64,000 bases of DNA from Leisingera sp. M658 (GTDB lineage: Bacteria > Pseudomonadota > Alphaproteobacteria > Rhodobacterales > Rhodobacteraceae), in contig NZ_CP083546.1 of the NCBI RefSeq assembly GCF_025144145.1, positions 633,001-697,000 on the forward strand, given 5' to 3'. The notes beneath the pieces were generated by a model. It saw only the letters and a list, made by a program, of their open reading frames with translations. It did not search any database and had not been told where the DNA came from. Both the position numbers and the translations under genes were made by a program. Within the stretch, counting starts at the first letter, position 1. Every line of letters starts with the position of its first letter. Shown piece by piece: positions 1-64,000 of this stretch.

Positions 1-79
1 GTAGTTATCCACAGCTTCGGTGGATTTCCCTGCTCTTGATCCGGGCAGGCAAACATTGCAGCCAAGGACGGGGAATCAT

Positions 80-1981
80 ATGTCTGGACGCATGACTGAC
101 CAGCCTGCCGCCCCCCCCGTGGATTCGCCCGCCGAAAAGCCAAGAACCGGCTATGCCGTGATCCAGGATTACCTCAGAACACTGGATGCATCGCCCGGGG
201 TTTACCGGATGCTGGATGCCGACAGCCGGGTGCTTTACGTGGGCAAGGCGCGCAACCTCAAGGCGCGGGTGTCGAACTACAGCCGCCCCGGCAACAGCCC
301 GCGGATCGAGCGGATGATTGCGCTTACAACCTCGATGATGTTTCTGACCACGCGGACGGAAACCGAGGCGCTGCTGCTGGAGCAGAACCTGATCAAGCAG
401 CTGAAGCCCAAGTACAACGTGCTGCTGCGTGATGATAAAAGCTTCCCCAATATTCTGGTCGCCAAGGATCACGGGTTTCCGCAGATTAAGAAGCATCGCG
501 GGGCGCGCAAGCAGAAGGGCAGCTATTTCGGTCCCTTTGCCAGTGCGGGCGCAGTAAACCGGACCTTGAACCAATTGCAAAAGGCGTTCCTGCTGCGCAA
601 CTGCTCGGATTCGATGTTCGAGGCCCGCACGCGCCCCTGCCTGCAGTATCAGATCAAGCGCTGCTCGGCGCCCTGCACCGGGCTGATTTCCGAGGCGGGG
701 TATGCCGAAAGCGTGCGCGACGCTGAACGGTTCCTGTCGGGCCGTTCGACCAAGATTCAGGAGGAGCTGGCGGAACAGATGATGGCGGCCTCTGAGGCAA
801 TGGAATTCGAGCGCGCCGCGGCGCTGCGGGACCGGATCAAGGCGCTGACCCAGGTGCAGTCCAGCCAGGGCATCAACCCGCGCGGCGTCGCCGAGGCGGA
901 TGTGATCGGCCTGCATATGGACGGCGGCCAGGCCTGCGTGCAGGTGTTTTTCATCCGCGCCAACCAGAACTGGGGCAACCAGGATTTCTACCCGCGCGTC
1001 GATGCCGACAACAGCCCGGCTGAGGTTATGGAGGCCTTCCTGGGCCAGTTCTACGGCAACAAGGAGCCGCCGCGGCAGCTGATCCTGTCGGATGCGATTG
1101 AAAACGCCGACCTGATGGAGGCGGCGCTGGGCGGGAAGGCAGAGCGTAAGGTCGAACTGCTGGTGCCTCAGCGCGGCGAGAAGACCGAACTGGTGGCCTT
1201 TGCCGTGCGCAACGCCCGTGAAAGCCTGGCCCGCCGCATGGCCGAAAGCGCGACCCAGACAAAGCTGCTGCGCGGGCTGGCCGAGGCCTTCGGGCTGGAC
1301 GGCCCGCCGCAGCGGATCGAGGTCTACGACAACTCCCACATCCAGGGCACCAATGCGGTGGGCGGCATGATCGTGATGGGGCCGGAAGGTTTCCTGAAAA
1401 ACGCCTATCGAAAGTTCAACATCAAGGGCGACGACCTGGTGCCGGGCGATGACTTCGGCATGATGAAGGAAGTGCTGAACCGCCGTTTCTCGCGTCTGCT
1501 GAAGGAGGACCCGGACCGGGACAAAGGCCTGTGGCCGGATCTGCTGCTGATCGATGGCGGCGCCGGGCAGGTTTCCGCCGTGGCAGAAATCATGGCGGAA
1601 CACGGCGTGCAGGATATCCCGATGGTGGGGGTGGCCAAGGGCGTCGACCGCGACCACGGCAAGGAGGAGTTCCATCGCACCGGTGAACGGGCCTTTGCCC
1701 TGCAGCGCAACGACCCGGTGCTGTATTTTGTCCAGCGGATGCGGGACGAGGCGCACAGGTTCGCAATCGGCACCCACCGCGCCAAACGTGCCAAAGCGAT
1801 GAGCGCGACACCGCTGGATGAGGTGCCGGGAGTCGGCGCCTCCCGCAAGCGCGCGCTGCTGGCGCATTTCGGCAGTGCCAAGGCGGTGAGCCGCGCCAAT
1901 CTGGCCGACCTCAGGGCGGTGGACGGGATCTCGGAAGCCCTTGCCGAGCGGATTTACGACCACTTCCACGCGCAGGGGTAG
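80..1981 (+). CDS. uvrC: UvrABC excinuclease subunit C
   Basis: Cytoplasmic endonuclease subunit of nucleotide excision repair; it makes the two incisions around a UvrB-marked lesion. The N-terminus carries the GIY-YIG nuclease fold (SPGVYRML, then LYVGKA, residues about 38-65). A UVR/UvrB-binding helix pair lies near residue 230 ([12 protein letters not shown]). The RNase H-like C-terminal nuclease domain contains [10 protein letters not shown] and [10 protein letters not shown], followed by a helix-hairpin-helix end ([19 protein letters not shown]). The 633 residues are normal for the family. An in-frame GTG at 20 would add 20 residues without family character. The ATG at 80 has a GGGGAA Shine-Dalgarno, and ATG 92 is also possible. 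The function is certain; only the start is open. Confidence 0.96.
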
Positions 1982-2053
1982 GTGCGGATATTTGGGGGCC
2001 GGCCGGTTTCGTGCTAAATCTGCAGGGCAGCCTTTTTACTGCCCGGAGGAATT

Positions 2054-2665
2054 ATGCCCGTATCCCTGACCATGAAATCTGTTGTCTACGACACCTATTC
2101 CGTGTCCGGCAAAACTCTGCCCGACATAGCCAAAAGCATCAAAAGCAAGGGGCCGAAGGATCCGAATGACAATAAGAAGGTGGCGTTTTTAACCACCACC
2201 GAGCTGGAGTGCCTGACTGCCAAAGGCAAGTATGTGGCGGACGGCAAACCCAAGATCGAAAAGAAGACCGGCTGGTTTGAAGTGAAGGCCAAAATCTCAG
2301 CGCTGAAGCTGGTCCTGAACCCGTCTATCCGCTGCCCGAAACGGTCAGTCAGCGGGCTGTCGCCGCGGGCGCTGGTTGAATGGTACCGGTTCTATGCATG
2401 CTGTCTGGTGCATGAGGCGCAGCATGTGGATAAGGCCAAGAAGGAATGCGAGAAAATCGCCAAGGAGCTGAACAAGCTGAGGGGAACCGGGCTGGCGGAT
2501 ACCGAAGCGGACGCGCTGAAGATGGCCAAGGAAGATCTGATGCGGGAGATCAACAACCACATCTTCATCGATCGCGACCGGTTGAACGAGCTGCACCGCA
2601 AATTTGACCATTCCACCCATCACGGCGAAACCAAGGGCGCGCTGCTGGACACGTCCATAGGGTGA
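2054..2665 (+). CDS. DUF922-like putative zinc protease, no signal peptide
   Basis: A 203-aa protein with a good Shine-Dalgarno (GGAGGA at 2045) before its ATG. The opening region (YDTYSVSGKTLPDIAKSI) resembles the start of the DUF922 family of predicted Zn-dependent proteases. Residues about 117-121 are HEAQH, a full HExxH metal-binding motif, preceded by the aromatic helix LVEWYRFYACCLV. The second half is Lys/Glu-rich and helical. DUF922 proteins are usually exported, but no signal peptide or membrane helix is visible here. It stands alone between uvrC and pgsA. The substrate is unknown and the family call is from memory of the motif pattern. Confidence 0.72.
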   Translation: MPVSLTMKSVVYDTYSVSGKTLPDIAKSIKSKGPKDPNDNKKVAFLTTTELECLTAKGKYVADGKPKIEKKTGWFEVKAKISALKLVLNPSIRCPKRSVSGLSPRALVEWYRFYACCLVHEAQHVDKAKKECEKIAKELNKLRGTGLADTEADALKMAKEDLMREINNHIFIDRDRLNELHRKFDHSTHHGETKGALLDTSIG

Positions 2666-2794
2666 GCGGAGCACGGCCCGCGTGCGTCGGAGGGCAGGTG
2701 CCGCCGGTTGTTGCGGCCTATCCCGGCCCGGCCATCGCCGAATTTTGATCAAGCCCGCTTTCCTCTTGCGAAACAGCCGGATAATGTGCGCGGC

Positions 2795-3466
2795 ATGAAG
2801 TGGACCCTGCCGAATATCCTCACCCTGATGCGGCTCGTCGCAGCGCCTGGCCTGGCCGTGATGTTTCTGTATTTCTCCCGTCCCTATGCGGACTGGTTTG
2901 CGCTGCTGCTGTTTGTCACGGCGGCAGTGACCGATTGGTTTGACGGCTACCTGGCACGGGCCTGGAAGCAGGAAACCAAGATGGGCGCGATGCTGGACCC
3001 GATCGCCGACAAGGCGATGGTGGTGATCGCGCTGATGATCCTGGTGGGTTATGCTGCTGAACACTGGACCCCCTGGCTGGTGCTGCCGGCCACGGTGATC
3101 CTGTTCCGCGAGGTGTTTGTCTCGGGCTTGCGCGAATATCTGGGCGACACGGCCGGCACGCTGAAGGTGACCAAGCTGGCAAAGTGGAAGACCACCGCGC
3201 AGATGATCGCCATCGCTACGCTGTTTTCGCAAGGCATCTTCGAACATTACTTGGTGATGTCCTCATTCGGCATGGATGATCAGATCTACTCCCAGATCAT
3301 CGCCGGCGAGTTGGAAGATCTGTTCGGGCTGCGCTGGAAAGAGGCCGGCGTGATCTGGACCGGGCGGCTTGGCCTCTGGCTGCTGTGGATTGCGGCAGCG
3401 CTCACCCTGATCACTGGCGCTGATTACTTGCGCAAGGCGCTGCCGCATCTGAAGGAGGCTAATTGA
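2795..3466 (+). CDS. pgsA: CDP-diacylglycerol--glycerol-3-phosphate phosphatidyltransferase
   Basis: Inner-membrane enzyme that makes phosphatidylglycerol-phosphate from CDP-diacylglycerol and glycerol-3-phosphate, the committed step to phosphatidylglycerol. The CDP-alcohol phosphotransferase signature D-G-x2-A-R-x8-G-x3-D-x3-D is intact (DGYLAR, then GAMLDPIAD, residues about 49-71), and several hydrophobic helices surround it. At 223 aa it is of usual size. The opening MKWTLPNILTLMRL is typical of the family, so the ATG at 2795 is preferred over an upstream in-frame start at 2708. Its stop codon overlaps the moaD start (TGATG), so the two are probably co-transcribed. Confidence 0.95.
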   Translation: MKWTLPNILTLMRLVAAPGLAVMFLYFSRPYADWFALLLFVTAAVTDWFDGYLARAWKQETKMGAMLDPIADKAMVVIALMILVGYAAEHWTPWLVLPATVILFREVFVSGLREYLGDTAGTLKVTKLAKWKTTAQMIAIATLFSQGIFEHYLVMSSFGMDDQIYSQIIAGELEDLFGLRWKEAGVIWTGRLGLWLLWIAAALTLITGADYLRKALPHLKEAN

Positions 3467-3711
3467 TGGATATTCTCTATTTCGCCTGGGTGCGCGAACG
3501 CATCGGCCTGCCGCGCGAGCGGGTGGAGACGTCGGCAGCCACCGTTGCGGATCTGGTTGAGGAGCTGTGCGCCCGCGAAGACCGCTATGCCGCTGCCTTT
3601 GCCGATCTCTCTGCCTTGCGTGTTGCCTTGGATCAGGAGCTGTCTGATTTCGATGCGCCGCTGACTGGCGTGCGCGAAGTTGCTTTTTTCCCGCCGATGA
3701 CGGGGGGCTGA
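3466..3711 (+). CDS. moaD: Molybdopterin synthase small (sulfur carrier) subunit
   Basis: Ubiquitin-like sulfur carrier of molybdopterin synthase. Its C-terminal Gly-Gly is thiocarboxylated and delivers sulfur to precursor Z. The 81-aa protein ends in PPMTGG, the diagnostic double glycine after an FFPP strand. The ATG shares one base with the pgsA stop codon. moaE follows 4 bp after its stop, so the two synthase subunits are made from one transcript. Confidence 0.95.
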   Translation: MDILYFAWVRERIGLPRERVETSAATVADLVEELCAREDRYAAAFADLSALRVALDQELSDFDAPLTGVREVAFFPPMTGG

Positions 3712-3715
3712 AGCT

Positions 3716-4162
3716 GTGCGGATCTCGGTTCAGGAAGCACCGTTTGAACTGGGGGCCGAAAGCGACGCCTTTGCGGCCGGCGCCGAGGGTGCCGGCGCTG
3801 TGGTGACCTTTACCGGCGTGGTGCGCGATGCCGATCAGGGCCGGTTGCAGGCAATGGAGATCGAACATTACCCGGGCATGACCGAAAAGGCGCTGACGGC
3901 TATTGCGGACGAGGCCGTGAAACGCTGGTCGCTTGCGGATGCGCTGGTCATCCATCGCCATGGCCGTCTTGAACCTGGCGAGCGCATCATGATGGTCGCA
4001 ACCGCCGCCCGCCACCGCAAAGATGCGTTTGAGGCGGCGGAATACCTGATGGACTATCTGAAGTCCCGCGCGCCGTTTTGGAAAAGGGAAATCCTGACCA
4101 GCGGCGGCTCGGACTGGGTGGCGGCCAAAAACGCCGACGAGGATGCGCTGAAACGCTGGTGA
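3716..4162 (+). CDS. moaE: Molybdopterin synthase large (catalytic) subunit
   Basis: Catalytic subunit of molybdopterin synthase, which converts cyclic pyranopterin monophosphate to molybdopterin together with MoaD. Family features are the V-T-F-T-G-V-V-R-D segment near residue 38, the MEIEHYPGM segment, VIHRHGRLEPGE, and the late catalytic-lysine region (PFWKRE near residue 121). It is 148 aa long. It starts with GTG, 4 bp after moaD. An intergenic repeat copy follows directly. Confidence 0.95.
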   Translation: MRISVQEAPFELGAESDAFAAGAEGAGAVVTFTGVVRDADQGRLQAMEIEHYPGMTEKALTAIADEAVKRWSLADALVIHRHGRLEPGERIMMVATAARHRKDAFEAAEYLMDYLKSRAPFWKREILTSGGSDWVAAKNADEDALKRW

Positions 4163-4173
4163 TCCGCGAACCT

Positions 4174-4262
4174 GGGCGGGGGCGGCTCCCGCCAGGTGTT
4201 CAATCATCAGGAGATGATTTCCGCCTGTTGGGCCCGGCACCGCGCCTTGCGCGGCGCAGCCC
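4174..4262 (+). repeat. Dispersed intergenic repeat, copy A (after moaE)
   Basis: Starts 12 bp after the moaE stop and runs in the gene direction. It has a GCGGCTCCCGCC box (4181-4192), a TTGGGC box (4228-4233) and a GC hairpin (ACCGCGC, loop CTT, GCGCGGC, 4239-4255). Five other copies in the window share this layout. Confidence 0.7.
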
Positions 4263-4403
4263 GGTTGCAAATGGCGGCGGGTCACAGGGGCCGCAGGCCC
4301 CGCGAGCCCCGAACGGCTTCGCCTGGATACGCCGGCTTCAAATAACATCAGACAAGGCTTGGAGGGCAGACTTGCCCGTTCTGGCCTATCTAGCAGCAAG
4401 GCA
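4263..4403. other. Intergenic segment between two convergent repeat copies
   Basis: Part of the 341-bp gene-free stretch between moaE and the convergent 104-aa gene. It contains a short hairpin, GGGGCC-GCA-GGCCCC, near 4287-4301. I see no plausible coding region; the open frames here lack coding character and a ribosome site. Confidence 0.6.
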
Positions 4404-4491
4404 ACCGCCGTGCGTCAGCACGGCGCTACGCCCAAGGCTGTTCAGACGGTGCTGGCGCAGCCAGCGCGGGCTGCAGGCGCGGGAGTGCCCC
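4404..4491 (-). repeat. Dispersed intergenic repeat, copy B
   Basis: Minus-strand copy that begins 13 bp after the stop of the gene ending at 4504, in the direction of that gene. Read on the minus strand it has GGGCACTCCCGCGCC (4476-4490), then TTGGGC (4430-4435), then a perfect 8-bp hairpin with arms 4406-4413 and 4418-4425 (CGCCGTGC and GCACGGCG). It faces copy A. Confidence 0.68.
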
Positions 4492-4503
4492 GGTGCCCCG
4501 ACC

Positions 4504-4818
4504 TCAATGCGGGATCTGGTTGCGCAGCTCTTCGGCTTCGCGGCGGGCCTCGCGCAGGCCATCCATTGTTGCCCGCAGCTCGGCCTCGGTCTGGGTCAGC
4601 TGGTTGGTCAGCTCGGCCTCGCGCTGCTGCAAATAGGTGATCGCCTGGTCGCGGGTTTCTTCGGCCTCATGCAGCTCTTGGCTCATCCGGTCGAGGTCGG
4701 CCACATCGCTTTGCCGCACCCGGGTGAAACGGTGCACCAGCCAATTGGCGAACCAGCCCAGGGCAAAGGCCGCGAACAGGATGATCGCGGTGGTGATGAT
4801 GAACTCTGTCCTGTTCAT
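4504..4818 (-). CDS. Small membrane-anchored coiled-coil protein
   Basis: 104 aa. One N-terminal membrane helix (about residues 7-27, FIITTAIILFAAFALGWFANW) is followed by a long charged coiled coil rich in Glu, Gln and Arg (residues about 36-100). I do not recognise a named family. Its start codon overlaps the stop of the upstream OmpA-like gene (ATG at 4818), so the two are translationally linked. This suggests a partner role at the envelope, but no enzyme motif is present. Confidence 0.82.
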   Translation of the reverse strand: MNRTEFIITTAIILFAAFALGWFANWLVHRFTRVRQSDVADLDRMSQELHEAEETRDQAITYLQQREAELTNQLTQTEAELRATMDGLREARREAEELRNQIPH

Positions 4819-6707
4819 TACTCTGTGGTCTCCTGTGCGTCTTCTGCGCTTTCGGCGGCCTCTTCGCCGTTGCCCGTATCAGCGGCGTCTTCCACGGCCG
4901 CGGGGCGGATCAACTTGAATTCAATGCGACGGTTGGATTCGCGGCCGTCTTCCGTTGCGTTGTCGGCAATCGGCTCGCTTTCGCCATAGCCCTTGGCGGC
5001 AAAGGTGGAAGTGACCACCCGGCGCGCCCGCAGCTCGTTCAGCACCGATTGCGCGCGCGCCTGGCTTAGGTTCTGGTTCATCGCCTCGCGGCCCTGGCTG
5101 TCGGTATGGCCCTGGATTTCGAGCCGGACCGGTCCGCAGCGGCCAAGGACACCGGCGATCCGGTCCATGGTTCCTGTGCTTTGTGCCGCGATGGTGGCCG
5201 AACCGGGTTCAAAGGCAATCTTGGCCTCGCTTTGGGCGCTGGCAAGCTGCGCCTCGCACAGTTCCGGCGGCAGCGGCTTGTCCTTGGGTTCGGGCGGCTT
5301 TTCATAGCTGATGTCGAGACCGTAAGTGTCGGCCTCGCCCAGTTTGGCAGAAAGGAAGCGGGCAATCTCTGCCGGGGCGTCCTTGCGGTAGCTCATGCCG
5401 CGCAGCTCCAGATTGCCGGGGGTTACCGTAACCGCGCCGCGCTGCAGATAGGAGAGCGCTTCCAGCGCTGCCAGCACCCGTACCGGCCAATCGGCAGGCA
5501 GGTCGGCGACAACACGGGCTGCTGTGTGCACGTTGTCCGACCCGAACCGTGCCTTGGCGTAACTGTCGGCCACCGTGCGCTGCGCTGCATCTGTAAGGCG
5601 CCCGCGCAGCTGCACTTGACCCTCGGGGCTGAGGGTCGCGGTAAATTCAGGGATGCCGCCGGCGTCCCGGGTTTCGGGCACCGGCAGGACCGCGTGCAGG
5701 GCAAAGACCCGGGGCAGGGCGTTTTCCAGCTCGCCCGCCACATGGTCAAACCGCGCGCTTTCGGTACCTTCTGCGGCGGCCAGCGTGATATCCGCATTGG
5801 CAATGGTCACCGTTCCGCCGCCAAGTTCGGCCAGGCTTGCAATGCTCAGTTCCGCCGCGCGGGCCCAGTTGGGGGAGGGCACCCCCATACCAATCACGCA
5901 ATCCGCCTCATCCTGCAACCCGGCCTTGCGGGCGGCGGCCAGAATACGGTTGCGGCTTTCCTCGCTTTCGGCGGAGCAGGCATCGAATTCTGCGCCGTCC
6001 GGTCCCAAGAGGAAGCGCAGGGTGAAGGGGGTGATCACCGGGCGCGGTGCCGCGATATCAAGCGCCAGCCGCATGCCAGGCGGGGCCTTGCGGCCAAGCT
6101 GCTCTTCCAGCTGCGCCTTGGCCTCTTCGCTGTCGGAAATGGCGGTGATCGAGACATCCCCCGTCGCCACAGAGATTTTCGCGCGTGGCAGCAGCTTCAG
6201 CGCTTCGACTGCGAAGTGCATTGACTCCTGCCAGCCGTCAGGGATTGTGTATTTCGCGGTTTCCAGCAGATCGGCCACATTCTCGTCGCCTGCCAGCGCC
6301 TCAAGCTGTTTAACCAGAGCTGTGCGACCTGTGCCCGCGGGGATCAGACCGATAATCGAGATGCCGCTGTCATTACGCAGAATTTCCGCCGAGAACCGCG
6401 GCGGTGCCAGGCCATCGGCGGGCGGCACATCCATGCCATCAAGGATTCGCGCCGCATCGACAACCGTGCCGGCCAGCGATTTGACCGAGAACCGCGTCGC
6501 CTCGTCCGGAGCAGTGCCTTCGAGCAGCACCTGCAAACCGTCGGAGGTTACTTCAGCCCAGGTGAAACCGCCGTCATCCAGCGCCCGGCGCACAGCCGTT
6601 TCTGTGCTCCGTTCCACAGCGGTGACGGCAAATCCGGCGGCAACAAGGCTCAGCCCGGCAGCAGCGGCAAAGGCCAGGCCCGGGATCAACAGCTTAGACA
6701 GGCGCAT
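4818..6707 (-). CDS. OmpA-family protein with BON-like repeats
   Basis: A 629-aa envelope protein. An N-terminal membrane/signal helix (residues about 5-30) is followed by several similar blocks, each with a tryptophan, a helix containing ALxxL, and a strand pair of the form GxVxVxxxxLxLxG. These resemble BON-type phospholipid-binding domains. The C-terminus (about 490-605) is an OmpA/MotB peptidoglycan-binding domain: IEIQGHTDSQG, NLSQARAQSV, and ESNRRIEF. The acidic tail ends in EDAQETTE. The probable role is anchoring to peptidoglycan from the inner or outer membrane. The BON assignment is from repeat pattern only. Confidence 0.88.
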   Translation of the reverse strand: MRLSKLLIPGLAFAAAAGLSLVAAGFAVTAVERSTETAVRRALDDGGFTWAEVTSDGLQVLLEGTAPDEATRFSVKSLAGTVVDAARILDGMDVPPADGLAPPRFSAEILRNDSGISIIGLIPAGTGRTALVKQLEALAGDENVADLLETAKYTIPDGWQESMHFAVEALKLLPRAKISVATGDVSITAISDSEEAKAQLEEQLGRKAPPGMRLALDIAAPRPVITPFTLRFLLGPDGAEFDACSAESEESRNRILAAARKAGLQDEADCVIGMGVPSPNWARAAELSIASLAELGGGTVTIANADITLAAAEGTESARFDHVAGELENALPRVFALHAVLPVPETRDAGGIPEFTATLSPEGQVQLRGRLTDAAQRTVADSYAKARFGSDNVHTAARVVADLPADWPVRVLAALEALSYLQRGAVTVTPGNLELRGMSYRKDAPAEIARFLSAKLGEADTYGLDISYEKPPEPKDKPLPPELCEAQLASAQSEAKIAFEPGSATIAAQSTGTMDRIAGVLGRCGPVRLEIQGHTDSQGREAMNQNLSQARAQSVLNELRARRVVTSTFAAKGYGESEPIADNATEDGRESNRRIEFKLIRPAAVEDAADTGNGEEAAESAEDAQETTE

Positions 6708-6767
6708 ATGGCAGCATTTTCCCAGTTTGCGTTACAGGCTCTTACCCTGCGCGCGGCTGCGGTTCAA

Positions 6768-7730
6768 TCACGCGAACATGGCCAGCACAAAGAAGATCAG
6801 CGGAATCAGGCCGGTATCACGGTTGAGACGGAACAACTGCAAGAGTCTTTGCGTGTTCTCCGCGTCAAAGGCGCGCAGTTGCCAGGTCAGGTGCCAGCCC
6901 ATCGCCCAAGGGGCCGCCAGCGCCAGCACCAGCGCCAGCACCGAGGCGCTGTCCTGCACTGCCAGGATCACCGCCAGCGCCATCAGGCTGACAAAGGCCA
7001 CGATGAAGCGGCGCAGCCACATTGGTGTTTGCGTGCCGAACAGCCGGGCGGTGGATTTCACCCCGATCAGCGCGTCGTCCTCGGTGTCCTGATGGGCATA
7101 GATGGTGTCGTAAAACAGCGTCCAGGCGATGCCCGCCAGATACAGCAGAACCGGCGGCCAGCCGAGGGTGCCGGTATGCGCCACCCAGGCCAGCATCGCG
7201 CCCCAGTTGAAGGCGAGCCCCAAAAACACCTGCGGCCACCAGGTGAACCGTTTGGCAAAAGGGTAGACCGCCACCGGCAGCAGCGACAGGATGCCCATGG
7301 CAATGGCCGCCTGGTTGAAGGTCAAAAGGATCAACAGGCCCGCCAGGCATTGCAGCCCCATCCAGGCCAGCGCGCCCTTGACCGTAACCTGCCCCGAGGG
7401 GATGGGGCGCGAGCGGGTGCGCTCTACCTGGCCGTCGAAATTGCGGTCGGTGATGTCATTCCAGGTGCAGCCTGCGCCGCGCATCAGCCAGGCGCCGCCG
7501 GCACATCCCGCAGCGATCCACAGATCCTGCCAGCGCGGGCTCTGGTCCGACAGGATTGCCAGCGCCAGCCCCCACCAGCAGGGGATCAGCAGCAGCCAGG
7601 TGCCGATCGGCCGGTCGGCGCGGGACAGCCGCAAATAGGGCCGCGTCCACTCCGGCGCATAGGTGTCGACCCAGTTTCCACGGACCGCATCCGCAACCTG
7701 ACCCTCTGGCGCTGGCTTCTGGCCTTGCAT
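6768..7730 (-). CDS. ubiA: 4-hydroxybenzoate polyprenyltransferase
   Basis: Integral membrane prenyltransferase that attaches the polyprenyl chain to 4-hydroxybenzoate in ubiquinone synthesis. The first aspartate-rich motif is intact (NDITDRNFDGQVERT, with NDxxDxxxD), followed by RSRPIPSG. A second motif, YDTIYAHQDTEDD, lies about 110 residues later. About eight hydrophobic segments follow. With the ATG at 7730 the protein is 320 aa; a longer frame from 7793 would overlap the divergent rsmE gene. Only 12 bp separate the two divergent starts, so the promoters must overlap the other gene or lie within it. Confidence 0.95.
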   Translation of the reverse strand: MQGQKPAPEGQVADAVRGNWVDTYAPEWTRPYLRLSRADRPIGTWLLLIPCWWGLALAILSDQSPRWQDLWIAAGCAGGAWLMRGAGCTWNDITDRNFDGQVERTRSRPIPSGQVTVKGALAWMGLQCLAGLLILLTFNQAAIAMGILSLLPVAVYPFAKRFTWWPQVFLGLAFNWGAMLAWVAHTGTLGWPPVLLYLAGIAWTLFYDTIYAHQDTEDDALIGVKSTARLFGTQTPMWLRRFIVAFVSLMALAVILAVQDSASVLALVLALAAPWAMGWHLTWQLRAFDAENTQRLLQLFRLNRDTGLIPLIFFVLAMFA

Positions 7731-7742
7731 ATGTAGGACCCC

Positions 7743-8468
7743 ATGAGTGCAAAAATCAGACTGTATGTAGAGCACCCTTTGGGCGCAGGGCAATCACTTC
7801 CCTTGGATCGTGATCAGGCGCATTACCTGTTCGGGGTGATGCGGCAGGGCGCCGGCGCCCATGTGGCGCTGTTTAACGGCCAGGATGGCGAGTGGCTGGC
7901 CGAAGTAGCCGAGGCCGGAAAGCGCGGCGGCACGCTTGTGTGCCGGGAGCAGACCAAGCCGCTGCAAATGCCGCCGGATCTGTGGCTGATGTTTGCACCG
8001 ATCAAGAAGGCACGCACCGATTTCATCGTCGAGAAGGCGGCGGAGATGGGCGCCGCCCGCATCCTGCCGGTGCAGACGGATTTCACCAATTCCGAGCGCA
8101 TCCGCCAGGACCGGCTGCAGGCCCATGCAGTCGAGGCGGCGGAACAATGCGGCGGCACCTATGTGCCGGAGGTGGCGGAGCTGCAAAAGCTCTCGCGCCT
8201 GCTGGATCAATGGCCCGCCGGGCGCCAGCTGATGTTCTGCGACGAGGCGGAGGCAGGCAACGCGCTGCAACTGGCGGCAGAGACGCAAAAGGGCGCGCCC
8301 TGGGCCATTCTGATCGGCCCCGAGGGCGGGTTTTCGGACACGGAGCGTAAACGTCTGCACGCGCTGCCGCAGTCCCATGTGGTCAGCCTTGGGCCCCGCA
8401 TCCTGCGGGCCGACACGGCGGCGGTGGCGGCGCTGACCCTCTGGCAACAGGTTCTGGGAGATTGGTAA
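7743..8468 (+). CDS. rsmE: 16S rRNA (uracil-1498-N3)-methyltransferase
   Basis: SPOUT-class methyltransferase that methylates U1498 of 16S rRNA. The 241-aa chain shows an N-terminal PUA-like region (DQAHYLFGVMRQ), the linker KKARTDFIVEKAAEMG, and the C-terminal knot with IGPEGGFSDTE and SLGPRILRADTAAVAAL, all standard for RsmE. The next gene starts at the base after its stop codon. Confidence 0.95.
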   Translation: MSAKIRLYVEHPLGAGQSLPLDRDQAHYLFGVMRQGAGAHVALFNGQDGEWLAEVAEAGKRGGTLVCREQTKPLQMPPDLWLMFAPIKKARTDFIVEKAAEMGAARILPVQTDFTNSERIRQDRLQAHAVEAAEQCGGTYVPEVAELQKLSRLLDQWPAGRQLMFCDEAEAGNALQLAAETQKGAPWAILIGPEGGFSDTERKRLHALPQSHVVSLGPRILRADTAAVAALTLWQQVLGDW

Positions 8469-9449
8469 ATGACTGATTTCACGCGGTTCTTTGCGCCAAA
8501 GCGGCCGGAAGACGCAGAGCGGCAGTTGACGCGGGTGCAGCGTCAGGCAAATTTGAGGTGGCCTCGCCAGCAGACGCTTTTGGGTTCGGCCCTCAGGATT
8601 TCTCCCGAGGCATCTGTTTTTCGGGGCGAGCGGGAATCCCGTGCGGTGGTCGTCAAAAAGTTCTGGGAGCTGGAAAGCCGGCGCGCTTTTGTCGGTCAGA
8701 CCACAGAGGCACTGGACAGACTTGCCTCGCTTGGACCGCATCCGGAGTTTTCCTTCAATGAACTTTTGGCCACTTCTGGGCATCTCGGGCTGGTAATCGC
8801 GAGCTTTGAAGGCGGGACGCCGGTTGACAAGCTGCTAGAAGAACCGGACGTCAACCGCAGGCAGTTGATCAAGCGCTGTTGCGATTGGCAGCATTGGGCA
8901 GAACAAGAGGACTTCGCTCAAACCGGGCTGAACACAGACGGTCTCGCTGCCGAGATCAACCGGATTTTGCAAAACCGCATTCAACACCGCGATGCCGGGT
9001 TGCTGGTAGAACTCGGCAGCGCTTTGCTTGACATGCTGGGTGGGCTGGCAGGAAAGCCAGTGCTGAAAGCGCCGGGTCATCCCGACTTTGCTCCGCGCAA
9101 CTTTATCATGCGCGAAGACGGCATTCTATCCGCGGTAGACATTCACCGCGTTGGAAAGTTTGTAAAAACCCGCCAGTCCGCAATGTTTCTGGTGTCAAAG
9201 GACTTTCGGGAGATGGAGATTTCCCGGCCGCTTTTGTTCGGGCTGGACCGGCAGGAGCTGCGCCAGTTCCTGACCCACGGCACTGTTCCTGCCCAAGAGG
9301 TCAATTCCCTGCTGATTTTCTTCATCGGGCTTACATACTTTACCATATACGCTAGAAATCCGGGCAAGCCACGAAAGATGCGGGTCAGGCGTCGAAGAAT
9401 CCGGGTGTTTCTGGCACACCTCCGGCAAGGCAAAAGGATATCGAGATGA
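8469..9449 (+). CDS. Protein-kinase-fold phosphotransferase of unknown substrate
   Basis: A 326-aa cytoplasmic protein starting directly after the rsmE stop. Motifs fit the aminoglycoside-phosphotransferase/kinase fold: a VVVKKF strand with a candidate ATP-binding lysine (about residue 59), a hinge-like segment VIASFEGGTP, a catalytic loop H-P-D-F-A-P-R-N (HxDxxxxN, about residue 205), and a following AVDI that could supply the metal-binding Asp. The C-terminus is very basic (RKMRVRRRRIR). I cannot name the family or substrate. The next gene overlaps by 4 bp (ATGA). Confidence 0.72.
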   Translation: MTDFTRFFAPKRPEDAERQLTRVQRQANLRWPRQQTLLGSALRISPEASVFRGERESRAVVVKKFWELESRRAFVGQTTEALDRLASLGPHPEFSFNELLATSGHLGLVIASFEGGTPVDKLLEEPDVNRRQLIKRCCDWQHWAEQEDFAQTGLNTDGLAAEINRILQNRIQHRDAGLLVELGSALLDMLGGLAGKPVLKAPGHPDFAPRNFIMREDGILSAVDIHRVGKFVKTRQSAMFLVSKDFREMEISRPLLFGLDRQELRQFLTHGTVPAQEVNSLLIFFIGLTYFTIYARNPGKPRKMRVRRRRIRVFLAHLRQGKRISR

Positions 9450-9973
9450 GTTTCATCCGCCCCGAAGCCCGCGCCGCTCTTTGGCAATGGCGCGAGGTCC
9501 TTGCTGCGGTACTGATGTTCCTGCTGGGGCTGAAATGGGCCTTCTCCGAAGCTGGTTTCACCGCAATCACCGGCTGGGCCTTTGTGGCCACCGGTCTGGC
9601 GACGGCTGTCATCGGCGCGCAGCGGATGCGCTTCCGGCGCGGACCCGGCGGCCCCGGCGTGGTGCAGGTGGACGAAGGGCAGATCGCCTATTTCGGGCCG
9701 CTCACCGGCGGTGCCGTGGCGGCGTCTGAATTGGAGCGGCTGGCGCTGGATCAATCCTCCAAACCGCCGCATTGGCTGCTGGAACAGCCGGGCCAGCCGC
9801 CGCTGGCAATCCCGGTAAATGCCGAAGGTTACGAGGCGCTGTTTGACGTCTTTGCCGCGTTGCCGGGGCTTAAAACCGAACGGATGCTGACCGAACTGCG
9901 CCGCCGCGGCCCTCACCAGGTCGTGATCTGGGAACGCTCTTCCAGCCGGCCGGAACATCAGCGCCTGCATTGA
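9446..9973 (+). CDS. Conserved membrane protein, two N-terminal helices
   Basis: 175 aa. Two hydrophobic helices (about residues 17-33 and 38-57) precede a soluble domain with a PH-like strand pattern (GVVQVDEGQIAYFGPLTGG, LERLAL) and a C-terminal helix. No catalytic motif is visible. It overlaps the kinase-like gene by ATGA and lies 65 bp upstream of gshA, so rsmE, the kinase-like gene and this gene form one operon. Function unknown. Confidence 0.8.
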   Translation: MSFIRPEARAALWQWREVLAAVLMFLLGLKWAFSEAGFTAITGWAFVATGLATAVIGAQRMRFRRGPGGPGVVQVDEGQIAYFGPLTGGAVAASELERLALDQSSKPPHWLLEQPGQPPLAIPVNAEGYEALFDVFAALPGLKTERMLTELRRRGPHQVVIWERSSSRPEHQRLH

Positions 9974-10038
9974 CACCGGCGGTGATTCCGCCCACGACTG
10001 ACCCTTCATGACAGACCTAACAGGACGGAGTGCCAGGC

Positions 10039-11409
10039 ATGTCCATTCCCCAGTCCGGCGGCGGACCGATCGAACGCCATGAACAGCTTGCCGAATATCT
10101 TGCCGACGGCTGCAAGCCCAAGGAAGACTGGCGCATCGGCACCGAGCATGAGAAGTTCGGCTTCTGCAAGGATACGCTGAAGCCGCTGCCCTATGAGGGC
10201 GAACGCTCGATCCTTGCGGTGCTGACTGGCCTGCGCGACGGCCACGGCTGGGCACCCTTGACCGAAGGCGATAACCTGATCGGCCTGACCAAGGACGGCG
10301 CCAATATCTCGCTCGAGCCGGGCGGGCAGCTGGAACTGTCCGGTGCCCCGCTGGAAACCATTCACGAGACCTGCGACGAGGTGAACGCCCACCTGCGCGA
10401 CGTGAAGGACATTGCCGACAAGATCGGTGTCGGCTTTATCGGCCTGGGCGCCGCCCCTGTGTGGCGCCATGAAGACATGCCGCTGATGCCCAAGGGCCGT
10501 TACAAGCTGATGGACGGCTACATGCAAAAGGTCGGTACCATGGGTACCACCATGATGCGCCGCACCTGCACCGTGCAGGTGAACCTCGATTTCGAATCCG
10601 AGGCTGACATGGTGCAGAAGATGCGTGTGGCACTAGCGTTGCAGCCGGTGGCAACCGCGCTGTTTGCCAACTCGCCGTTCCTCGATGGCAAACCCAACGG
10701 CCATAAGTCCTGGCGCGCCCGCGTCTGGCGCGACCTGGACGCCGACCGCACCGGGATGCTGCCGTTTGTGTTCGACAAGGGCTTCGGCTTCGAGGCCTGG
10801 GTGCAATATGCGCTCGATGTGCCGATGTACTTTGTGTACCGCAACGGCGAATATGTAAATGCGCTGGGCATGTCGTTCCGCGACTTCCTGAAGGGGGAGC
10901 TGCCGGCGCTGCCTGGCGAGACCCCGACGCTCAGCGACTGGGCTGACCACCTCACCACCGTTTTCCCGGAGGCGCGGGTGAAGAAATTCATCGAAATGCG
11001 CGGCGCCGATGGCGGTCCCTGGCGGCGTCTGTGTGCGCTGCCCGCTTTCTGGGTCGGCCTCACCTATGACCAATCGGCGCTGGACGCCGCTTGGGATCTG
11101 GTCAAGGGCTGGGACGCGGAAACCCGTGATGCCCTGCGTGTGGCGGCTTCGGAACAGGGGCTGCAGGCCAAGGTGGGCGGCATCGACATGCATGAATTGG
11201 CCCGCGAAGTAGTCGCCATCTCGGAAAGCGGCCTGAAAGCCCGGCAGAAGCCCGGCGCGGGCGGGCTGGTGCCGGATGAGACGCATTTCCTGAACGCGCT
11301 GAAAGACAGCCTCGACAGCGGCAAAGTCCCGGCGGATGAGCTGCTGGCACGCTACAACGGTGCCTGGGAGGGTGATCTCAGCCGTATCTACGGCGAGTTT
11401 GCCTATTGA
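10039..11409 (+). CDS. gshA: Glutamate--cysteine ligase (plant/proteobacterial type)
   Basis: First step of glutathione synthesis, ATP-dependent ligation of glutamate and cysteine in the cytoplasm. The chain has the family opening RIGTEHEKFGF, the glutamate-binding segment ISLEPGGQLELSGAP, TCTVQVNLDF, and KKFIEMRGADGG, all typical of the plant-like class (COG3572) found in alphaproteobacteria. With ATG 10039 (GGACGGAG eight bases before) the protein is 456 aa. A GTG at 10030 would add three residues. A terminator-like stem follows. Confidence 0.94.
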   Translation: MSIPQSGGGPIERHEQLAEYLADGCKPKEDWRIGTEHEKFGFCKDTLKPLPYEGERSILAVLTGLRDGHGWAPLTEGDNLIGLTKDGANISLEPGGQLELSGAPLETIHETCDEVNAHLRDVKDIADKIGVGFIGLGAAPVWRHEDMPLMPKGRYKLMDGYMQKVGTMGTTMMRRTCTVQVNLDFESEADMVQKMRVALALQPVATALFANSPFLDGKPNGHKSWRARVWRDLDADRTGMLPFVFDKGFGFEAWVQYALDVPMYFVYRNGEYVNALGMSFRDFLKGELPALPGETPTLSDWADHLTTVFPEARVKKFIEMRGADGGPWRRLCALPAFWVGLTYDQSALDAAWDLVKGWDAETRDALRVAASEQGLQAKVGGIDMHELAREVVAISESGLKARQKPGAGGLVPDETHFLNALKDSLDSGKVPADELLARYNGAWEGDLSRIYGEFAY

Positions 11410-11416
11410 TCTGCAC

Positions 11417-11438
11417 AGGCGGCCCCGGCGGGCCGCCT
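11417..11438 (+). terminator. Hairpin after gshA
   Basis: Perfect 9-bp inverted repeat (AGGCGGCCC, loop CGGC, GGGCCGCCT) starting 8 bp after the gshA stop. The T-run after it is weak (ATACTTTAG). Confidence 0.6.
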
Positions 11439-11480
11439 ATACTTTAGATACATTGTCTTTCGGCAAAAATTTGCACCAGA

Positions 11481-12221
11481 ATGATCCTTGGGGATAGTTT
11501 CGGGGACTTCATGCTGGCAATAAGAAATAGCAGCCAGAAATGGTTCTTTGTTGCCTGTGTGACTGTTGTTTCCCTGGCTGTGTCCTGGATAGTGACCGGT
11601 CTGACTGCGCCTGATGGGCTAAGCCGGGCTGCCTTGGTGCCTTCGACGCTGGCGCCGCTGATTATCGCACCTGTTGCCTCATACTGGGCGGCGTGCCGGC
11701 TGCTTGAAATCCACATTCTGAATGAGAAGCTGCTGAATCTGGCGGCGCATGACCAGATGACGTCGCTGTACAGCCGCGATCACTTCTTCCGGCTGATCGC
11801 CGGGCTGGGCAATGATTTCCAGGGCAGCTTTCTGCTGGCGGATATCGACCGGTTCAAACTGATCAATGACACACATGGGCATCAGGCCGGCGACGAGGTT
11901 ATCCGGTTTGTGGCGGGCGTGTTGAAAGAGGGAGTTCAGCCCGCAGGAATCGCGGCCCGCTTTGGCGGCGAGGAATTTGTTGCGTGCTTGCCGGATGTTT
12001 CTCTGAAGACCGCAATGCAAAAGGCCGAGGAGATCCGCCAAGCCATCGGTGCGCAGGCCCTGCCTGTTGGAGCGGAGCGCCTTCTGTGCTCAGTATCTAT
12101 CGGGCTTGGCTATCACGACGGCAGCCGGACGGTCGAGGCGGTGCTGCGCGAGGCTGATGAAGCGCTTTATGCAGCCAAGCACGGCGGCCGGAATCAGGTG
12201 AAGTCGGCAGGCCGGTTTTAA
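11481..12221 (+). CDS. Membrane-anchored diguanylate cyclase (GGDEF)
   Basis: Makes cyclic-di-GMP. Two N-terminal membrane helices (about residues 22-42 and 51-71) are followed by a short linker and a full GGDEF domain: DQMTSLYSRDHF, LLADIDRFKLINDTHGHQAGDEV, then the active-site ARFGGEEF and SIGLG. The RxxD inhibitory site normally just upstream of the active loop is absent (QPAG there), so product inhibition at that site is not expected. ATG 11511 (MLAIRNSS) is an equally possible start. The gene ends tail to tail with the desaturase, with a 4-bp overlap. Confidence 0.9.
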   Translation: MILGDSFGDFMLAIRNSSQKWFFVACVTVVSLAVSWIVTGLTAPDGLSRAALVPSTLAPLIIAPVASYWAACRLLEIHILNEKLLNLAAHDQMTSLYSRDHFFRLIAGLGNDFQGSFLLADIDRFKLINDTHGHQAGDEVIRFVAGVLKEGVQPAGIAARFGGEEFVACLPDVSLKTAMQKAEEIRQAIGAQALPVGAERLLCSVSIGLGYHDGSRTVEAVLREADEALYAAKHGGRNQVKSAGRF

Positions 12222-13039
12222 CGGCTCCACGGGTCCAGCCAGGGCACCACTGGCAGGCGGCTTGCGGCGTAGCCAGGCACTTGGGTGTCCAGCCGTGCAG
12301 CCAGTTCAGGCAGGCGGCTGACGGGCACTTTCGGAAACAGGTGGTGTTCACGGTGAAAAAGCATCAGATAGGCGGCCTTGGCCAGCATTCCGCGCTGGCT
12401 GCGGGCTGCCAGGTCCGAGTTTCCTGTGCCTTGATGGGTGATCCACACTGCAAAAAACGCGGTCATGCATTGAGCCGCGCCCATTGCGGCCAGATGCAGC
12501 AGCAGAAACTGCTGTCCGCTCCACAGAATCAGCCCGGCCAGCGTCGCAACGCAGATCCCGTCCCGCAGTATCCGCCGCCGCCATTTTTTGCCGCCCTGTG
12601 CCCAGCAGGCGCGGATCAGGTCAAACGGAAAGCGCGGCCCGTAGCGCAGCACTTCGCCGACGCTCATATGCCCGCAATGCCCCTCGATATCACCTGGGCC
12701 CATCGCGTGGCGGTGATGCTGCATATGGCTCCACGCGACCGAGCAGTTGCAGCCGCACATCAGCGCGCTGAGGATATGCAGAACCGCAATGTCTCCGCGC
12801 CGCTGCAGGCCAAGATTGCCGTGGATCGCCTCATGATTTAGCCGCAGCGCACAGAGGAAGAACATAAAACTGGCCCCGGCACCCAATGGCCAAAGAGCGG
12901 AGGCATACAGCCCCCAGGACAGCCCCAGCCAGGGCAGCGGCAGGGTCAGCTCTCCCCAGCGCTGGCGGCGGGTGACCGGCAGCAGATCCTGCCAGATGAC
13001 AGTGCGCGGGGCGGCTTCACGGGAAACAGGCGGGCGCAT
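12218..13039 (-). CDS. Membrane fatty acid desaturase
   Basis: A 273-aa integral membrane di-iron desaturase. All three histidine boxes are present: HEAIH (about residue 69), HMQHH (about 108) and HREHH (about 231), plus HQGTG before the last box, between hydrophobic segments. The ATG at 13039 is chosen because AGGAGG lies just upstream on the minus strand; the frame extends 15 codons further. The substrate (acyl lipid or carotenoid) cannot be told from sequence. About 185 bp upstream lies a GbsR/MarR-type regulator read in the same direction. Confidence 0.88.
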   Translation of the reverse strand: MRPPVSREAAPRTVIWQDLLPVTRRQRWGELTLPLPWLGLSWGLYASALWPLGAGASFMFFLCALRLNHEAIHGNLGLQRRGDIAVLHILSALMCGCNCSVAWSHMQHHRHAMGPGDIEGHCGHMSVGEVLRYGPRFPFDLIRACWAQGGKKWRRRILRDGICVATLAGLILWSGQQFLLLHLAAMGAAQCMTAFFAVWITHQGTGNSDLAARSQRGMLAKAAYLMLFHREHHLFPKVPVSRLPELAARLDTQVPGYAASRLPVVPWLDPWSR

Positions 13040-13224
13040 GGCAGCCTCCTTTGCCGGTGTGAAATTGGAAGGACGCGGCAACAAAAGGTGCTGCGCACAA
13101 GGTGTCCAGTGCGTCAGGCGGGTTCACAGCGGGCAGAGCTTTGACGCCGTTGGTTGCAGATATTCCTGTCATTAGAGAAATCACCTCGCAGTTTTTTTTG
13201 ACCGGGAGCGTTTTCAGCCCGCAT

Positions 13225-13761
13225 TTACTCCTGTTTCTTCACACCGGGCAGGAAACGCGCCACCTTGGCGCCCAGTTTCAGCACAGCCAGATGCACCGAC
13301 CGGGGCAGGCGGGAGAAATCCGCGTACCAGTCGTCAAACATCCGCATCACCCGCAGGGTCTCGCCCATCCGGTCCTTGACCGCCTTGGGGGTGTTGTCGG
13401 CCTCGGCCTCTTTCATCACGTCGGCCAGCGCCCGAAGGGTGGGGGCAAACTCGCGCTCGCGCCGCGCGGCAATCACTGCGTCGACCAGGTCGAACATGTC
13501 GCGGATCGAGGTGAAATGATCACGCCGGTCGCCCAGCTGGCGGCTGACCTTGACCAGCCCCTGCGCCTGCAGCTCTTTCAGCCCGTTGGAGACATTGGAC
13601 CGGGCCAGCCCCAGAACCTCGCAAATCTCATCCGCCGTCATTGGATTTGTTGCGATATGCAGCAGCGCGTGGATCTGCGCCACCGACCGGTTCACCCCCC
13701 AGCGGGAACCCATCTCGCCCCAGTGAAGGATAAAGTTCTGCATTGCGGGGGTCAGCTTCAT
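13225..13761 (-). CDS. GbsR/MarR-family transcriptional regulator
   Basis: A 178-aa DNA-binding regulator. A winged helix-turn-helix is seen at residues about 25-80 (MTADEICEVLGLARSNVSNGLKELQAQGLV, then SRQLGDRRDHFTS). A long helical C-terminus suited to dimerisation follows. The pattern matches the GbsR-like branch of the MarR family. ATG 13761 is preferred over an upstream 19-codon extension that would run through a palindrome likely to be its own operator. It may control the desaturase downstream; that is inference from position. Confidence 0.88.
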   Translation of the reverse strand: MKLTPAMQNFILHWGEMGSRWGVNRSVAQIHALLHIATNPMTADEICEVLGLARSNVSNGLKELQAQGLVKVSRQLGDRRDHFTSIRDMFDLVDAVIAARREREFAPTLRALADVMKEAEADNTPKAVKDRMGETLRVMRMFDDWYADFSRLPRSVHLAVLKLGAKVARFLPGVKKQE

Positions 13762-13776
13762 CACAGTGTCCTGAAA

Positions 13777-13794
13777 TTTCTGCAATGACAGAAA
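13777..13794. promoter_or_regulatory. Candidate operator of the GbsR/MarR regulator
   Basis: Inverted repeat TTTCTG-CAATGA-CAGAAA, 6-bp arms with a 6-base spacer, 15 bp upstream of the regulator start. Size and place fit an autoregulatory MarR-type site. Confidence 0.5.
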
Positions 13795-13820
13795 ATTAAA
13801 AAATCTGAGTCGTGTCAAGT

Positions 13821-13855
13821 TAAAGAAAACCGGCGGCAGGTTGCCCCGCCGCCGG
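13821..13855 (-). terminator. Rho-independent terminator of the YHS gene
   Basis: Stem arms 13830-13837 and 13848-13855 (CCGGCGGC/GCCGCCGG). On the minus strand a TTTTCTTTA run follows the stem, 29 bp after the stop of the YHS gene. Confidence 0.8.
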
Positions 13856-13884
13856 CTGTTCGCTTGTGAGTGGTGGATTACCGG

Positions 13885-14358
13885 TTACTGCTGCAATGCC
13901 GCCGGATCTTTGTCTTCGATATCTTCCCAGTTCACATCGGCCTTCTCGATGAAACCGGGGATGTCGCCTTCCCAGCGGGTCTGAATGTCTTTGGCGAGGT
14001 TCAAATACAGCTTGTCGTCGACGATTTTCCAAAGCGTTGGATCGCCGTCGAACTTAAAGCCCATGGCGGCGCCAAAGGCGCAGTAGCCGCCGTAGGCCGG
14101 CAGGTAGGCTTCCGGGTTCTTTTCAAATTCAGCTTTGTTTTCTTCCGAGGCGAACCGGTACATCGCGTCATTGTGGAGCGCGGTGATTTTCCAGTTGCCC
14201 GGGGTCGGTTCCCCAACGGTGAAATACGCAACCGGGTCGTACCCCTGCAGCGCAAGGCCGGTTGAGGAGGCGTTGAGTTCTACACCGGCAGCCATAGCAG
14301 AAGTCGCCAGAGCAACCGAAAGCGCCACACCGCTCACCAGAGCTTTTACTTTGTTCAT
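13885..14358 (-). CDS. Exported YHS-domain protein
   Basis: 157 aa with a clear signal peptide (MNKVKALVSGVALSVALATSAMAA, cleaved after residue 24). The mature part has the YHS-like pattern GLALQGYDPVAYFTVGEPTPG, YRFASEENKAEFEKNPEAYLPAYGGYCA, the usual short strand/helix unit thought to bind metal in related proteins. It is probably periplasmic. The gene is monocistronic with its own terminator. Exact role unknown; similar proteins are common in alphaproteobacteria. Confidence 0.88.
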   Translation of the reverse strand: MNKVKALVSGVALSVALATSAMAAGVELNASSTGLALQGYDPVAYFTVGEPTPGNWKITALHNDAMYRFASEENKAEFEKNPEAYLPAYGGYCAFGAAMGFKFDGDPTLWKIVDDKLYLNLAKDIQTRWEGDIPGFIEKADVNWEDIEDKDPAALQQ

Positions 14359-14598
14359 GGATCCCGTCCTTTCAATACCGGCCGGGACTGCAGCGAATTT
14401 GCGCCCGGCTGGTGTTACATAATACGTGCCGCGGTATGCTGCGGGTCACGGCACTGATGTGGAACGCCGGGCGATCACGTTCAAAACAACTCAATTTGAA
14501 TGTGCATCAGACGGTGGCGCTCTGTGCATTCATGCGCAGAACGGGTGACAGCACCGCCGCTGCCAGGCAAAGTGGCCGCAGACAAAATGGAGACAACA

Positions 14599-14949
14599 AT
14601 GACACGTGGATTACCCAGCCGCCGCGCGGTTCTGAGCGGGCTGACGGCTTTTGCTCTCTTCGCGGCCCCGGCCAGCGCGCAAAACGTCAGTGGTGTTTAC
14701 CGGGCCGAAGGGCGCAATCCCGACGGCAGCGCTTATTCCGGAACCGTGCAGATTCAGGACAATGGCGGGACCGTGGACATGCAGTGGAAGATTGCCGGGC
14801 AATCCTATTCCGGCAGCGGTTCGCGCAATGGCGATGTGATATGGGTGAATTGGGGCCAGACTCATCCGGTGGTCTATGTGCGGATGCCCAGCGGCGAGCT
14901 GCACGGCACCTGGGGCAATGGCCGTGCGCTGGAGCGGCTTATTCCGTGA
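14599..14949 (+). CDS. Small exported protein, Tat-like signal
   Basis: 116 aa. The ATG at 14599 has GGAG six bases before it. The N-terminus (PSRRAVLSGLTAFALFAAPASAQ) has a twin-arginine motif followed by a hydrophobic stretch and an ASA-Q cleavage site. The mature domain is a short beta-rich repeat (GVYRAEGRNPDGSAYSGTV, YSGSGSRNGDVIWVNWG, LHGTWGNGRALERL). Function unknown. Its last 11 bp overlap the end of the convergent 90-aa gene. Confidence 0.75.
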   Translation: MTRGLPSRRAVLSGLTAFALFAAPASAQNVSGVYRAEGRNPDGSAYSGTVQIQDNGGTVDMQWKIAGQSYSGSGSRNGDVIWVNWGQTHPVVYVRMPSGELHGTWGNGRALERLIP

Positions 14950-15211
14950 CCTGAAGCGTTAGCACAAAGCGGATCACTTTTTCCTTGGGCATTTCGCAGG
15001 GCCTCAGCTGCGCGCCAATAGCCAGCCGGTACAGGTTGAGGCTGATGTAATCCCTGCCTCCGCGTTCATGGGCTACCAGCTTCTGAGCTTTGCCGCCGGC
15101 CAGATCCTGACGGGTTACTGCGTAGCGCCGCCCAGCCGCAGAGCCGTAAAAGGCACCCAGCGGCAGCGCATCAAAAGCGGTCAGAAACGCGTCCGGCCAG
15201 CCATGGCTCAC
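14939..15211 (-). CDS. Conserved 90-aa protein, last gene of the pyrB-plsY operon
   Basis: Starts with GTG that overlaps the plsY stop codon (GTGA), so it is translated by coupling with plsY. The protein opens MSHGWPDAFLTAFDALPL and contains GRRYAVTRQDLAGGKAQKLVAHE, DYISLNLYRLAIGAQLRPCEMP, a compact alpha/beta pattern. From memory, similar short proteins occur in other Rhodobacterales. No known domain is assigned. The frame continues upstream inside plsY, but that part has no coding character. Confidence 0.72.
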   Translation of the reverse strand: MSHGWPDAFLTAFDALPLGAFYGSAAGRRYAVTRQDLAGGKAQKLVAHERGGRDYISLNLYRLAIGAQLRPCEMPKEKVIRFVLTLQVTE

Positions 15212-15813
15212 TTCTGGCCGATCCGCGGCTCGGTGCCTGCACGCAAGCGCGCGATATTGGCCGAATGGCGGATGAATACTACCGCCGCCAGCAACACCGC
15301 CAGAACTGCAGCCTGCTGATAGCCCAGCACCAATGCCCAAACAGCGCCTGAGGCTGCCGAGACCAGCGCCCCCATCGAGGATATCCGGCTGGCTGCCGCT
15401 GCTGCCAGCCAGGTCAGGCAGCAGGCAATGCCCACCGGCCAGGCCAGCGCCAGCATCAGGCCCAGGAAGGTGGCAACCCCTTTGCCGCCCTTGAACCCCA
15501 GCCAGACCGGGAAGCAATGGCCCAGAAAGGCCATCAGCCCTGCCGCTTGCGCCGCATCCTCGCCGGCCAGGGAGCGGGCCAGCAGCACCGCCGCCGCGCC
15601 CTTGCCGCCATCCAGGATCAGCGTCAGTGCCGCGGCGGCTTTGCTGCCGGTGCGCAGGACGTTGGTGGTGCCGATATTGCCGGAGCCGATTTCACGCAGG
15701 TTGCCCAGCCCGAACAGACGGGTGACGACCATGCCAAAGGGAACCGACCCCAGGCCGTAGCCAATCGCCGCCCACAGGATCAGAACGGCAGCAGAGCTTT
15801 CCAGAACAGGCAT
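15208..15813 (-). CDS. plsY: Glycerol-3-phosphate acyltransferase (acyl-phosphate dependent)
   Basis: Inner-membrane enzyme that transfers the acyl group from acyl-phosphate to glycerol-3-phosphate, the first acylation in phospholipid synthesis. It has 201 aa with about five membrane helices. Signature motifs are GSGNIGTTNVLR, LDGGKGAAAVLLAR, and GFKGGKGVATFLG. Its start overlaps the stop of the pseudo-dihydroorotase gene (ATGA), and its stop overlaps the following small gene. Confidence 0.95.
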   Translation of the reverse strand: MPVLESSAAVLILWAAIGYGLGSVPFGMVVTRLFGLGNLREIGSGNIGTTNVLRTGSKAAAALTLILDGGKGAAAVLLARSLAGEDAAQAAGLMAFLGHCFPVWLGFKGGKGVATFLGLMLALAWPVGIACCLTWLAAAAASRISSMGALVSAASGAVWALVLGYQQAAVLAVLLAAVVFIRHSANIARLRAGTEPRIGQK

Positions 15814-17123
15814 CAGTCCCTCCGGTAGACGGGCTCACCCGCGACATATGTGGCCTCAACCCGCCCCTGCATCCGCTGGGTGTCAAATGGCGTGTTCTGC
15901 GATTTCGAGCGCAGTTTGAAGCGGTCCAGCACAAACGGCACGTCCGGATCGAACAAGACCAGGTCCGCAGGCGCGCCTTTGGCCAGGCGGCCGCTGTCCA
16001 GCCCCAGCCGTTTAGCCGGGTTCAGCGACATTGCGCGGAACAGGGTGGGCAGGTCCAGCAGTTCGGCATGATACAACCGCAGCGCTGCGGGCAGCAGGGT
16101 TTCCAGCGCCACGGCACCGGCGGCGGCTTCTTCAAACGGCAGCCGTTTGCTTTCTTCGTCCTGCGGCGTGTGCATCGAGGAGATGATATCGATCAGACCT
16201 GTGCGCACAGCCTCAACAACCGCCAGCCGGTCGTCTTCGGAGCGCAGCGGCGGCTTTACCTTGAAAAAGCTGCGGTAGCCTGCCACGTCCAGCTCATTCA
16301 GGGTCAGGTGGTGGATCGAGGTGCCCGCAGTGATATCCAGACCGTTGGCCTTGGCGCGTTCCAGCGCGGGCAGGGCGCGGGCTGTGGTGATCTGGTCGGC
16401 GTGATACGTGGCACCGGTCATTTCCAGCAGCGCAATATCGCGGTCCAGCCCCATCCGCTCGGCCATTGGCGACACGGCTGGCAGGCCATAAAGCGCGGCG
16501 AACTTGCCGGAGGTCGCAGCCGCTCCGGCGCTTAGCACCGGTTCCTGCGGGTGGGCAATGACCAAGGCGCCGCAGGAGCGGGCATAGGTCAGCGCGCGCT
16601 GAAAGACCTTGGTATTGCCGGTCACATGGTCGCAATCGGAAAACGCCACCGCGCCGGCATCCATGAGGAAGCCGATCTCGGTCATTTCACGCCCTGCGCG
16701 CCCTTTGGTCAGCGCCGCCATCGGCAGCACATTCACCGGCGTATCCGCCTGGGCGCGGCGGGTGACGAATTCCAGTGTTTCCGGGCTGTCGATGGCAGGT
16801 GTTGTATCGGGGCGGGTGACGATGGTGGTGACCCCGCCTGCCGCCGCCGCAAGGCCCGCAGACTTGTAGCTTTCCTTGTGCCGCTCGCCCGGCTCGCAGA
16901 CCTTGACGCCGATGTCGACGATGCCCGGCGCCAGGCATTTGCCGCCGCAGTCCTGACGGACCGCATCCTCCGGCCTGATGTTGTGCGCGCGCAGCAACCG
17001 GTCAGGATCTCCGGCGTTCTTTTCAATTGCCGCGATCCGCCCGTTCTGCACCAGTACCGCGCCAGGCGCATCGGTGCCTGCCTCAGGATCAATCAGGCGG
17101 GCGTTGGTGAAGAGAGTGGTCAT
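15813..17123 (-). CDS. Dihydroorotase-like protein, probably non-catalytic (PyrX/PyrC' type)
   Basis: A 436-aa amidohydrolase-fold protein that matches dihydroorotase over its whole length (LAPGIVDIGVKVCEPGERHKESYKSA..., C-terminal SGRLAKGAPADLVLFD). The metal ligands are largely lost. The D-x-H-x-H motif reads DIGVKV, and the TDHAPH motif reads SSMHTPQ. Such pseudo-dihydroorotases are known in Pseudomonas as PyrC', a structural partner that holds aspartate carbamoyltransferase together. Being in the pyrB operon fits that role. An active pyrC should then exist elsewhere in the genome. Many annotations would call this pyrC. Confidence 0.85.
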   Translation of the reverse strand: MTTLFTNARLIDPEAGTDAPGAVLVQNGRIAAIEKNAGDPDRLLRAHNIRPEDAVRQDCGGKCLAPGIVDIGVKVCEPGERHKESYKSAGLAAAAGGVTTIVTRPDTTPAIDSPETLEFVTRRAQADTPVNVLPMAALTKGRAGREMTEIGFLMDAGAVAFSDCDHVTGNTKVFQRALTYARSCGALVIAHPQEPVLSAGAAATSGKFAALYGLPAVSPMAERMGLDRDIALLEMTGATYHADQITTARALPALERAKANGLDITAGTSIHHLTLNELDVAGYRSFFKVKPPLRSEDDRLAVVEAVRTGLIDIISSMHTPQDEESKRLPFEEAAAGAVALETLLPAALRLYHAELLDLPTLFRAMSLNPAKRLGLDSGRLAKGAPADLVLFDPDVPFVLDRFKLRSKSQNTPFDTQRMQGRVEATYVAGEPVYRRD

Positions 17124-17503
17124 GCCTTGGCTCTTTCAATTGCGTGAAGCGTTGCAGCCGGGTTGGCCTGGTATTTGATCAGGTGTTTGTCGCCGGTCCT
17201 GGTGATCACCTGCACATAGCTGCCCATGGTTTTGACAGCTTCGATTTGGGTCAGCGGGATGTTGCGTTCTGCTGGGCCGGTGAGGGCCGTATCCGTCAGG
17301 GTCCAGACCACCGCCAGCTCCTCGCTGGCCAAATACCAGCCGCGCAGGGCGATGGCGGCCAGCCCGCCAACAGCGCCGGTCCAGATATGCGGGCTGTCCA
17401 GGAACCACAGAACCGCCATTGCGCCGCCCATGCCAATTGCTGCCATCCAGGCGTGAGCGCGGACATAGGCGCTGCGGTCCGGTTTGAAATCGGTCTCTGC
17501 CAT
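17120..17503 (-). CDS. Membrane protein with bacterial PH-like domain
   Basis: 127 aa. Two hydrophobic stretches (about residues 19-35 and 40-55, AAIGMGGAMAVLWFL and IWTGAVGGLAAIALRGWYLA) precede a beta-rich domain: EELAVVWTLTDTALTGP, RNIPLTQIEAVKTMGSYVQVITR, and DKHLIKYQANPAATLHAI. This is the strand order of bacterial PH (bPH) domains. The start overlaps the upstream stop and the stop overlaps the next start. Role unknown. Confidence 0.8.
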   Translation of the reverse strand: MAETDFKPDRSAYVRAHAWMAAIGMGGAMAVLWFLDSPHIWTGAVGGLAAIALRGWYLASEELAVVWTLTDTALTGPAERNIPLTQIEAVKTMGSYVQVITRTGDKHLIKYQANPAATLHAIERAKA

Positions 17504-18036
17504 CAACCCATCAATGCCCAGACAAGCAGTGCAGTCAGCAGCATCACCACGGCAAACAGAGCAGCGCCGATACGGCGGGCCTGGGTGCGCGCCTGCCGCG
17601 GGGAAAGTTTGGGGGCGGAATAGGGCTTGGCGCTTTCGGCGGTTGCGGGCGGGGCGCTCCAATTGGTCTGCCGCTCACCGTATGTACCCACCAGGGTGAT
17701 CTGCTCTGCCGGGGTCAGCCGGGTTTCGGCGCCGTCAAAGGCGCGCGAGCGGATCAGCAGCACATGGCCATCCAGCGCGTCCAGCATCCCGCGGTCTTCC
17801 TCGACCTGCGCCCGCGGCACACCGCAGCCTTCGGTCAGGTAACCGGTCAGGCCGATGTCTTCCAGGTCGGTGACCGGGAAGATCTCCACCTGATCCATGT
17901 CCAGCGCCTCAATCCCCAGCACCTGCGCCAGCGCGCCGGGTTCCTTCAGGAATGCCGCCTGCTCAGGCCGCATATCGAGTGTAAACAGCCGGATCACGCC
18001 GCGCTCTCCGGCGGGGATATGGATCACGCCCTCCAC
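17503..18036 (-). CDS. Tail-anchored protein of the pyrB operon
   Basis: About 177 aa, starting 4 bp after pyrB with a GTG (18036); a second GTG at 18027 is possible. It opens VIHIPAGERGVIRLFTLDMRPEQA. A soluble first part (VEIFPVTDLEDIGLTGYLTEGCGVP, HVLLIRSRAFDG, LTPAEQITLVGTYGE) is followed by a Pro/Ala-rich linker and one C-terminal membrane helix (IGAALFAVVMLLTALLVWAL). No known motif. Coupling to pyrB suggests constitutive co-expression rather than a pyrimidine role. Confidence 0.78.
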   Translation of the reverse strand: MEGVIHIPAGERGVIRLFTLDMRPEQAAFLKEPGALAQVLGIEALDMDQVEIFPVTDLEDIGLTGYLTEGCGVPRAQVEEDRGMLDALDGHVLLIRSRAFDGAETRLTPAEQITLVGTYGERQTNWSAPPATAESAKPYSAPKLSPRQARTQARRIGAALFAVVMLLTALLVWALMG

Positions 18037-18040
18037 CTGT

Positions 18041-18991
18041 TCAGCCCGCCTTCGCCTGGCGTTCGGCGCGCAGGTTGCGGGCCAGCAGGTCCATCGCCGC
18101 CATCCGCACCGCGACACCCATCTCGACCTGCTCCTGAATGACCGAGCGGTTGATGTCATCTGCCAGAGTGCCGTCGATCTCAACTCCGCGGTTCATCGGG
18201 CCGGGATGCATGATGATGGCGTCGGGTTTGGCCTGCGCCAGCTTGTCGGCGTCAAGCCCGTAGCGGTGATAATATTCGCGCTCCGACGGGATAAAGCCGC
18301 CGTCCATGCGCTCTTTCTGCAGCCGCAGCATCATCACCACGTCTACGTCCTTCAGGCCTTCGCGCATGTCGTCATAGATCTCGGCGCCGAATTCGGCGAA
18401 CTGGCCGGGCACCAGCGTCGGCGGGCCGATCAGGCGGATGCGGTTTTCCATTTTGCCCAAGAGGATCAGGTTCGAGCGGGCGACGCGGGAATGGGCAATG
18501 TCGCCGCAGATCGCGATGTTCAGCCGGTGCAGCCGGCCTTTGGAACGGCGGATGGTCAGCGCGTCCAGCAGCGCCTGGGTTGGATGCTCGTGCTTGCCGT
18601 CGCCGGCATTCAGCACCGCGCAATTCACCTTTTGCGCCAAAAGATCCACCGCGCCGGAATGCGGATGCCGCACCACCAGAAGGTCCGGATGCATGGCGTT
18701 CAGTGTCATCGCGGTGTCGATCAGGGTCTCGCCCTTTTTGATCGAGGAGGCCTGCATCGCCATATTCATAACATCAGCGCCCAGGCGCTTGCCTGCCAGC
18801 TCGAAACTCGCTTGGGTACGGGTGGAATTCTCGAAGAACATGTTGATCTGAGTAAGCCCCGCCAGCACGTCGGAATGCTTCTCCGGCCGGCGGTTCAGGG
18901 CAACATATTCATCGGCAAGATCAAGAATCGCGGTGATCTCATGCGGTGTCAGCGGTTCGATGCCAAGCAGGTGGCGGTGTTCGAAGGACAT
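18041..18991 (-). CDS. pyrB: Aspartate carbamoyltransferase catalytic subunit
   Basis: Cytoplasmic enzyme joining carbamoyl phosphate and aspartate, the first committed pyrimidine step. Motifs: [20 protein letters not shown] (carbamoyl phosphate loop, about residues 53-72), [14 protein letters not shown] (about 136), and [14 protein letters not shown] (about 263). It has 316 aa, the normal size. It heads a six-gene minus-strand operon. No regulatory pyrI is present; the pseudo-dihydroorotase downstream is the likely partner. Confidence 0.96.
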
Positions 18992-19107
18992 AGGGGGCAG
19001 CTCCGCTTGATTTGCGGGTTCTTATAGGCGGGGTGCACGCGTGCGGCAAGGCGTTGCGGCGGCGGCAGGCGGTGCGCAAGCGAGAGGCCGGCCCCTCGCG
19101 CTCCCCG

Positions 19108-19130
19108 GAGTATTTCTGAAAAGATGAAAC
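19108..19130. repeat. GAGTATTTCTGAAAAGATGAA repeat, half copy
   Basis: This stretch matches the left arm of the palindromic element at 61971-62029 over about 20 bases. It follows a small GC hairpin (GCGAGAGG-CCGG-CCCCTCGC, 19080-19099), between the pyrB and UDG genes. Confidence 0.55.
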
Positions 19131-19197
19131 ACTTGAATTTGCAAGATGGCCGCGGAGAGGTGTTCCGCTTGGGCTGCGGGCAGAGTAGCTTGAGCGG

Positions 19198-19962
19198 ATG
19201 GAATCGGCATTGGATTACTGGAGCGCCCGGGCGCTGTTGGAGTGGCAGGCGGAGCTTGGCGCAACCGAGGCGCTTTGCGACGCGCCAGTGGACCGCTATG
19301 CGCTGGAGCAGGCTGCGCCGAAGCCGAAACCGGGCGCAGCCCCTGCGCCGCCGCCCAAGCCTAAGGACGCGGACCCTGTTGATGTGGCACAGAAGGCCGC
19401 CAAGGGGGCGGCATCCCTGCCGGCCTTGCGCGATGCCTTGGAGGGTTTCAGCCATTGCGACCTGAAACGCGGCGCCCGCAATCTGGTGTTCTCGGACGGG
19501 CAGGCCGGCGCGCGGGTGATGATCATCGGGGAGGCACCGGACCGGGATGAGGATCTGCAGGGCAAACCGTTTGCGGGCCGCGCCGGTCAGCTTCTGGACA
19601 AGATGCTGGAGGCCATCGGCCTGTCACGTGCCGAGAGCGTCTATATCACCAATGTGCTGCCCTGGCGGCCGCCGCAGAACCGCGATCCGCTGCCAGTGGA
19701 AATCGCCATGCTGACTCCGTTCCTGGAACGGCATGTGGCGCTGGCAGAGCCGGATATTCTGGTCTTGATGGGCAATATCAGCTGCCAGGCAGTGCTGGGC
19801 AAACGCGGCATTACCCGGCTGCGCGGGCAATGGGATCAGGCCTGGGGCAAGCCGGTGCTGCCGATGTTCCACCCAGCCTATCTGCTGCGCCAGCCGCAGC
19901 AGAAGCGGCAGGCCTGGTGTGATCTTCTTGAGCTGAAGGCATGGCTGGGCGCGCTGTCCTGA
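19198..19962 (+). CDS. Family-4-type uracil-DNA glycosylase, Fe-S cysteines mostly lost
   Basis: Removes uracil from DNA in base excision repair. The C-terminal 170 residues show the family-4 pattern: IIGEAPDRDEDLQGKPFAGRAGQLL, YITNVLPWRPPQNRDPLP, and MFHPAYLLRQP. In family 4, four cysteines hold a 4Fe-4S cluster. Here only the SHCDLK cysteine near residue 84 remains; the KCRPP cysteine is Trp (PWRPP) and the later one is Leu. The N-terminal 80 residues include a Pro/Ala/Lys linker (KPKPGAAPAPPPKPKD). The enzyme may be a cluster-free variant. Function is probable; activity is not shown. Confidence 0.85.
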   Translation: MESALDYWSARALLEWQAELGATEALCDAPVDRYALEQAAPKPKPGAAPAPPPKPKDADPVDVAQKAAKGAASLPALRDALEGFSHCDLKRGARNLVFSDGQAGARVMIIGEAPDRDEDLQGKPFAGRAGQLLDKMLEAIGLSRAESVYITNVLPWRPPQNRDPLPVEIAMLTPFLERHVALAEPDILVLMGNISCQAVLGKRGITRLRGQWDQAWGKPVLPMFHPAYLLRQPQQKRQAWCDLLELKAWLGALS

Positions 19963-19977
19963 CGGAGGAGGAGTCTC

Positions 19978-20577
19978 ATGAAGATTCTCGCGTTTTCAGA
20001 TCTGCATCTTTCAAGCAGCCACGCGGTGGAAATCGTGGCGGCCAGCGCAGGTGCTGATCTGGTGATTGGTGCAGGTGATTTTTGCAATATGCGCCGGGGA
20101 CTGGACCGCGCCGTGGCGATGCTGGCAGGGTTGAAAGCGCCGATGGTGGCGGTGCCCGGCAATGGTGAAAGCGCTGGTGAGTTGCGTGCTGCGGGGTTTC
20201 CCGGCACAACAGTGCTGCATGGCGAGGGAATTGATTTTGAGGGGCTGCGTCTGTTCGGCCTCGGCTATGGCGTGCCTGAAACACCCTTTGGCAGCTGGTC
20301 CTGCGACCTGAGCGAAGTTCAGGCGGCAGCGATGCTGGCTGCCTGTGATCACGCGGATATTCTGATCTCCCATTCACCGCCCAAGGGGCTGGGGGACGTA
20401 ACATCGGGCGGGCTGTCCGTCGGCTCCAAGGCGGTCCGGGCAGCGGCGGAGCGGACCCAGCCGCAATTGCTGTTCTGCGGCCATGTGCATGATTGCTGGG
20501 GCTTCCGCGGCAGCATAGGCAGGACGCAGGTGGCCAATCTGGGCCCTTTGGTGAGCTGGTTTGAGGTGCAGCCTTGA
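19978..20577 (+). CDS. Calcineurin-like metallophosphoesterase
   Basis: 199 aa. The metal-binding motifs of the phosphoesterase superfamily are present in order: FSDLHLS (DxH), IGAGDF (GD), PGNGES (GN(G/H)E variant), a single His in ISHSPP, and CGHVHD (GHxH). It has a good ribosome site (GGAGGAG at 19964) 15 bp after the glycosylase gene. Substrate unknown. The stop overlaps the next gene's TTG start. Confidence 0.88.
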   Translation: MKILAFSDLHLSSSHAVEIVAASAGADLVIGAGDFCNMRRGLDRAVAMLAGLKAPMVAVPGNGESAGELRAAGFPGTTVLHGEGIDFEGLRLFGLGYGVPETPFGSWSCDLSEVQAAAMLAACDHADILISHSPPKGLGDVTSGGLSVGSKAVRAAAERTQPQLLFCGHVHDCWGFRGSIGRTQVANLGPLVSWFEVQP

Positions 20578-21194
20578 TTGATGCGGTAACTTTGCTCGCG
20601 TTCATCCCGGCAGCGCTGGCGCTGAATCTGACACCGGGCGCGGACATGATGTTCTGCCTTGGCCAGGGGCTGCGCTCGGGGCGCGGGGCGGCGGTGGCGG
20701 CAAGTGCCGGGATTTCCACAGGCAGCATGGTGCATGTGTCCTTGGCGGGACTGGGGCTGGGGGCGGTGGTTTCCGCGATACCTGCGCTGTTTGATCTGAT
20801 CCGCTGGGCGGGTGTGGTCTATCTGCTGTATCTGGCCTGGGATGCTTTGCGCCGCGGACCGGCGCCGGATGCGCTGCCGCAGCGGCGCGGGGCCGGCGCT
20901 TTTCGCAGCGGGCTGTTGGTCAATCTGACCAATCCCAAGGTGATCCTGTTCGTGCTGGCCTTTGTGCCGCAATTTGTGAAACCCGAGGCCGGCCCGGTGC
21001 TGGTGCAGTTCCTGGTCTTCGGGTTGATCCTGGCCGCGGGTGGTTTCTTTATCAACGGGCTGATCGGCGTTTTTGCCGGCCAGGCCGGGCAGCGGCTGAC
21101 CGGCTCGCCGGTGTTCGCGCGCTGGCTGGGCCGGGTTTCGGCCGGAATTTTTGCAGGGCTGGCCGTGCGGCTGGCGATTATGGAGAGGGCGTGA
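20574..21194 (+). CDS. LysE/RhtB-family amino-acid exporter
   Basis: A 206-aa membrane exporter with about six hydrophobic segments. The family signature ALNLTPGADMMFCLGQGLRSG is at the N-terminus, and NLTNPKVILFVLAFVPQF near residue 112 is also typical. The only sensible start is TTG at 20574, overlapping the upstream TGA (TTGA), so it is translated by coupling. The exported substrate is unknown. Confidence 0.88.
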   Translation: MIDAVTLLAFIPAALALNLTPGADMMFCLGQGLRSGRGAAVAASAGISTGSMVHVSLAGLGLGAVVSAIPALFDLIRWAGVVYLLYLAWDALRRGPAPDALPQRRGAGAFRSGLLVNLTNPKVILFVLAFVPQFVKPEAGPVLVQFLVFGLILAAGGFFINGLIGVFAGQAGQRLTGSPVFARWLGRVSAGIFAGLAVRLAIMERA

Positions 21195-21195
21195 A

Positions 21196-21738
21196 ATGTC
21201 CCGGATTGACGAAAGCATGGATTTCATCCCGGTCCGCATTGCGGTGCTGACGGTGTCGGATAGCCGTAAAATGGAGGATGACCGCTCTGGCCAGGTTCTG
21301 GTGGACCGGTTGCGGGACGCGGGCCATACCCTTGCCGGGCGCAAGATCATTCCTGACGAGCGCGCCGAAATTGCCGCGCAGCTGCGCGCCTGGATCGCCG
21401 ACCGGGAAGTGGATGTGGTGATCTCCACCGGCGGTACCGGCCTGACGGGCCGCGACGTGACGGTGGAAGCGCACCGGGATGTCTATGAAAAGGAGATCGA
21501 GGCCTTTGGCACCGTCTTCACCCATGTCTCGATGCAGAAGATCGGTACCAGCGCAGTGCAGTCGCGCGCCACCGGCGGCGTTGCGGGCGGCACCTATCTG
21601 TTTGCACTGCCCGGCAGCCCTGGCGCCTGCAAGGACGGCTGGGATGAAATCCTGTCAAAACAGCTTGATTACCGCCACCGGCCCTGCAATTTCGTGGAAA
21701 TCATGCCCAGATTGGAAGAACATCTGCGCCGGAAGTAA
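21196..21738 (+). CDS. moaB: Molybdenum cofactor biosynthesis protein B
   Basis: 180-aa MoaB/Mog-family protein that adenylylates molybdopterin before molybdate insertion. It has the MoCF-binding pattern: AVLTVSDSRKMEDDRSGQ, VVISTGGTGLTGRDVT (nucleotide/pterin loop, about residue 77), and LFALPGSPGACKDGW. It starts 2 bp after the LysE-type gene. It is one of three separate molybdenum cofactor loci in the window. Confidence 0.93.
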   Translation: MSRIDESMDFIPVRIAVLTVSDSRKMEDDRSGQVLVDRLRDAGHTLAGRKIIPDERAEIAAQLRAWIADREVDVVISTGGTGLTGRDVTVEAHRDVYEKEIEAFGTVFTHVSMQKIGTSAVQSRATGGVAGGTYLFALPGSPGACKDGWDEILSKQLDYRHRPCNFVEIMPRLEEHLRRK

Positions 21739-21865
21739 TCCCGCACGGCGTGTAACCTCGTAAACCTGTGCGGAAAATCGTATATTTCCAAGCGGACACA
21801 AAGCATTTGCGCTTTGGCTGGCCGCATCGGCGGTCCCGGCAGCATCCGCACCGGAAGGGAGAGAC

Positions 21866-23320
21866 ATGCGCTTTTTGCGTCAGAGTGTGACTGGGGTTTT
21901 CCTGGCGGCCTTAACGGCAGCGTTGCTGCTTTATGCCGGGCAGCTGGTTTTCAGTGCGATTGACGCACAGCTGAATGCGGAGAAAAAAACACCGCCTGTG
22001 CGTGAGCGGGTGTTTGCGGTCAATGTGGTGACAGCGGATCTGCAGACCGTAGCCCCTGAGCTGACGGCCTTTGGCCGGGTGGAAAGCCGCCGCGCACTGG
22101 AGCTGCGCACAGCGGTGGCGGGCCGGGTTGTGCACCTCTCTGAGGATTTTGAGGACGGCGGCGCGGTCCGCGCCGGTGAGGTGCTGGTGCAGATCGATCC
22201 GGCGGATGCGCAGGCCGCACTGGACCGGGCCGAGGCCGACATGATGGATGCCCGAGCCGAGGAACGCGATGCCACCCGGGCGCTGATCCTGGCACAGGAC
22301 GAATTGCAGGCCACCCAGGACCAGGCGCAGCTGCGCGAACGGGCCTTTCAGCGGCAGCTGGATCTGCAGCAGCGCGGTGTTGGCACCGCCGCAACGGTGG
22401 AAACAGCCGAGCTTGCGGCGGTGCAGGCGCGCCAGGCGGTGATCTCGCGCCGCCAGGCCGTCAGCCAGGCAGAGGCGCGTGTGGATCAGGCTGCCACCCG
22501 CGTGGCCCGGGCGCAGATCGCGCTGGACGAAGCGCAGCGCGAGCTGGACGATACCACCATCATGGCGGGTTTTGACGGGACTTTGCAGGCGGTTAACCTG
22601 GTGCAGGGGCGGCTGGTCTCGGCCAATGAAAAACTGGCGGATTTGGTTGATCCGGATCTGCTGGAGGCAGCGTTCCGGGTTTCCACTGCGCAATACGCCC
22701 GGCTGCTTGACGCTGGCGGCCATCTGCTGCGCGCGCCGGTGCGGGTGTCGCTGGATGCCGCCGGCGCAGGGTTAAGTGCCGCCGGGCAGATTTCCCGCGC
22801 CAGCGGGGCTGCCGGTGACGGGCAGACCGGGCGGTTGGTATATGCCCGGCTGCAGGCTGCGCCGGGGTTTGAACCTGGCGATTTTGTCACCGTAAAAGTG
22901 ACCGAGCCTGAGGTCGCGGCGGTGGCCCGTGTTCCGGCCTCGGCGCTGGGCGCGGATGGCTCGGTCCTTGTGCTGGGGGCTGAGGACCGGCTGGAGTCAT
23001 TGGCCGTCGAACTGGTCCGCCGTCAGGGCGATGACGTGCTGATTCGCGGTTCGGGACTGGAAGGCCGCGAGATCGTGACCGGGCGCACGCCGCTTTTGGG
23101 CGCTGGCATTAAAGTGCGCCCGTTGCGCCAGGGTGCCGGGGTGCAGGCGCTTCCGCAATTAATCGAGCTGACCGACGAACGCCGGGCCAGGCTTGTGGCG
23201 TTTGTCGAGGGCAGCAGCGTGATGCCTTCCGCAATGAAAGAACAGATGCTGCAGCAACTGGCCGAGGCCAGGGTGCCCGTCAGGCTGGTGACCCGGATTG
23301 AATCCCGGATGGGGGGCTGA
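21866..23320 (+). CDS. RND efflux periplasmic adaptor (membrane fusion protein)
   Basis: A 484-aa adaptor linking an inner-membrane RND pump to an outer-membrane channel. An N-terminal membrane anchor (residues about 7-30) is followed by a lipoyl half (GRVESRRALELRTAVAGRVVHLSEDFEDGGAVRAG), a long coiled coil (about 115-205, Gln/Ala/Arg-rich) and the returning lipoyl half (DDTTIMAGFDGTLQAVNLVQGRLVS). The barrel domain then follows. It lies 5 bp upstream of the pump gene. A GGAAA-(8)-TTTCC inverted repeat sits upstream near 21772-21789 and could be an operator. Confidence 0.92.
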   Translation: MRFLRQSVTGVFLAALTAALLLYAGQLVFSAIDAQLNAEKKTPPVRERVFAVNVVTADLQTVAPELTAFGRVESRRALELRTAVAGRVVHLSEDFEDGGAVRAGEVLVQIDPADAQAALDRAEADMMDARAEERDATRALILAQDELQATQDQAQLRERAFQRQLDLQQRGVGTAATVETAELAAVQARQAVISRRQAVSQAEARVDQAATRVARAQIALDEAQRELDDTTIMAGFDGTLQAVNLVQGRLVSANEKLADLVDPDLLEAAFRVSTAQYARLLDAGGHLLRAPVRVSLDAAGAGLSAAGQISRASGAAGDGQTGRLVYARLQAAPGFEPGDFVTVKVTEPEVAAVARVPASALGADGSVLVLGAEDRLESLAVELVRRQGDDVLIRGSGLEGREIVTGRTPLLGAGIKVRPLRQGAGVQALPQLIELTDERRARLVAFVEGSSVMPSAMKEQMLQQLAEARVPVRLVTRIESRMGG

Positions 23321-23325
23321 GGGTC

Positions 23326-26300
23326 ATGGTCCGCAAGCTCCCCCGGCCGGCCCGCGGGCTGTTCAGTTACTTCACCCGCCACCGCACCGCCGCAAACCTG
23401 CTGCTGGTGATCATGCTGGTGCTGGGCGCCGCAGCGATGCCCAACATGCGGACACAGTTCTTCCCGGATGTGATTGTCGAACGCGTCACCGTCACCGTCG
23501 AATGGGAGGGCGCAGGCCCCGAGGATGTGGACAGCGCCATCGTGCAGGTTCTGGAGCCGGCACTCCTGGCCGTGGACGGGGTGGAGGAGACATCTTCCAG
23601 CTCGCGCGAAGGGCGGGCAACGCTGACGCTGGAGTTTGAGCCTGGCACGGACATGGGCCAGGCCACCGACGATGTGCAGGCGGCGGTCGACGGCATCACC
23701 ACCCTGCCGGAAGAGGCGGAGGAGCCGGAAGTGCGCCGCGGCGCCTGGCGCGACCGGGTGACCGATGTAGTGATATCCGGACCTGTGGCCGCAGGCCAGC
23801 TGGGTCTGTTTGCGGATGAGCTGGTCACCCGTCTGTTTGAGGCCGGCGTCACCCGCACCACCATCCGCGGCGTGGCAGCGCCCGAGACCATCGTCGAGGT
23901 GCCCACCGCCAAGCTGATGACCCATGACATCACCATGCGCGAAGTCGCCGAGGCCATTGCGGCAGAGGTTGATGCAGATCCGGCAGGTGATGTCAGCGGC
24001 GCCAACGCGCGGGTGCGCACCGGCAGCGAAAAACGCAAACCCGACGAGCTGGAAGCCATTGTCCTGCGCACCAATGCCGACGGCTCGGTGCTGACCATTG
24101 CCGATGTGGCACAGGTGCGGGTCGAGGGTGTGGACCGCAACCGCTCGTATTTTGTGGACGGCAACCCGGCAATGTCGATCCGGGTGGACCGCTCGGACCA
24201 GGGTAATGCCATCCGCTTGCAGGGCCAGGTGCAGGAGGTGGTGGATCAGATGCAGGCGAGCCTGCCGCAGGGGGTGACGGCCGAGTTGATCCGGACCCGG
24301 GCACAGTCGATCACCGACCGTTTGGACATTCTAATCGACAATGGCCTGATGGGGCTTGCCCTGGTGCTGGGCCTGTTGTTCCTGTTCCTCAACACCCGTA
24401 TCGCCTTCTGGGTGGCCATGGGCATCCCCGCCTCGATGTTTGCCGCCGTGGCGCTGATGTATGCCGCCGGGATCACCATCAATATGGTCAGCCTGTTTGG
24501 CCTGATCATCACCTTGGGGATCGTGGTGGATGATGCCATCGTGGTGGGCGAGCACGCCGATTTCAGGGTGCGGCGGCTGGGTGAAAACCCGGTGCAGGCC
24601 GCCGAAAATGCGGCCCGGCGGATGGCGATGCCGGTTTTTGCGGCAACGCTGACCACTATCATCGCCTTCTTTGGCCTGACCTTGGTGGGCGGGCGCTTTG
24701 GCGAGCTGATCCGCGATATTCCTTTCACCGTGATTGCGGTGCTGGCGGCCTCGCTTGTGGAATGTTTTCTGATCCTGCCCAACCATCTGGCCCATGCCCT
24801 GACCCATGCCCAGGCGCGGCATTGGTATGACTGGCCGAACCGGATGGTGAACCGCGGCTTCCGCTGGCTGCGCGACCATGCGTTCCGCCCGTTTATGGGG
24901 CTTGTGGTTCAGGCCCGCTATGCGGTGCTGGCCGGGGCGTTGGTGGTCCTGGCCAGTCAGGCGGCGCTGTTCATCAACGGCGACGTGAAGTGGCGTTTCT
25001 TCAATGCGCCGGAGCGCGGCTCCGTGACCGGCAATTTCGCCATGGTAGAGGGCGCCAGCCGCAGTGATACCCTGGCGATGATGCAGGAAGTGCAGCGAAC
25101 CACCGAGGCGCTGGGCGCAGAATATGCCGCCCGCTATGGCCGCAACCCGCTGGATTTTGTCATAGCCGAGGTGGGCGGCAATGCGGGCCGCGGCCTGGGC
25201 GGGGTTGAGGCCAAGGATACAGATCTGCTGGGCGGTATCGCGATTGAATTGATCGACGCCGACCTGCGCCCCTATTCCAGCTTTGCCTTTGTCGCTGAGC
25301 TGCAGGAACGGGTGGCACGGCATCCGCTGGTTGAGACGGTCTCTTTCCGCGGCTGGCGGTCGGGTCCGGGCGGCGACGCGCTGGACGTGCAATTCTCCGG
25401 CCCCGGCGTGCAAGTGCTGAAGGATGCCGCGGAAGACCTGAAAACCGCGCTGCTGCGTTTCCCCGAGGTCTCAGCCGTCGAGGACAATCTGGCCTACGAC
25501 AAGGAGGAGGTGATCCTTGACCTCACCCCGCAAGGCCAGGCATTGAACTTCACCATTGGCAGCCTGGGACAGGCGCTGCGGGCGCGGCTGAATGGAATTG
25601 AGGCCGCGACATACCCGGACGGGCCGCGCAGCGCCAAGATCCGGGTGGAGCTGCCCGAAAATGAGCTGACTGCCGATTTTCTGGAGCGCACGCTGATGCG
25701 GGCGCCCAGCGGGACCTACGTGCCGCTGGCCGATATCGTCTCGGTCACCCGGCGCACAGGTTTTTCGACCGTGCGGCGGGAAAACGGCATCCGGGTGATC
25801 AGTGTCTCGGGCGACATCTCCGAGGACGACCCCGCCCGGGCTGAAGCTGTGATGCAAGCGTTGCAGCAGGAAATCCTGCCGAAGATCGCCAGCGAGCGGC
25901 AAGTTGAATGGACCCTGTCGGGCCTCGCCGAGCAGGAGCAAACCTTCCTGCAGGAGGCAGGCACCGGGCTGATCCTGTGCCTCACCGGTATTTACCTGGT
26001 GCTGTCCTGGATCTTTGCTAGCTGGACCCGGCCATTGGTGGTGATGGCGATCATTCCCTTTGGCCTGGTCGGCACGATCTGGGGGCATTACATGTGGGAG
26101 GTGCCGCTGAGCATGTTCACCGTGGTTGGGCTGCTGGGAATGACCGGGATCATCATCAATGATTCCATCGTGCTGGTGACGACCATCGACCAATATGCAC
26201 AAGACCGCGGCTTGGTGCCGTCGATCATCGATGCGGCGGCTGACCGGCTGCGGCCGGTGATGCTGACCACGATGACAACTGTTCTGGGGCTGGCGCCCCT

Positions 26301-26721
26301 GCTGTTTGAGCGCTCGCAGCAGGCTCAGTTCCTGAAGCCGACGGTGATCACATTGGTCTATGGCCTTGGATTTGGCATGTTCCTGGTCCTGCTGGTGGTG
26401 CCTGCACTGGTCGCCATGCAGCGGGACCTGTCACGCCCGATGACCTCGCTGCGCCGGGCGTTGCGGCGCGGCGCCGGGGGGCTGCGCTGGCTGGTGCTGG
26501 GCACCGCGCTGGCACAGCTTGGCTGGCTGGTGCTGACGCTGGGCTGGGCGATGGCCACCGGTGCGCTGCATCCGGCGCTGCGGGCGTTTCCTGCGCTGGC
26601 GGCAATGGATCCGGTGCGCGCCGGATTGCTGGCCTGCATTGCGGGGGCGCTGGTTCTGGCGCTGCTGGCCTATCTGGCCGGAGGCATTGCCTACCGGTTC
26701 AGCGCCCGCCAGCGGGCCTGA
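23326..26721 (+). CDS. RND efflux pump, inner-membrane permease
   Basis: An 1131-aa proton-driven pump of the AcrB/HAE family. It shows the expected 12-helix layout with two large periplasmic loops. Helix 4 has the proton-relay aspartates in GIVVDDAIVVGEH, and helix 10/11 has GIIINDSIVLVT. The length is slightly above the 1,030-1,050 usual because of a hydrophobic C-terminal extension (about residues 1045-1125) with two further likely helices. Substrates are unknown, and no outer-membrane factor gene is next to it. The last 31 bp overlap the convergent Nudix gene. Confidence 0.94.
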   Translation: MVRKLPRPARGLFSYFTRHRTAANLLLVIMLVLGAAAMPNMRTQFFPDVIVERVTVTVEWEGAGPEDVDSAIVQVLEPALLAVDGVEETSSSSREGRATLTLEFEPGTDMGQATDDVQAAVDGITTLPEEAEEPEVRRGAWRDRVTDVVISGPVAAGQLGLFADELVTRLFEAGVTRTTIRGVAAPETIVEVPTAKLMTHDITMREVAEAIAAEVDADPAGDVSGANARVRTGSEKRKPDELEAIVLRTNADGSVLTIADVAQVRVEGVDRNRSYFVDGNPAMSIRVDRSDQGNAIRLQGQVQEVVDQMQASLPQGVTAELIRTRAQSITDRLDILIDNGLMGLALVLGLLFLFLNTRIAFWVAMGIPASMFAAVALMYAAGITINMVSLFGLIITLGIVVDDAIVVGEHADFRVRRLGENPVQAAENAARRMAMPVFAATLTTIIAFFGLTLVGGRFGELIRDIPFTVIAVLAASLVECFLILPNHLAHALTHAQARHWYDWPNRMVNRGFRWLRDHAFRPFMGLVVQARYAVLAGALVVLASQAALFINGDVKWRFFNAPERGSVTGNFAMVEGASRSDTLAMMQEVQRTTEALGAEYAARYGRNPLDFVIAEVGGNAGRGLGGVEAKDTDLLGGIAIELIDADLRPYSSFAFVAELQERVARHPLVETVSFRGWRSGPGGDALDVQFSGPGVQVLKDAAEDLKTALLRFPEVSAVEDNLAYDKEEVILDLTPQGQALNFTIGSLGQALRARLNGIEAATYPDGPRSAKIRVELPENELTADFLERTLMRAPSGTYVPLADIVSVTRRTGFSTVRRENGIRVISVSGDISEDDPARAEAVMQALQQEILPKIASERQVEWTLSGLAEQEQTFLQEAGTGLILCLTGIYLVLSWIFASWTRPLVVMAIIPFGLVGTIWGHYMWEVPLSMFTVVGLLGMTGIIINDSIVLVTTIDQYAQDRGLVPSIIDAAADRLRPVMLTTMTTVLGLAPLLFERSQQAQFLKPTVITLVYGLGFGMFLVLLVVPALVAMQRDLSRPMTSLRRALRRGAGGLRWLVLGTALAQLGWLVLTLGWAMATGALHPALRAFPALAAMDPVRAGLLACIAGALVLALLAYLAGGIAYRFSARQRA

Positions 26722-27152
26722 GCCAGCCGGGCCACATCCGCCACCTGTTCCAGCAATTGCAGGCCGCGGGTTTCGATCTCAGCAATCGGGATCCATTCGG
26801 CCTGTTCGGCATCATCATCCGGCACCGGCTCGCCGCTGATGTATTCGCACAAGACCACGGTCAGCAGATACTGGCGCTGTGCCGTGCCTGCCGCATCACG
26901 GGAAATCACATCCACATTGGTGAGATATTCCAACGGCTTGGCAATAACCCCGGTTTCCTCCTGCAACTCGCGCGCGGCGGCCTGCAGGGCGGTCTCTCCC
27001 ATCTCCACATGGCCGCCGGGAAAGCCCCACCAGCCCGCATTCGGTTCTTTGCCGCGCTGCACCAGGATGACCTGGTCCCGTCCGCCAAAATGGCGGCAGA
27101 CCACGGCAATGGTGCCGAGGACCGGACGCTGCGGGCTGCCGGGCGTGCTCAT
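26691..27152 (-). CDS. Nudix hydrolase
   Basis: 153 aa. The Nudix box G-x5-E-x7-R-E-x2-E-E-x-G is complete (GGHVEMGETALQAAARELQEETGV region, about residues 46-69), with GWWGFPGG before it. It hydrolyses a nucleoside-diphosphate-linked compound, and the substrate is not predictable. The start overlaps the upstream DsbD-N-like gene by 4 bp. Confidence 0.92.
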   Translation of the reverse strand: MSTPGSPQRPVLGTIAVVCRHFGGRDQVILVQRGKEPNAGWWGFPGGHVEMGETALQAAARELQEETGVIAKPLEYLTNVDVISRDAAGTAQRQYLLTVVLCEYISGEPVPDDDAEQAEWIPIAEIETRGLQLLEQVADVARLAQARWRALNR

Positions 27153-27970
27153 CCGGCGCTGCAGCCCTGGATGTCCACCGCGTGGTTTTGCCCCAGCACC
27201 GTGATCCGCAATTGCGAGCGGTCAATGGCATAAGCGTTGCCGTCAGCGGGCAGGAATTCAGTCTCAGCCACCAGTAAGCCGCCCTCGCGGCGGGTGGTTG
27301 TCTCGCCGGCGTAGAGTTTGGGATTGCCGGGCTCGATCACCGCAACCTCCTCGCCGCCGGCGGACGGCATTAAGATGCGGGCGGTGACTTTCATCCCGTA
27401 TTCAGACGGGCGCAGGCTGCAGGCGGCATGGCGCACACCGGCTTCCTTGGCCGACCAGGGGCGGCTGGCCATCGCAGCGGCAATTGCCGGGTTACGGCCT
27501 GCGGTACTGTCCAGCTGCTGGTCAAAGCTCAGCTCGGCCGGCACGCAGACATCCTTGCAGACACCCAGTTGCATCCGGCCTTTCAGGCGCACCGGCTTGC
27601 CGGGCTTCGCCGGGGTGATCTCCACCGGCAGCACCAGCTGATCGTGATAGCCGATGGTGCGGTAGCCGGAGGTTTCAAAAACCTCGGGCGCGGGCCAGGT
27701 GATCGACAGCCCGCCCACATTGCGCACACCGCGCCAGGAAAAACTGGGCGGAATGCCGGCGTCGCCGGGCGCGCGCCAATAGGTTTTCCAGCCCGGCTGC
27801 AGTTTGATCCGCAGCGCCCCCATATAGGTGCCGCGCGGGGTCATGCCGCCGTCCAGCACCTCAATCTGCACAATCCCGCTGTCAGCGGCGCCAGCAAAGG
27901 CCGGGGCGCCCGCTGTCACGGCAAGCAAGGCCGCCAGGGCGGCAGCGTGTCTGTTTTGCATCGGTTTCAT
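27149..27970 (-). CDS. Exported DsbD N-terminal-domain-like protein
   Basis: About 273 aa with a signal peptide (AAALAALLAVTAGAPAFAGAA). The mature part has the DsbD alpha-domain pattern: LRIKLQPGWKTYWRAPGDAGIPPSFSW, ITWPAPEVFET, GYHDQLVLPVEI, and a redox-like Cys pair in GVCKDVCVPAE (CxxxC). There is no membrane transporter or thioredoxin domain, so this is a stand-alone periplasmic domain, perhaps an accessory reductant acceptor. The start is uncertain: ATGs at 28006, 27982, 27970 and 27961 are in frame. Confidence 0.85.
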   Translation of the reverse strand: MKPMQNRHAAALAALLAVTAGAPAFAGAADSGIVQIEVLDGGMTPRGTYMGALRIKLQPGWKTYWRAPGDAGIPPSFSWRGVRNVGGLSITWPAPEVFETSGYRTIGYHDQLVLPVEITPAKPGKPVRLKGRMQLGVCKDVCVPAELSFDQQLDSTAGRNPAIAAAMASRPWSAKEAGVRHAACSLRPSEYGMKVTARILMPSAGGEEVAVIEPGNPKLYAGETTTRREGGLLVAETEFLPADGNAYAIDRSQLRITVLGQNHAVDIQGCSAG

Positions 27971-28149
27971 GCTCTGATACATGCGCTTGGCGGCAGGGTT
28001 TGCCAAGTCACGTTCGGGTCATTGTCTTGGAGTAATGGCAGGTTTGCGGCAATTTTGCCGGAGGCTTCACCGGACATGGCCTTTGCACCTCTTGCGTGAC
28101 AGGCAGGGGGGCGTCATGGTGGAGGCAGCAGCAGGAAAGATGGAATTTC

Positions 28150-28707
28150 ATGGATCTGACTGGCAAGCTCTTGATTGCAATGCCCGGAATCGGTGACCCA
28201 AGGTTTGAGCATTCGGTGGTTTTCCTGTGCTCCTACGGCGAGGAGGGGGCGATGGGTCTCATCGTCAACAAACGTGCGGAAGGGGTGGCGCTGGGCGATC
28301 TTCTGGAGCAGCTGGACCTGGGCGAAGACGGCAGCGCGGCCGCGGCATTGCCGGTGCGGTTCGGCGGCCCGGTGGAAACCCAGCGCGGCTTTGTGCTGCA
28401 CACACCGGATTACGAATCGGACGTAAGCTCGCTGAAGGTGCCGGGCGGGTTCTCGATGACAGCGACGCTGGATATTCTGGAAGACATCGCATTGGGGCAG
28501 GGGCCGGAGCAACTGCTGGTGCTGCTGGGCTATGCGGGCTGGGGGCCGGGGCAGCTGGAATCAGAGATTGCCATGAACGGCTGGCTGACGGCCGACGCCA
28601 GCCCGGATCTTGTTTTCAGCCTGGCGGATGACAGCAAATGGGAAGCATCGCTGAAAACCCTTGGCGTCGATCCGCTGACACTGTCAGCCAGCGCCGGCCA
28701 CGCCTGA
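28150..28707 (+). CDS. YqgE/AlgH family protein (DUF179)
   Basis: 185 aa. Family motifs: LLIAMPGIGDPRFEHSVVFLCSYGEEGAMGLIVNK at the N-terminus, VRFGGPVETQRGFVLH, LLGYAGWGPGQLESEI and GWL. Structure is known for homologues but function is not. ATG 28150 gives the exact family N-terminus (MDLTGKLL); 18 upstream codons are not conserved in character. A repeat copy follows the stop. Confidence 0.92.
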   Translation: MDLTGKLLIAMPGIGDPRFEHSVVFLCSYGEEGAMGLIVNKRAEGVALGDLLEQLDLGEDGSAAAALPVRFGGPVETQRGFVLHTPDYESDVSSLKVPGGFSMTATLDILEDIALGQGPEQLLVLLGYAGWGPGQLESEIAMNGWLTADASPDLVFSLADDSKWEASLKTLGVDPLTLSASAGHA

Positions 28708-28738
28708 ACGGCAGATAAGATGCGCTGCGCCGTCTCAA

Positions 28739-28820
28739 CCGGGTGCTCCCGCCCTTTGTTCCATTCATCATAGATGACCGGAAAAAGGTTGGGCGTGGCG
28801 CCGCGCAAGCACGGCGCGCC
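28739..28820 (+). repeat. Dispersed intergenic repeat, copy C (after yqgE)
   Basis: Begins 31 bp after the stop and runs in the gene's direction. It has GGGTGCTCCCGCCC (28741-28754), TTGGGC (28789-28794) and a hairpin GCGCCGCGC-AA-GCACGGCGC (28798-28817, one C-A mismatch). Confidence 0.7.
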
Positions 28821-28964
28821 TCCCGTTGAGGCGAGGCCCGTCCCGGATCTCATGCCGGGGCTGGTTTCCAGGCCGGAGGGGCGGGCTTTCATCAATTGAA
28901 ATTGTTGCAGTGGCGGTGGTTGTGCTTCCTTGGCGGAAGTAAATCAGCGGCTTGGGTGCATGGC
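28821..28964. other. Gene-free segment between convergent repeat copies
   Basis: Middle part of the 367-bp gap between yqgE and tsaC. No coding sequence is supported. A short CAATTGAAATTG motif (28894-28905) is the only other feature I see. Confidence 0.55.
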
Positions 28965-29050
28965 TGCGCCGCGCCGCGCTTGCGCGGCGCCATGCCCAAC
29001 GGTTTGGCACCCATCTTGGATGGGTTTCAAACGGACGGGAGTGTTCTGCC
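28965..29050 (-). repeat. Dispersed intergenic repeat, copy D (after tsaC)
   Basis: Minus-strand copy beginning 25 bp past the tsaC stop, in the gene direction. On that strand it has GCAGAACACTCCCG (29037-29050), GTTGGGC (28994-29000) and a perfect 9-bp hairpin GCGCCGCGC-AA-GCGCGGCGC (28971-28990). It faces copy C. Confidence 0.7.
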
Positions 29051-29074
29051 CCGGTGGTCGGGTGCTGGGACGGC

Positions 29075-30025
29075 TCAATCCCTTGGCGCGGCGGCGCGGC
29101 GGAGACGGTCGTTGATGGCTTCACCCAACCCGTGATCCGGAACCGGCGCCACCGCGATGGGTCTGCCAAGGGCGTCCAGTCGGTGCAGATGGCCAAAGAG
29201 ATTGGCGGCGGCCTCAGCCAGATCCCGGCTTTCGGAAAGGTTCAGGTCGCAGGCCCCCGGTCCGAAGCCGAGAAAAAGCCCGCCTTCGTCTGGCGCGCTG
29301 GCGTTCAGCCGGACAGGCGCGGCGGGGGCGTAATGCGACAGCAACTGGCCGGGGGCGGTCAGCGGATCGTGCACATCGCGCACTGCCAGTTTGCGGCCTA
29401 GCACTGCTTCGATCTCTTCTGCTGCCAGCCCGCCGGGACGCAGCAGCATCGGCGCGGGGCCTGCAAGCCCGACAATGGTCGATTCCAGTCCGACCCCGCA
29501 GGCACCATCATCAAGGATCGCGGCAATGCGCCCGTCCAGGCCTGCCTGCACATGGGCCGCCGTGGTCGGGCTGATCTTGCCGGACGGGTTGGCGGAAGGG
29601 GCGGCAACCGGGCCGTCCAATGCCTGCAGCAAGGCCTGGCCAGCAGGGTGGGCCGGAACACGCACCCCCAAAGTTTCCAGCCCGGCAGTGACCAGCGGCG
29701 AAATCCCGTGGCCAGCGCGCAGCGGCAGCACGAGGGTCAGCGGGCCGGGCCAGAAAGCCAGGGCCAGCTGCTCTGCCGTATCACTCCACTGAACATAGCG
29801 CTGTGCCGCCTCGGCCGAATGCACATGCGCGATCAATGGGTTGAAGGAGGGCCGCCCCTTGGCCTCATAGATTGCGGCCACCGCCGCGCCCTGCCGGGCA
29901 TCGGCGCCGAGACCATAGACGGTTTCGGTGGGAAAGGAGACAAGTTTACCCTCCCGAAGCAGTTGGGCGGCCCGGGCGATGCCGGTTGCCGTGGCGGCAA
30001 GGATTTCTGTGCTGTGCAGGGGCAT
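29075..30025 (-). CDS. tsaC: L-threonylcarbamoyladenylate synthase (Sua5 type)
   Basis: Makes threonylcarbamoyl-AMP for the t6A37 tRNA modification from threonine, bicarbonate and ATP. The YrdC fold is clear: GKLVSFPTETVYGLGADA, KGRPSFNPLIAHV (KxRP), LTLVLPL, and SANPSGKISPTTAAHV. A C-terminal Sua5 domain (LSHYAPAAPVRLN, about residues 230-310) makes it the long form (316 aa). Confidence 0.93.
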   Translation of the reverse strand: MPLHSTEILAATATGIARAAQLLREGKLVSFPTETVYGLGADARQGAAVAAIYEAKGRPSFNPLIAHVHSAEAAQRYVQWSDTAEQLALAFWPGPLTLVLPLRAGHGISPLVTAGLETLGVRVPAHPAGQALLQALDGPVAAPSANPSGKISPTTAAHVQAGLDGRIAAILDDGACGVGLESTIVGLAGPAPMLLRPGGLAAEEIEAVLGRKLAVRDVHDPLTAPGQLLSHYAPAAPVRLNASAPDEGGLFLGFGPGACDLNLSESRDLAEAAANLFGHLHRLDALGRPIAVAPVPDHGLGEAINDRLRRAAAPRD

Positions 30026-30167
30026 TCCGGGTGACGCGGCGTTTTGGTTGATTGAAATGAGCGTCCGATTAGGTAATCGGTCAAGCCAACAACCATAATA
30101 GGCCCGTGCCGGGAAGCCAAGGCTGCCCGCGCCAGGACGCCCCTTAAATGACCGTCAGAGGACGCCC

Positions 30168-31871
30168 ATGACCTTCCGTGCCCCCGTTTCCGAGTATGAG
30201 TTTCTGTTGAACCATGTTGTCGGCTATGATGCCATCCCGGCCACAGACCGCTTTGCCGAGGCAACGCCAGACATAGTGAGCGCCATCCTCAACGAGGCTG
30301 GCAAGATGTGCGGCGAGGTGATGGCCCCTTTGCAGCGCAACGGCGATCTGACCCCGGCTTTTTTGGAAAACGGCGTGCTGCGGACCTCGCCCGGTTTCGG
30401 TGACGGGTTCAAAGCTATCGCAGAGGGCGGCTGGATCGGTATGAGCGCGCCGGAGGAACACGGCGGCATGGGGCTGCCGCTGACCGTGGCCACTGCGGTG
30501 AACGAGATGATGGCAGGCGCCTGCCTGTCGCTGCAGTTGGCACCCCTGATGAGCCAGGGCCAGATCGAGGCGCTGGAGCATCATGCCTCGGATACGATCA
30601 AGGACCTGTATTTGCCCAAGCTGATCTCCGGCGAATGGTCCGGCACCATGAACCTGACCGAGCCGCAGGCTGGGTCTGACGTGGGGGCGCTCAGCTCCAA
30701 GGCGGTGCCGAATGGCGATGGCACTTATGCGGTCAGCGGTCAGAAGATCTTTATCTCTTGGGGTGATAACGATTTCTGCGGCAACATTTGCCATCTGGTG
30801 CTGGCGCGGCTGCCGGACGGCGCGCCGGGGACCAAAGGCATTTCGCTGTTCCTGGTGCCGAAGTATTTGCCGGATGCCGACGGCAACCCGGGCAAGGCAA
30901 ATGACCTTAAGGTCGTCAGCCTTGAGCACAAGATGGGCCTGCACGGCTCTCCCACTTGCGTGATGCAATATGACGGCTCCACCGGCTGGCTGGTCGGCGC
31001 GGAACATGGCGGCATGGCGGCGATGTTCACCATGATGAACAACGCGCGTTTGGGCGTGGGCGGGCAGGGCGTAGGTGCTGGCGAAGGCGCCTATCAGCAC
31101 GCGCTGGCCTATGCGCTGGAGCGCAAGCAGGGCCGCACCGCCAGCGGTTTCATTGCCGATCACGCCGATGTGCGCCGGATGCTGATGGAGATGAAGGCGG
31201 ATCTTTTTGCGTCCCGTGCAATCCTTTTGGCCTGTGCGCAGGCGCTCGACATGCAGACTGCGACCGGCGAGGCCGGATGGGCTGCCCGCGCGGCCTTTTT
31301 GACGCCGATTGCCAAGGCCTTTGGAACCGACACCGGCATCCGTGTGTCTGAGACCGGGGTGCAGGTGCATGGCGGCATGGGCTTTATCGAGGAGAGCGGT
31401 GCCGCGCAGTACTGCCGCGACGTCCGGGTGACCGCGATCTACGAGGGCACTAATGGCATCCAGTCGATGGATCTGGTCGCGCGCAAGATGATGGATGGCG
31501 GCGAGATGGCTTTTGCCCTGATCGACGAGGTGGAGGAACAGGCCGAACGGGCCCGCGCCACCCATCCGAATATGGCGGAATCTGTCTGGCAGGCTTGCGA
31601 GTCCTTGCGCGAGGCCACCGAATGGCTTGTCGCCCAGCAGGATATGCAAGACCGCTTTGCCGGTTCGGTGCCGTACTTGCGCGCCTTTGCCCGGGTGCTG
31701 GGCGGCCATTACCATCTGGCGGCAGCGATGGCGGACCAGGGCGGCCCGCGCGAAAAACTGGCGCGGTTCTACATCACCCGGATGCTGCCCGAACATGCCA
31801 GCCTGCTGGCCCATGCGCAGGCTGGCGCAGCAGGCACCTTTGCCCTCAGCCTCGAAGAACTGGCAGGTTGA
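30168..31871 (+). CDS. Acyl-CoA dehydrogenase, long (DmdC-like) form
   Basis: A 567-aa FAD enzyme that oxidises an acyl-CoA to the enoyl-CoA and passes electrons to ETF; an ETF-QO gene lies at 42.8 kb. Domains in order are an N-terminal helical extension, the acyl-CoA dehydrogenase core (GTMNLTEPQAGSDVG, ISWGDND, HKMGLHGSPTCVMQYD), and the C-terminal FAD domain with the catalytic-base region (VHGGMGFIEESGAAQYCRDVRVTAIYEGTNGIQ). The length fits the DmdC-like group that includes methylthiopropanoyl-CoA dehydrogenases of roseobacters. Substrate is not proven. The next gene starts 4 bp later. Confidence 0.9.
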   Translation: MTFRAPVSEYEFLLNHVVGYDAIPATDRFAEATPDIVSAILNEAGKMCGEVMAPLQRNGDLTPAFLENGVLRTSPGFGDGFKAIAEGGWIGMSAPEEHGGMGLPLTVATAVNEMMAGACLSLQLAPLMSQGQIEALEHHASDTIKDLYLPKLISGEWSGTMNLTEPQAGSDVGALSSKAVPNGDGTYAVSGQKIFISWGDNDFCGNICHLVLARLPDGAPGTKGISLFLVPKYLPDADGNPGKANDLKVVSLEHKMGLHGSPTCVMQYDGSTGWLVGAEHGGMAAMFTMMNNARLGVGGQGVGAGEGAYQHALAYALERKQGRTASGFIADHADVRRMLMEMKADLFASRAILLACAQALDMQTATGEAGWAARAAFLTPIAKAFGTDTGIRVSETGVQVHGGMGFIEESGAAQYCRDVRVTAIYEGTNGIQSMDLVARKMMDGGEMAFALIDEVEEQAERARATHPNMAESVWQACESLREATEWLVAQQDMQDRFAGSVPYLRAFARVLGGHYHLAAAMADQGGPREKLARFYITRMLPEHASLLAHAQAGAAGTFALSLEELAG

Positions 31872-31874
31872 GCT

Positions 31875-32921
31875 GTGACTGATATTCCCGACGTCTCGCC
31901 GCGCACCCCGTGGGAAGAACCGCCCGCACAGGGCGAAGCGATCGAGGTGGCCGAGGGCGTCCTTTGGATGCGTCAGCCGCTGCCGATGAAGCTGGATCAC
32001 GTCAACATCTACGCGCTGGATGACGGCGATAGCTGGACGGTGATCGACACCGGGTTCAACACCCGCAAAAGCCGCGCGATCTGGGAAAGCCTGATGGCGG
32101 GGCCTTTGAAGGGCAAACCGGTCACCCGCGTTGTCGGCACGCATCACCACCCGGATCACATCGGTCTGGCCGGCTGGTTCCAGTCCGAACACGGCGCCGA
32201 GCTGGTCACCACCCGCACCGCCTGGCTGTTTGCCCGGATGCTGACCCTCGACGTGCAGGAGACCTGGCCCGAGGAAACGCTGGCCTATTACCGCAGTGCG
32301 GGCATGGATCAGGCGTTTTATGACAAACGCGCCAACGACCGGCCATTCAATTTTGCCGACACCGTGTACCCGATGCCGCTGGGCTTCACCCGCATCAAAC
32401 AGGGGGATGCGATCCGCATGGGCGGACGCGATTGGGACGTGCACACCGGCAACGGCCACGCGCCTGAACACGCGACTTTCTGGAGCCGCGACGACAATCT
32501 GGTGATCACCGGCGATCAGATCCTGTCAACCATCAGCCCCAACATCGGCGTCTACGCGACCGAACCGATGGCGGATCCTTTGGGCGAATGGCTGGAAGCC
32601 TGTGAGCGCCTGTCCAAACTGGCGCGGCCCGATCATCTGGCCCTGGGCGGGCACAAGCTGCCGTTCACCCGGCTGCCGTTGCGGATGCAGCAGCTGATCG
32701 GCAATCACCACGGCGCGCTGGAGCGGCTGATGGATCACTTGTCCGCGCCGCAGACTGCTGCCGATTGCTTTGCGCCGCTGTTCAAGCGCACAATCGGCGA
32801 AGGCGAGTACGGGCTTGCGCTGGTCGAGGCGGTGGCCCATGTAAATCATCTGTACCACACCGGCCAGGTGAACCGCTGGAAACGTGAAGACGGCGCCTGG
32901 CTCTATCAGCGCAAGGGGTGA
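31875..32921 (+). CDS. Metallo-beta-lactamase-fold hydrolase
   Basis: A 348-aa MBL-fold enzyme. The zinc motif H-x-H-x-D-H is seen as GTHHHPDHIGLAGW (about residue 95). Later ligands are in GNGHAPEHATFWS, ITGDQILS (Asp) and ALGGHKLPF (His). The C-terminal part resembles the winged helix of LACTB2-like hydrolases. It starts with GTG 4 bp after the acyl-CoA dehydrogenase, so a thioesterase-like role in the same pathway is plausible but unproven. Confidence 0.9.
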   Translation: MTDIPDVSPRTPWEEPPAQGEAIEVAEGVLWMRQPLPMKLDHVNIYALDDGDSWTVIDTGFNTRKSRAIWESLMAGPLKGKPVTRVVGTHHHPDHIGLAGWFQSEHGAELVTTRTAWLFARMLTLDVQETWPEETLAYYRSAGMDQAFYDKRANDRPFNFADTVYPMPLGFTRIKQGDAIRMGGRDWDVHTGNGHAPEHATFWSRDDNLVITGDQILSTISPNIGVYATEPMADPLGEWLEACERLSKLARPDHLALGGHKLPFTRLPLRMQQLIGNHHGALERLMDHLSAPQTAADCFAPLFKRTIGEGEYGLALVEAVAHVNHLYHTGQVNRWKREDGAWLYQRKG

Positions 32922-32949
32922 CGCACCCCGCATTTTGGGGGGAGACACC

Positions 32950-33402
32950 ATGAGCGACGAGATTTCGACCAGCGCCGAGGCGGCAGAGGCGGCGGTGCTG
33001 CCCTGCGTGCACGAGGTCCATGCCGACCCCGAGGCCTGCGCGGGCCTGCGCAAGATTCCGGAAAAACTGCAAAAGCAGGATGCCGCCAAAAGCCCTGCAC
33101 GCTGGGCCTATGAACGTCTGATCCTTTATATCCAGAATTTCGAACAGCAGCTGGACAGCGAGCACGAGGTTGCGATGGGTTTTGCCGGCGGCAATGCCGG
33201 GGTGCTGCGGATCGAAGGCATGGGCTATTACGATCCCGATATCATCACCTTTTATGGCAGCGAAGGCCCCGGTGCGCGCACCCAGCTGGTGCAGCATGTC
33301 AGCCAGCTGAATGTGATGCTGCGGGCGGTGCCCAAGGCGCAGGAAGAAGCCCCGGCCAACCGGATCGGCTTCCGGCTCGCGTCGGATCTGGAGCAGGAAT
33401 AA
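32950..33402 (+). CDS. DUF6173-like conserved protein
   Basis: 150 aa with a strong ribosome site (GGGGGGAGAC) before ATG 32950. An acidic N-terminus is followed by KSPARWAYERLILYIQNFEQQLDSEHEVAMGFAGGNAGVLRIEGMGYYDPDIITFYG, a conserved alpha/beta core seen in Rhodobacterales proteins I remember as DUF6173. No catalytic motif. Function unknown. Confidence 0.78.
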   Translation: MSDEISTSAEAAEAAVLPCVHEVHADPEACAGLRKIPEKLQKQDAAKSPARWAYERLILYIQNFEQQLDSEHEVAMGFAGGNAGVLRIEGMGYYDPDIITFYGSEGPGARTQLVQHVSQLNVMLRAVPKAQEEAPANRIGFRLASDLEQE

Positions 33403-33588
33403 ACCCCGGACCGGGCGCCGCGCGATTCGATTCCGCTGCGGTGCCGGCCCGGACGGGACCTGGTTTGCTGGCGAAGCTAAGGAACACACCGCGTATTTCT
33501 GACAGATGCGCGCGATTGACGTGGTGACAGAGGGCGGCAAATCCAGTAATCACGGGAAAAATGCACGTGAATTCGAGGGATAACTCAC

Positions 33589-33723
33589 ATGGCTGAACAT
33601 CAGCACGGCACCATGGACACCGCGGTTCAGGAAAAAGTCTATAACGGCTTTCTGACCTTTATCACACGCTCCTGCATTGCGCTGGTTTTCTTTGCTCTGT
33701 TCCTGGCGGTTTTCGCCACCTGA
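33589..33723 (+). CDS. aa3-type cytochrome c oxidase subunit IV (44 aa)
   Basis: A small gene easily missed: MAEHQHGTMDTAVQEKVYNG, then one membrane helix (ITRSCIALVFFALFLAVFAT). The His-rich opening, the MD-x-x-x-QEK segment and the single C-terminal helix match the tiny bacterial aa3 oxidase subunit IV (PF07835 type) known from Paracoccus and Rhodobacter. It is not next to other oxidase genes here. The start has GAGGGATAA upstream. Confidence 0.87.
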   Translation: MAEHQHGTMDTAVQEKVYNGFLTFITRSCIALVFFALFLAVFAT

Positions 33724-33746
33724 TCCCAGTCCAAGGAGCGCGCGCC

Positions 33747-34364
33747 TTGCGTAATCTGCTGTGTCTTGGCGCGGTTCTGCTGGCGCTTGCGGGCTGCGCG
33801 GCGCCTCAGCAACCCAATGCGGATGCTGAAACGCTGGCCCGGGTGGCCTACCGCCAGCCCGGCCCGGCGACGCTGACGCTTTACACGATGATCAACAACC
33901 GCACCGGGCGGGGCGGCCATGCGTCGCTGATGATCAACGCGTCAGAACGAGTGATCTTCGATCCGGCAGGTTCGTTCTATGCCTCGGTGGTGCCAGAGCG
34001 GAATGACGTTCTGTATGGCATTACTCCCGCCGTGGAGCAGGCCTATCGCGGCGCTCATGCCCGCAGCACCTTCCATGTAGTGGTGCAGCAGGTCGAGGTA
34101 ACGCCCGAGCAGGCCCAGAAAGCCTATCAGCTAGCGGTGGCCAATGGCCGTGTGCCGGGCGCCTATTGCGCTCAGGCCACCATCGGCATCCTGCAGCAGA
34201 TCCCCGGGTTCGAGAGCCTGAACCGCACCTTCTACCCGGAAAAACTGTCGGCCCAGTTCGGCCAGCTGCCGGGTGTGGTGACGGACCGCTACTATGAGAC
34301 CGACAGCGCCGATCTGCAGACGGGCCTCGCCAAAAGCGACGCCGCGCTGAGCGCTGCTGAGTAA
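33747..34364 (+). CDS. Lipoprotein, possible permuted papain-like fold
   Basis: 205 aa starting with TTG. The N-terminus MRNLLCLGAVLLALAGCAAP has a lipobox (LAGC), so it is a lipid-anchored envelope protein. The mature domain has a conserved-looking His in GRGGHASLMINASERVIFDPAGSF and a later Cys in GRVPGAYCAQATIGILQQIPGF. That His-before-Cys order is what circularly permuted NlpC/P60-like (YiiX/YaeF-type) hydrolases show. The fold assignment is inference. Confidence 0.8.
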   Translation: MRNLLCLGAVLLALAGCAAPQQPNADAETLARVAYRQPGPATLTLYTMINNRTGRGGHASLMINASERVIFDPAGSFYASVVPERNDVLYGITPAVEQAYRGAHARSTFHVVVQQVEVTPEQAQKAYQLAVANGRVPGAYCAQATIGILQQIPGFESLNRTFYPEKLSAQFGQLPGVVTDRYYETDSADLQTGLAKSDAALSAAE

Positions 34365-34403
34365 TCTTCCCGTTCGGATAAAGCCGAAAGCGCCGGGCGA
34401 GCG

Positions 34404-34733
34404 CTAGGCGGCGAGGTACAACAGCAGCAGGCATAGCCCGCCGGTGCCAAGGCCGATCAGCACGTTGCGGGTCAGGTATCCGGCTGCAAAGGTGGCGGCC
34501 GCGGCGGCAAGATGCATCAGGCTGGGATCTCCGCCAGTTGGGGAAGGCCAGACCACCAGCGGCGCCACCAGTGCCGGGATGATCGCCACCGCCGTGTAGC
34601 GCAGATGCCGCATCAGCCATTCCGGAATGGGTTTGCCGCCCATGAACCCGATAAAGGCAAACCGCAGGGCATAGCTGCCAACCGCCAGCCCGATGATCAC
34701 TGCCCACAGGATTGGTGCAGGAATACTGCTCAT
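34404..34733 (-). CDS. azlD: AzlD-family branched-chain amino-acid transport subunit
   Basis: A 109-aa small membrane protein with three to four hydrophobic helices and the family opening ILWAVIIGLAVGSYALRFAFIGFMG, then VAIIPALVAPLV. It pairs with the AzlC-type protein encoded just upstream; the two overlap by 4 bp (ATGA). The pair is expected to export branched-chain amino acids. Confidence 0.88.
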   Translation of the reverse strand: MSSIPAPILWAVIIGLAVGSYALRFAFIGFMGGKPIPEWLMRHLRYTAVAIIPALVAPLVVWPSPTGGDPSLMHLAAAAATFAAGYLTRNVLIGLGTGGLCLLLLYLAA

Positions 34734-35458
34734 TTCGCGCCCTCCGCCTTGGCCTTTTGCCGTTCCAGCCACAGCTCTGCCTGGGCGCCTGCGATCATGC
34801 CCGCAATCCCGGCCACGATCAGGCCGAGGTTATAGGGCAGGGCCGCAGCCGGCAGCGAGGTGGCCACCGCCACGAAACAGGCGGCCACATGGGCAGGCGT
34901 GCGCAGCATGGGCCCGATCATCGCCAGAAACGCCAGCGGCAGCACAAAATCCACACCCCAGCTTTCCGGGATCCGGGTGCCGACCAGCGCCCCGACCGCG
35001 GTGGCAACCACCCAAACCGGGGCAATGATACCATTGGTGCCAAAGAAGTACGCCATGCGCTGCGGCAGCGGCATCTCCGGCTCGCTCTCAAACTTGACGA
35101 TGGACAGCGCATAAGACTGATCGACCATGAAATAGGCCGCCAGTGCGCGCTGCCACATCGGCGCACCGCCAAGGTAGGGCGTCAGCGAGGCCGAATACAT
35201 CGCCATCCGCAGGTTCACCGCGAGCGCCGAGATCAGAATGATAATCAGCGGCGCGTTCTCCTGCATCAGCTGCAGCGCGGTGAACTGGGCCGCCCCGGCA
35301 AAGACCGCCAATGAAAATGCAAAGGCCTCGGGCACGATCAGCCCGGCCTCCGCCGCCAGCACTCCGAACAGGAAGCCAAAGGGAGACGCCATGAACAGGA
35401 AGGGCGCGCTGTCGCGAAACCCCTTCCAGAAGGCCGATTTGGTGGTGGTGATTGCCAT
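34730..35458 (-). CDS. azlC: AzlC-family branched-chain amino-acid permease
   Basis: 242 aa with about six hydrophobic segments. Family motifs: FLFMASPFGFLFGVLAAEAGL, AGAAQFTALQLMQENAPLIIILISALAVNLRMAMYSASLTP. It is the large subunit of the AzlCD exporter. It is divergent from fdhD, with about 58 bp between the starts. Confidence 0.9.
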   Translation of the reverse strand: MAITTTKSAFWKGFRDSAPFLFMASPFGFLFGVLAAEAGLIVPEAFAFSLAVFAGAAQFTALQLMQENAPLIIILISALAVNLRMAMYSASLTPYLGGAPMWQRALAAYFMVDQSYALSIVKFESEPEMPLPQRMAYFFGTNGIIAPVWVVATAVGALVGTRIPESWGVDFVLPLAFLAMIGPMLRTPAHVAACFVAVATSLPAAALPYNLGLIVAGIAGMIAGAQAELWLERQKAKAEGAK

Positions 35459-35516
35459 CAGCGCGTCCTAGATTGCGTGCAACCGGCCTACGGCGGTGGC
35501 AGAAGGAATGCAATTG

Positions 35517-36398
35517 GTGAGTATGGATATCACGTCAGAATATCTGATCGCGCCCGGCGTCGCCGACCCGCGGCTGACCCGCGCTGTCACCGGTGTGGAC
35601 CAGAACGGCGAGGCCAGCGATATCTCGGTGGTCGAGGAGCGCCCGCTGACCATCTTCCTGAATTCCCAGGAAATCGTCACCGCGATGACCATCGGCGACT
35701 ACCCGGAATACCTGGCGCTTGGCTTCCTGCGCAATCAGCGCATGCTGCTGGACGGGGACGAGGTCACCCGCGTCGATTATGACGAGGATCTGGAAACCGT
35801 GGTGGTCCGCACCGCGGTGGAAACCAGCCACGAGGAAAAGCTGAAGAAGAAGACCCGCACCTCCGGCTGCGCAGTCGGCACCGTCTTTGGCGACATGATG
35901 GAGGGGCTGGAGGATGTGCGCCTGCCCAAGGTGCAGGTGAAGACTTCCTGGCTTTACACGCTGGCCCACAAGATCAACCGCACGCCCTCGCTGTACCTTG
36001 AAGCCGGTGCTATCCACGGCACCGTGCTGTGCCAGCAGGACCGCCCGCTGGTCTATATGGAGGACGTCGGCCGCCACAACGCAGTGGACAAGATCGCAGG
36101 CTGGATGCTGTCCGAGCAGGCCGCGGCGGCGGACAAGATCCTTTATACCACCGGACGGCTGACCTCGGAGATGGTGATCAAGACAGCAATGATGGGCATC
36201 CCGGTGCTGGCCTCACGCTCAGGCTTCACTGCCTGGGGTGTCGAGATCGCCCGCGAGGTTGGCCTGACTTTGATTGGCCGCATGCGCGGCCAGCGGTTCA
36301 TCTGTCTTGCGGGCGAGGAGCGGCTGCTGCGCGACATGGATCCGAAAGACGCGCCGGTGGAAGAGAAAAAGCACCGCAGGAAGAGTGCGAAGGACTAA
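35517..36398 (+). CDS. fdhD: Formate dehydrogenase accessory sulfurtransferase
   Basis: Delivers sulfur to the molybdenum cofactor of formate dehydrogenase. About 293 aa with family motifs VEERPLTIFLN, MTIGDYPEYLALGFL, YMEDVGRHNAVDKIAGWML, and YTTGRLTSEMVIKTAMMGIPVLASRSGFT. The loop that holds a CxxC pair in E. coli reads TSGCAVGT, so the second cysteine is missing. The start is uncertain: GTG 35517 has AAGGA nine bases upstream, and GTG 35496 and ATGs at 35508 and 35523 are in frame. It heads the cofactor cluster with mobA, mobB and moeA. Confidence 0.9.
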   Translation: MSMDITSEYLIAPGVADPRLTRAVTGVDQNGEASDISVVEERPLTIFLNSQEIVTAMTIGDYPEYLALGFLRNQRMLLDGDEVTRVDYDEDLETVVVRTAVETSHEEKLKKKTRTSGCAVGTVFGDMMEGLEDVRLPKVQVKTSWLYTLAHKINRTPSLYLEAGAIHGTVLCQQDRPLVYMEDVGRHNAVDKIAGWMLSEQAAAADKILYTTGRLTSEMVIKTAMMGIPVLASRSGFTAWGVEIAREVGLTLIGRMRGQRFICLAGEERLLRDMDPKDAPVEEKKHRRKSAKD

Positions 36399-36459
36399 TC
36401 GGATTTCGCGTGAAATCCGGCCCGGAAAACACGCGTTTTTCGCCTCTGGAGGAAAAGGC

Positions 36460-37104
36460 ATGACAGAACATAGGCCATTGGGCGTAATTCTCGCAGGCGG
36501 CCTTGCCACCCGGATGGGCGGTGGTGACAAGGGGCGGCTGCTAGTCGGCGGCCAAAGCCTCCTGTCCCGTGTGGTGGACCGGCTGGCGCCGCAGATTTCT
36601 GGCCTGGTGCTAAACGCCAATGGCGACCCGGAGCGGTTCGCAGACCTGGGCCTGCCGGTCATTGCCGACTCAATCGAGGGCTTCGCCGGTCCGCTGGCTG
36701 GCGTTCTGGCCGGTCTCGACTGGGCGGCAGAGCAGGGGGCGGAGACCATCGTTACTGCCGCTGCCGACACGCCCTTTTTTCCGCAGGATCTGGTCGCCCG
36801 CCTGACCGCCGCGGCAGAAGGGATGGACCACCCGCTGGTTATGGCCACCACCCCGCGCACCGGGGACGAGGCACTCAAATCCGGCGGCGGCAAGCGCGTG
36901 AACCGGCACCCGGCCTTTGGCCTCTGGCCGGTTGCCCTGCGCGATGATCTGCGCGCGGCGCTGCAGGACGGTTTGCGCAAGGTGGTGCTGTGGACAGATC
37001 AGCACGGCGGCCGCGAAGCGCTGTTCGAGGCCGATCCCTTCGATCCGTTCTTCAACATCAACACGCCGGAAGATCTGGCCAAGGCAGAGGCGTTGCTGAA
37101 ATGA
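36460..37104 (+). CDS. mobA: Molybdenum cofactor guanylyltransferase
   Basis: Attaches GMP to the molybdenum cofactor, giving the MGD form used by formate dehydrogenase and related enzymes. 214 aa with the signature GVILAGGLATRMGGGDKGRL and the later NINTPEDL; PVIADSIEGFAGPLAGVLAGL is also typical. The start has GGAGGAAAAGG upstream. mobB overlaps by 4 bp. Confidence 0.95.
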   Translation: MTEHRPLGVILAGGLATRMGGGDKGRLLVGGQSLLSRVVDRLAPQISGLVLNANGDPERFADLGLPVIADSIEGFAGPLAGVLAGLDWAAEQGAETIVTAAADTPFFPQDLVARLTAAAEGMDHPLVMATTPRTGDEALKSGGGKRVNRHPAFGLWPVALRDDLRAALQDGLRKVVLWTDQHGGREALFEADPFDPFFNINTPEDLAKAEALLK

Positions 37105-37592
37105 AGATCTACGGCGTCACCGGCTGGAAGAACAACGGCAAGACCGGGCTGATGGAGCGGTTGGTAGCCGAATTCTGTGAGCGCGGCCTTACCGTTTCCA
37201 CCATCAAGCACGCCCATCACGCCACCGATGTGGACCAGCCCGGCACCGACAGCCACCGCCACCGCCAGGCCGGCGCGTCGGAGGTGGTGCTGGCCTCGGC
37301 TGGCCGCATCGCAATCATGCAGGAGCTGCGCGATGCGGCAGAACCGCCGCTGGCAGAGCTGCTGGCCCGCCTGCGTCCCGTCGATCTGGTGCTGGTCGAG
37401 GGCTACAAGCGCGAACCCCACCCTAAGATTGAGGCTTTCCGGCAGGAAGCAGGCACCGAACTGATCGCCCCGGAAGACCCGAATATCCGGGCCGTTGCCA
37501 GCAACACCGCGATGGCGCTGGACCGCCCGGTTTTTGATCTGAACGATACGGCAGCTATTGCGGATTTCATCCAGATAGAACTGGGGCTGTGA
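37101..37592 (+). CDS. mobB: Molybdopterin-guanine dinucleotide biosynthesis protein B
   Basis: 163-aa GTP-binding partner of MobA. The P-loop is GVTGWKNNGKTGLMERL at the very N-terminus, followed by VSTIKHAHH and DLVLVEGYKREPHPKIEAF (Walker B-like). It overlaps mobA (ATGA) and the next gene (GTGA), so all three are translationally coupled. Confidence 0.95.
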   Translation: MKIYGVTGWKNNGKTGLMERLVAEFCERGLTVSTIKHAHHATDVDQPGTDSHRHRQAGASEVVLASAGRIAIMQELRDAAEPPLAELLARLRPVDLVLVEGYKREPHPKIEAFRQEAGTELIAPEDPNIRAVASNTAMALDRPVFDLNDTAAIADFIQIELGL

Positions 37593-39721
37593 CCCGTTTT
37601 GATACTGTTCTCACCGTCGATTGGTCTGCTGCCAAGCGCAAGCCCCGGCGCCAATGCAAAGATGCGATCTGGCTTGGTGTGGCGCGCGGCGGAACCGCGG
37701 AAAGGCAAATCTACTGCCGCAGCCGGCAGGAGGCAGAGGTTTGGATCAGCAGCTTCCTCGACGCGGAACAGGCCGCGGGACGGCGGGTTCTAGCCGCATT
37801 TGATTTTCCTTTCGGCTATCCGCGCGGGTTTGCGCGCCGGATCACCGGGTCCGATGACCCATTTGCTTTATGGGCCTGGCTGGAAGAGCGGATCGAAGAC
37901 ACTGAGGACGGAACCAACAACCGGTTTGAAATAGCCTCTGAAATGAACCGGATGTTTACCGAATCCGGTCCGTTCTGGGGCAAACCTGATGAGAAGACCT
38001 GGCCGGACATTCCCTATCGCAAAGCCGGTATAATCTATAAAAACGTGGCAGAACGGCGCAGCGCGGATCTGGCGGCCAAGGCGGCCTCTTCCTGTTTTCA
38101 GCTGTTCTTCAACCCGACTGTTGGCAGTCAGGTCCTCATGGGGGTGCCGGTTCTGCAGCGGTTGCGGCTCCGGCACAGGGCCGCTGTCTGGCCTTTCGAA
38201 AAGGTTGAGACAGCACAAACTGTTTTTGCTGAGATATGGCCAGGTTTGATCGAGCCTGCCGTTAAGGCCGCAATGGCTGTTGCGGGCCGGGACGAAATAC
38301 GCGACCGGGTGCAAATGCGGCTGTTGTCGCAGGCGCTCAGCCGTCTGCCGGCCGGGGAGCTTGCCGGAATGCTGGCGGCAGTACCTGAGGAAGCACAAGA
38401 GGAAGCTTTGATATTGGGCACGGGATACGAAGACCGCTTGAACGCGCTGGCAGCGGATGAACCGGGCCGGCTGACACCGCCGCCGCTCAGCAATGATTGC
38501 TTTGCCCTGCCTGCAGGCGTGGATTGGACCCCGGTGGATGACGCGTTAACTCTGCTGCGGGACAGGCTGGGGCCGGTCACCGGAGTGGAAACACTGCCGC
38601 TGGCAGACGCCCTTGGCCGGGTGCTGGCAGAGAGCGCAGTGGCCAAACGCTCCAACCCGCCGCTGCCCAATACAGCAGTGGATGGTTACGGCTTTGCCGG
38701 CGGCAAGGCGGAAGGCCCGCATGTGCTGCCGCTCATGCCGGGACGTGCCGCAGCCGGCGTTCCCTACGACGGCACTGTGCCCGCAGGCAGCGCCATCCGC
38801 GTTCTGACCGGCGCCGCGTTGCCGGATGGCGTGGATACGGTGATCCTCGAGGAAGACGTGAACACCGACGGTACCCGGATCGCCTTCAACGGCCCGCTGA
38901 AACAGGGCGCAAACACCCGCAAGGCTGGTGAGGACGTCTGCGCGGGTGACGTCATCCTGCCCGCAGGCCGGGTCATATCACCCGCTGATCTGGCTCTGGT
39001 CTCGGCCACAGGTCTGGCGGAACTCGCGGTCCGTCTGCCGTTGCGGGTCGGTGTGCTCTCCACCGGCGATGAGCTGGTCGAGGCAGGAGAACCCGCAGGC
39101 AAAGGGCAGATCTTTGATGCTAACCGTCCGATGCTGCTGGCGCTGATCCGCCAGCTCGGATTTGTACCGGTTGACCTGGGCAAGGCCGCGGATGACCGCG
39201 AAGCCTTGCGGGCGGATCTGGACAGCGCTGCCAAACAGGCTGACGTTATCCTGACCTCGGGCGGTGCCTCCGCCGGGGACGAGGACCATATGTCGGCACT
39301 GCTGCGCGAAGCGGGCGCGATGCAGGAATGGCGCATCGCGCTGAAACCCGGCCGCCCTCTGGCGCTGGGCATGTGGCAGGGCACGCCGGTCTTCGGACTG
39401 CCGGGCAACCCGGTGGCGGCTCTGGTCTGCACCCTGATTTTTGCCCGCCCGGCGATGGGGCTGATGGCGGGTGCGGGTTGGCAAAAACCGCAGGGTTTTG
39501 AGGTGCCAGCGGCCTTTGAGAAACGCAAGAAACCCGGCCGCCGCGAATACTTGCGGGCACGGGTGCGGGATGGGCAGGCCGAGGTGTTCAAATCCGAAGG
39601 CTCCGGCCGCATCAGCGGCCTTAGCTGGGCCGAGGGGCTGGTGGAACTTGGAGACGGCGCTGCAGAGATCAACCCCGGCGATCCTGTGCGGTTCATTCCT
39701 TACAGCAGTTTCGGCATGTAG
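37589..39721 (+). CDS. moeA: Fusion: MoeA molybdotransferase with extra N-terminal domain
   Basis: 710 aa in one uninterrupted frame starting with GTG. Residues about 1-300 form a separate domain (TVLTVDWSAAKRK, VLAAFDFPFGYPRGFA, DDPFALWAWLEERIED, NRFEIASEMNRMF, VGSQVLMGVPVLQRLR). In other Rhodobacterales I remember a stand-alone gene of this kind labelled molybdopterin guanine dinucleotide synthesis protein; the VDWS opening suggests an RNase H-like fold. Residues about 310-710 are a normal MoeA (RSNPPLPNTAVDGYGF, VLSTGDELVEAG, ILTSGGASAGDEDH, GLPGNPVAALV), which inserts molybdate into adenylylated molybdopterin. The N-domain's role is unknown. Confidence 0.9.
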   Translation: MTRFDTVLTVDWSAAKRKPRRQCKDAIWLGVARGGTAERQIYCRSRQEAEVWISSFLDAEQAAGRRVLAAFDFPFGYPRGFARRITGSDDPFALWAWLEERIEDTEDGTNNRFEIASEMNRMFTESGPFWGKPDEKTWPDIPYRKAGIIYKNVAERRSADLAAKAASSCFQLFFNPTVGSQVLMGVPVLQRLRLRHRAAVWPFEKVETAQTVFAEIWPGLIEPAVKAAMAVAGRDEIRDRVQMRLLSQALSRLPAGELAGMLAAVPEEAQEEALILGTGYEDRLNALAADEPGRLTPPPLSNDCFALPAGVDWTPVDDALTLLRDRLGPVTGVETLPLADALGRVLAESAVAKRSNPPLPNTAVDGYGFAGGKAEGPHVLPLMPGRAAAGVPYDGTVPAGSAIRVLTGAALPDGVDTVILEEDVNTDGTRIAFNGPLKQGANTRKAGEDVCAGDVILPAGRVISPADLALVSATGLAELAVRLPLRVGVLSTGDELVEAGEPAGKGQIFDANRPMLLALIRQLGFVPVDLGKAADDREALRADLDSAAKQADVILTSGGASAGDEDHMSALLREAGAMQEWRIALKPGRPLALGMWQGTPVFGLPGNPVAALVCTLIFARPAMGLMAGAGWQKPQGFEVPAAFEKRKKPGRREYLRARVRDGQAEVFKSEGSGRISGLSWAEGLVELGDGAAEINPGDPVRFIPYSSFGM

Positions 39722-39722
39722 A

Positions 39723-39872
39723 CCGGGCGCTCCCGCCCGCGGCCCGGCGCATCGCAGATGCTTGCCCGCCGTTGGGCATGGCGCCGTGCTGCGGCCCGGC
39801 GCGCCACCGCCCCGCCGCTTCTTTCTGGTCAAAAATACCCGCGCCGCAGGCAGTGGCCCGAAGGGCCGCCTC
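39723..39872 (+). repeat. Dispersed intergenic repeat, copy E (after moeA fusion)
   Basis: Starts 2 bp after the stop. It has GGGCGCTCCCGCCC (39725-39738), TTGGGC (39772-39777) and the hairpin half GCGCCGTGC (39781-39789). A TTCTTTCTGGTCAAAA tail (39819-39834) is shared with copy F. E and F are nearly identical over about 55 bp. Confidence 0.75.
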
Positions 39873-40904
39873 TCAGTCGAAGGTCCCGGCCACCCGGCCC
39901 AGCAGCATGAAAGCGCGGGCAGTGCGGGTGTTGCCGAGGGCGGAAATCTCGCCGTCGGTCGCCTCAGCCTCAAACTCCGCGAACATCTGATCAAAGCGGC
40001 GCAGGAAATGATGCGCGGCATCGCGGAAAATCGGGTCCTGTTTCATCCGCGCCGCCGTCAGCGCCAGCGAGGTGCGGTCGCGCACGCCGCCAAGGGGGGC
40101 CACGGCACGGCCGCGCGCGCCTTGGGCAAACTGGCGCCAGATCTCAGGGCGGGCCATGTCAGGGCGCAGGTCATCCATATAGATGCCGTCTTGGCTGAGC
40201 AGGGTCAGCACATCCTGCGCAGCCTGAATCACCTGGGCGGCTTTGCGGTCCTGCAAGGCTGCGCGCAGGGCGGCGAAACCGTCCTGATCCTCCGCCGTCT
40301 CCGGGAAGTTCAGTGCCCGGATGAAATGTTCGGCTGGCAGCGGCGGCGCGGCATCTTCGGCCTGGGTGCCCAAAGCCAATGATCCTTGTTCGGCCGCCGC
40401 CAGCTCGGCCGCTTCGGCGGGGATTGCCGGGCGCACCGGATCGCGGCGGCTGGTGTGGAAGGTGGCCAGCGCGGTCTCGGTCTTGCGGGTCGCCTCGGCG
40501 ATCTCCTCCAACCGCTTGGCCATCGACGGCTCAGCCACCGCGGCATGCTGCTGGGACTGTGCCAGATAGGTCTGGCGCAAGCCGTCAATGGCGGCCTGCA
40601 GCTGTTCGCTTTCCTCCCGCATCACCCGGGCCGAGCGCGCGGCGGAGGCGGCAACCCACAGCATCGCCAGCGGCAGCACCAGTGCCAGAACGCCGGTGAT
40701 CAGGTCGGCCCATTGCGAAAGCCCGGAATCCGGCGGCGCAAAGACAAAGAACCCGACTGCCGCCAGAAGCCACAAAGCGCCCAGGGCAATGGCCGCCAGC
40801 TCGGCACCGCCCAGCCCATTGCCCGCAGGCCCGTCAAGGCGCCGCAACGGGCGATTGCCGGCGGGGTTTGGGTTGGAGCCGGGACTGCTGCTGGAGCCTG
40901 TCAT
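39873..40904 (-). CDS. Membrane protein with coiled coil, unknown role
   Basis: About 343 aa. A Ser/Asn/Pro-rich N-terminus is followed by two membrane helices (about residues 34-55 and 66-88), then a coiled coil (SARVMREESEQLQAAIDGLRQTYLAQ..., KRLEEIAEATRKTETALATF) and a mostly helical C-terminus (RFDQMFAEFEAEATDGEISALGNTRTARAFMLLGRV). It has no known motif. It lies 21 bp downstream of greA on the same strand, so the two may share a transcript. Confidence 0.8.
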   Translation of the reverse strand: MTGSSSSPGSNPNPAGNRPLRRLDGPAGNGLGGAELAAIALGALWLLAAVGFFVFAPPDSGLSQWADLITGVLALVLPLAMLWVAASAARSARVMREESEQLQAAIDGLRQTYLAQSQQHAAVAEPSMAKRLEEIAEATRKTETALATFHTSRRDPVRPAIPAEAAELAAAEQGSLALGTQAEDAAPPLPAEHFIRALNFPETAEDQDGFAALRAALQDRKAAQVIQAAQDVLTLLSQDGIYMDDLRPDMARPEIWRQFAQGARGRAVAPLGGVRDRTSLALTAARMKQDPIFRDAAHHFLRRFDQMFAEFEAEATDGEISALGNTRTARAFMLLGRVAGTFD

Positions 40905-40925
40905 GAACACTCGCTGCTTTGCGGA

Positions 40926-41396
40926 TCAGGAATAGACGATCTTGAGAATTTCATAAGCGCGGATGCCGCCGGGGGTGCGCACTTCCACACTGTCGCTTTC
41001 GTCCTTGCCGATCAAGGCACGCGCAATCGGCGATTTGATGTTCAACAGGCCTGCCTCAATGTTGGCCTCGTGTTCGCCAACGATCTGCCAGGTCTTTTCT
41101 TCGTCGGTGTCCTCGTCCACCACGGTCACCTTGGCGCCGAATTTGATGGCGCCTGTCAGCTTGGCCGGGTTGATCACATCGGCCAGCGACAGGATGCCTT
41201 CCAGCTCCTTGATGCGGCCCTCGATAAAGGACTGCTTCTCGCGCGCCGAATGATACTCGGCGTTCTCCGACAAATCGCCCAGCTCGCGGGCTTCGGCAAT
41301 TGCCTGAATGATCGCCGGGCGTTCGACGGATTTCAGGTTCTTCAGTTCGCTTTCCAGCGCGGCGTGACCCGTGGGGGTCATCGGGATCTTTTCCAT
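40926..41396 (-). CDS. greA: Transcription elongation factor GreA
   Basis: Rescues backtracked RNA polymerase by stimulating transcript cleavage. 156 aa: the N-terminal coiled coil ([50 protein letters not shown]) carries the acidic tip residues D and E in GDLSENAEY. The C-terminal FKBP-like domain ([26 protein letters not shown]..., [10 protein letters not shown]) follows. ATG 41396 gives the family N-terminus. Confidence 0.96.
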
Positions 41397-41645
41397 GAGA
41401 TTGGTCCAGGTCGCTATTATGGTTTTTCTTGTCAGTATGAAAACCGCAGCCCCGCAGCATAAGCCGCGGGGCCTCCGGTCCGGTTGACAATTACCTGACC
41501 CAATCCTGCACCTGATTTCAAGTGCGCGCGGGGCTTGCCGGCACGCAATTCCGCCTAAGCGGGCGGATTGCGGGACTTTTCCACAGAATTGCGCGAAAAA
41601 ATGCCGCGCAGGGGCAGCTTCGCGAGCCCCGCCTGCCATAGAATA

Positions 41646-42026
41646 TCAATCATATTGCACCGCCTCGTATTCGATGCCGTTGTCGTCATGAAAGTAAAAC
41701 CGGCGGCCCGGTTCATAGTCGCCGTGGTTGATCGGCGTGAAACCCGCGGCCTTCACTGCAGCTTCGGTTGCGTCCAAATCCTCGACGATCACCGCCAGAT
41801 GGTTCAGCCCGCCGACAATGCCATAGCTCTCCGGCGCTTTGCCTGCGGGGGTGCGCGGCGTGTAAAGCGCAAGATAGCTGGTCTCGCCGCCGGTATGCAC
41901 GGTGTAGCCGCCATTCTTGGCCTCGCCTTCCCAGCGCACATGCCAGCCGAAAACCTCTTTCATCCATTTCGCAGTGGCATTGGGGTCGGCCACGGTGACG
42001 TTTGCATGTTCAAGAACTGCGCTCAT
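41646..42026 (-). CDS. VOC (glyoxalase-like) protein, likely SoxR target
   Basis: 126 aa, a single vicinal-oxygen-chelate domain: LEHANVTVADPNATAKWMKEVFGWHVRWEG, LAVIVEDLDATEAAVKAAGF, and FYFHDDNGIEYEAVQYD (C-terminal Glu ligand). The start at 42026 has GGAGA upstream. It is divergent from soxR, and the shared 96-bp region holds a SoxR-box-like palindrome placed inside a promoter that reads into this gene. Substrate unknown; a role in dealing with redox-cycling compounds is inferred from the regulator. Confidence 0.88.
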   Translation of the reverse strand: MSAVLEHANVTVADPNATAKWMKEVFGWHVRWEGEAKNGGYTVHTGGETSYLALYTPRTPAGKAPESYGIVGGLNHLAVIVEDLDATEAAVKAAGFTPINHGDYEPGRRFYFHDDNGIEYEAVQYD

Positions 42027-42069
42027 TGGAAATCTCCTTCTCGCCTGAGCAAATCTGTTGATACGACTC

Positions 42070-42100
42070 ACTCTAATTCCTAAACCTAACTTTAGCTCAA
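42070..42100 (-). promoter_or_regulatory. SoxR-type promoter of the VOC gene
   Basis: Palindrome CCTAAACCTAACTTTAGC at 42079-42096 matches 13 of 18 bases of the E. coli SoxR box. On the minus strand it sits between a -35-like TTGAGC (42095-42100) and a -10-like TAGAGT (42070-42075), giving a 19-bp spacer, the over-long spacing typical of MerR/SoxR-activated promoters. Confidence 0.65.
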
Positions 42101-42122
42101 GCAGTTTTTCAGGGAGTGCACC

Positions 42123-42578
42123 ATGCCGTCATCCGCCGGGATTTCCATTGGTTATCTGGCCGGCCGCACAGGTCTTGCCGTGTCCGCGATCCGCTATTAC
42201 GAGGCGCAGGGGCTGGTGGAGCCCTGGCGCAATGCGGGCGGGCAGCGGCGGTTTCACCGGGCCGACATCCGGCGGATGAGTTTCATCATGATTGCCCAGC
42301 AGTTCGGCTTTTCGCTGCCGGAGATCCGCGGTTTCCTGCAAAGCCTGCCGGGCAGCCGCACCCCCACCAAAGAAGACTGGGCCTGCATCTCGGACAGCTT
42401 CCGCAGCCATCTGGACCAGCGAATCGAAACCTTGGTGCGGTTGCGCGACAATTTGGACGGCTGCATAGGCTGCGGCTGCCTTTCGCTTCCGAATTGCAAA
42501 CTGTACAACCCCGAAGACAAGGCTGCACAGAAGGGGCAGGGACCCCGATACCTGATGGGAGACCGGCCCGAGACATGA
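42123..42578 (+). CDS. soxR: Redox-sensitive transcriptional activator SoxR
   Basis: 151-aa MerR-family regulator. The N-terminal winged helix (ISIGYLAGRTGLAVSAIRYYEAQGLVEPWRNAGGQRRF) and the C-terminal 2Fe-2S ligand motif C-x2-C-x-C-x5-C (DGCIGCGCLSLPNCK, about residues 118-130) are complete. It senses redox-cycling compounds through oxidation of the cluster. No soxS is present, as usual outside enterics. The divergent VOC gene is the likely direct target. Confidence 0.95.
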   Translation: MPSSAGISIGYLAGRTGLAVSAIRYYEAQGLVEPWRNAGGQRRFHRADIRRMSFIMIAQQFGFSLPEIRGFLQSLPGSRTPTKEDWACISDSFRSHLDQRIETLVRLRDNLDGCIGCGCLSLPNCKLYNPEDKAAQKGQGPRYLMGDRPET

Positions 42579-42771
42579 GCTGCGGCGGAAAATGATCCTT
42601 GAATGACGAAATTGGACGCACTTTTTGTCTCAGTTGCCTGTTTTACAGGTGTTTGACGCGGAGTTTGGATTGACCGGCAGGTCTGCCAAACGCTAAGCAA
42701 CCGCGAAATAATATTGCGCCCACGCACCATTGTGGGGCCGGTAGCGAATAAAAGCCAAGGAGCGCCGCAAA

Positions 42772-44421
42772 ATGGCCGAGATTGAACGCGAAGCGATGGA
42801 ATACGACGTGGTGATCGTCGGGGCCGGCCCTGCCGGTCTGTCTGCGGCCATCCGCCTGAAACAGCTGGACGCCGACCTGCAGGTCGTGGTCCTGGAAAAA
42901 GGCTCGGAAGTGGGCGCGCATATCCTGTCGGGCGCGGTGCTGGACCCCTGCGGCCTGAACGCGTTGATCCCCGACTGGAAGGAAAAGGGCGCGCCGCTGA
43001 ACGTCAAGGTCAAGGAAGACAACTTCCTGATGCTGGGCGAAGCCGGCCATGTCCGTATCCCGAACTTCCCGATGCCGCCGCTGATGAACAATCATGGCAA
43101 CTATATCGTCTCGATGGGCAACGTCTGCCGCTGGATGGCCGAGCAAGCCGAGGAAATGGGCGTTGAGATCTTCCCAGGCATGGCGTGCTCGGAACTGGTT
43201 TACGGCGCGGGCGGCGAAGTGAAGGGCGTGGTTGCCGGCGAATTCGGCAAGAACCCCGATGGCACCCCGGGCCCGTCGTATGAGCCCGGCATGGAACTGC
43301 ACGGCAAATATGTCTTCATTTGCGAAGGCGTGCGCGGCTCGCTTGCCAAGGAAGTGATCAATAAATACGACCTCGCCGCCGGCAAAGAAGTGCAGAAATA
43401 CGGCGTCGGCATGAAAGAGATCTGGGAGATCGACCCCGCCAAGCATAGCGAAGGCACCGTCACCCACACCATGGGCTGGCCGCTGGGTAAGAACGCAGGC
43501 GGCGGCTCGTTCATCTATCACCTGGACAACAATCAGGTATACGTCGGTTTTGTGGTTCACCTGAACTACAAGAACCCGCATCTGTTCCCCTACATGGAAT
43601 TCCAGCGCTTCAAGCACCATCCGGTGGTGGCCGAGCTGCTGAAGGGCGGCAAGCGCGTGGCATATGGCGCCCGCGCTATCACCGAAGGCGGCTGGCAGTC
43701 GATGCCGAAACTGGTCGCGCCGGGCGTGGCGCTGCTGGGCTGTTCGGCCGGCATGGTCAACGTGCCGCGCATCAAGGGCAACCACAATGCGATGCTGTCG
43801 GGCAAGGCCGCTGCCGAAGCTGCCTTTGACGCGATCAAGGCCGAGCGTTCGGGCGACGAGCTGACCGCCTATGAGGCCGACGTGCGCGACGGCGCTATCG
43901 GCAAGGACCTGAAGATGGTCCGCAACGTCAAGCCAATGTGGTCCAAATGGGGTCTCACCGCCTCGCTCGCTTTTGGCGGGCTGGACATGTGGACCAACAA
44001 CCTGCTGGGCTTCTCCTTCTTTGGCACCCTGGGCCACGGCAAGAATGACGCCGAAGCGACCGAGGAAGCCTCCAAGCACAAGCCCATCGATTACCCCAAG
44101 CCCGATGGCGTGCTGTCCTTCGACCGGCTGACCAACGTGTCTTTTGCGATGACCAATCACGAGGAAAGCCAGCCCTGCCACCTGCAGCTGGGCAATGCCG
44201 ACACTCCGATCCAGGTCAACCTGCCGAAATTCGCCGAACCGGCGCAGCGCTATTGCCCCGCCGGCGTCTACGAGGTGGTGGAAAAAGACGGCCAGCCGGA
44301 GTTCGTGGTCAACTTCCAGAACTGTGTTCACTGCAAGACCTGCGACATCAAGGACCCGTCCCAGAACATCACCTGGACCACGCCGCAGGGCGGTGACGGG
44401 CCGAACTACCCGAACATGTGA
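42772..44421 (+). CDS. Electron transfer flavoprotein-ubiquinone oxidoreductase
   Basis: 549-aa membrane-associated enzyme that passes electrons from acyl-CoA and other dehydrogenases via ETF to ubiquinone. The N-terminal FAD site is DVVIVGAGPAGLSAAIRL (about residues 9-26). The 4Fe-4S ligands are at the C-terminus: QRYCPAGVYE, then NFQNCVHCKTCDIKDP. The length matches the family. It is monocistronic and followed by a strong hairpin. Confidence 0.96.
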   Translation: MAEIEREAMEYDVVIVGAGPAGLSAAIRLKQLDADLQVVVLEKGSEVGAHILSGAVLDPCGLNALIPDWKEKGAPLNVKVKEDNFLMLGEAGHVRIPNFPMPPLMNNHGNYIVSMGNVCRWMAEQAEEMGVEIFPGMACSELVYGAGGEVKGVVAGEFGKNPDGTPGPSYEPGMELHGKYVFICEGVRGSLAKEVINKYDLAAGKEVQKYGVGMKEIWEIDPAKHSEGTVTHTMGWPLGKNAGGGSFIYHLDNNQVYVGFVVHLNYKNPHLFPYMEFQRFKHHPVVAELLKGGKRVAYGARAITEGGWQSMPKLVAPGVALLGCSAGMVNVPRIKGNHNAMLSGKAAAEAAFDAIKAERSGDELTAYEADVRDGAIGKDLKMVRNVKPMWSKWGLTASLAFGGLDMWTNNLLGFSFFGTLGHGKNDAEATEEASKHKPIDYPKPDGVLSFDRLTNVSFAMTNHEESQPCHLQLGNADTPIQVNLPKFAEPAQRYCPAGVYEVVEKDGQPEFVVNFQNCVHCKTCDIKDPSQNITWTTPQGGDGPNYPNM

Positions 44422-44460
44422 TCGGAATTTCAGCTTTTCGGCGCGGTTTTGCCGGAATTT

Positions 44461-44486
44461 ATGGGGCGGCCCTCGGGCCGCCCCAT
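44461..44486 (+). terminator. Hairpin after ETF-QO
   Basis: Perfect 12-bp inverted repeat (ATGGGGCGGCCC, loop TC, GGGCCGCCCCAT) 40 bp after the stop. No clear T-run follows. Confidence 0.6.
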
Positions 44487-44557
44487 TGCGTGTTGACGGG
44501 CGGCGCACTACGCTTTCTTAGAAGAGCAAAGAGCAGTAAATCGTAAAGGGGTCCCGC

Positions 44558-46270
44558 GTGCCCGTATCCATTCTTCGCACCCTGTCCTGTGCGGCCCTGG
44601 TGGCCGCTTCCGTGCCTGCCGCGCAGGCGGAAGGGCTGGCCGGGTCCTATCTGGCCGGACGGGCCGCAACCTATGACAGCGATTTTGCTGCCGCGGCTCT
44701 GTATTATACACAGGCCCTGGCCCGCGATCCGCAGAACCCGCTGCTGATGGAAAACGTGGTGTTTGCGCAGCTCGCCATGGGCAAGGCTGAACTGGCGGTG
44801 CCGGTCGCCGCAAGGCTGCTTCAATCCGGCGCCCGCAGCCAGGTGGCCAACATCATAATTGCAGGCGGCCATGCCGCAGATGGTGATTTCCAGGCGATCC
44901 TGGATCGCGACGCCGAACAGGAAGCAATCCATCCGCTGGTGGACGGCTTGCTGGAAGGCTGGGCGCATATCGGCAACGGCTCCATCTCCAACGCGCTCAA
45001 GACCTTTGAACGGCTGGCCGAAGATGGCAGCCTGCGGCCCTTTGTGCTTTACCACCGGGCACTGGCGCTGGCCTCGGCCGGCGACTACGGCGGGGCCGAG
45101 GCGCTGTTTGCCGCCGAGGATGGCCGCCTGGCCACTCTCAGCCGCCGGGCGGCAGTTGCAAGGGTGCAGATCCTGTCGCAGCTGGGCCGCAGCGATGACG
45201 CTCGTGAAGCGCTGAATACAGCCTTCGGCAGCCGCCTGGACCCCGGGCTGGAAGCCATGGATGCGCAGCTCGCCGCCGGGGAAACGCTTGCCTACACCAT
45301 CGCCCCCAGCCCGCGGGAGGGGGTGGCTGAGGTGTTCTATACCCTTGGTGCAGCGCTGAATGGCGATACAGCCAACGATTACGTGCTGATGTATGCCCGC
45401 ATGGCGGCCTCACTGCGCCCCGGTCATGTGGACGCAATCCTGCTGAGCGCCGGGCTGCTGGACCAGCTGGGCCGCTATGAGCTGTCGGTTGCGACCTACA
45501 AACAGGTGCCCAGCAGCCATCCCGACTATCACGCCGCTGAAATGGGCCGCGCCGAGGCGCTGCGCCGCGCCGCCAAACCGGACGCGGCAATCGAAGTCCT
45601 GGAACAGCTGGCGCGGGACTTCCCGGAACAGCCCAGCGTCTATGTCAGTCTCGGCGATCTGCTGCGCCAGCAGGAAGATTACGCGGGCGCTGCCGGCGCT
45701 TATGACAAGGCGCTGGCCAACACATCTGAAGAGTCCGGCACCCGCTGGTTCCTCTATTATGCCCGCGGTATCTGTCATGAGCGGCTGGACCAATGGGACC
45801 AGGCCGAGGCCGATTTCCGCGCCTCGCTGGAACTGGACCCGAACCGGCCGCAGGTGCTGAACTACCTGGGCTATTCGCTTGTCGAAAAAAGCAGCAAGCT
45901 GGACGAGGCGCTGGATATGATCGAACGCGCTGTCGCGGCACGCCCTGATTCAGGCTTCATCGTCGACTCCCTGGGCTGGGTGCTTTACCGCATGGGCCAG
46001 TTTGACGATGCGGTTGCCCATATGGAACGCGCGGTCGAGCTGATGCCGGTGGATCCGGTGGTCAATGACCACCTGGGCGACGTCTATTGGGCCGTGGGCC
46101 GGGAACGTGAAGCAGAATTCCAGTGGAAGCGGGCGCTGTCTTTTATTGATCCGGAAGATACCGACGGCGAAGCCGACCCCGAACGCATCCGCCGCAAGCT
46201 GGAGGTCGGCCTGAACGCGGTGCTGGCCGAAGAAGGCGCTGAGCCCCTGAAGGTCGCCAATGGCGGCTGA
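44558..46270 (+). CDS. Exported tetratricopeptide-repeat protein
   Basis: 570 aa with a signal peptide (LRTLSCAALVAASVPAAQA) and many TPR helix pairs; the clearest are ALYYTQALARDPQNPLLMEN, DQAEADFRASLELDPNRPQVLNYLGYSLVE, AVAARPDSGFIVDSLGWVLYRMGQ and AVAHMERAVELMPVDPVVNDHLGDVYWAVG. It is probably a periplasmic or outer-membrane scaffold. It starts with GTG. ispE overlaps its end by 11 bp, so the two are coupled. Confidence 0.9.
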   Translation: MPVSILRTLSCAALVAASVPAAQAEGLAGSYLAGRAATYDSDFAAAALYYTQALARDPQNPLLMENVVFAQLAMGKAELAVPVAARLLQSGARSQVANIIIAGGHAADGDFQAILDRDAEQEAIHPLVDGLLEGWAHIGNGSISNALKTFERLAEDGSLRPFVLYHRALALASAGDYGGAEALFAAEDGRLATLSRRAAVARVQILSQLGRSDDAREALNTAFGSRLDPGLEAMDAQLAAGETLAYTIAPSPREGVAEVFYTLGAALNGDTANDYVLMYARMAASLRPGHVDAILLSAGLLDQLGRYELSVATYKQVPSSHPDYHAAEMGRAEALRRAAKPDAAIEVLEQLARDFPEQPSVYVSLGDLLRQQEDYAGAAGAYDKALANTSEESGTRWFLYYARGICHERLDQWDQAEADFRASLELDPNRPQVLNYLGYSLVEKSSKLDEALDMIERAVAARPDSGFIVDSLGWVLYRMGQFDDAVAHMERAVELMPVDPVVNDHLGDVYWAVGREREAEFQWKRALSFIDPEDTDGEADPERIRRKLEVGLNAVLAEEGAEPLKVANGG

Positions 46271-47081
46271 GGTCTTTGCGCCTGCCAAGATCAACCTGAC
46301 CCTGCATGTGACCGGCCGCCGCGCCGACGGCTATCACCTGCTGGACTCGCTGGTGGTCTTTGCGGACACCGGGGACCTGCTGCAGCTTGATCCAGGACCT
46401 GAGCTGGCGCTGGAGGTCTCCGGCCTGTTTGCGGAAGGCGTGCCGGCGGATGAGCGCAACCTGGTTTGGAAAGCCGCCGCGGGAGCAGGCTGGACCGGCC
46501 GGATCAGCCTCAATAAGCATTTGCCCCATGGCGCAGGCATCGGAGGCGGTTCGTCAGACGCCGCTGCCGTTCTGCGGGCGCTTTACGGGCAGGGCTGCGG
46601 TATTCCCGATGAATTGCCGCTGTCGCTTGGTGCTGATGTGCCGGTCTGCATGGCCGCCCGCGCGGCCCGGATGCAAGGGATCGGCGAACAAGTCGCGCCG
46701 GTGGAGCTGCCAGAGCTGCACGCGCTGCTGGTCAATTCCGGCGCACATGTCCCGACCGGGCCGGTGTTTTCCGAACTTGCCTCCCGCAACAATCCGCCGA
46801 TGCCGCAGGACATTCCGGCTTTTGCCTCAGCTGAGGACTGCGCCGCGTGGCTTGGCGAACAGCGCAACGACCTGGAGGCTCCAGCCATAAGTGTTGCGCC
46901 GGAAATTGAACGGGTGCTCGCGGACCTGCGCTGCTCCCGCAACGCGCTGCTGGCCCGCATGTCCGGTTCCGGCGCCACCTGTTTTGCGCTCTACCCATCA
47001 AGGAAAGCCGCTCATTTTGCGGCCTATGAAATCGGGGCGGAGCATCCCGCGTGGTGGTGCAGTGCAGTCACTTTGACCTGA
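46260..47081 (+). CDS. ispE: 4-diphosphocytidyl-2-C-methyl-D-erythritol kinase
   Basis: GHMP kinase of the MEP isoprenoid pathway that phosphorylates CDP-methylerythritol. 273 aa with APAKINLTLHVTGRRADGYHLLDSL at the N-terminus, the ATP loop KHLPHGAGIGGGSSDAAAVLRAL (about residue 85-107) and the C-terminal ARMSGSGATCFALY. It overlaps the upstream TPR gene. Repeat copy F follows. Confidence 0.95.
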   Translation: MAAEVFAPAKINLTLHVTGRRADGYHLLDSLVVFADTGDLLQLDPGPELALEVSGLFAEGVPADERNLVWKAAAGAGWTGRISLNKHLPHGAGIGGGSSDAAAVLRALYGQGCGIPDELPLSLGADVPVCMAARAARMQGIGEQVAPVELPELHALLVNSGAHVPTGPVFSELASRNNPPMPQDIPAFASAEDCAAWLGEQRNDLEAPAISVAPEIERVLADLRCSRNALLARMSGSGATCFALYPSRKAAHFAAYEIGAEHPAWWCSAVTLT

Positions 47082-47101
47082 AGCACTGCGCGCGGCGGAA
47101 C

Positions 47102-47260
47102 ACGGGCACTCCCGCCCGCGGCCCGGCGCATCAAAGATGCTTGTCCGCCGTTGGGCCGGGCGCCGCGCTCACGCACGGCGCTGCAGCGCTGAACAGCTTC
47201 TTTCTGGTCAAAATACCCCGGGGGTGAGGCCGTAAGGCCGAGGGGGCAGCGCCCCCTTTG
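47102..47260 (+). repeat. Dispersed intergenic repeat, copy F (after ispE)
   Basis: Begins 20 bp after the stop. It has GGGCACTCCCGCCC (47105-47118), TTGGGC (47151-47156), hairpin GCGCCGCGC-TCAC-GCACGGCGC (47160-47181), and a TTCTTTCTGGTCAAAA tail. A further stem, GGGGGC-AGC-GCCCCC with TTT, near 47243-47260 could end ispE transcription. Confidence 0.75.
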
Positions 47261-47265
47261 CCCCG

Positions 47266-48264
47266 TCAGTTCAACCGCGAAACCACGTAACCGGCCAGAT
47301 CGCGCAGCATGCTGCGGATCTCGTGATCGGGCAGGGCGTCAAGTGCCGCCTTCGCCTTTGCCGCCCAGGCATTGGCGTCTTCGCGGGTGGCCTCCAGCGT
47401 GCCGTACTTTGCCATCAGCGCCAGTGCTTGCTCCAGGTCGCCGTCTTCCTGCTTGCCCTTCTCGATGGTGCGGGTCCAGAACGCGCGTTCCTCGACCGTG
47501 GCCTGCGCCACCGCCTTGATCACAGGCAGTGTCAGCTTGCGTTCGCGGAAGTCGTCGCCGACATTCTTGCCAGTGGCCTTGCTGTCGCCCTGATAGTCCA
47601 AAAGGTCATCCGCGATCTGGAAGGCAATCCCCAGGGCGTCGCCATAGTCAAACAGCGCCTTCACCTGCGCCTCGGATGCCCCGGCGATCACGCCGCCCAC
47701 TTCCGTCGCCGCCGAGAACAGCGCAGCGGTCTTGCCGCGCACCACCTGCAGATAGATGTCTTCACCGGTTTTCAGGTTCGAGGCTGCTGTCATCTGCAGC
47801 ACTTCGCCCTCGGCAATGGTGGCCGAGGCATTGGCCAGGATATCCAGAACCCGCAAGGAACCGGTCTCAACCATCAGCTGGAAGCTGCGGGCAAACAGGT
47901 AGTCGCCGACCAGAACCGAGCTTTTGTTGTCCCAGAGCAGGTTCGCTGTAGGCCGCCCGCGCCGTTGGGCGCTTTCATCAACCACGTCGTCGTGCAGCAG
48001 AGTGGCGGTGTGGATGAATTCCACCGTGGCGGCCAGTTTCAGATGGTGATCGCCCTGATAGCCGCACATCTTTGCCGCCGCCAGTGTCAGCATCGGCCGC
48101 AGGCGCTTGCCGCCGGCCTCAACCAGATGCGCGGTCACCTCGGGGATGCGTGGCGCATGTTGCGATGCCATCCGCTTGCGGATCAGCACATTCACTGCGT
48201 CCAGTTCCTGGCTTAGCGTGGCGGCCAGCATTTCATGCGGCTTCCTGGTCATCACTTGGTCCAT
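47266..48264 (-). CDS. ispB: All-trans polyprenyl diphosphate synthase
   Basis: Builds the long isoprenoid chain for ubiquinone. 332 aa with both aspartate-rich motifs: LLHDDVVDESAQRRG (about residue 83) and FQIADDLLDYQGD (about 208), plus GGKRLRPML and KTAALFSAATEVGG. The opening resembles octaprenyl/decaprenyl synthases; roseobacters usually make Q10, so a decaprenyl product is more likely than octaprenyl (inference). It is divergent from the DUF2007 gene. Confidence 0.92.
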   Translation of the reverse strand: MDQVMTRKPHEMLAATLSQELDAVNVLIRKRMASQHAPRIPEVTAHLVEAGGKRLRPMLTLAAAKMCGYQGDHHLKLAATVEFIHTATLLHDDVVDESAQRRGRPTANLLWDNKSSVLVGDYLFARSFQLMVETGSLRVLDILANASATIAEGEVLQMTAASNLKTGEDIYLQVVRGKTAALFSAATEVGGVIAGASEAQVKALFDYGDALGIAFQIADDLLDYQGDSKATGKNVGDDFRERKLTLPVIKAVAQATVEERAFWTRTIEKGKQEDGDLEQALALMAKYGTLEATREDANAWAAKAKAALDALPDHEIRSMLRDLAGYVVSRLN

Positions 48265-48321
48265 CACTTTCCCGCTCGCAAGGCTCGACAAGGGTGGCGC
48301 CTTGCCCTTAGATCCAATCCT

Positions 48322-48537
48322 ATGAAAGAGCTTCTGCGCAGCACCGATCCGACGATCATGGCCTTTGCCTCCGCCCTTCTTGAGGGTGAGGATATAGACT
48401 GCTTTCAAATGGACGTAAATATGAGCATCCTGGAAGGCGGGATCGGAATTTTCCCGCGCCGCCTGATGGTGCGCGCGGATGATTACGACGATGCGTTGGT
48501 GGTGATGCGCGATAATGAAATCCCGCTGGGCCGATGA
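48322..48537 (+). CDS. DUF2007 small protein
   Basis: 71 aa: MKELLRSTDPTIMAFASALLEGEDIDCFQMDVNMSILEGGIGIFPRRLMV, then DYDDALVVMRDNEI. This is the short ferredoxin-like pattern of the DUF2007 family (putative signal-transducing proteins). It overlaps the following methyltransferase gene (ATGA), so the two are coupled. Function unknown. Confidence 0.9.
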   Translation: MKELLRSTDPTIMAFASALLEGEDIDCFQMDVNMSILEGGIGIFPRRLMVRADDYDDALVVMRDNEIPLGR

Positions 48538-49301
48538 CCGCATTTGCGGAAGACGCGCTGAGCTGCAACGGCTTTCTTGGCGGCAGAGTGCGGCTGTGGC
48601 AACCCGTAAAGGGATACCGTGCGGGGGTGGATCCTGTGCTGCTGGCCGCAGCGGTCCCGGCAAGGCCAGGCGAGGCGGTTCTGGAACTGGGCTGCGGTGC
48701 CGGTCAGGCTTTGCTGTGCCTTGCGGCGCGGGTGCCGGATTTGCAGCTGGCGGGGATTGAGCTGCAGCCGCCTTATGCGGAGCTGGCCCGGTGCAATGCT
48801 GCGGAAAACGGTCAGGAGATCGAGGTGTTCGAGGCTGATTTATCAGCGTTGCCGGAGGTTCTGAAACAGCGCCAGTTCCGTCACGTCTTTGCTAATCCGC
48901 CTTATTACAAACCGGGTGCCCATAGTCTGGCGCGCGATGCCGGCAGGCAGGTCGCGCTGGGAGAGGGCACGCCGCTGGCAGACTGGATCTCAACCGCCGC
49001 CCGCCGTTTGGCGCCGAAGGGATACCTGCACATGATCCAGCGCGCCGACCGGCTGCCGGATATGCTGGCGGCCTGCAGCGGCGGCCTTGGCTCGGTCGAG
49101 GTGCTGCCGCTGGCCCCGCGCCAGGGACGTGGAGCCGAGCTGGTGATCCTGCGCGCGCGCAAGGGCGGCCGGGCGGAGTTCCGGCTGCATGCGCCGCTGA
49201 TTCTGCATGAAGGCACCCGGCATGAGCGGGACGGAGACAGTTATCAGCCGCAAATCCGGGCTGTTCTGCGCGAAGCGGCGGCCTTGCCCTGGCCGGTTTA
49301 G
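48534..49301 (+). CDS. TrmN6-like tRNA(Val) adenine-N6 methyltransferase
   Basis: 255-aa class I SAM methyltransferase. The SAM loop is LELGCGAGQALLCLA (about residues 50-64), GIELQPPYAELA follows, and the catalytic motif NPPYY is at about residue 123. The opening LGGRVRLWQPVKGYRAGVDPVLLAAAV is typical of the TrmN6/YfiC group that modifies A37 of tRNA1(Val). The target is inferred from family. Confidence 0.9.
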   Translation: MTAFAEDALSCNGFLGGRVRLWQPVKGYRAGVDPVLLAAAVPARPGEAVLELGCGAGQALLCLAARVPDLQLAGIELQPPYAELARCNAAENGQEIEVFEADLSALPEVLKQRQFRHVFANPPYYKPGAHSLARDAGRQVALGEGTPLADWISTAARRLAPKGYLHMIQRADRLPDMLAACSGGLGSVEVLPLAPRQGRGAELVILRARKGGRAEFRLHAPLILHEGTRHERDGDSYQPQIRAVLREAAALPWPV

Positions 49302-49429
49302 CGGGGGTTTTCCGTCGCCGCGAATATAGGGTCCGGGCGGCCCGTATTCAACTTATGCGACTTTTTGACAGGCGGGTTTCTGCCATAGTGCGCCTTTGCC
49401 TGCGGCAAAATGCGCGGCGCATGGCCGAT

Positions 49430-49442
49430 ATGAAAATTTCAT
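49430..49442. promoter_or_regulatory. Short palindrome upstream of the DUF465 gene
   Basis: ATGAAA-A-TTTCAT inverted repeat in the 235-bp AT-richer gap before the DUF465 gene. It is a possible regulator site; no regulator is identified. Confidence 0.3.
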
Positions 49443-49536
49443 GACAAAAATACTGCGGCTGCGGCGTGACAGACGTAAAAACTTGTGGTCCACTCCTTGG
49501 TGTCAAACACATCTAGCTCAATGAAGGAGGGTTGCC

Positions 49537-49710
49537 ATGAGCCTTAGCTCGCATCTGACCGAACTTAAGAAGAAGCACGAGCATCTGAGCATGGAAGTGG
49601 AACAGGCCCAGCGATCGCCTAGTACCGATGGTCTGGAAATCGCATCAATGAAAAAGCAAAAGCTCAAGCTGAAGGAAGAGATTGAGCGGTTGGCTGCTGA
49701 AGTAGCCTGA
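49537..49710 (+). CDS. DUF465 (YdcH-type) small protein
   Basis: 57 aa: MSLSSHLTELKKKHEHLSMEV, a charged helical hairpin ending in MKKQKLKLKEEIERLAAEVA. The pattern matches the DUF465 family of short coiled-coil proteins. A strong ribosome site (AAGGAGG at 49524) and a following terminator show a free-standing, probably well-expressed gene. Function unknown. Confidence 0.9.
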   Translation: MSLSSHLTELKKKHEHLSMEVEQAQRSPSTDGLEIASMKKQKLKLKEEIERLAAEVA

Positions 49711-49748
49711 AGAGTTCCCGCCGGGACAGATCCCGGCAACACGGTTCG

Positions 49749-49785
49749 GAGGGCCTGCCCGGAGTGGCGGCCCTCTTTTCATTTT
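49749..49785 (+). terminator. Rho-independent terminator of the DUF465 gene
   Basis: Stem GAGGGCC/GGCCCTC (49749-49755 and 49769-49775), followed by TTTTCATTTT. Confidence 0.85.
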
Positions 49786-49804
49786 GGGCGTCAGTCCCCT
49801 GCGG

Positions 49805-50668
49805 TCAGCTTGCCGAACCGGCCCTGGCCGCAATCAGCGCCCCGCCTGTGATCAGCGCAGCCGCCAGCGCCAGCCCCCAGGAGGCGGCGGCAATGCCCGC
49901 CAGCACCAGGATCAGCGTCGACAAGAGCGGCGCAGCATAGCTGCTGGTGCCAAGCATCTGAATGTCGCCCTGTTTGACGCCGATGTCCCAGACATAAAAC
50001 GCCAGCCCAACAGGACCAAGGCCCAGCAGCAGGGTTGAGACCCAGCCCAGCGTGCCCGCAGGCCAAACCGTCTCCTCCAGCGCGAAATGCAGCCCCCAGG
50101 AGGCGGCCGCGGTGGCCAGACAGAATACCGCAACTGAACTGGTCGGCGCCTTGCCCAACAGCCGCGACAGCACCGAATACCCGGACCAGGTCAGCGCACA
50201 GAGCAGCGCCAGCCCATAGCCGGGCAGATACTGCGCCTGAAACCCCTCGCCACCGCCTGAGATGATGGTGGCAGCCCCGGCAAAGCCCAAGCCGGCCCCG
50301 GCCAGATGCCCTGCCTTCAGATGTTCGCCGGGCAGCAGGCCGGAAAACAGCACAATCAGAAGCGGCCATAAATAGGCGATCAGTCCGGCCTCCGCCGCAG
50401 GGGCCAGCCGCAGCGCCGAAAAGTAAAGCAAGTGATAGCCGAAGAGACCGAGGGTGCCAAAGGCATAGACCTTCAGCGGCACCTGCCACAGCTGGCCCAG
50501 CTTGCCGGTAGCAGCGGTCCAGATCATCCCCAGCGTCCCGCCGATGGTGAAGCACAGCGCATTTAGCAGCAAGGGCGGGACGGGCTCGGTTCCGACGGTC
50601 AGCAACGCCAGAAGCGACCACAGTAAAACAGCGATAAAGCCGATGGCAGTCGCGCGGGTTCTGGTCAT
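49805..50668 (-). CDS. DMT-superfamily (EamA) transporter
   Basis: 287 aa with ten hydrophobic helices in two EamA halves (TAIGFIAVLLWSLLALLTVG; LLCALTWSGYSVLSRLLG). The family exports amino acids and other metabolites; the substrate is unknown. Its start overlaps the LysR regulator stop (ATGA), so the regulator and transporter form a two-gene operon. Confidence 0.9.
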   Translation of the reverse strand: MTRTRATAIGFIAVLLWSLLALLTVGTEPVPPLLLNALCFTIGGTLGMIWTAATGKLGQLWQVPLKVYAFGTLGLFGYHLLYFSALRLAPAAEAGLIAYLWPLLIVLFSGLLPGEHLKAGHLAGAGLGFAGAATIISGGGEGFQAQYLPGYGLALLCALTWSGYSVLSRLLGKAPTSSVAVFCLATAAASWGLHFALEETVWPAGTLGWVSTLLLGLGPVGLAFYVWDIGVKQGDIQMLGTSSYAAPLLSTLILVLAGIAAASWGLALAAALITGGALIAARAGSAS

Positions 50669-51612
50669 GGCGGCGGGATGTCCTCGACAGGAATGATCTC
50701 AAAAGCCTCCGAGACGTAGGCGGTTTTTTCAATCTCGGCAACAAACCAGTTCCGGAACGCCGCGATCTGCGGCCGCGTCTCGGTGCCGGGTGCACAAAGA
50801 AAGCGGAAATGCGCTTTGGTTTCAATTGCGGTCTTGAAAGGCGCTACCAGCCGGCCGGCATGCAGATCGGTGACCGCCATGCCGCGCCGGCCCAGGGCCA
50901 CGCCGGCACCCGTGACAGCGGCGTCGATTGCATGGTCGGCTTGCGAGAAATGCGATCCATGGGTCGGCTTAAAGTCGATGCCTTGGGTGCGGAACCAGGC
51001 CGGCCAATCGCAGGGCGGGTCCAGAAAATCGATGGATTCGTCAAAGATCAGCGGCGCCTCCATCAGGCTTTCCGGCGTGGTATAGCGCTCCGCCAGCTCC
51101 GGCGACATCACCGGCGTCACCCATTCCGGCGGCACCCGCAGTACGTAGTACCCCTCATCCGGGCCATAGCCGAACCGGATTGCCACATCGACGTCATCGC
51201 GGACAAAATCCAGCATCCGCAACGTGGCCGAAAACCGCAGGTCGATCTCGGGATGAGCACGGGCAAATTCATACAGCCGCGGTGCCAGCCATTTTGCCGT
51301 CAGTCCCGGCCCGGCGGTCACCGTCAGCGTGGTGTTGTCCTGCAGGCGGCGCACGGTGCGCCAGGCGGCGGTCAGTGCCTCGAACCCTTCCGCCGCTCCG
51401 GGGGCCAGTGTCTTTCCCGCCTCAGTCAGCTCTACCGCGCGGTTCAGGCGGCGGAACAGCGGCTGGCCCAGATGCTCTTCCAGTGATTTGATCTGAAACG
51501 ACAGCGCCGCAGGGGTCACGTTCAGCTCCTCCGCCGCCTTGGCAAAGGACATGTGACGGGCCGCGGCATCAAAGGCGCGCAGGGCGGTGAGGGGGGGCAG
51601 GCGGTCAGACAT
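50665..51612 (-). CDS. LysR-family (GcvA-like) transcriptional regulator
   Basis: 315 aa. The N-terminal helix-turn-helix is LPPLTALRAFDAAARHMSFAKAAEELNVTPAALSFQIKSLEEHLGQPLFRRLNRAVELTEAG (start of the GcvA-like branch). The substrate-binding domain follows (DLRFSATLRMLDFVRDDVDVAIRFGYG). ATG 51612 is the family start; 51 upstream codons are spurious. It probably controls the co-transcribed exporter or the divergent 53-aa gene. Confidence 0.92.
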   Translation of the reverse strand: MSDRLPPLTALRAFDAAARHMSFAKAAEELNVTPAALSFQIKSLEEHLGQPLFRRLNRAVELTEAGKTLAPGAAEGFEALTAAWRTVRRLQDNTTLTVTAGPGLTAKWLAPRLYEFARAHPEIDLRFSATLRMLDFVRDDVDVAIRFGYGPDEGYYVLRVPPEWVTPVMSPELAERYTTPESLMEAPLIFDESIDFLDPPCDWPAWFRTQGIDFKPTHGSHFSQADHAIDAAVTGAGVALGRRGMAVTDLHAGRLVAPFKTAIETKAHFRFLCAPGTETRPQIAAFRNWFVAEIEKTAYVSEAFEIIPVEDIPPP

Positions 51613-51724
51613 TTCACACAAGTACAGCTTAACTGAACCTCTGCAAAGTCTCGTTTGTGTGTTTGACGGAACGTCTTCATATTGGGTGCAGGTAAAGGAT
51701 ACTGATCCGAAAAGGAGGCCGAAG

Positions 51725-51886
51725 ATGCTGGAATACTCTGCTGATGCCGCCGTGAAGTCTGCCATGGCCCGTGCCCATACCGAGCGCGGTCAGGTGCTGA
51801 AAAATGGGCTGAAACTGGCCTGGACCCGGCTGTTTGGCGCACGGTCTGTACCAGCCCTCCGCCCCAAGATTTCCCGCTGGGCCTGA
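51725..51886 (+). CDS. Small 53-aa protein divergent from the LysR gene
   Basis: MLEYSADAAVKSAMARAHTE, then LKNGLKLAWTRLFG and a basic end. AAAAGGAGG lies just upstream of ATG 51725, a very good ribosome site. It is a short amphipathic, basic protein with some likeness in size and layout to DUF1127-type proteins, but I do not see that motif. The divergent LysR may regulate it. Function unknown. Confidence 0.68.
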   Translation: MLEYSADAAVKSAMARAHTERGQVLKNGLKLAWTRLFGARSVPALRPKISRWA

Positions 51887-51920
51887 GCGCGCTCTGTTTC
51901 GAGATAAGGCACTTACGGGA

Positions 51921-51954
51921 TAGGAAAAGGGCCGGTCCATCAGGACCGGCCCTT
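51921..51954 (-). terminator. Strong hairpin between the 53-aa gene and phaB
   Basis: Perfect 12-bp stem AAGGGCCGGTCC/GGACCGGCCCTT with a 4-base loop (51927-51954). On the minus strand TTTTCC follows, so it ends phaB. It may also stop the convergent 53-aa gene. Confidence 0.85.
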
Positions 51955-51977
51955 GCCGTTTCAACTGCCGGAACAGT

Positions 51978-52700
51978 TTAGACGAAGAACTGCGCGCCGT
52001 TGGCGGAGATAGTCGAGCCATTGATGAAGCCCGATTCGTCAGACGCCAGGAAGGCGACACAGCGGGCGATCTCTTCCGGCTCACCCAGACGGCCGGCCGG
52101 AATTTGGCCGATGATCGACTCGCGTACCTTTTCCGGGACCGCCATCACCATCTCAGTCGCGATATAGCCGGGGCAGATCGCATTGGCGGTGATGCCTGCG
52201 CGCGCGCCTTCCTGCGCCAGCGATTTCACGATGCCCAGATCGCCCGCTTTGGTCGCGGCATAGTTCACCTGGGCGAACTGGCCCTTCTGGCCGTTGATCG
52301 AGGAGATCACGACAACGCGGCCGAACTTGCGCTCGCGCATGCCGGGCCAGATCGGGTGAACGGTGTTGAACACGCCGGTCAGGTTGGTGTCGATCACTTC
52401 CTGCCATTGCTGCGGCGTCATCTTGTGGAACGGCGCGTCGCGGGTGATGCCGGCATTGGCGACCACGATGTCGATCGGACCCAAATCCGCTTCGACCTTG
52501 GCAATGCCGGCGGCGCTGTCTTCGTAGTTGCCAACATTCCACTTATAGGTCTTGATGCCGGTTTCGTCGGTGAATTTTGCCGCGGCTTCGTCATTGCCGG
52601 CATAAGTGGCGGCGACATTGCAGCCCTGCGCCTTCAGCGCTTGGGAAATTGCTGCGCCGATGCCGCGGGAGCCGCCGGTGACGAGTGCAGTACGTGCCAT
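51978..52700 (-). CDS. phaB: Acetoacetyl-CoA reductase
   Basis: NADPH-dependent short-chain dehydrogenase that makes (R)-3-hydroxybutyryl-CoA for polyhydroxybutyrate. 240 aa with TGGSRGIGAAISQAL (cofactor loop, residues about 7-22), NAGI, the catalytic SSINGQKGQFAQVNYAATKAG (Ser, Y-x3-K), and CPGYIATEMV. It lies downstream of phaA with a terminator between, so it has its own promoter. No phaC synthase is in the window. Confidence 0.95.
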   Translation of the reverse strand: MARTALVTGGSRGIGAAISQALKAQGCNVAATYAGNDEAAAKFTDETGIKTYKWNVGNYEDSAAGIAKVEADLGPIDIVVANAGITRDAPFHKMTPQQWQEVIDTNLTGVFNTVHPIWPGMRERKFGRVVVISSINGQKGQFAQVNYAATKAGDLGIVKSLAQEGARAGITANAICPGYIATEMVMAVPEKVRESIIGQIPAGRLGEPEEIARCVAFLASDESGFINGSTISANGAQFFV

Positions 52701-52758
52701 TCAAGAATCCTCCAGTATTAGTCTCTTGGTAATCTTGCTACAGTTTTCATTTTGCGGG

Positions 52759-52799
52759 CGCAACAATATTGCGTGATGATTTTTCTGCGGTGCCGCAAG
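52759..52799. promoter_or_regulatory. Two small palindromes upstream of phaB
   Basis: CGCAA-CAATA-TTGCG (52759-52773) and TGCGG-TG-CCGCA (52786-52797) lie 60-100 bp before phaB. TGC/GCA arms resemble sites bound by PHB regulators of the PhaR type in relatives (from memory). Confidence 0.4.
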
Positions 52800-52837
52800 A
52801 AAATTGTCGCACCCACAGTATATACTTGTTTTGTAAA

Positions 52838-52865
52838 AGAAAAAGGACGCCGCAGGGGCGTCCTT
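52838..52865 (-). terminator. Rho-independent terminator of phaA
   Basis: Stem AAGGACGCC/GGCGTCCTT (52843-52851 and 52857-52865). A T-rich run (TTTCTTTTAC) follows on the minus strand, 24 bp after the phaA stop. Confidence 0.85.
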
Positions 52866-52888
52866 CACTTTTTGCGGTTTTGTGCCGG

Positions 52889-54064
52889 TTACGGGCGTTC
52901 AACGCACAAGGCAACGCCCATGCCGCCGCCGATGCACAGGGTGGCCAGGCCTTTTTTTGCGCCGCGGCGTTTCATTTCGAACAGCAGCGTGTTCAGCACC
53001 CGGCAGCCCGAGGCGCCGATCGGGTGGCCGATGGCAATGGCGCCGCCGTTCACGTTCACAATCGACGGATCCCAGCCCATGTCCTTGTTCACGGCACAGG
53101 CCTGCGCGGCAAAGGCTTCGTTGGCTTCGACCAGATCCAGGTCGCCGACCGACCAGCCGGCCTTTTCCAGCGCCTTGCGCGAAGCATAGATCGGGCCGAC
53201 GCCCATGATCGACGGATCCAGGCCGGCCGTGGCATAAGACGCGATACGGGCCAGCGGTTCGATACCGCGCTTTTCGGCTTCATCGGCGCTCATCAGCAGG
53301 GTGGCGGCAGCACCGTCGTTCAGGCCCGAGGCATTGGCAGCGGTGACAGACCCGTCCTTGGCAAAGGCCGGACGCAGTTTCTGCATCGCTTCCATGGTGG
53401 CGCCGTGACGGATATATTCGTCCTGGTCCACCACAATGTCGCCCTTGCGGTGTTTGACGGTAAAGGCGGCGATCTCATCGGCGAATTTGCCGGCTTTCTG
53501 CGCCGCTTCCGCCTTGTTCTGCGAGGCTACGGCGAACTCATCCTGCATCTCGCGGGAGATCTGCCACTGCTCGGCCACGTTTTCGGCGGTCTGGCCCATG
53601 TGGTAGCCGTTGAAAGCGTCCCACAGACCATCGCGGATCATGGTGTCGATATATTTCATATCGCCCATCTTCTGGCCGGCCCGCAGATGTGCTGCATGGG
53701 GGCTGAGGGTCATGTTCTCCTGGCCGCCGGCGGCCACGATCGAGGCATCGCCCAGCATGATGTGCTGTGCGCCCAGTGCCACGGCGCGCAGGCCCGAGCC
53801 GCAAACCTGGTTAAGGCCCCAGGCGGCGCTTTCCTGCGGCAGACCGGCGTTGATGTGGGCTTGACGGGCCGGGTTCTGGCCCTGTGCGGCGGTCAGAACC
53901 TGGCCAAGGATGGTTTCCGAGACTTCGGATTTGTCCACGCCGGCCCGCTCCACCACGGCTTCCAGCACGGCTGCGCCCAGATCGTGGGCAGGGGTGTTGG
54001 CGAACGAGCCGCCAAAGGAGCCGACGGCGGTGCGCGCGGCGGATGCAATTACAACATTGGTCAT
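52889..54064 (-). CDS. phaA: Acetyl-CoA C-acetyltransferase (beta-ketothiolase)
   Basis: Condenses two acetyl-CoA to acetoacetyl-CoA, first step of polyhydroxybutyrate synthesis. 391 aa with the nucleophile Cys in [12 protein letters not shown] (about residue 88), the His in [15 protein letters not shown] (about 347) and the second Cys in [15 protein letters not shown] 54064 gives the family start ([18 protein letters not shown]); ATG 54085 is an alternative. Confidence 0.95.
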
Positions 54065-54177
54065 TGATTTCTGGTCCTCTGCCATCAATTCAGGTCTTCC
54101 GGGGGATCTTTGCGCGCGGGATGTGAAATCGGGCGCGCAATAATCTTTCCCGTATCCTCCGGGTGCCGACATAATCT

Positions 54178-54197
54178 ATTGCTGCATGTGCAGCAAT
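54178..54197. promoter_or_regulatory. Perfect palindrome upstream of phaA (PhaR-box-like)
   Basis: ATTGCTGCA-TG-TGCAGCAAT, 9-bp arms, about 115 bp upstream of phaA. It contains CTGC-N4-GCAG, like the TGC-rich sites reported for PhaR repressors in Rhodobacterales (from memory). Confidence 0.55.
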
Positions 54198-54198
54198 T

Positions 54199-54578
54199 GA
54201 CAGGGTGTCTCAGGGGGGGCAGCAGAGTCAACCGCCAGAAACGCCTCGCGGCACAGGATTCCCGTCAGCCGGAGGAGAACCTTCCGCAAAGCAGCGAAAC
54301 AACACGCAAACTGCGTCAGCAGCCTGGTCTTTGAATGCGCTGGAATTGCTGGGCTGGCAGGACAGGGGCACTGATGTGAATAGGATAGAGGCAGCGCAAG
54401 GAAACCCTTGCCCTTCGCAGGGCGCTTTTGCGGCGCCGTGATCGGAGCAGGGCCGGGCCGGCAGGTGTCCTGTCCTCAACTGCGTCCTGAACGTCCTCAC
54501 CCGTGAATGGGGGCCATGTGAACCTTCTGACCAGGGAGGTTTCCGAGACCGTCCGCGGTGTCAGCTCCCCTGGCGTGC
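54199..54578. other. Gene-free region between phaA and the EAL gene
   Basis: About 380 bp with no supported gene on either strand; open frames here have no ribosome site and poor composition. One small hairpin (GCAAGG-AAAC-CCTTGC, 54397-54412) is visible. A small RNA is possible but nothing shows it directly. Confidence 0.5.
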
Positions 54579-55418
54579 TCAGCTTGCCTCCCGGCGCTGC
54601 TTCATGTCCTCAATCCAGGGCGGCGAGACGGAAGGCGCGCCAAACAGGTAGCCTTGCAGGCAATCAACGCCGTTTTCGACAAGGAATTCCGCATCCTCCT
54701 GGCTTTCCACCGATTCCGCGACGGTGAACATGTCAAATTGTTTGGCAATGCCGACCAGGGCACGGACAACGGACTGGTTGTCATGGCTGGTGTGGATGCC
54801 GCGAACGAATTGGCCGTCGATCTTGACCGCATCAAAGAAAAACTGGCGGAAATGGCCGATCGCGGTGGTGCTGGCGCCGAAATTGTCCAACGCAAAGGCG
54901 ATCCCGTGCTGTTGCATCCGCCCCATGAAATCTGTCACCAGTTCCGGTGCCGCCATCGCCGAAGCCTCGGATATCTCCAGCACCAGCCGCTCACCCAGCG
55001 TTGCGTCGCGTTTCAGGAACCGGTCCAACACGTTTACCCAGCGCTGATAGCCGATGGAGCGGGCCGACATGTTCACAGACAGTCGGATCCGCGGGTATTT
55101 ATCCAGCGCCCGCAATCCATGCTGCAGGGCCAGGCAGTCCATCTCGCGGCCGATTTCCTTGTCTTCGACCACATGCATGAATTCACGGGCGGGAATCACC
55201 CGGCCTGTCGGGTCCAGAACCCGGATGTAGCCCTCGTAAAACGCCACCCCATGCGGTGCCATCGCCTGCATGACTGGCTGATAGGCCAGCACGGTCTGAT
55301 TGTGGCGCACCGCATCTGCAACCATGTCCAGGGTGGAGCGGTCGCGCCCGGTCACCGCTGCGTTCAGCGGATTTTCAGAGCCTTCGGGTAAATCTGCATT
55401 GGCGTTGAGTATGGTCAT
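54579..55418 (-). CDS. EAL-domain protein, partly degenerate
   Basis: 279 aa, one EAL domain with no other domain. The signature ExLxR reads YEGYIR (Glu kept), SVNMS and LEISE are present, and the substrate-loop DDFG reads DNFG. The Lys in DAVKIDGQFV is kept, and the AEGVE motif reads AESVE. Loss of the second Asp of DDFG and the changed AEG loop suggest weak or no phosphodiesterase activity and perhaps a c-di-GMP-sensing role. Last residues (WIEDMKQRREAS) are basic. Confidence 0.87.
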   Translation of the reverse strand: MTILNANADLPEGSENPLNAAVTGRDRSTLDMVADAVRHNQTVLAYQPVMQAMAPHGVAFYEGYIRVLDPTGRVIPAREFMHVVEDKEIGREMDCLALQHGLRALDKYPRIRLSVNMSARSIGYQRWVNVLDRFLKRDATLGERLVLEISEASAMAAPELVTDFMGRMQQHGIAFALDNFGASTTAIGHFRQFFFDAVKIDGQFVRGIHTSHDNQSVVRALVGIAKQFDMFTVAESVESQEDAEFLVENGVDCLQGYLFGAPSVSPPWIEDMKQRREAS

Positions 55419-55546
55419 GTGCTGCTGGGGCCCTGTTCCGGCAAAGGTGTGGCACAGTATGGTGCTCCCGGCAGTTTCACGCAAAAGGGTTGAAGCGGAA
55501 TTAAAGTTCGAATTTGAATGATCTGCCTGATGCCACCGCGGTAGGC

Positions 55547-56479
55547 TTAGCCGTCAAAGCCGGGAGTGCCTGCATCTTCAGGGTGGCGGGCGAGGTGGTC
55601 TGCTTTGATCCCGGCTGAGGTGCTGCGGCTGCCATCGTGGCTGTAACCCGGCGGCGCAAAAGCATAAAGAAACCGCTGTTTCCAGCTGAGGCCGGGTTGG
55701 GCCATGTCCTTGAAAATGCCCGCCCATTCATGAAAGGCGACGCGCAGCGGATTGAAAGTGGCGATGTTGTGGACCAGGCCGAAATCGGGGCGGTCGCGAT
55801 CCTGCTCGGGCACAAAGGTGCCGAAAATCCTGTCCCAGATGATGAAAACGCCGGCATAGTTGCAATCCAGATACCGTGCATTGCGGCCGTGATGGGCGCG
55901 GTGGTGGCTGGGGGTGTTCATCACCGCCTCGAACCAGCGCGGCAGGCGGTTTATCGTCTCGGTATGAATCCAGAACTGGTAGATCAGGTTCAGCCCGCCG
56001 CAAAACAACACCAGCGCCGGATGGAACCCCAGCAGCACCATCGGCGCCTTTACCACCATCATGAATGTGAATGTCCCGGTCCAGGTCTGCCGCAGCGCGG
56101 TTGTCAGGTTGTAGTGCTGGCTGGAGTGATGATTCACGTGGGACGCCCAGACCCAGCGAACCCGGTGGCCGAAGCGATGCACCCAGTAATAGCGCAGATC
56201 GTCCAGCACAAAACACAGCAGCACCGCCCACAGGGACGTGCCCATGTCCAGCGGTGTGATCTGCCACAGCAGCATCAGCAACCCCCAGGCGGCAAAGCCC
56301 AGCAGCAGCCCTTCGGCGACGCTGCCCGCGCCCATGATCAGCGAGGTGACGGCATCGCGAGTCTCATACCGCCCACCGCGTTTCTTCAGCGCGATCCACA
56401 GCAGTTCTGCGAGGATGGCAGCGATGAAGAACGGCACTGCCAGCTGAGTCACATCGGGGTAATGGATGGGGGTGGTCAT
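55547..56479 (-). CDS. Fatty acid hydroxylase / sterol desaturase family protein
   Basis: 310-aa membrane di-iron enzyme. Histidine motifs: HRFGHR (about residue 98-103), HVNHHSSQHYN (about 111-121), and TPSHHRAHHGRN (about 186-197), among about four membrane helices. The family hydroxylates or desaturates lipids, including carotenoids and ornithine lipids; the substrate here is unknown. It overlaps the 132-aa gene by 4 bp (ATGA). Confidence 0.9.
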   Translation of the reverse strand: MTTPIHYPDVTQLAVPFFIAAILAELLWIALKKRGGRYETRDAVTSLIMGAGSVAEGLLLGFAAWGLLMLLWQITPLDMGTSLWAVLLCFVLDDLRYYWVHRFGHRVRWVWASHVNHHSSQHYNLTTALRQTWTGTFTFMMVVKAPMVLLGFHPALVLFCGGLNLIYQFWIHTETINRLPRWFEAVMNTPSHHRAHHGRNARYLDCNYAGVFIIWDRIFGTFVPEQDRDRPDFGLVHNIATFNPLRVAFHEWAGIFKDMAQPGLSWKQRFLYAFAPPGYSHDGSRSTSAGIKADHLARHPEDAGTPGFDG

Positions 56480-56874
56480 GCGGTCTCCGCTGCGGTTGCG
56501 ACCTGCGCCAGCCATTCCCGGCGCTCGTACTCTGACAGGGAAAGGGAAACGCCGGGAGCCGCGACGTCGTTGAAATCAAAGCGCAGCCCGGTCCCGGTCT
56601 CGCGGACTTGAGTTATGGTCAGGTGACGGCCAACCGTGTCAGCACCGAAGGCCCAAAGGAGCCCGGGGCCAGCCTTGGTTATCACCAGCGCGGCTTGCCC
56701 GCTGGAGGCAGGCGTCACCTGTGTGATGGAATCGGCAGGAAACTGGCGGAGCCAGGCGGCGCGGCTGTTTTCGTGCGTCAACACGGCCTGCCGGGACCGT
56801 CCTGTCAGGTGCAGCAGCACCGCAATGGCAGATATCCCGCCCGCAACCAGGGCCAGCAGCAGTTCCAGCGGCAT
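56476..56874 (-). CDS. Small membrane protein coupled to the hydroxylase gene
   Basis: 132 aa. One N-terminal membrane helix (LELLLALVAGGISAIAVLLHLTG) is followed by a soluble beta-rich part (SITQVTPASSGQAALVITKAGPGLLWAFGADTVGRHLTI, LRFDFNDVAAPGVSLSLSEYERREWL). No known family. The overlap with the hydroxylase gene suggests a partner role. Confidence 0.78.
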   Translation of the reverse strand: MPLELLLALVAGGISAIAVLLHLTGRSRQAVLTHENSRAAWLRQFPADSITQVTPASSGQAALVITKAGPGLLWAFGADTVGRHLTITQVRETGTGLRFDFNDVAAPGVSLSLSEYERREWLAQVATAAETA

Positions 56875-57016
56875 GACGTCCTCCCGCGGACAGATTGCCG
56901 GCCCGCCGGGAAGCTGTCAAAGGTGGCGTGGGGTCAAGCAAGTCCGCCCTACCGGCAGGGACGGGCATGGCTTTGTTGCACAAATCGTCTGAAGGGATTC
57001 ACTGTATGAATCCAGC

Positions 57017-58007
57017 GTGATAGCTGAAGACATGAGCAGTTGGGGCCCTAAGAAGTACAAGACCAAGAATTGGTCGTCTTACAATGACAGCTTGAAGCAG
57101 CGCGGATCGTTGTCAATTTGGTTTGATCCGGAGATGGTTTGGACGCCGCCGCCAAACGGCAAGCGAGGTCGGCAACAACAATTCAGTGATGCCGCCATTC
57201 AGACGTGTCTGACGTTGAAGATCCTGCTTGGCATGCCGCTTCGGCAGACAACTGGGTTCGTCCAGAGCCTGTTGCGATTGGTCGGCCTGGACTGGACCGC
57301 GCCGGACTTCAGCACCTTATGCCGCCGCCAGAGAACACTGAATGTGGGCCTGTCATATCGAGGCTCCAAAGGTCCATTGCACCTCCTTATCGACAGCACA
57401 GGTATCAAGGCCGAAGGTGAAGGCGAGTGGAGTGCGGAGGATCAGAAAACAGTCCGGGGGACTGTTTTCCCGACAAACGCGCAAGCATGGCGGCCCCAAA
57501 CGCCGCATCTGGCGAAAAATACATATTGGAATTGACGAAGAAACACTGGAGGTTCGGATGGTCGAGGTCACCAGCAGCAACGTCGGAGATGCTCCCATGC
57601 TGCCAGAACTTCTGAACCAAATCCCGCCCGACCAGGACATCGGCAGCGTCACAGCTGATGGGGCATATGACACGCGTAAATGCCACGAGGCGATTGCCGC
57701 CAGAGGTGCCAATGCCGTGATCCCTCCGCGCAAGAATGCCAAGCCCTGGAACCCGACGAACGCCGGAGCGATTGCCCGAAACGAAGCGGTCAGTGCGCAG
57801 CAACATCTGGGCCGCACCTTGTGGCGACGTTGGAGCGGATACCACTGCCAAAGCCGCGTCGAAACGAAGATGCATTGCATGAAACTACTTGGCCAATCGC
57901 TGGTGGCGAGGGACTTTGATCGGCAGGTTGCAGAAATCCACGTCCGCATCGCCATCCTCAACCGCTACACGGCTCTTGGCATACCCGTCACTGAGCCTGT
58001 AGGCTGA
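57017..58007 (+). pseudogene. IS903-group transposase, broken by a 43-bp insertion
   Basis: The DDE transposase is split between two frames. The first part (GTG 57017 or ATG 57032) contains FDPEMVWTPPPNGKRGRQQQFSD and the first catalytic Asp in HLLIDSTGIK. After GEGEWSA the frame is lost. The second part resumes with RKHGGPKRRIWRKIHIGIDEETLEV and holds the second Asp (VTADGAYDTR) and the Glu (SRVETKMHCMKLLG). Taking out about 43 bp (near 57437-57479) restores a single frame of about 315 aa. No active transposase is expected unless the frame is bypassed. Confidence 0.9.
57445..57469. repeat. Palindrome inserted in the transposase gene
   Basis: GAAAACAGTCC-GGG-GGACTGTTTTC: perfect 11-bp arms around a 3-base loop, centred in the 43-bp segment that breaks the transposase. 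It looks like a REP/MITE-like unit. Confidence 0.8.
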
Positions 58008-58098
58008 GTCCGTATGGGGTATAAGGGGAAGAGCGTCCTTCGCCTGATTTGTGCAACAAAGCCGATGGGCATGCAAACCGCGCGCCGGCGTTTCTGGC

Positions 58099-58440
58099 TT
58101 AAACCGTGGCAGCCGCGCGCTGCGGCTTTGCCAGAACCTGCATCTGCACCACTTGTTCAACAAAGGGCACCAGCCCTTCGGACCCTGAAGACCGGTCCTT
58201 CAGATGGATGCAGACGTCCGGGCGCAGCGCCGCAATGATGCCAATGAGATCGCCGCGGACCTGATCGTCCAGGCCCGCGCCCATGATCACGCATTCTATA
58301 CGCGGCTCACTTTCCAGCTGGCGCACCACCTCGGGCTGGTCATGCGCGCCGAGCCAATGGATCGGCAGATGGTCCAGCTCCTCTGCGACATTGCCAATCA
58401 CATGCGGCAGCTTGCCGATCAGTAACACAACAGGTTTCAT
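58099..58440 (-). CDS. Small cytoplasmic protein of unknown function
   Basis: 113 aa: MKPVVLLIGKLPHVIGNVAEELDHLPIHWLGAHDQPEVVRQLESEP, then VIMGAGLDDQVRGDLIGIIAALRPDVCIHLKDRSSGSEGLVPFVEQVV. The alternating strand/helix pattern resembles a receiver-like or small Rossmann fold. The phospho-acceptor Asp cannot be placed with confidence. It lies just beyond the IS. Confidence 0.72.
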   Translation of the reverse strand: MKPVVLLIGKLPHVIGNVAEELDHLPIHWLGAHDQPEVVRQLESEPRIECVIMGAGLDDQVRGDLIGIIAALRPDVCIHLKDRSSGSEGLVPFVEQVVQMQVLAKPQRAAATV

Positions 58441-58529
58441 TTCACTCTCCACCCTATCGACGGGCGCCGTTTCGGGACGCCCACTCAAGAGTGAAGTAGT
58501 GCGAAATCCTGGCAGGTCAGGCCGCGGCT

Positions 58530-59159
58530 TCAGGGCTGAGTAACATGAACAACCCGGCACTTGGATCGATTTGCTTCCAGGACGTTTTTGAGAACGTGCG
58601 CCGAAGCTTCGCTTTTGCTGGCTTGGACATCGTCTGCACAGTGTTTCAGCGCGGTTTCCTCGGCTTGGCTCTTGCTTGCGAAGTTCCAGCTAAAACCGCT
58701 GTCTCCGTTTTCGGCAACAGCAAAGGCGCCGTAGATGCCTGTTGTTTGTTGCTTCCTGTAGGCGGCAAAGGTGAGATTCCCGCTCTGACTGAGCGTTCTG
58801 CCCGGGCGTGACTGGTGTTTCTTTGGCAGAACTGTTGCGTAGGCCTGGCAGCTCGATGGCGTTCGGGACTTGGATTGACAAGACTTCAAGGCGTAGTGCT
58901 TAGCCAGCGGAAGGGAGCTTGTATTCCAAAACGCTCCAACCAGATCTTCTGGCGGATTCACAAACATTGCGCCGTAGAACTCCGCATTCTTTTTGAAGAA
59001 GGCAAAGCTTTTTTTCATGTCGCCCGTCAGGCGGATGTCCGAATTGATCGAAAGTTTGGATCTGGTTCCTTCAATCAGTATTTCTTCAGCCTGAGTAGCG
59101 CAGGTTATCGAGAAAAGAACGGCAGCAGCCGCTGCTAGACCTGAAAGAAAATGTCTCAA
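58530..59159 (-). CDS. Exported DUF4189-like protein
   Basis: 209 aa with a signal peptide (MRHFLSGLAAAAAVLFSITCATQA). The second half contains YGAFAVAENGDSGFSWNFASKSQAEETALKHCADD, the pattern of DUF4189 (GA-A, W/S-x-N, AE-xx-AL-xx-C). The first half has a weaker similar unit (LPLAKHYALKSCQSKSRTPSSCQAYATVLPKK). Its cysteines could form disulfides in the periplasm. AT-richer than its neighbours; function unknown. Confidence 0.75.
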   Translation of the reverse strand: MRHFLSGLAAAAAVLFSITCATQAEEILIEGTRSKLSINSDIRLTGDMKKSFAFFKKNAEFYGAMFVNPPEDLVGAFWNTSSLPLAKHYALKSCQSKSRTPSSCQAYATVLPKKHQSRPGRTLSQSGNLTFAAYRKQQTTGIYGAFAVAENGDSGFSWNFASKSQAEETALKHCADDVQASKSEASAHVLKNVLEANRSKCRVVHVTQP

Positions 59160-59217
59160 AAAAGTCTTCTGGGGTCACTATTTGCCCCAGGCTACTAACT
59201 TGAAACTCAAGCGCAAG

Positions 59218-59781
59218 CTACTTTGACGCGATCATCGCCTTCACGATCTCCTTGGCGCTGTCCGAGTTCCACTCGGCATCGCCCAAGAGCCGCGCCACTT
59301 CCTTGCCTTCGCGGTCCAGCAGCACCGTGATCGGCAATCCAATCACTGCCATCTCGCGCGCCAGCGCCTGTTTCGGATCCTGGTGGCGCGGCAGGTTGCT
59401 GATGCCGTTCTCGTCAAAGAACTTCTGGATGCCGGCGGGAGAGTTGCGCCCGGTGGCGATGGTCAGCACCTCGAAATCCGCTCCGCCCAGTTCCTCCTGC
59501 AGCTCAGCCAGCTGCGGCATTTCCTTGCGGCAGGGAGCGCACCAGGTGGCCCAGAAGTTCAGCAGAACCACCTTGCCCTGGTAGTCCTCCAGGCTGGCGG
59601 TACCGGCGCCGTCGGCCAGCTCAAACGCGGTGGCGGACACATCCCGCGGCTCGGAATGCACGACCAGGCGGCGGAGGCTGTCTTCACGCAAGCCCTCCAG
59701 CTGCGCCTGATCCGCCGCACCAGCGGCATTTGCACCCAAGGTCAGGGCCATATAAAGGGAAAGCTGACGAAACAGACGCAT
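59218..59781 (-). CDS. TlpA-family periplasmic thiol-disulfide oxidoreductase
   Basis: 187 aa with an N-terminal signal/anchor ([22 protein letters not shown]) and a thioredoxin-like domain: [25 protein letters not shown] (active site WCAPC) and the cis-Pro loop [15 protein letters not shown]. It acts as a reductant in the periplasm, for example in cytochrome c or copper-centre assembly. It is divergent from argH with 22 bp between the starts. Confidence 0.93.
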
Positions 59782-59803
59782 ATTATCTCCGGGGTTCCAC
59801 ACC

Positions 59804-61198
59804 ATGACAGATCAATCCTCGAACCAGATGTGGGGCGGCCGCTTTGCCGCAGGTCCCGACGCGATCATGGAGGCGATCAATGCCTCGATCGGGTTCGACA
59901 AGCGGATGGCAGCACAGGACATCGCAGGCTCTAGGGCCCATGCGGCAATGTTGGCCGCAGCAGGCGTTATTACGGATAATGATGCTAAGGCCATTCGGGA
60001 AGGGCTGCTCACCGTTTTGTCAGAGATCGAGGGCGGAACTTTTCAGTTTTCCACCGCCCTGGAAGACATCCACATGAATGTGGAGGCCCGGCTGAAAGAC
60101 ATCATTGGCGAGCCGGCAGGCCGCCTGCACACGGGCCGGTCACGCAATGACCAGGTGGCGACCGATTTCAAACTCTGGGTGCGGGACCAGCTGGACGCGG
60201 CGGAATCCGGCCTCTTGGCGCTGATCCGCGCGCTTCTGTCGCAGGCCGAGGCGGGCGCCGATTGGGTGATGCCGGGCTTTACCCACCTGCAGACCGCGCA
60301 GCCGGTGACCTGGGGCCACCATATGATGGCTTATGTGGAAATGTTCGGCCGCGATCTGTCCCGCGTGCGCGACGCGCGCGTGCGGATGAACGAATCGCCT
60401 CTGGGCGCGGCGGCGCTGGCAGGCACCTCCTTCCCCATAGACCGGGAGATGACGGCAAGTGCGCTGGGCTTTGACCGCCCGGCAGCCAACTCGCTGGATG
60501 CGGTCAGCGACCGTGACTTTGCGCTGGAGTTCCTGTCTGTGGCCTCGATCAGCGCCGTGCATCTGTCGCGTTTCGCCGAAGAGCTGGTGATCTGGTCCTC
60601 GGCCCAGTTCCGGTTTGTAACGCTGAGCGACCGGTTCTCCACCGGCTCGTCGATCATGCCGCAGAAAAAGAACCCGGACGCCGCCGAGCTGATCCGCGCC
60701 AAGGTGGGCCGCATTTTCGGTGCCAATACCGCACTGATGATGGTGATGAAGGGGCTGCCCTTGGCCTATTCCAAGGACATGCAGGAAGACAAGGAACAGG
60801 TCTTTGATGCCGCCGACAACTGGATGCTGGCGCTGGCGGCGATGGAAGGCATGGTCAAGGACATGACCGGCAACCGCGTTGAGCTGGCGGCGGCGGCCGG
60901 GTCCGGATTTTCCACCGCCACCGATCTGGCCGACTGGATGGTCAGGGTGCTGAAGGTGCCGTTCCGCGACGCCCACCATGTTACCGGCACCCTGGTGGCG
61001 ATGGCCGAAAGCCGCGGCTGCGACCTGCCGGATCTGTCACTGGCAGACATGCAGAGTGTCCATGCAGAGATCACCAAAGATATCTTCACTGTGCTTGGCG
61101 TTGAGAATTCGGTAAACTCGCGTATGTCTTATGGCGGCACTGCGCCGGCGCAAGTGCGCGCGCAGATCGCCCGCTGGACAGAGATTCTGGCAAGCTGA
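59804..61198 (+). CDS. argH: Argininosuccinate lyase
   Basis: Last step of arginine synthesis, splitting argininosuccinate to arginine and fumarate. 464 aa with [11 protein letters not shown] near the N-terminus, [28 protein letters not shown]-like segment ([16 protein letters not shown]) and the superfamily signature [12 protein letters not shown]. Followed by a small lipoprotein gene 36 bp later, as in other roseobacters. Confidence 0.96.
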
Positions 61199-61234
61199 GG
61201 CTGAGAGTCGCGGCCCGCGGCAAGGAGGCAGAAA

Positions 61235-61411
61235 ATGCGCAACATGATCTTTGCATTGCTTGGTCTGGCGGTTCTGGCCGCCTGCGGCGTCGATGGCGAA
61301 CCGGTGCAGCCGACACTGAACGCCGGTGTCGGCGTCGGGGACAGCGGTGTCCACGTGGGCGGCGCGGTCGGGCTGCACAAGGGGCCAGTCAGTGTTTTCC
61401 TGGGGTTCTAG
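61235..61411 (+). CDS. Small lipoprotein between argH and lysA (58 aa)
   Basis: MRNMIFALLGLAVLAACGVD: a short signal with lipobox LAAC. The 42-residue mature part is Gly/Val-rich (LNAGVGVGDSGVHVGGAVG, then GPVSVFLGF). It has a perfect ribosome site (AAGGAGG) before ATG 61235 and a terminator after it. From memory such mini-lipoproteins occur at this place in related genomes. Function unknown. Confidence 0.85.
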   Translation: MRNMIFALLGLAVLAACGVDGEPVQPTLNAGVGVGDSGVHVGGAVGLHKGPVSVFLGF

Positions 61412-61454
61412 CGGCCCGCGCACTTGACGCGGTGCCGTTGACACACCACCTCTG

Positions 61455-61490
61455 AACCGTCCCTGCCGACCGCTGGGACGGTTTTCATTT
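61455..61490 (+). terminator. Rho-independent terminator after argH/lipoprotein
   Basis: Stem AACCGTCCC/GGGACGGTT (61455-61463 and 61475-61483), followed by a TTTTCATTT run. Confidence 0.85.
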
Positions 61491-61502
61491 GGGGATTTTG
61501 TG

Positions 61503-61655
61503 ATGAAAGCTGCAGTTGTATTTCTGTGCCTGATTGGGCTCGCAGCCTGCGATACCGGATCGCAGGCATCCAAACCACCGCAAAAGCAAGAACCCGCAGC
61601 AACCGGGGTGTCGGTTTCCGGATATGGCCGGGTCGGGGTTTCTCATACGTTTTAA
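61503..61655 (+). CDS. Second small lipoprotein (50 aa)
   Basis: MKAAVVFLCLIGLAACDTGS: signal with lipobox LAAC, then a Lys/Pro/Gln linker (KPPQKQEPAA) and GVSVSGYGRVGVSHTF. The Gly/Val C-terminus recalls the first lipoprotein just upstream, so they may be diverged duplicates. No strong ribosome site is seen (GGGGATTTTG only), and it follows a terminator, so expression is less sure. Confidence 0.62.
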   Translation: MKAAVVFLCLIGLAACDTGSQASKPPQKQEPAATGVSVSGYGRVGVSHTF

Positions 61656-61968
61656 GCGCAAGCTTTTTTGCCTTTCGGTCCGCCCGGTTGCTGTCTTCTG
61701 CTGTCCGTTCTGCAAAAAGGTGCTGAGCTTCAGCAGTAAGGAATGGCGGCGCCGCCTTGGAGGCGGAGGCGGGAGGTTTCTCCCGCACGCTGAACGTTGT
61801 CTCTGCGTGCCCTTTCCAAAGGGCCCTGTTCCAATGTGCCGGGGATGTCAGGCCCAGCGGTGACCGCGATCAAAGCGAGAATGGCCTATTGGGTTTAAGA
61901 TGCAGTGACAGGCGCGCGCGCCGGGAACGCAACGCTCGGATGACGCGTCCAGGTGCGGCCGTTGTGCA
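61656..61968. other. Gene-free region upstream of lysA, part 1
   Basis: No supported gene. It contains a GCGGGAG-GTTT-CTCCCGC hairpin (61769-61786) and a CCCTTT-CCA-AAGGG stem near 61812-61826. Open frames have no ribosome site and poor coding character. Confidence 0.5.
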
Positions 61969-61970
61969 GT

Positions 61971-62029
61971 GAGTATTTCTGAAAAGATGAAGCACCAGCC
62001 CGTGCCTCTTCACCTTTTTCCAAATACTC
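61971..62029. repeat. Imperfect long palindrome (about 60 bp) before lysA
   Basis: Left arm starting GAGTATTTCTGAAAAGAT (61971-61992) pairs with a right arm (62008-62029) whose complement starts GAGTATTTGGAAAAAGGT. The arms match at about 18 of 22 places around a 15-base loop. The left arm recurs at 19108. Confidence 0.6.
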
Positions 62030-62224
62030 AAAATTCAAAGACGGTCAAATGCGAGGCGCTTTCCGCAATACTCCCGCCCTTTGCAAAGGGTATTCAAAGT
62101 TTGCACGTCACGGCGGGCGCATGTTCGATACATCTGCGGGGGGCGGGAGAGTGCCTTGTCTCCTGCAGAGGGCAGAGGCGGAATCATTTGATCCATCTGC
62201 CCCTTTTGCCCTAAACGCGGGGCC

Positions 62225-63490
62225 ATGGATCATTTTCTCTACCGCGACGGCGCGCTTTTCGCCGAAGACGTTCCCATCTCCGAGATCGCCGCGGCGGTGG
62301 GCACTCCGTTCTACGTCTATTCCACCGCAACTCTGCTGCGCCACTTCCGCCTGTTTGACGAGGCGCTGGAGGGCACTGAGCACCTGGTCTGCTATGCGAT
62401 GAAGGCCGCCAGCAATCAGGCGATCCTAAAAACTCTGGCCGAGGCCGGGGCGGGCATGGATGTGGTCAGCCAGGGCGAGTACCTGCGGGCCAAGGCCGCG
62501 GGGGTTCCGGGGGACAGGATTGTTTTTTCCGGCGTCGGCAAGACGGCAGAGGAAATCCGGGTGGCCCTGACCGGCGGCATCCGCCAGTTCAACGTCGAAT
62601 CCGAGCCGGAAATGGAAGTGATCAGCGCCGTGGCGCTGGAGCTGGGCGCTGTGGCCCCCATCACTATCCGGGTCAATCCGGATGTGGACGCCAAGACCCA
62701 TGCCAAGATTGCCACCGGTAAATCCGAGAATAAATTCGGCATTCCGATTGCCCGCGCGCGGGACGTCTATGCCCGCGCCGCCGCCCTGCCGGGGTTGGAC
62801 GTGGTCGGGATTGACGTTCACATCGGCTCGCAGCTGACCGATTTGGAACCGTTCCGGCTTGCCTATCAAAAGGTGGCGGAGCTGACGGAAACCCTGCGCG
62901 CCGACGGCCACGATATCCGCCGCCTTGATCTGGGCGGCGGTCTGGGCATTCCTTACGAGCGTTCCAACACCGCGCCGCCCCTGCCGGTGGAATACGGCAG
63001 GATGGTCAAGGAGACGCTGGGCCATCTGGGCTGCGAGATCGAGATTGAGCCGGGGCGGCTGATTGCCGGCAACGCGGGCCAGCTGGTGTCCAAGGTGATC
63101 TATGTGAAATCGGGCGAGGGCCGTGATTTCCTGATCCTGGATGCGGCGATGAACGACCTGATCCGCCCGGCGATGTATGAGGCGCATCACGATATCGTGC
63201 CGGTGCAGGAGCCTGCGCCAGGTGCCGAGAGCCAGCCTTATGACATTGTCGGCCCAGTCTGCGAAACCGGCGATACCTTTGCCAAACAGCGCGATCTGCC
63301 GCCCTTGGCAGCGGGCGATCTGGTATCTTTCCGCAGTGCCGGTGCTTACGGCGCGGTGATGGCAAGCGAGTATAATTCGCGGCCTTTGATCCCCGAAGTG
63401 CTTGTGCATGGGGATCAATTTGCGGTTATTCGCCGGCGGCCGGACTATGAAGAGATGATAAACCGCGATACCATCCCGGAGTGGCTCTGA
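62225..63490 (+). CDS. lysA: Diaminopimelate decarboxylase
   Basis: PLP enzyme for the last step of lysine synthesis (meso-diaminopimelate to lysine). 421 aa with the PLP lysine in LVCYAMKAASNQAIL (about residue 60), VSQGEYLRA, VDVHIGSQ-like segment (GIDVHIGSQLTDL), EPGRLIAGNAG, and the late GPVCETGDTFAKQR (active-site Cys from the partner subunit) and SAGAYGAVMASEYNSRP. The upstream region carries a long palindrome. Confidence 0.96.
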   Translation: MDHFLYRDGALFAEDVPISEIAAAVGTPFYVYSTATLLRHFRLFDEALEGTEHLVCYAMKAASNQAILKTLAEAGAGMDVVSQGEYLRAKAAGVPGDRIVFSGVGKTAEEIRVALTGGIRQFNVESEPEMEVISAVALELGAVAPITIRVNPDVDAKTHAKIATGKSENKFGIPIARARDVYARAAALPGLDVVGIDVHIGSQLTDLEPFRLAYQKVAELTETLRADGHDIRRLDLGGGLGIPYERSNTAPPLPVEYGRMVKETLGHLGCEIEIEPGRLIAGNAGQLVSKVIYVKSGEGRDFLILDAAMNDLIRPAMYEAHHDIVPVQEPAPGAESQPYDIVGPVCETGDTFAKQRDLPPLAAGDLVSFRSAGAYGAVMASEYNSRPLIPEVLVHGDQFAVIRRRPDYEEMINRDTIPEWL

Positions 63491-63527
63491 CGCGATCCGG
63501 CGCGGGCCATCAGAACGTGAGGCCCGT

Positions 63528-64000
63528 ATGTCCTTGTTCCGCCGAGATGACCGGCAGGCCGATCCGGTCCTGAAACGCCTGCGCTGGCCTGTGCTGCTGA
63601 CGCAGGCCGGACTTGTGGCCGAACGGGCGATGCGGGGCTTCTGGCCGCTGGCCTCGGTGCTGATGACGGCGCTGGCGGCGCTGATGCTGGGCCTGCATCT
63701 GCTGCTGCCGGAAACAGCGGTTTGGGCCGCTTCAATCGTTATTGTTGTGAGTGCCGCAGCTGCCGCGGGATGGGGTGCCTGGAGGTTCCGCTGGCCTGCC
63801 CGGGGCGAGGCTTTGGAGCGTCTGGACGAAACCCTGCCGGGGCGGCCGGTTGCAGCGATGCTGGACACCCAGGCTATCGGGGCAGAGGACGCCGCCTCGA
63901 TCGCTTTGTGGAACGCGCATCAGCGCCGGATGGCTGAGGCCGCGGCACAGGCGCGGGCGCCTGCACCGGATCTGAACGTTGCCGCAGCGGACCCTTATGC
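63528..64000 (+). CDS. TIGR02302/DUF4175-like membrane protein, 5' part
   Basis: Runs off the window. 157 residues are visible: MSLFRRDDRQADPVLKRLRWPVLLTQAG, two membrane helices (about residues 38-60 and 66-84), then WRFRWPARGEALERLDETLPGRPVAAMLDTQAIGAEDAASIALWNAHQRRM. This is the start of the large TIGR02302 (DUF4175) family protein that follows lysA in many Rhodobacterales. Full proteins are about 800-900 aa. Confidence 0.85.
   Translation, partial: MSLFRRDDRQADPVLKRLRWPVLLTQAGLVAERAMRGFWPLASVLMTALAALMLGLHLLLPETAVWAASIVIVVSAAAAAGWGAWRFRWPARGEALERLDETLPGRPVAAMLDTQAIGAEDAASIALWNAHQRRMAEAAAQARAPAPDLNVAAADPY

Follow-up and report, generated by a model that had tools for sequence, protein, structure and literature searches.

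Copies of the repeat family described here follow gene 3' ends. In two genera the fold that is preserved in hairpin A is that of the strand antisense to the gene before the copy (gene X). Dispersed REP-like repeats at gene ends are already known, and their functional strand, if they have one, is seldom clear. In the present family the balance of A.C and G.U pairs in stems that covary ties the preserved fold of one hairpin to one strand.

Results

A search for CTCCCG-N(20-50)-TTGGGC in the whole stretch of DNA that was analysed (the window, 64,000 nt) returned exactly six matches, and these are the six copies of the preliminary description (Table 1); shuffles of the window gave a mean of 0.88 and a maximum of 4 matches, six being reached in 0 of 100. 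All six copies are real, and each lies 8-38 nt past a stop codon on the strand of the gene that ends there. The sequence shows the exchange of T-A for C-G that had been noted in comparing the copy at 4404 with that at 28965, and two window copies at unrelated genes have a nearly identical arm. The spans given earlier for the last two copies (39723-39872 and 47102-47260) do hold copies, but the units are shorter than these spans, the remainder of which includes a different repeat. Pfam supports the identity of the neighbouring genes as MoaE, DUF179/AlgH-like (which I take to be the family of YqgE), Sua5/YrdC (TsaC), MoeA and a GHMP kinase, for which IspE is the earlier reader's name; the 104-aa gene has one sub-threshold prefoldin match.

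Table 1. Copies of the repeat in the window, with scores of covariance model R1 (training set: 33 copies from the same genome, some of them in the window)
Copy	Gene before copy	Position	Strand	R1 (bits)	Stop to CTCCCG (nt)	Hairpin A	Hairpin B
1	moaE	4183..4262	+	60.3	23	4186-4233 (CTCCCG...TTGGGC)	directly after A
2	104-aa gene	4400..4488	-	52.8	18	4430-4485, type 2 arm	next on - strand
3	yqgE (DUF179)	28743..28822	+	60.9	38	28746-28794	after A
4	tsaC (Sua5/YrdC)	28966..29044	-	71.4	33	28994-29041	after A, on - strand
5	moeA	39727..39807	+	50.9	8	39730-39777	after A
6	ispE (GHMP kinase)	47106..47186	+	64.0	27	47109-47156	after A

In an 857-kb stretch of the same genome the pattern had 52 hits, of which 7 were dropped by eye (located in genes, without a B hairpin, or overlapping); 45 remained, and 33 of these went into the covariance model. 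The model in turn had 52 hits, from which one was dropped (24 bits, overlapping), and none of the other 51 in the 857-kb stretch overlaps a predicted gene by more than half, gene positions being those of my own codon-usage gene caller and not of the annotation. The pattern matches 172 times genome-wide, against 50 for the reversed pattern, and the model finds 139 copies in the genome (E<=0.001). All 21 genomes of the genus (likely Leisingera) carry copies, as do 41 of the family's 247 genera; in a class-wide sample 2 of 289 genomes match, both from the family. The covariance model that the preliminary description proposed, built and run on genomes, reveals a family of well over 100 copies with covarying hairpins. 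On four of five measures of covariation no shuffle out of 500 comes up to the observed value, and on the fifth 13 of 500 do.

Two hairpins make up the unit of about 80 nt: A, whose base is invariant (CUCCCGC opposite UUGGG) and whose arm varies with covariation, and after it B, which is GC-rich. At the base of A a G-U is invariant in 33/33 aligned copies; it is G.U on the X strand only and A.C on the opposite strand. At one orthologous site, that of copy 3 past yqgE, 17 orthologous copies were put into one alignment, and both hairpins have changed there with pairing kept. At the place corresponding to copy 1, past uvrC, matches are present in L101-L105, and counterparts of copy 2 in L101-L104; in genome G006 the orthologous junction of copy 5 has the same A arm, and an orthologous copy 6 is present. 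Back-to-back pairs of copies are frequent and often have one hairpin in common, the fused copies being symmetric around one common hairpin B.

Genome-wide, the strand bias towards the upstream gene that had been described for the window holds: in 124 of 146 copies the gene upstream is on the strand of the copy. The start lies within 40 nt of the upstream stop in 88 of the 122 same-strand copies outside genes, and in single copies CTCCCG begins a median 21 nt past the stop of X. Two features had escaped the earlier reader: copies are placed mainly at junctions of convergent genes, and they often stand back to back in pairs with a common hairpin. Among gaps of 80 nt or more, 26 of 75 convergent ones hold a copy, compared with 8 of 242 co-directional (Fisher p=4.8e-12) and 2 of 116 divergent ones (p=2.3e-10). 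Outside the model-training stretch, 74 of 95 copies face a convergent gene (gene Y), and 2 are in predicted genes; 19 of 70 single copies have no facing convergent gene. On contig C1 of the genome 53 of 68 single copies are oriented with replication (p=4e-6; direction read with dnaA at the contig start). The single copies of G236, a genome of another genus, have no matching bias (+ 18, - 14 before 2.4 Mb; + 12, - 13 after it), and a replication-strand function is therefore not general.

The structure tests rest on the 142 of 146 copies that could be parsed. Read on the strand of X, the arms of hairpin A hold 52 A.C against 16 G.U combinations (p=1.4e-5), where about 1.16:1 is expected from arm composition by hand calculation. 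In 132 of 142 copies the better fold is that of the opposite strand, with an energy asymmetry of -4.0 kcal/mol compared with -1.2 in shuffles (p=4.7e-16, n=109 non-fused), an advantage which exceeds the effect of base composition. In the best 30 by score of the 79 copies in G236, the opposite strand is better in 30/30, with A.C 21 and G.U 1. The preliminary description had taken the folded unit for the 3' UTR of the gene before it, and these results, in agreement between genera, do not support that part. Hairpin B of the non-fused copies is balanced between A.C and G.U (13:12), which disfavours a general strand-biased mutation. The G.T signature is equally expected from folded single-stranded DNA. 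RNAalifold gave -6.5 and -5.9 kcal/mol for the two orientations, with misaligned arms and from 30 of 64 eligible copies, and did not tell the two apart.

Purines occupy positions -3 to -5 before CTCCCG in 80-88% of type 1 copies, and in 29, 21 and 23 of the best 30 of 79 copies in G236; as pyrimidines on the opposite strand they could pair with the GGG of CGGGAG. CGGGA is found within 60 nt past B in 32/33 fused, 10/68 single and 8/41 paired copies; a closing CUCCCG/CGGGAG stem in all copies was rejected, the single and paired rates being no higher than those of a control word. An upstream GGG at -11 to -1 is present in 42/68 singles and 10/33 fused copies, counts that speak against a universal upstream GGG hairpin.

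A hairpin with an immediate U-tract, as in intrinsic terminators, is not what the 68 singles have on either strand: T runs of 4 or more are found in 10/68 within 30 nt past B on the sense strand, and in 3/68 within 30 nt past CGGGAG on the other. Near proximal copies canonical terminators are about as frequent (28/89) as at convergent genes without a copy (50/136; p=0.47). In a small set, 1 of 14 Y genes with a copy on the X side only had a canonical terminator, against the same 50/136, but in a larger set it was 7 of 39 Y genes facing a single copy, against 27% of matched control regions; the Y-gene deficit is no longer clear there and X genes show no difference, which weakens the idea that the copies replace canonical terminators. 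Between X and the copy, a space that is mostly short, there is no U-tract terminator in 39 of 41 single convergent cases. Next to one fused site, a hairpin with A- and T-runs belongs to the neighbouring gene itself and is there whether or not a species has the element. Counts of terminators and T runs did not reveal an effect on termination in either direction.

Discussion

Of the earlier interpretation, a real family with covarying hairpins, located close to the stop codon on the same strand and REP-like in character, stands; a folded 3' UTR of the preceding gene is not supported. My preferred reading, held tentatively and with somewhat less than even confidence, is a clade-specific REP-like intergenic family which acts on transcripts from the convergent side. 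The working form would be RNA read towards X, coming either from gene Y on the convergent side or from antisense promoters. In such RNA B would fold first, A second and perhaps a short third hairpin (GCGGG-AGNN-YY..) last, right ahead of the point where RNA polymerase enters X from behind. The fold might mark or protect a 3' end, as an exonuclease stop, a processing site or an assisted termination, and the result would be less antisense RNA over X. Back-to-back copies would then serve both directions around one common B hairpin. The constraint at some orthologous sites speaks for the preferred reading. Against it, the copies adjoin the stop of X and not that of Y, the G-U that never varies at A's base is A.C on the Y strand, some singles have no convergent gene, there is no U-tract past CGGGAG on the Y strand, and Y genes have no clear difference in canonical terminators; moreover, in G006 the element is absent at 6 of 12 shared convergent sites (lost or never gained), and at yqgE loci of other genera it is present in 1 of 27. 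It is more doubtful that the repeat is an unnamed RNA family directed against antisense transcripts, a module behind the 3' end of a gene that folds only when read from the opposite direction. Convergent or spurious antisense transcripts would in that case be processed or stopped before covering the gene, with the back-to-back duplicate serving both genes.

Alternatively, though this seems to me rather unlikely, the repeat may be a DNA element of the REP/BIME kind that has no specific role as RNA. It would be a palindrome, neutral or of slight use, that is tolerated nowhere but at gene ends, spreads and is lost slowly, and perhaps binds a topoisomerase or nucleoid protein at convergent supercoils. 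A convergent location is typical of REPs, as far as the available portions of PMC1525189 and PMC3733652 go, and gain or loss at the sites shared with G006, internal deletions of the slyD-side element in 3 of the 10 species retaining it, the nearly identical arm at two unrelated genes, back-to-back dimers and a hairpin B without strand preference would all fit. However, the strand-specific preservation of fold A and the complete compensatory rewriting at an orthologous site are unexpected for a passive repeat, and the genome has no Y1 transposase (PF01797). That the X transcript itself folds A and B after its stop, for termination or protection from 3' exonucleases, is unlikely: the repeat is on the strand of X and near its stop, the conserved G.U is on the X strand, and U-tract terminators between X and the copy are nearly absent, but the excess of A.C over G.U and the poorer folding on the X strand reject or weaken such a 3' UTR, B is seldom followed by a U-tract, and canonical terminators are about as frequent near proximal copies as at convergent genes without a copy.

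An unusual bidirectional intrinsic terminator, with elaborate hairpins and hardly any U-tract, is quite improbable. It would suit the convergent placement, the symmetric fused copies with their common B hairpin and the low terminator count of Y genes in the first sample, but that deficit was not repeated in the larger one, and the neighbouring gene at one fused site keeps its own A-/T-run hairpin regardless of the element. Integron attC sites likewise lie past the stop codon of a gene and function through the other strand, with the consensus boxes R' (GTTRRRY) and, as its partner, RYYYAAC. That the repeat is a recombination site of this sort, recognised through its folded bottom strand, is hardly credible: the strand-specific fold, the variable arm top, the conserved boxes and GTTGGGC, which fits the R' consensus, are offset by CTCCCGC, which does not fit the partner, and by copies dispersed rather than gathered in a cassette array. 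Only one box fits, and the search for an integron integrase had no hit above the cut-off (20 tyrosine-recombinase hits were weaker; it is a weak test, the 14 controls being without a positive as well); attC identity was rejected or weakened.

Should the family work at the RNA level, it would amount to a cis element dedicated to countering antisense transcription where genes converge. The A.C/G.U pair test could then serve for other REP families, and the repeat would provide a defined 3'-end feature for the annotation of Leisingera-type roseobacters, which are frequent marine models.

Comparison with known systems

In the 64-kb window Rfam gave no match at gathering thresholds; below threshold, two sites had weak matches, both to families that are unrelated, in line with the earlier statement that no named family fits; the accessible portion of the open-licence literature holds no fitting description of the repeat or of a Rhodobacterales 3'-end repeat. 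CcsR (cuckoo) RNAs of Rhodobacter carry a CCUCCUCCC motif in hairpin loops, whereas in the 33 copies that were aligned CUCCCG sits at a stem's base.

In the broad sense the family is REP-like, with many dispersed extragenic palindromes at gene 3' ends. Enterobacterial REP/BIME elements are tied to Y1/RAYT transposases; PF01797 has 0 hits in the present genome, controls being positive in 5 of 14, and RAYT-driven mobility is ruled out or weakened by this absence. To judge from the excerpts at hand, REP/BIME elements are frequent between convergent genes (PMC1525189), as is the present repeat, which differs in that its own genome has no Y1 transposase; RNA roles reported for them are the blocking of 3' exonucleases and termination (PMC5082802, in part). 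GTAG-type REPs are likewise tied to Y1/RAYT transposases (PMC3733652, same limitation); here GTAG or GTGG stands right after TTGGG in 46 of 142 copies, where it is part of the B stem and not a tag. RIME of rhizobia are also many-copy intergenic palindromic repeats of Alphaproteobacteria with unknown function, but they belong to another clade and are likened by description, not by sequence (PMC2573895, in the available passages).

The closest known kinds are best taken to be Br-REP1 and the CGTC-tagged REPs. Br-REP1 of Bradyrhizobium is a fixed 20-nt palindrome with an unrelated consensus, for which the portion of PMC5082802 at hand reports neither a strand-specific fold nor compensatory rewriting. 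The CGTC-tagged REPs of Alphaproteobacteria, according to the available part of PMC3733652, have stems of 8-9 bp, loops of 4-5 nt, an unpaired CGTC tag and a CCA-like tail, and lie near gene 3' ends, at convergent or unidirectional genes, mostly as head-to-head dimers and without a dedicated transposase. A CGTC near the base is found in 29 of 142 copies of the present repeat, which on this count and by its architecture is not such a REP; it shares with them, so far as that part of the source goes, dispersed palindromes at gene 3' ends and back-to-back dimers, and is set apart by its two-hairpin unit of about 80 nt, its mismatched invariant base and its variable arms.

Copies in the window and structure of the unit

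A search of the whole window with the CTCCCG/TTGGGC pattern recovers all six copies where the preliminary description had placed them and finds no seventh. As had been claimed, every copy follows a gene on the same strand and begins 8-38 nt past that gene's stop codon. The opinion that no named family fits likewise stood, as Rfam gives no match at gathering scores in the 64-kb window; at two sites a lax threshold returns weak matches to unrelated families only. Literature searches among open-licence papers found no published account of this repeat. The moeA frame preceding one copy (37589-39721) encodes 710 aa, in which Pfam recognises MoeA domains from residue 315 onwards and nothing in the first 314 residues.

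Positions of the repeat units in the window
Copy after	Position	Strand	Method
moaE	4183-4262	+	covariance model
104-aa gene	4400-4488	-	covariance model
yqgE	28743-28822	+	covariance model
tsaC	28966-29044	-	covariance model
moeA	39727-39807	+	covariance model
ispE	47106-47186	+	covariance model

The unit consists of hairpin A, with CTCCCG and TTGGGC at its base and a variable arm, followed by the GC-rich hairpin B. Both boxes are present in every row of a 33-copy alignment made without a given structure, from which RNAalifold, unaided, proposed the base stem CCCG/UGGG, an adjacent pair and hairpin B. The covariation claimed earlier is borne out in these copies: 78.2% of the cells of the named structure are paired (67.9% in shuffles), changes on both sides occur in 112 cells vs. 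47.9 in shuffles, and pairing drops to 37-48% when the structure is slid along the alignment. The pair of columns 11/58 is intact in 33/33 rows (C-G 24, G-C 8, A-U 1). The exact base pairs of A are tentative, because a second register at the base is possible in some copies. Among 146 copies, 70 are single, 42 belong to nearby opposite pairs and 34 to fused pairs, in which one palindromic B is common to both units and usually two arm types are joined, 'CCCGCCCG/CCTG' and 'CCCGCGCCCGCAG'.

Abundance and location

With 150 candidates scored, the covariance model finds at least 139 matches at E<=0.001 in this genome, 137 of them on the main contig, C1 (4.32 Mb of 4.89 Mb); the smaller replicons C2-C7 are thus nearly free of the family (2/139). 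Every one of the 21 genus genomes has matches, from 54 to at least 112 each, and so do at least 41 of 247 genera of the family under stricter filters, with 18 candidates scored per genome. The genus is most probably Leisingera, the name borne by the three nearest UvrC relatives (84-96% identity). Outside the family, the 16 genomes of the class that were searched gave no match; in a wider class sample 2 of 289 genomes matched, both of them members of the family.

In an 857-kb stretch, with gene positions from my own codon-usage gene caller, none of 51 matches has more than half of its length in a gene, and gaps of at least 80 nt contain the element in 26/75 convergent, 8/242 co-directional and 2/116 divergent cases (Fisher, p=4.8e-12 and p=2.3e-10 for convergent against co-directional and divergent, respectively). 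The proposed strand bias holds genome-wide: the upstream gene, X, is on the same strand for 124/146 copies, and 117/146 face a convergent gene, Y. Outside genes, 88 of 122 same-strand copies start at most 40 nt past the stop. Of the 95 copies beyond the stretch, which had no part in building the model, 81 have an upstream gene on the same strand, 74 face a convergent one and 2 lie in genes. For singles, the median distance is 21 nt from the X stop to the start of the copy and, where Y is convergent, 79 nt from the end of the copy to the Y stop; 19/70 singles face no convergent gene. In a genome of another genus (G236), the best 30 copies by score include 24 opposite a convergent gene and 23 whose upstream gene is on the same strand. 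On C1, 53/68 singles point with replication, though a convergent junction offers both strands; this bias is absent in G236.

The strand that carries the fold

The unit had been proposed to be transcribed as the 3' UTR of the gene before it, which would put the fold on the sense strand. A covarying RNA stem should tolerate G.U and not A.C, so the two mismatches tell the strands apart, and stems were detected with scoring that treats them alike. Read on the strand of X, the arms of hairpin A contain 16 G.U vs. 52 A.C (p=1.4e-5), against an expectation of about 1.16 A.C to one G.U from the composition of the arms (worked by hand). These events are distributed across many copies and all classes (G.U:A.C 5:21 in singles, 7:18 in pairs, 4:13 in fused copies); hairpin B of non-fused copies gives 12:13. 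The folding energy of A is lower on the opposite strand in 132/142 copies, and in 125/142 for the inner arm alone. For 109 non-fused copies the asymmetry is -4.0 kcal/mol, vs. a smaller -1.2 in shuffled sequences. The ratios at yqgE/tsaC (1:6), the slyD side (2:4) and moaE/uvrC (0:4), none significant alone, and in the best copies of relatives (1:13) come from sets that include a few own copies; the G236 set, which has none, gives 1:21, and there the opposite strand folds better in 30/30 copies (best by score) and 38/39 distinct arms. However, an invariant G-U at the base of A is a wobble on the sense strand only, which favours the earlier reading, and RNAalifold run on both orientations does not decide between the strands. 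The A.C excess and the energies together speak against folding as the 3' UTR of X, and therefore indicate that selection acts on the fold of the strand leading from Y into X, as RNA or as single-stranded DNA. In type 1 copies (one of the arm types), purines make up 80-88% at positions -3 to -5 ahead of CTCCCG; as a suggestion only, the corresponding opposite-strand pyrimidines could pair with GGG of CGGGAG, wobbles included, in a third hairpin with an AGNN loop.

The element sits at the last place before a Y-derived strand becomes antisense to X, and might set a 3' end and thereby restrict antisense RNA across X, be it as a hairpin stopping exonucleases after loose termination, as a processing site or as an aid to termination. 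Co-directional copies would need antisense RNA from other promoters. As to a termination role, no U-tract was found by the element, and tests gave no clear exchange with canonical terminators.

Gain and loss of sites

At the moaE junction past uvrC, both window copies have counterparts, assigned to the same place by position, in four loci of relatives (L101-L104), and one copy in a fifth (L105); these include Phaeobacter and a Roseobacter MAG. The yqgE/tsaC junction has a match in 18/21 genus genomes (E<=0.01), and the 17 aligned rows of the yqgE-side copy fall into two clearly distinct forms, each with complete pairing. In one, CCCTTTGTTCC..GGAAAAAGG is followed by a GCCGCGC hairpin B; in the other, GCGCGTTTTCTG..CCCAAAACCC is followed by a hairpin B with GCGCCCATC. 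Deep conservation is disfavoured, as a match occurs at only 1/27 yqgE loci of other genera. Among 12 convergent orthologous junctions with an element in this genome, a compared genome (G006) has it at 6 and lacks it at 6; at no junction is it present in G006 alone. At one fused site, beside a gene that I take to be SlyD-like, both arms are retained in 7 of 21 species and internal deletions occur in 3; in 5 the gene end is the same but the element is absent, and in 6 the neighbouring genes differ. Therefore, sites come and go as units over time, and surviving copies stay paired. The arms after moeA (39730-39777) and ispE (47109-47156) are almost identical, with the same similar pair in G006; the likeness suggests that copying between the sites is old and predates that split.

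Neighbouring and known repeats

A second repeat lies on the Y side of junctions, in the window (39813-39872 and 47195-47262) and at C1:470574, 561908, 748035, 2267436 and 3881138. Read along Y, it opens with a hairpin of the GGGGGCGCTGCCCCC type, and a second, short hairpin runs into GGGTATTTT and CCAGAAAGAAG; it looks like a terminator-bearing repeat. A third pattern after Y, GGGTCAAGG...GCAGCCGCCGCGC...GCGCGGTTCACCCTTGA, whose outer arms are able to pair, occurs on the Y side of C1:788816, 1199907, 1560203, 2746176, 2884585, 3512827 and C3:161463.

The main family was compared with known REPs by tag and by transposase, and in this genome it agrees with them in neither. REPs are described between convergent genes (PMC1525189; PMC3733652), and Br-REP1 of Bradyrhizobium, which has three stem-loops, where the 3' UTRs of convergent genes overlap (PMC5082802). 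The present family resembles REPs and Br-REP1 in kind, but differs in architecture.
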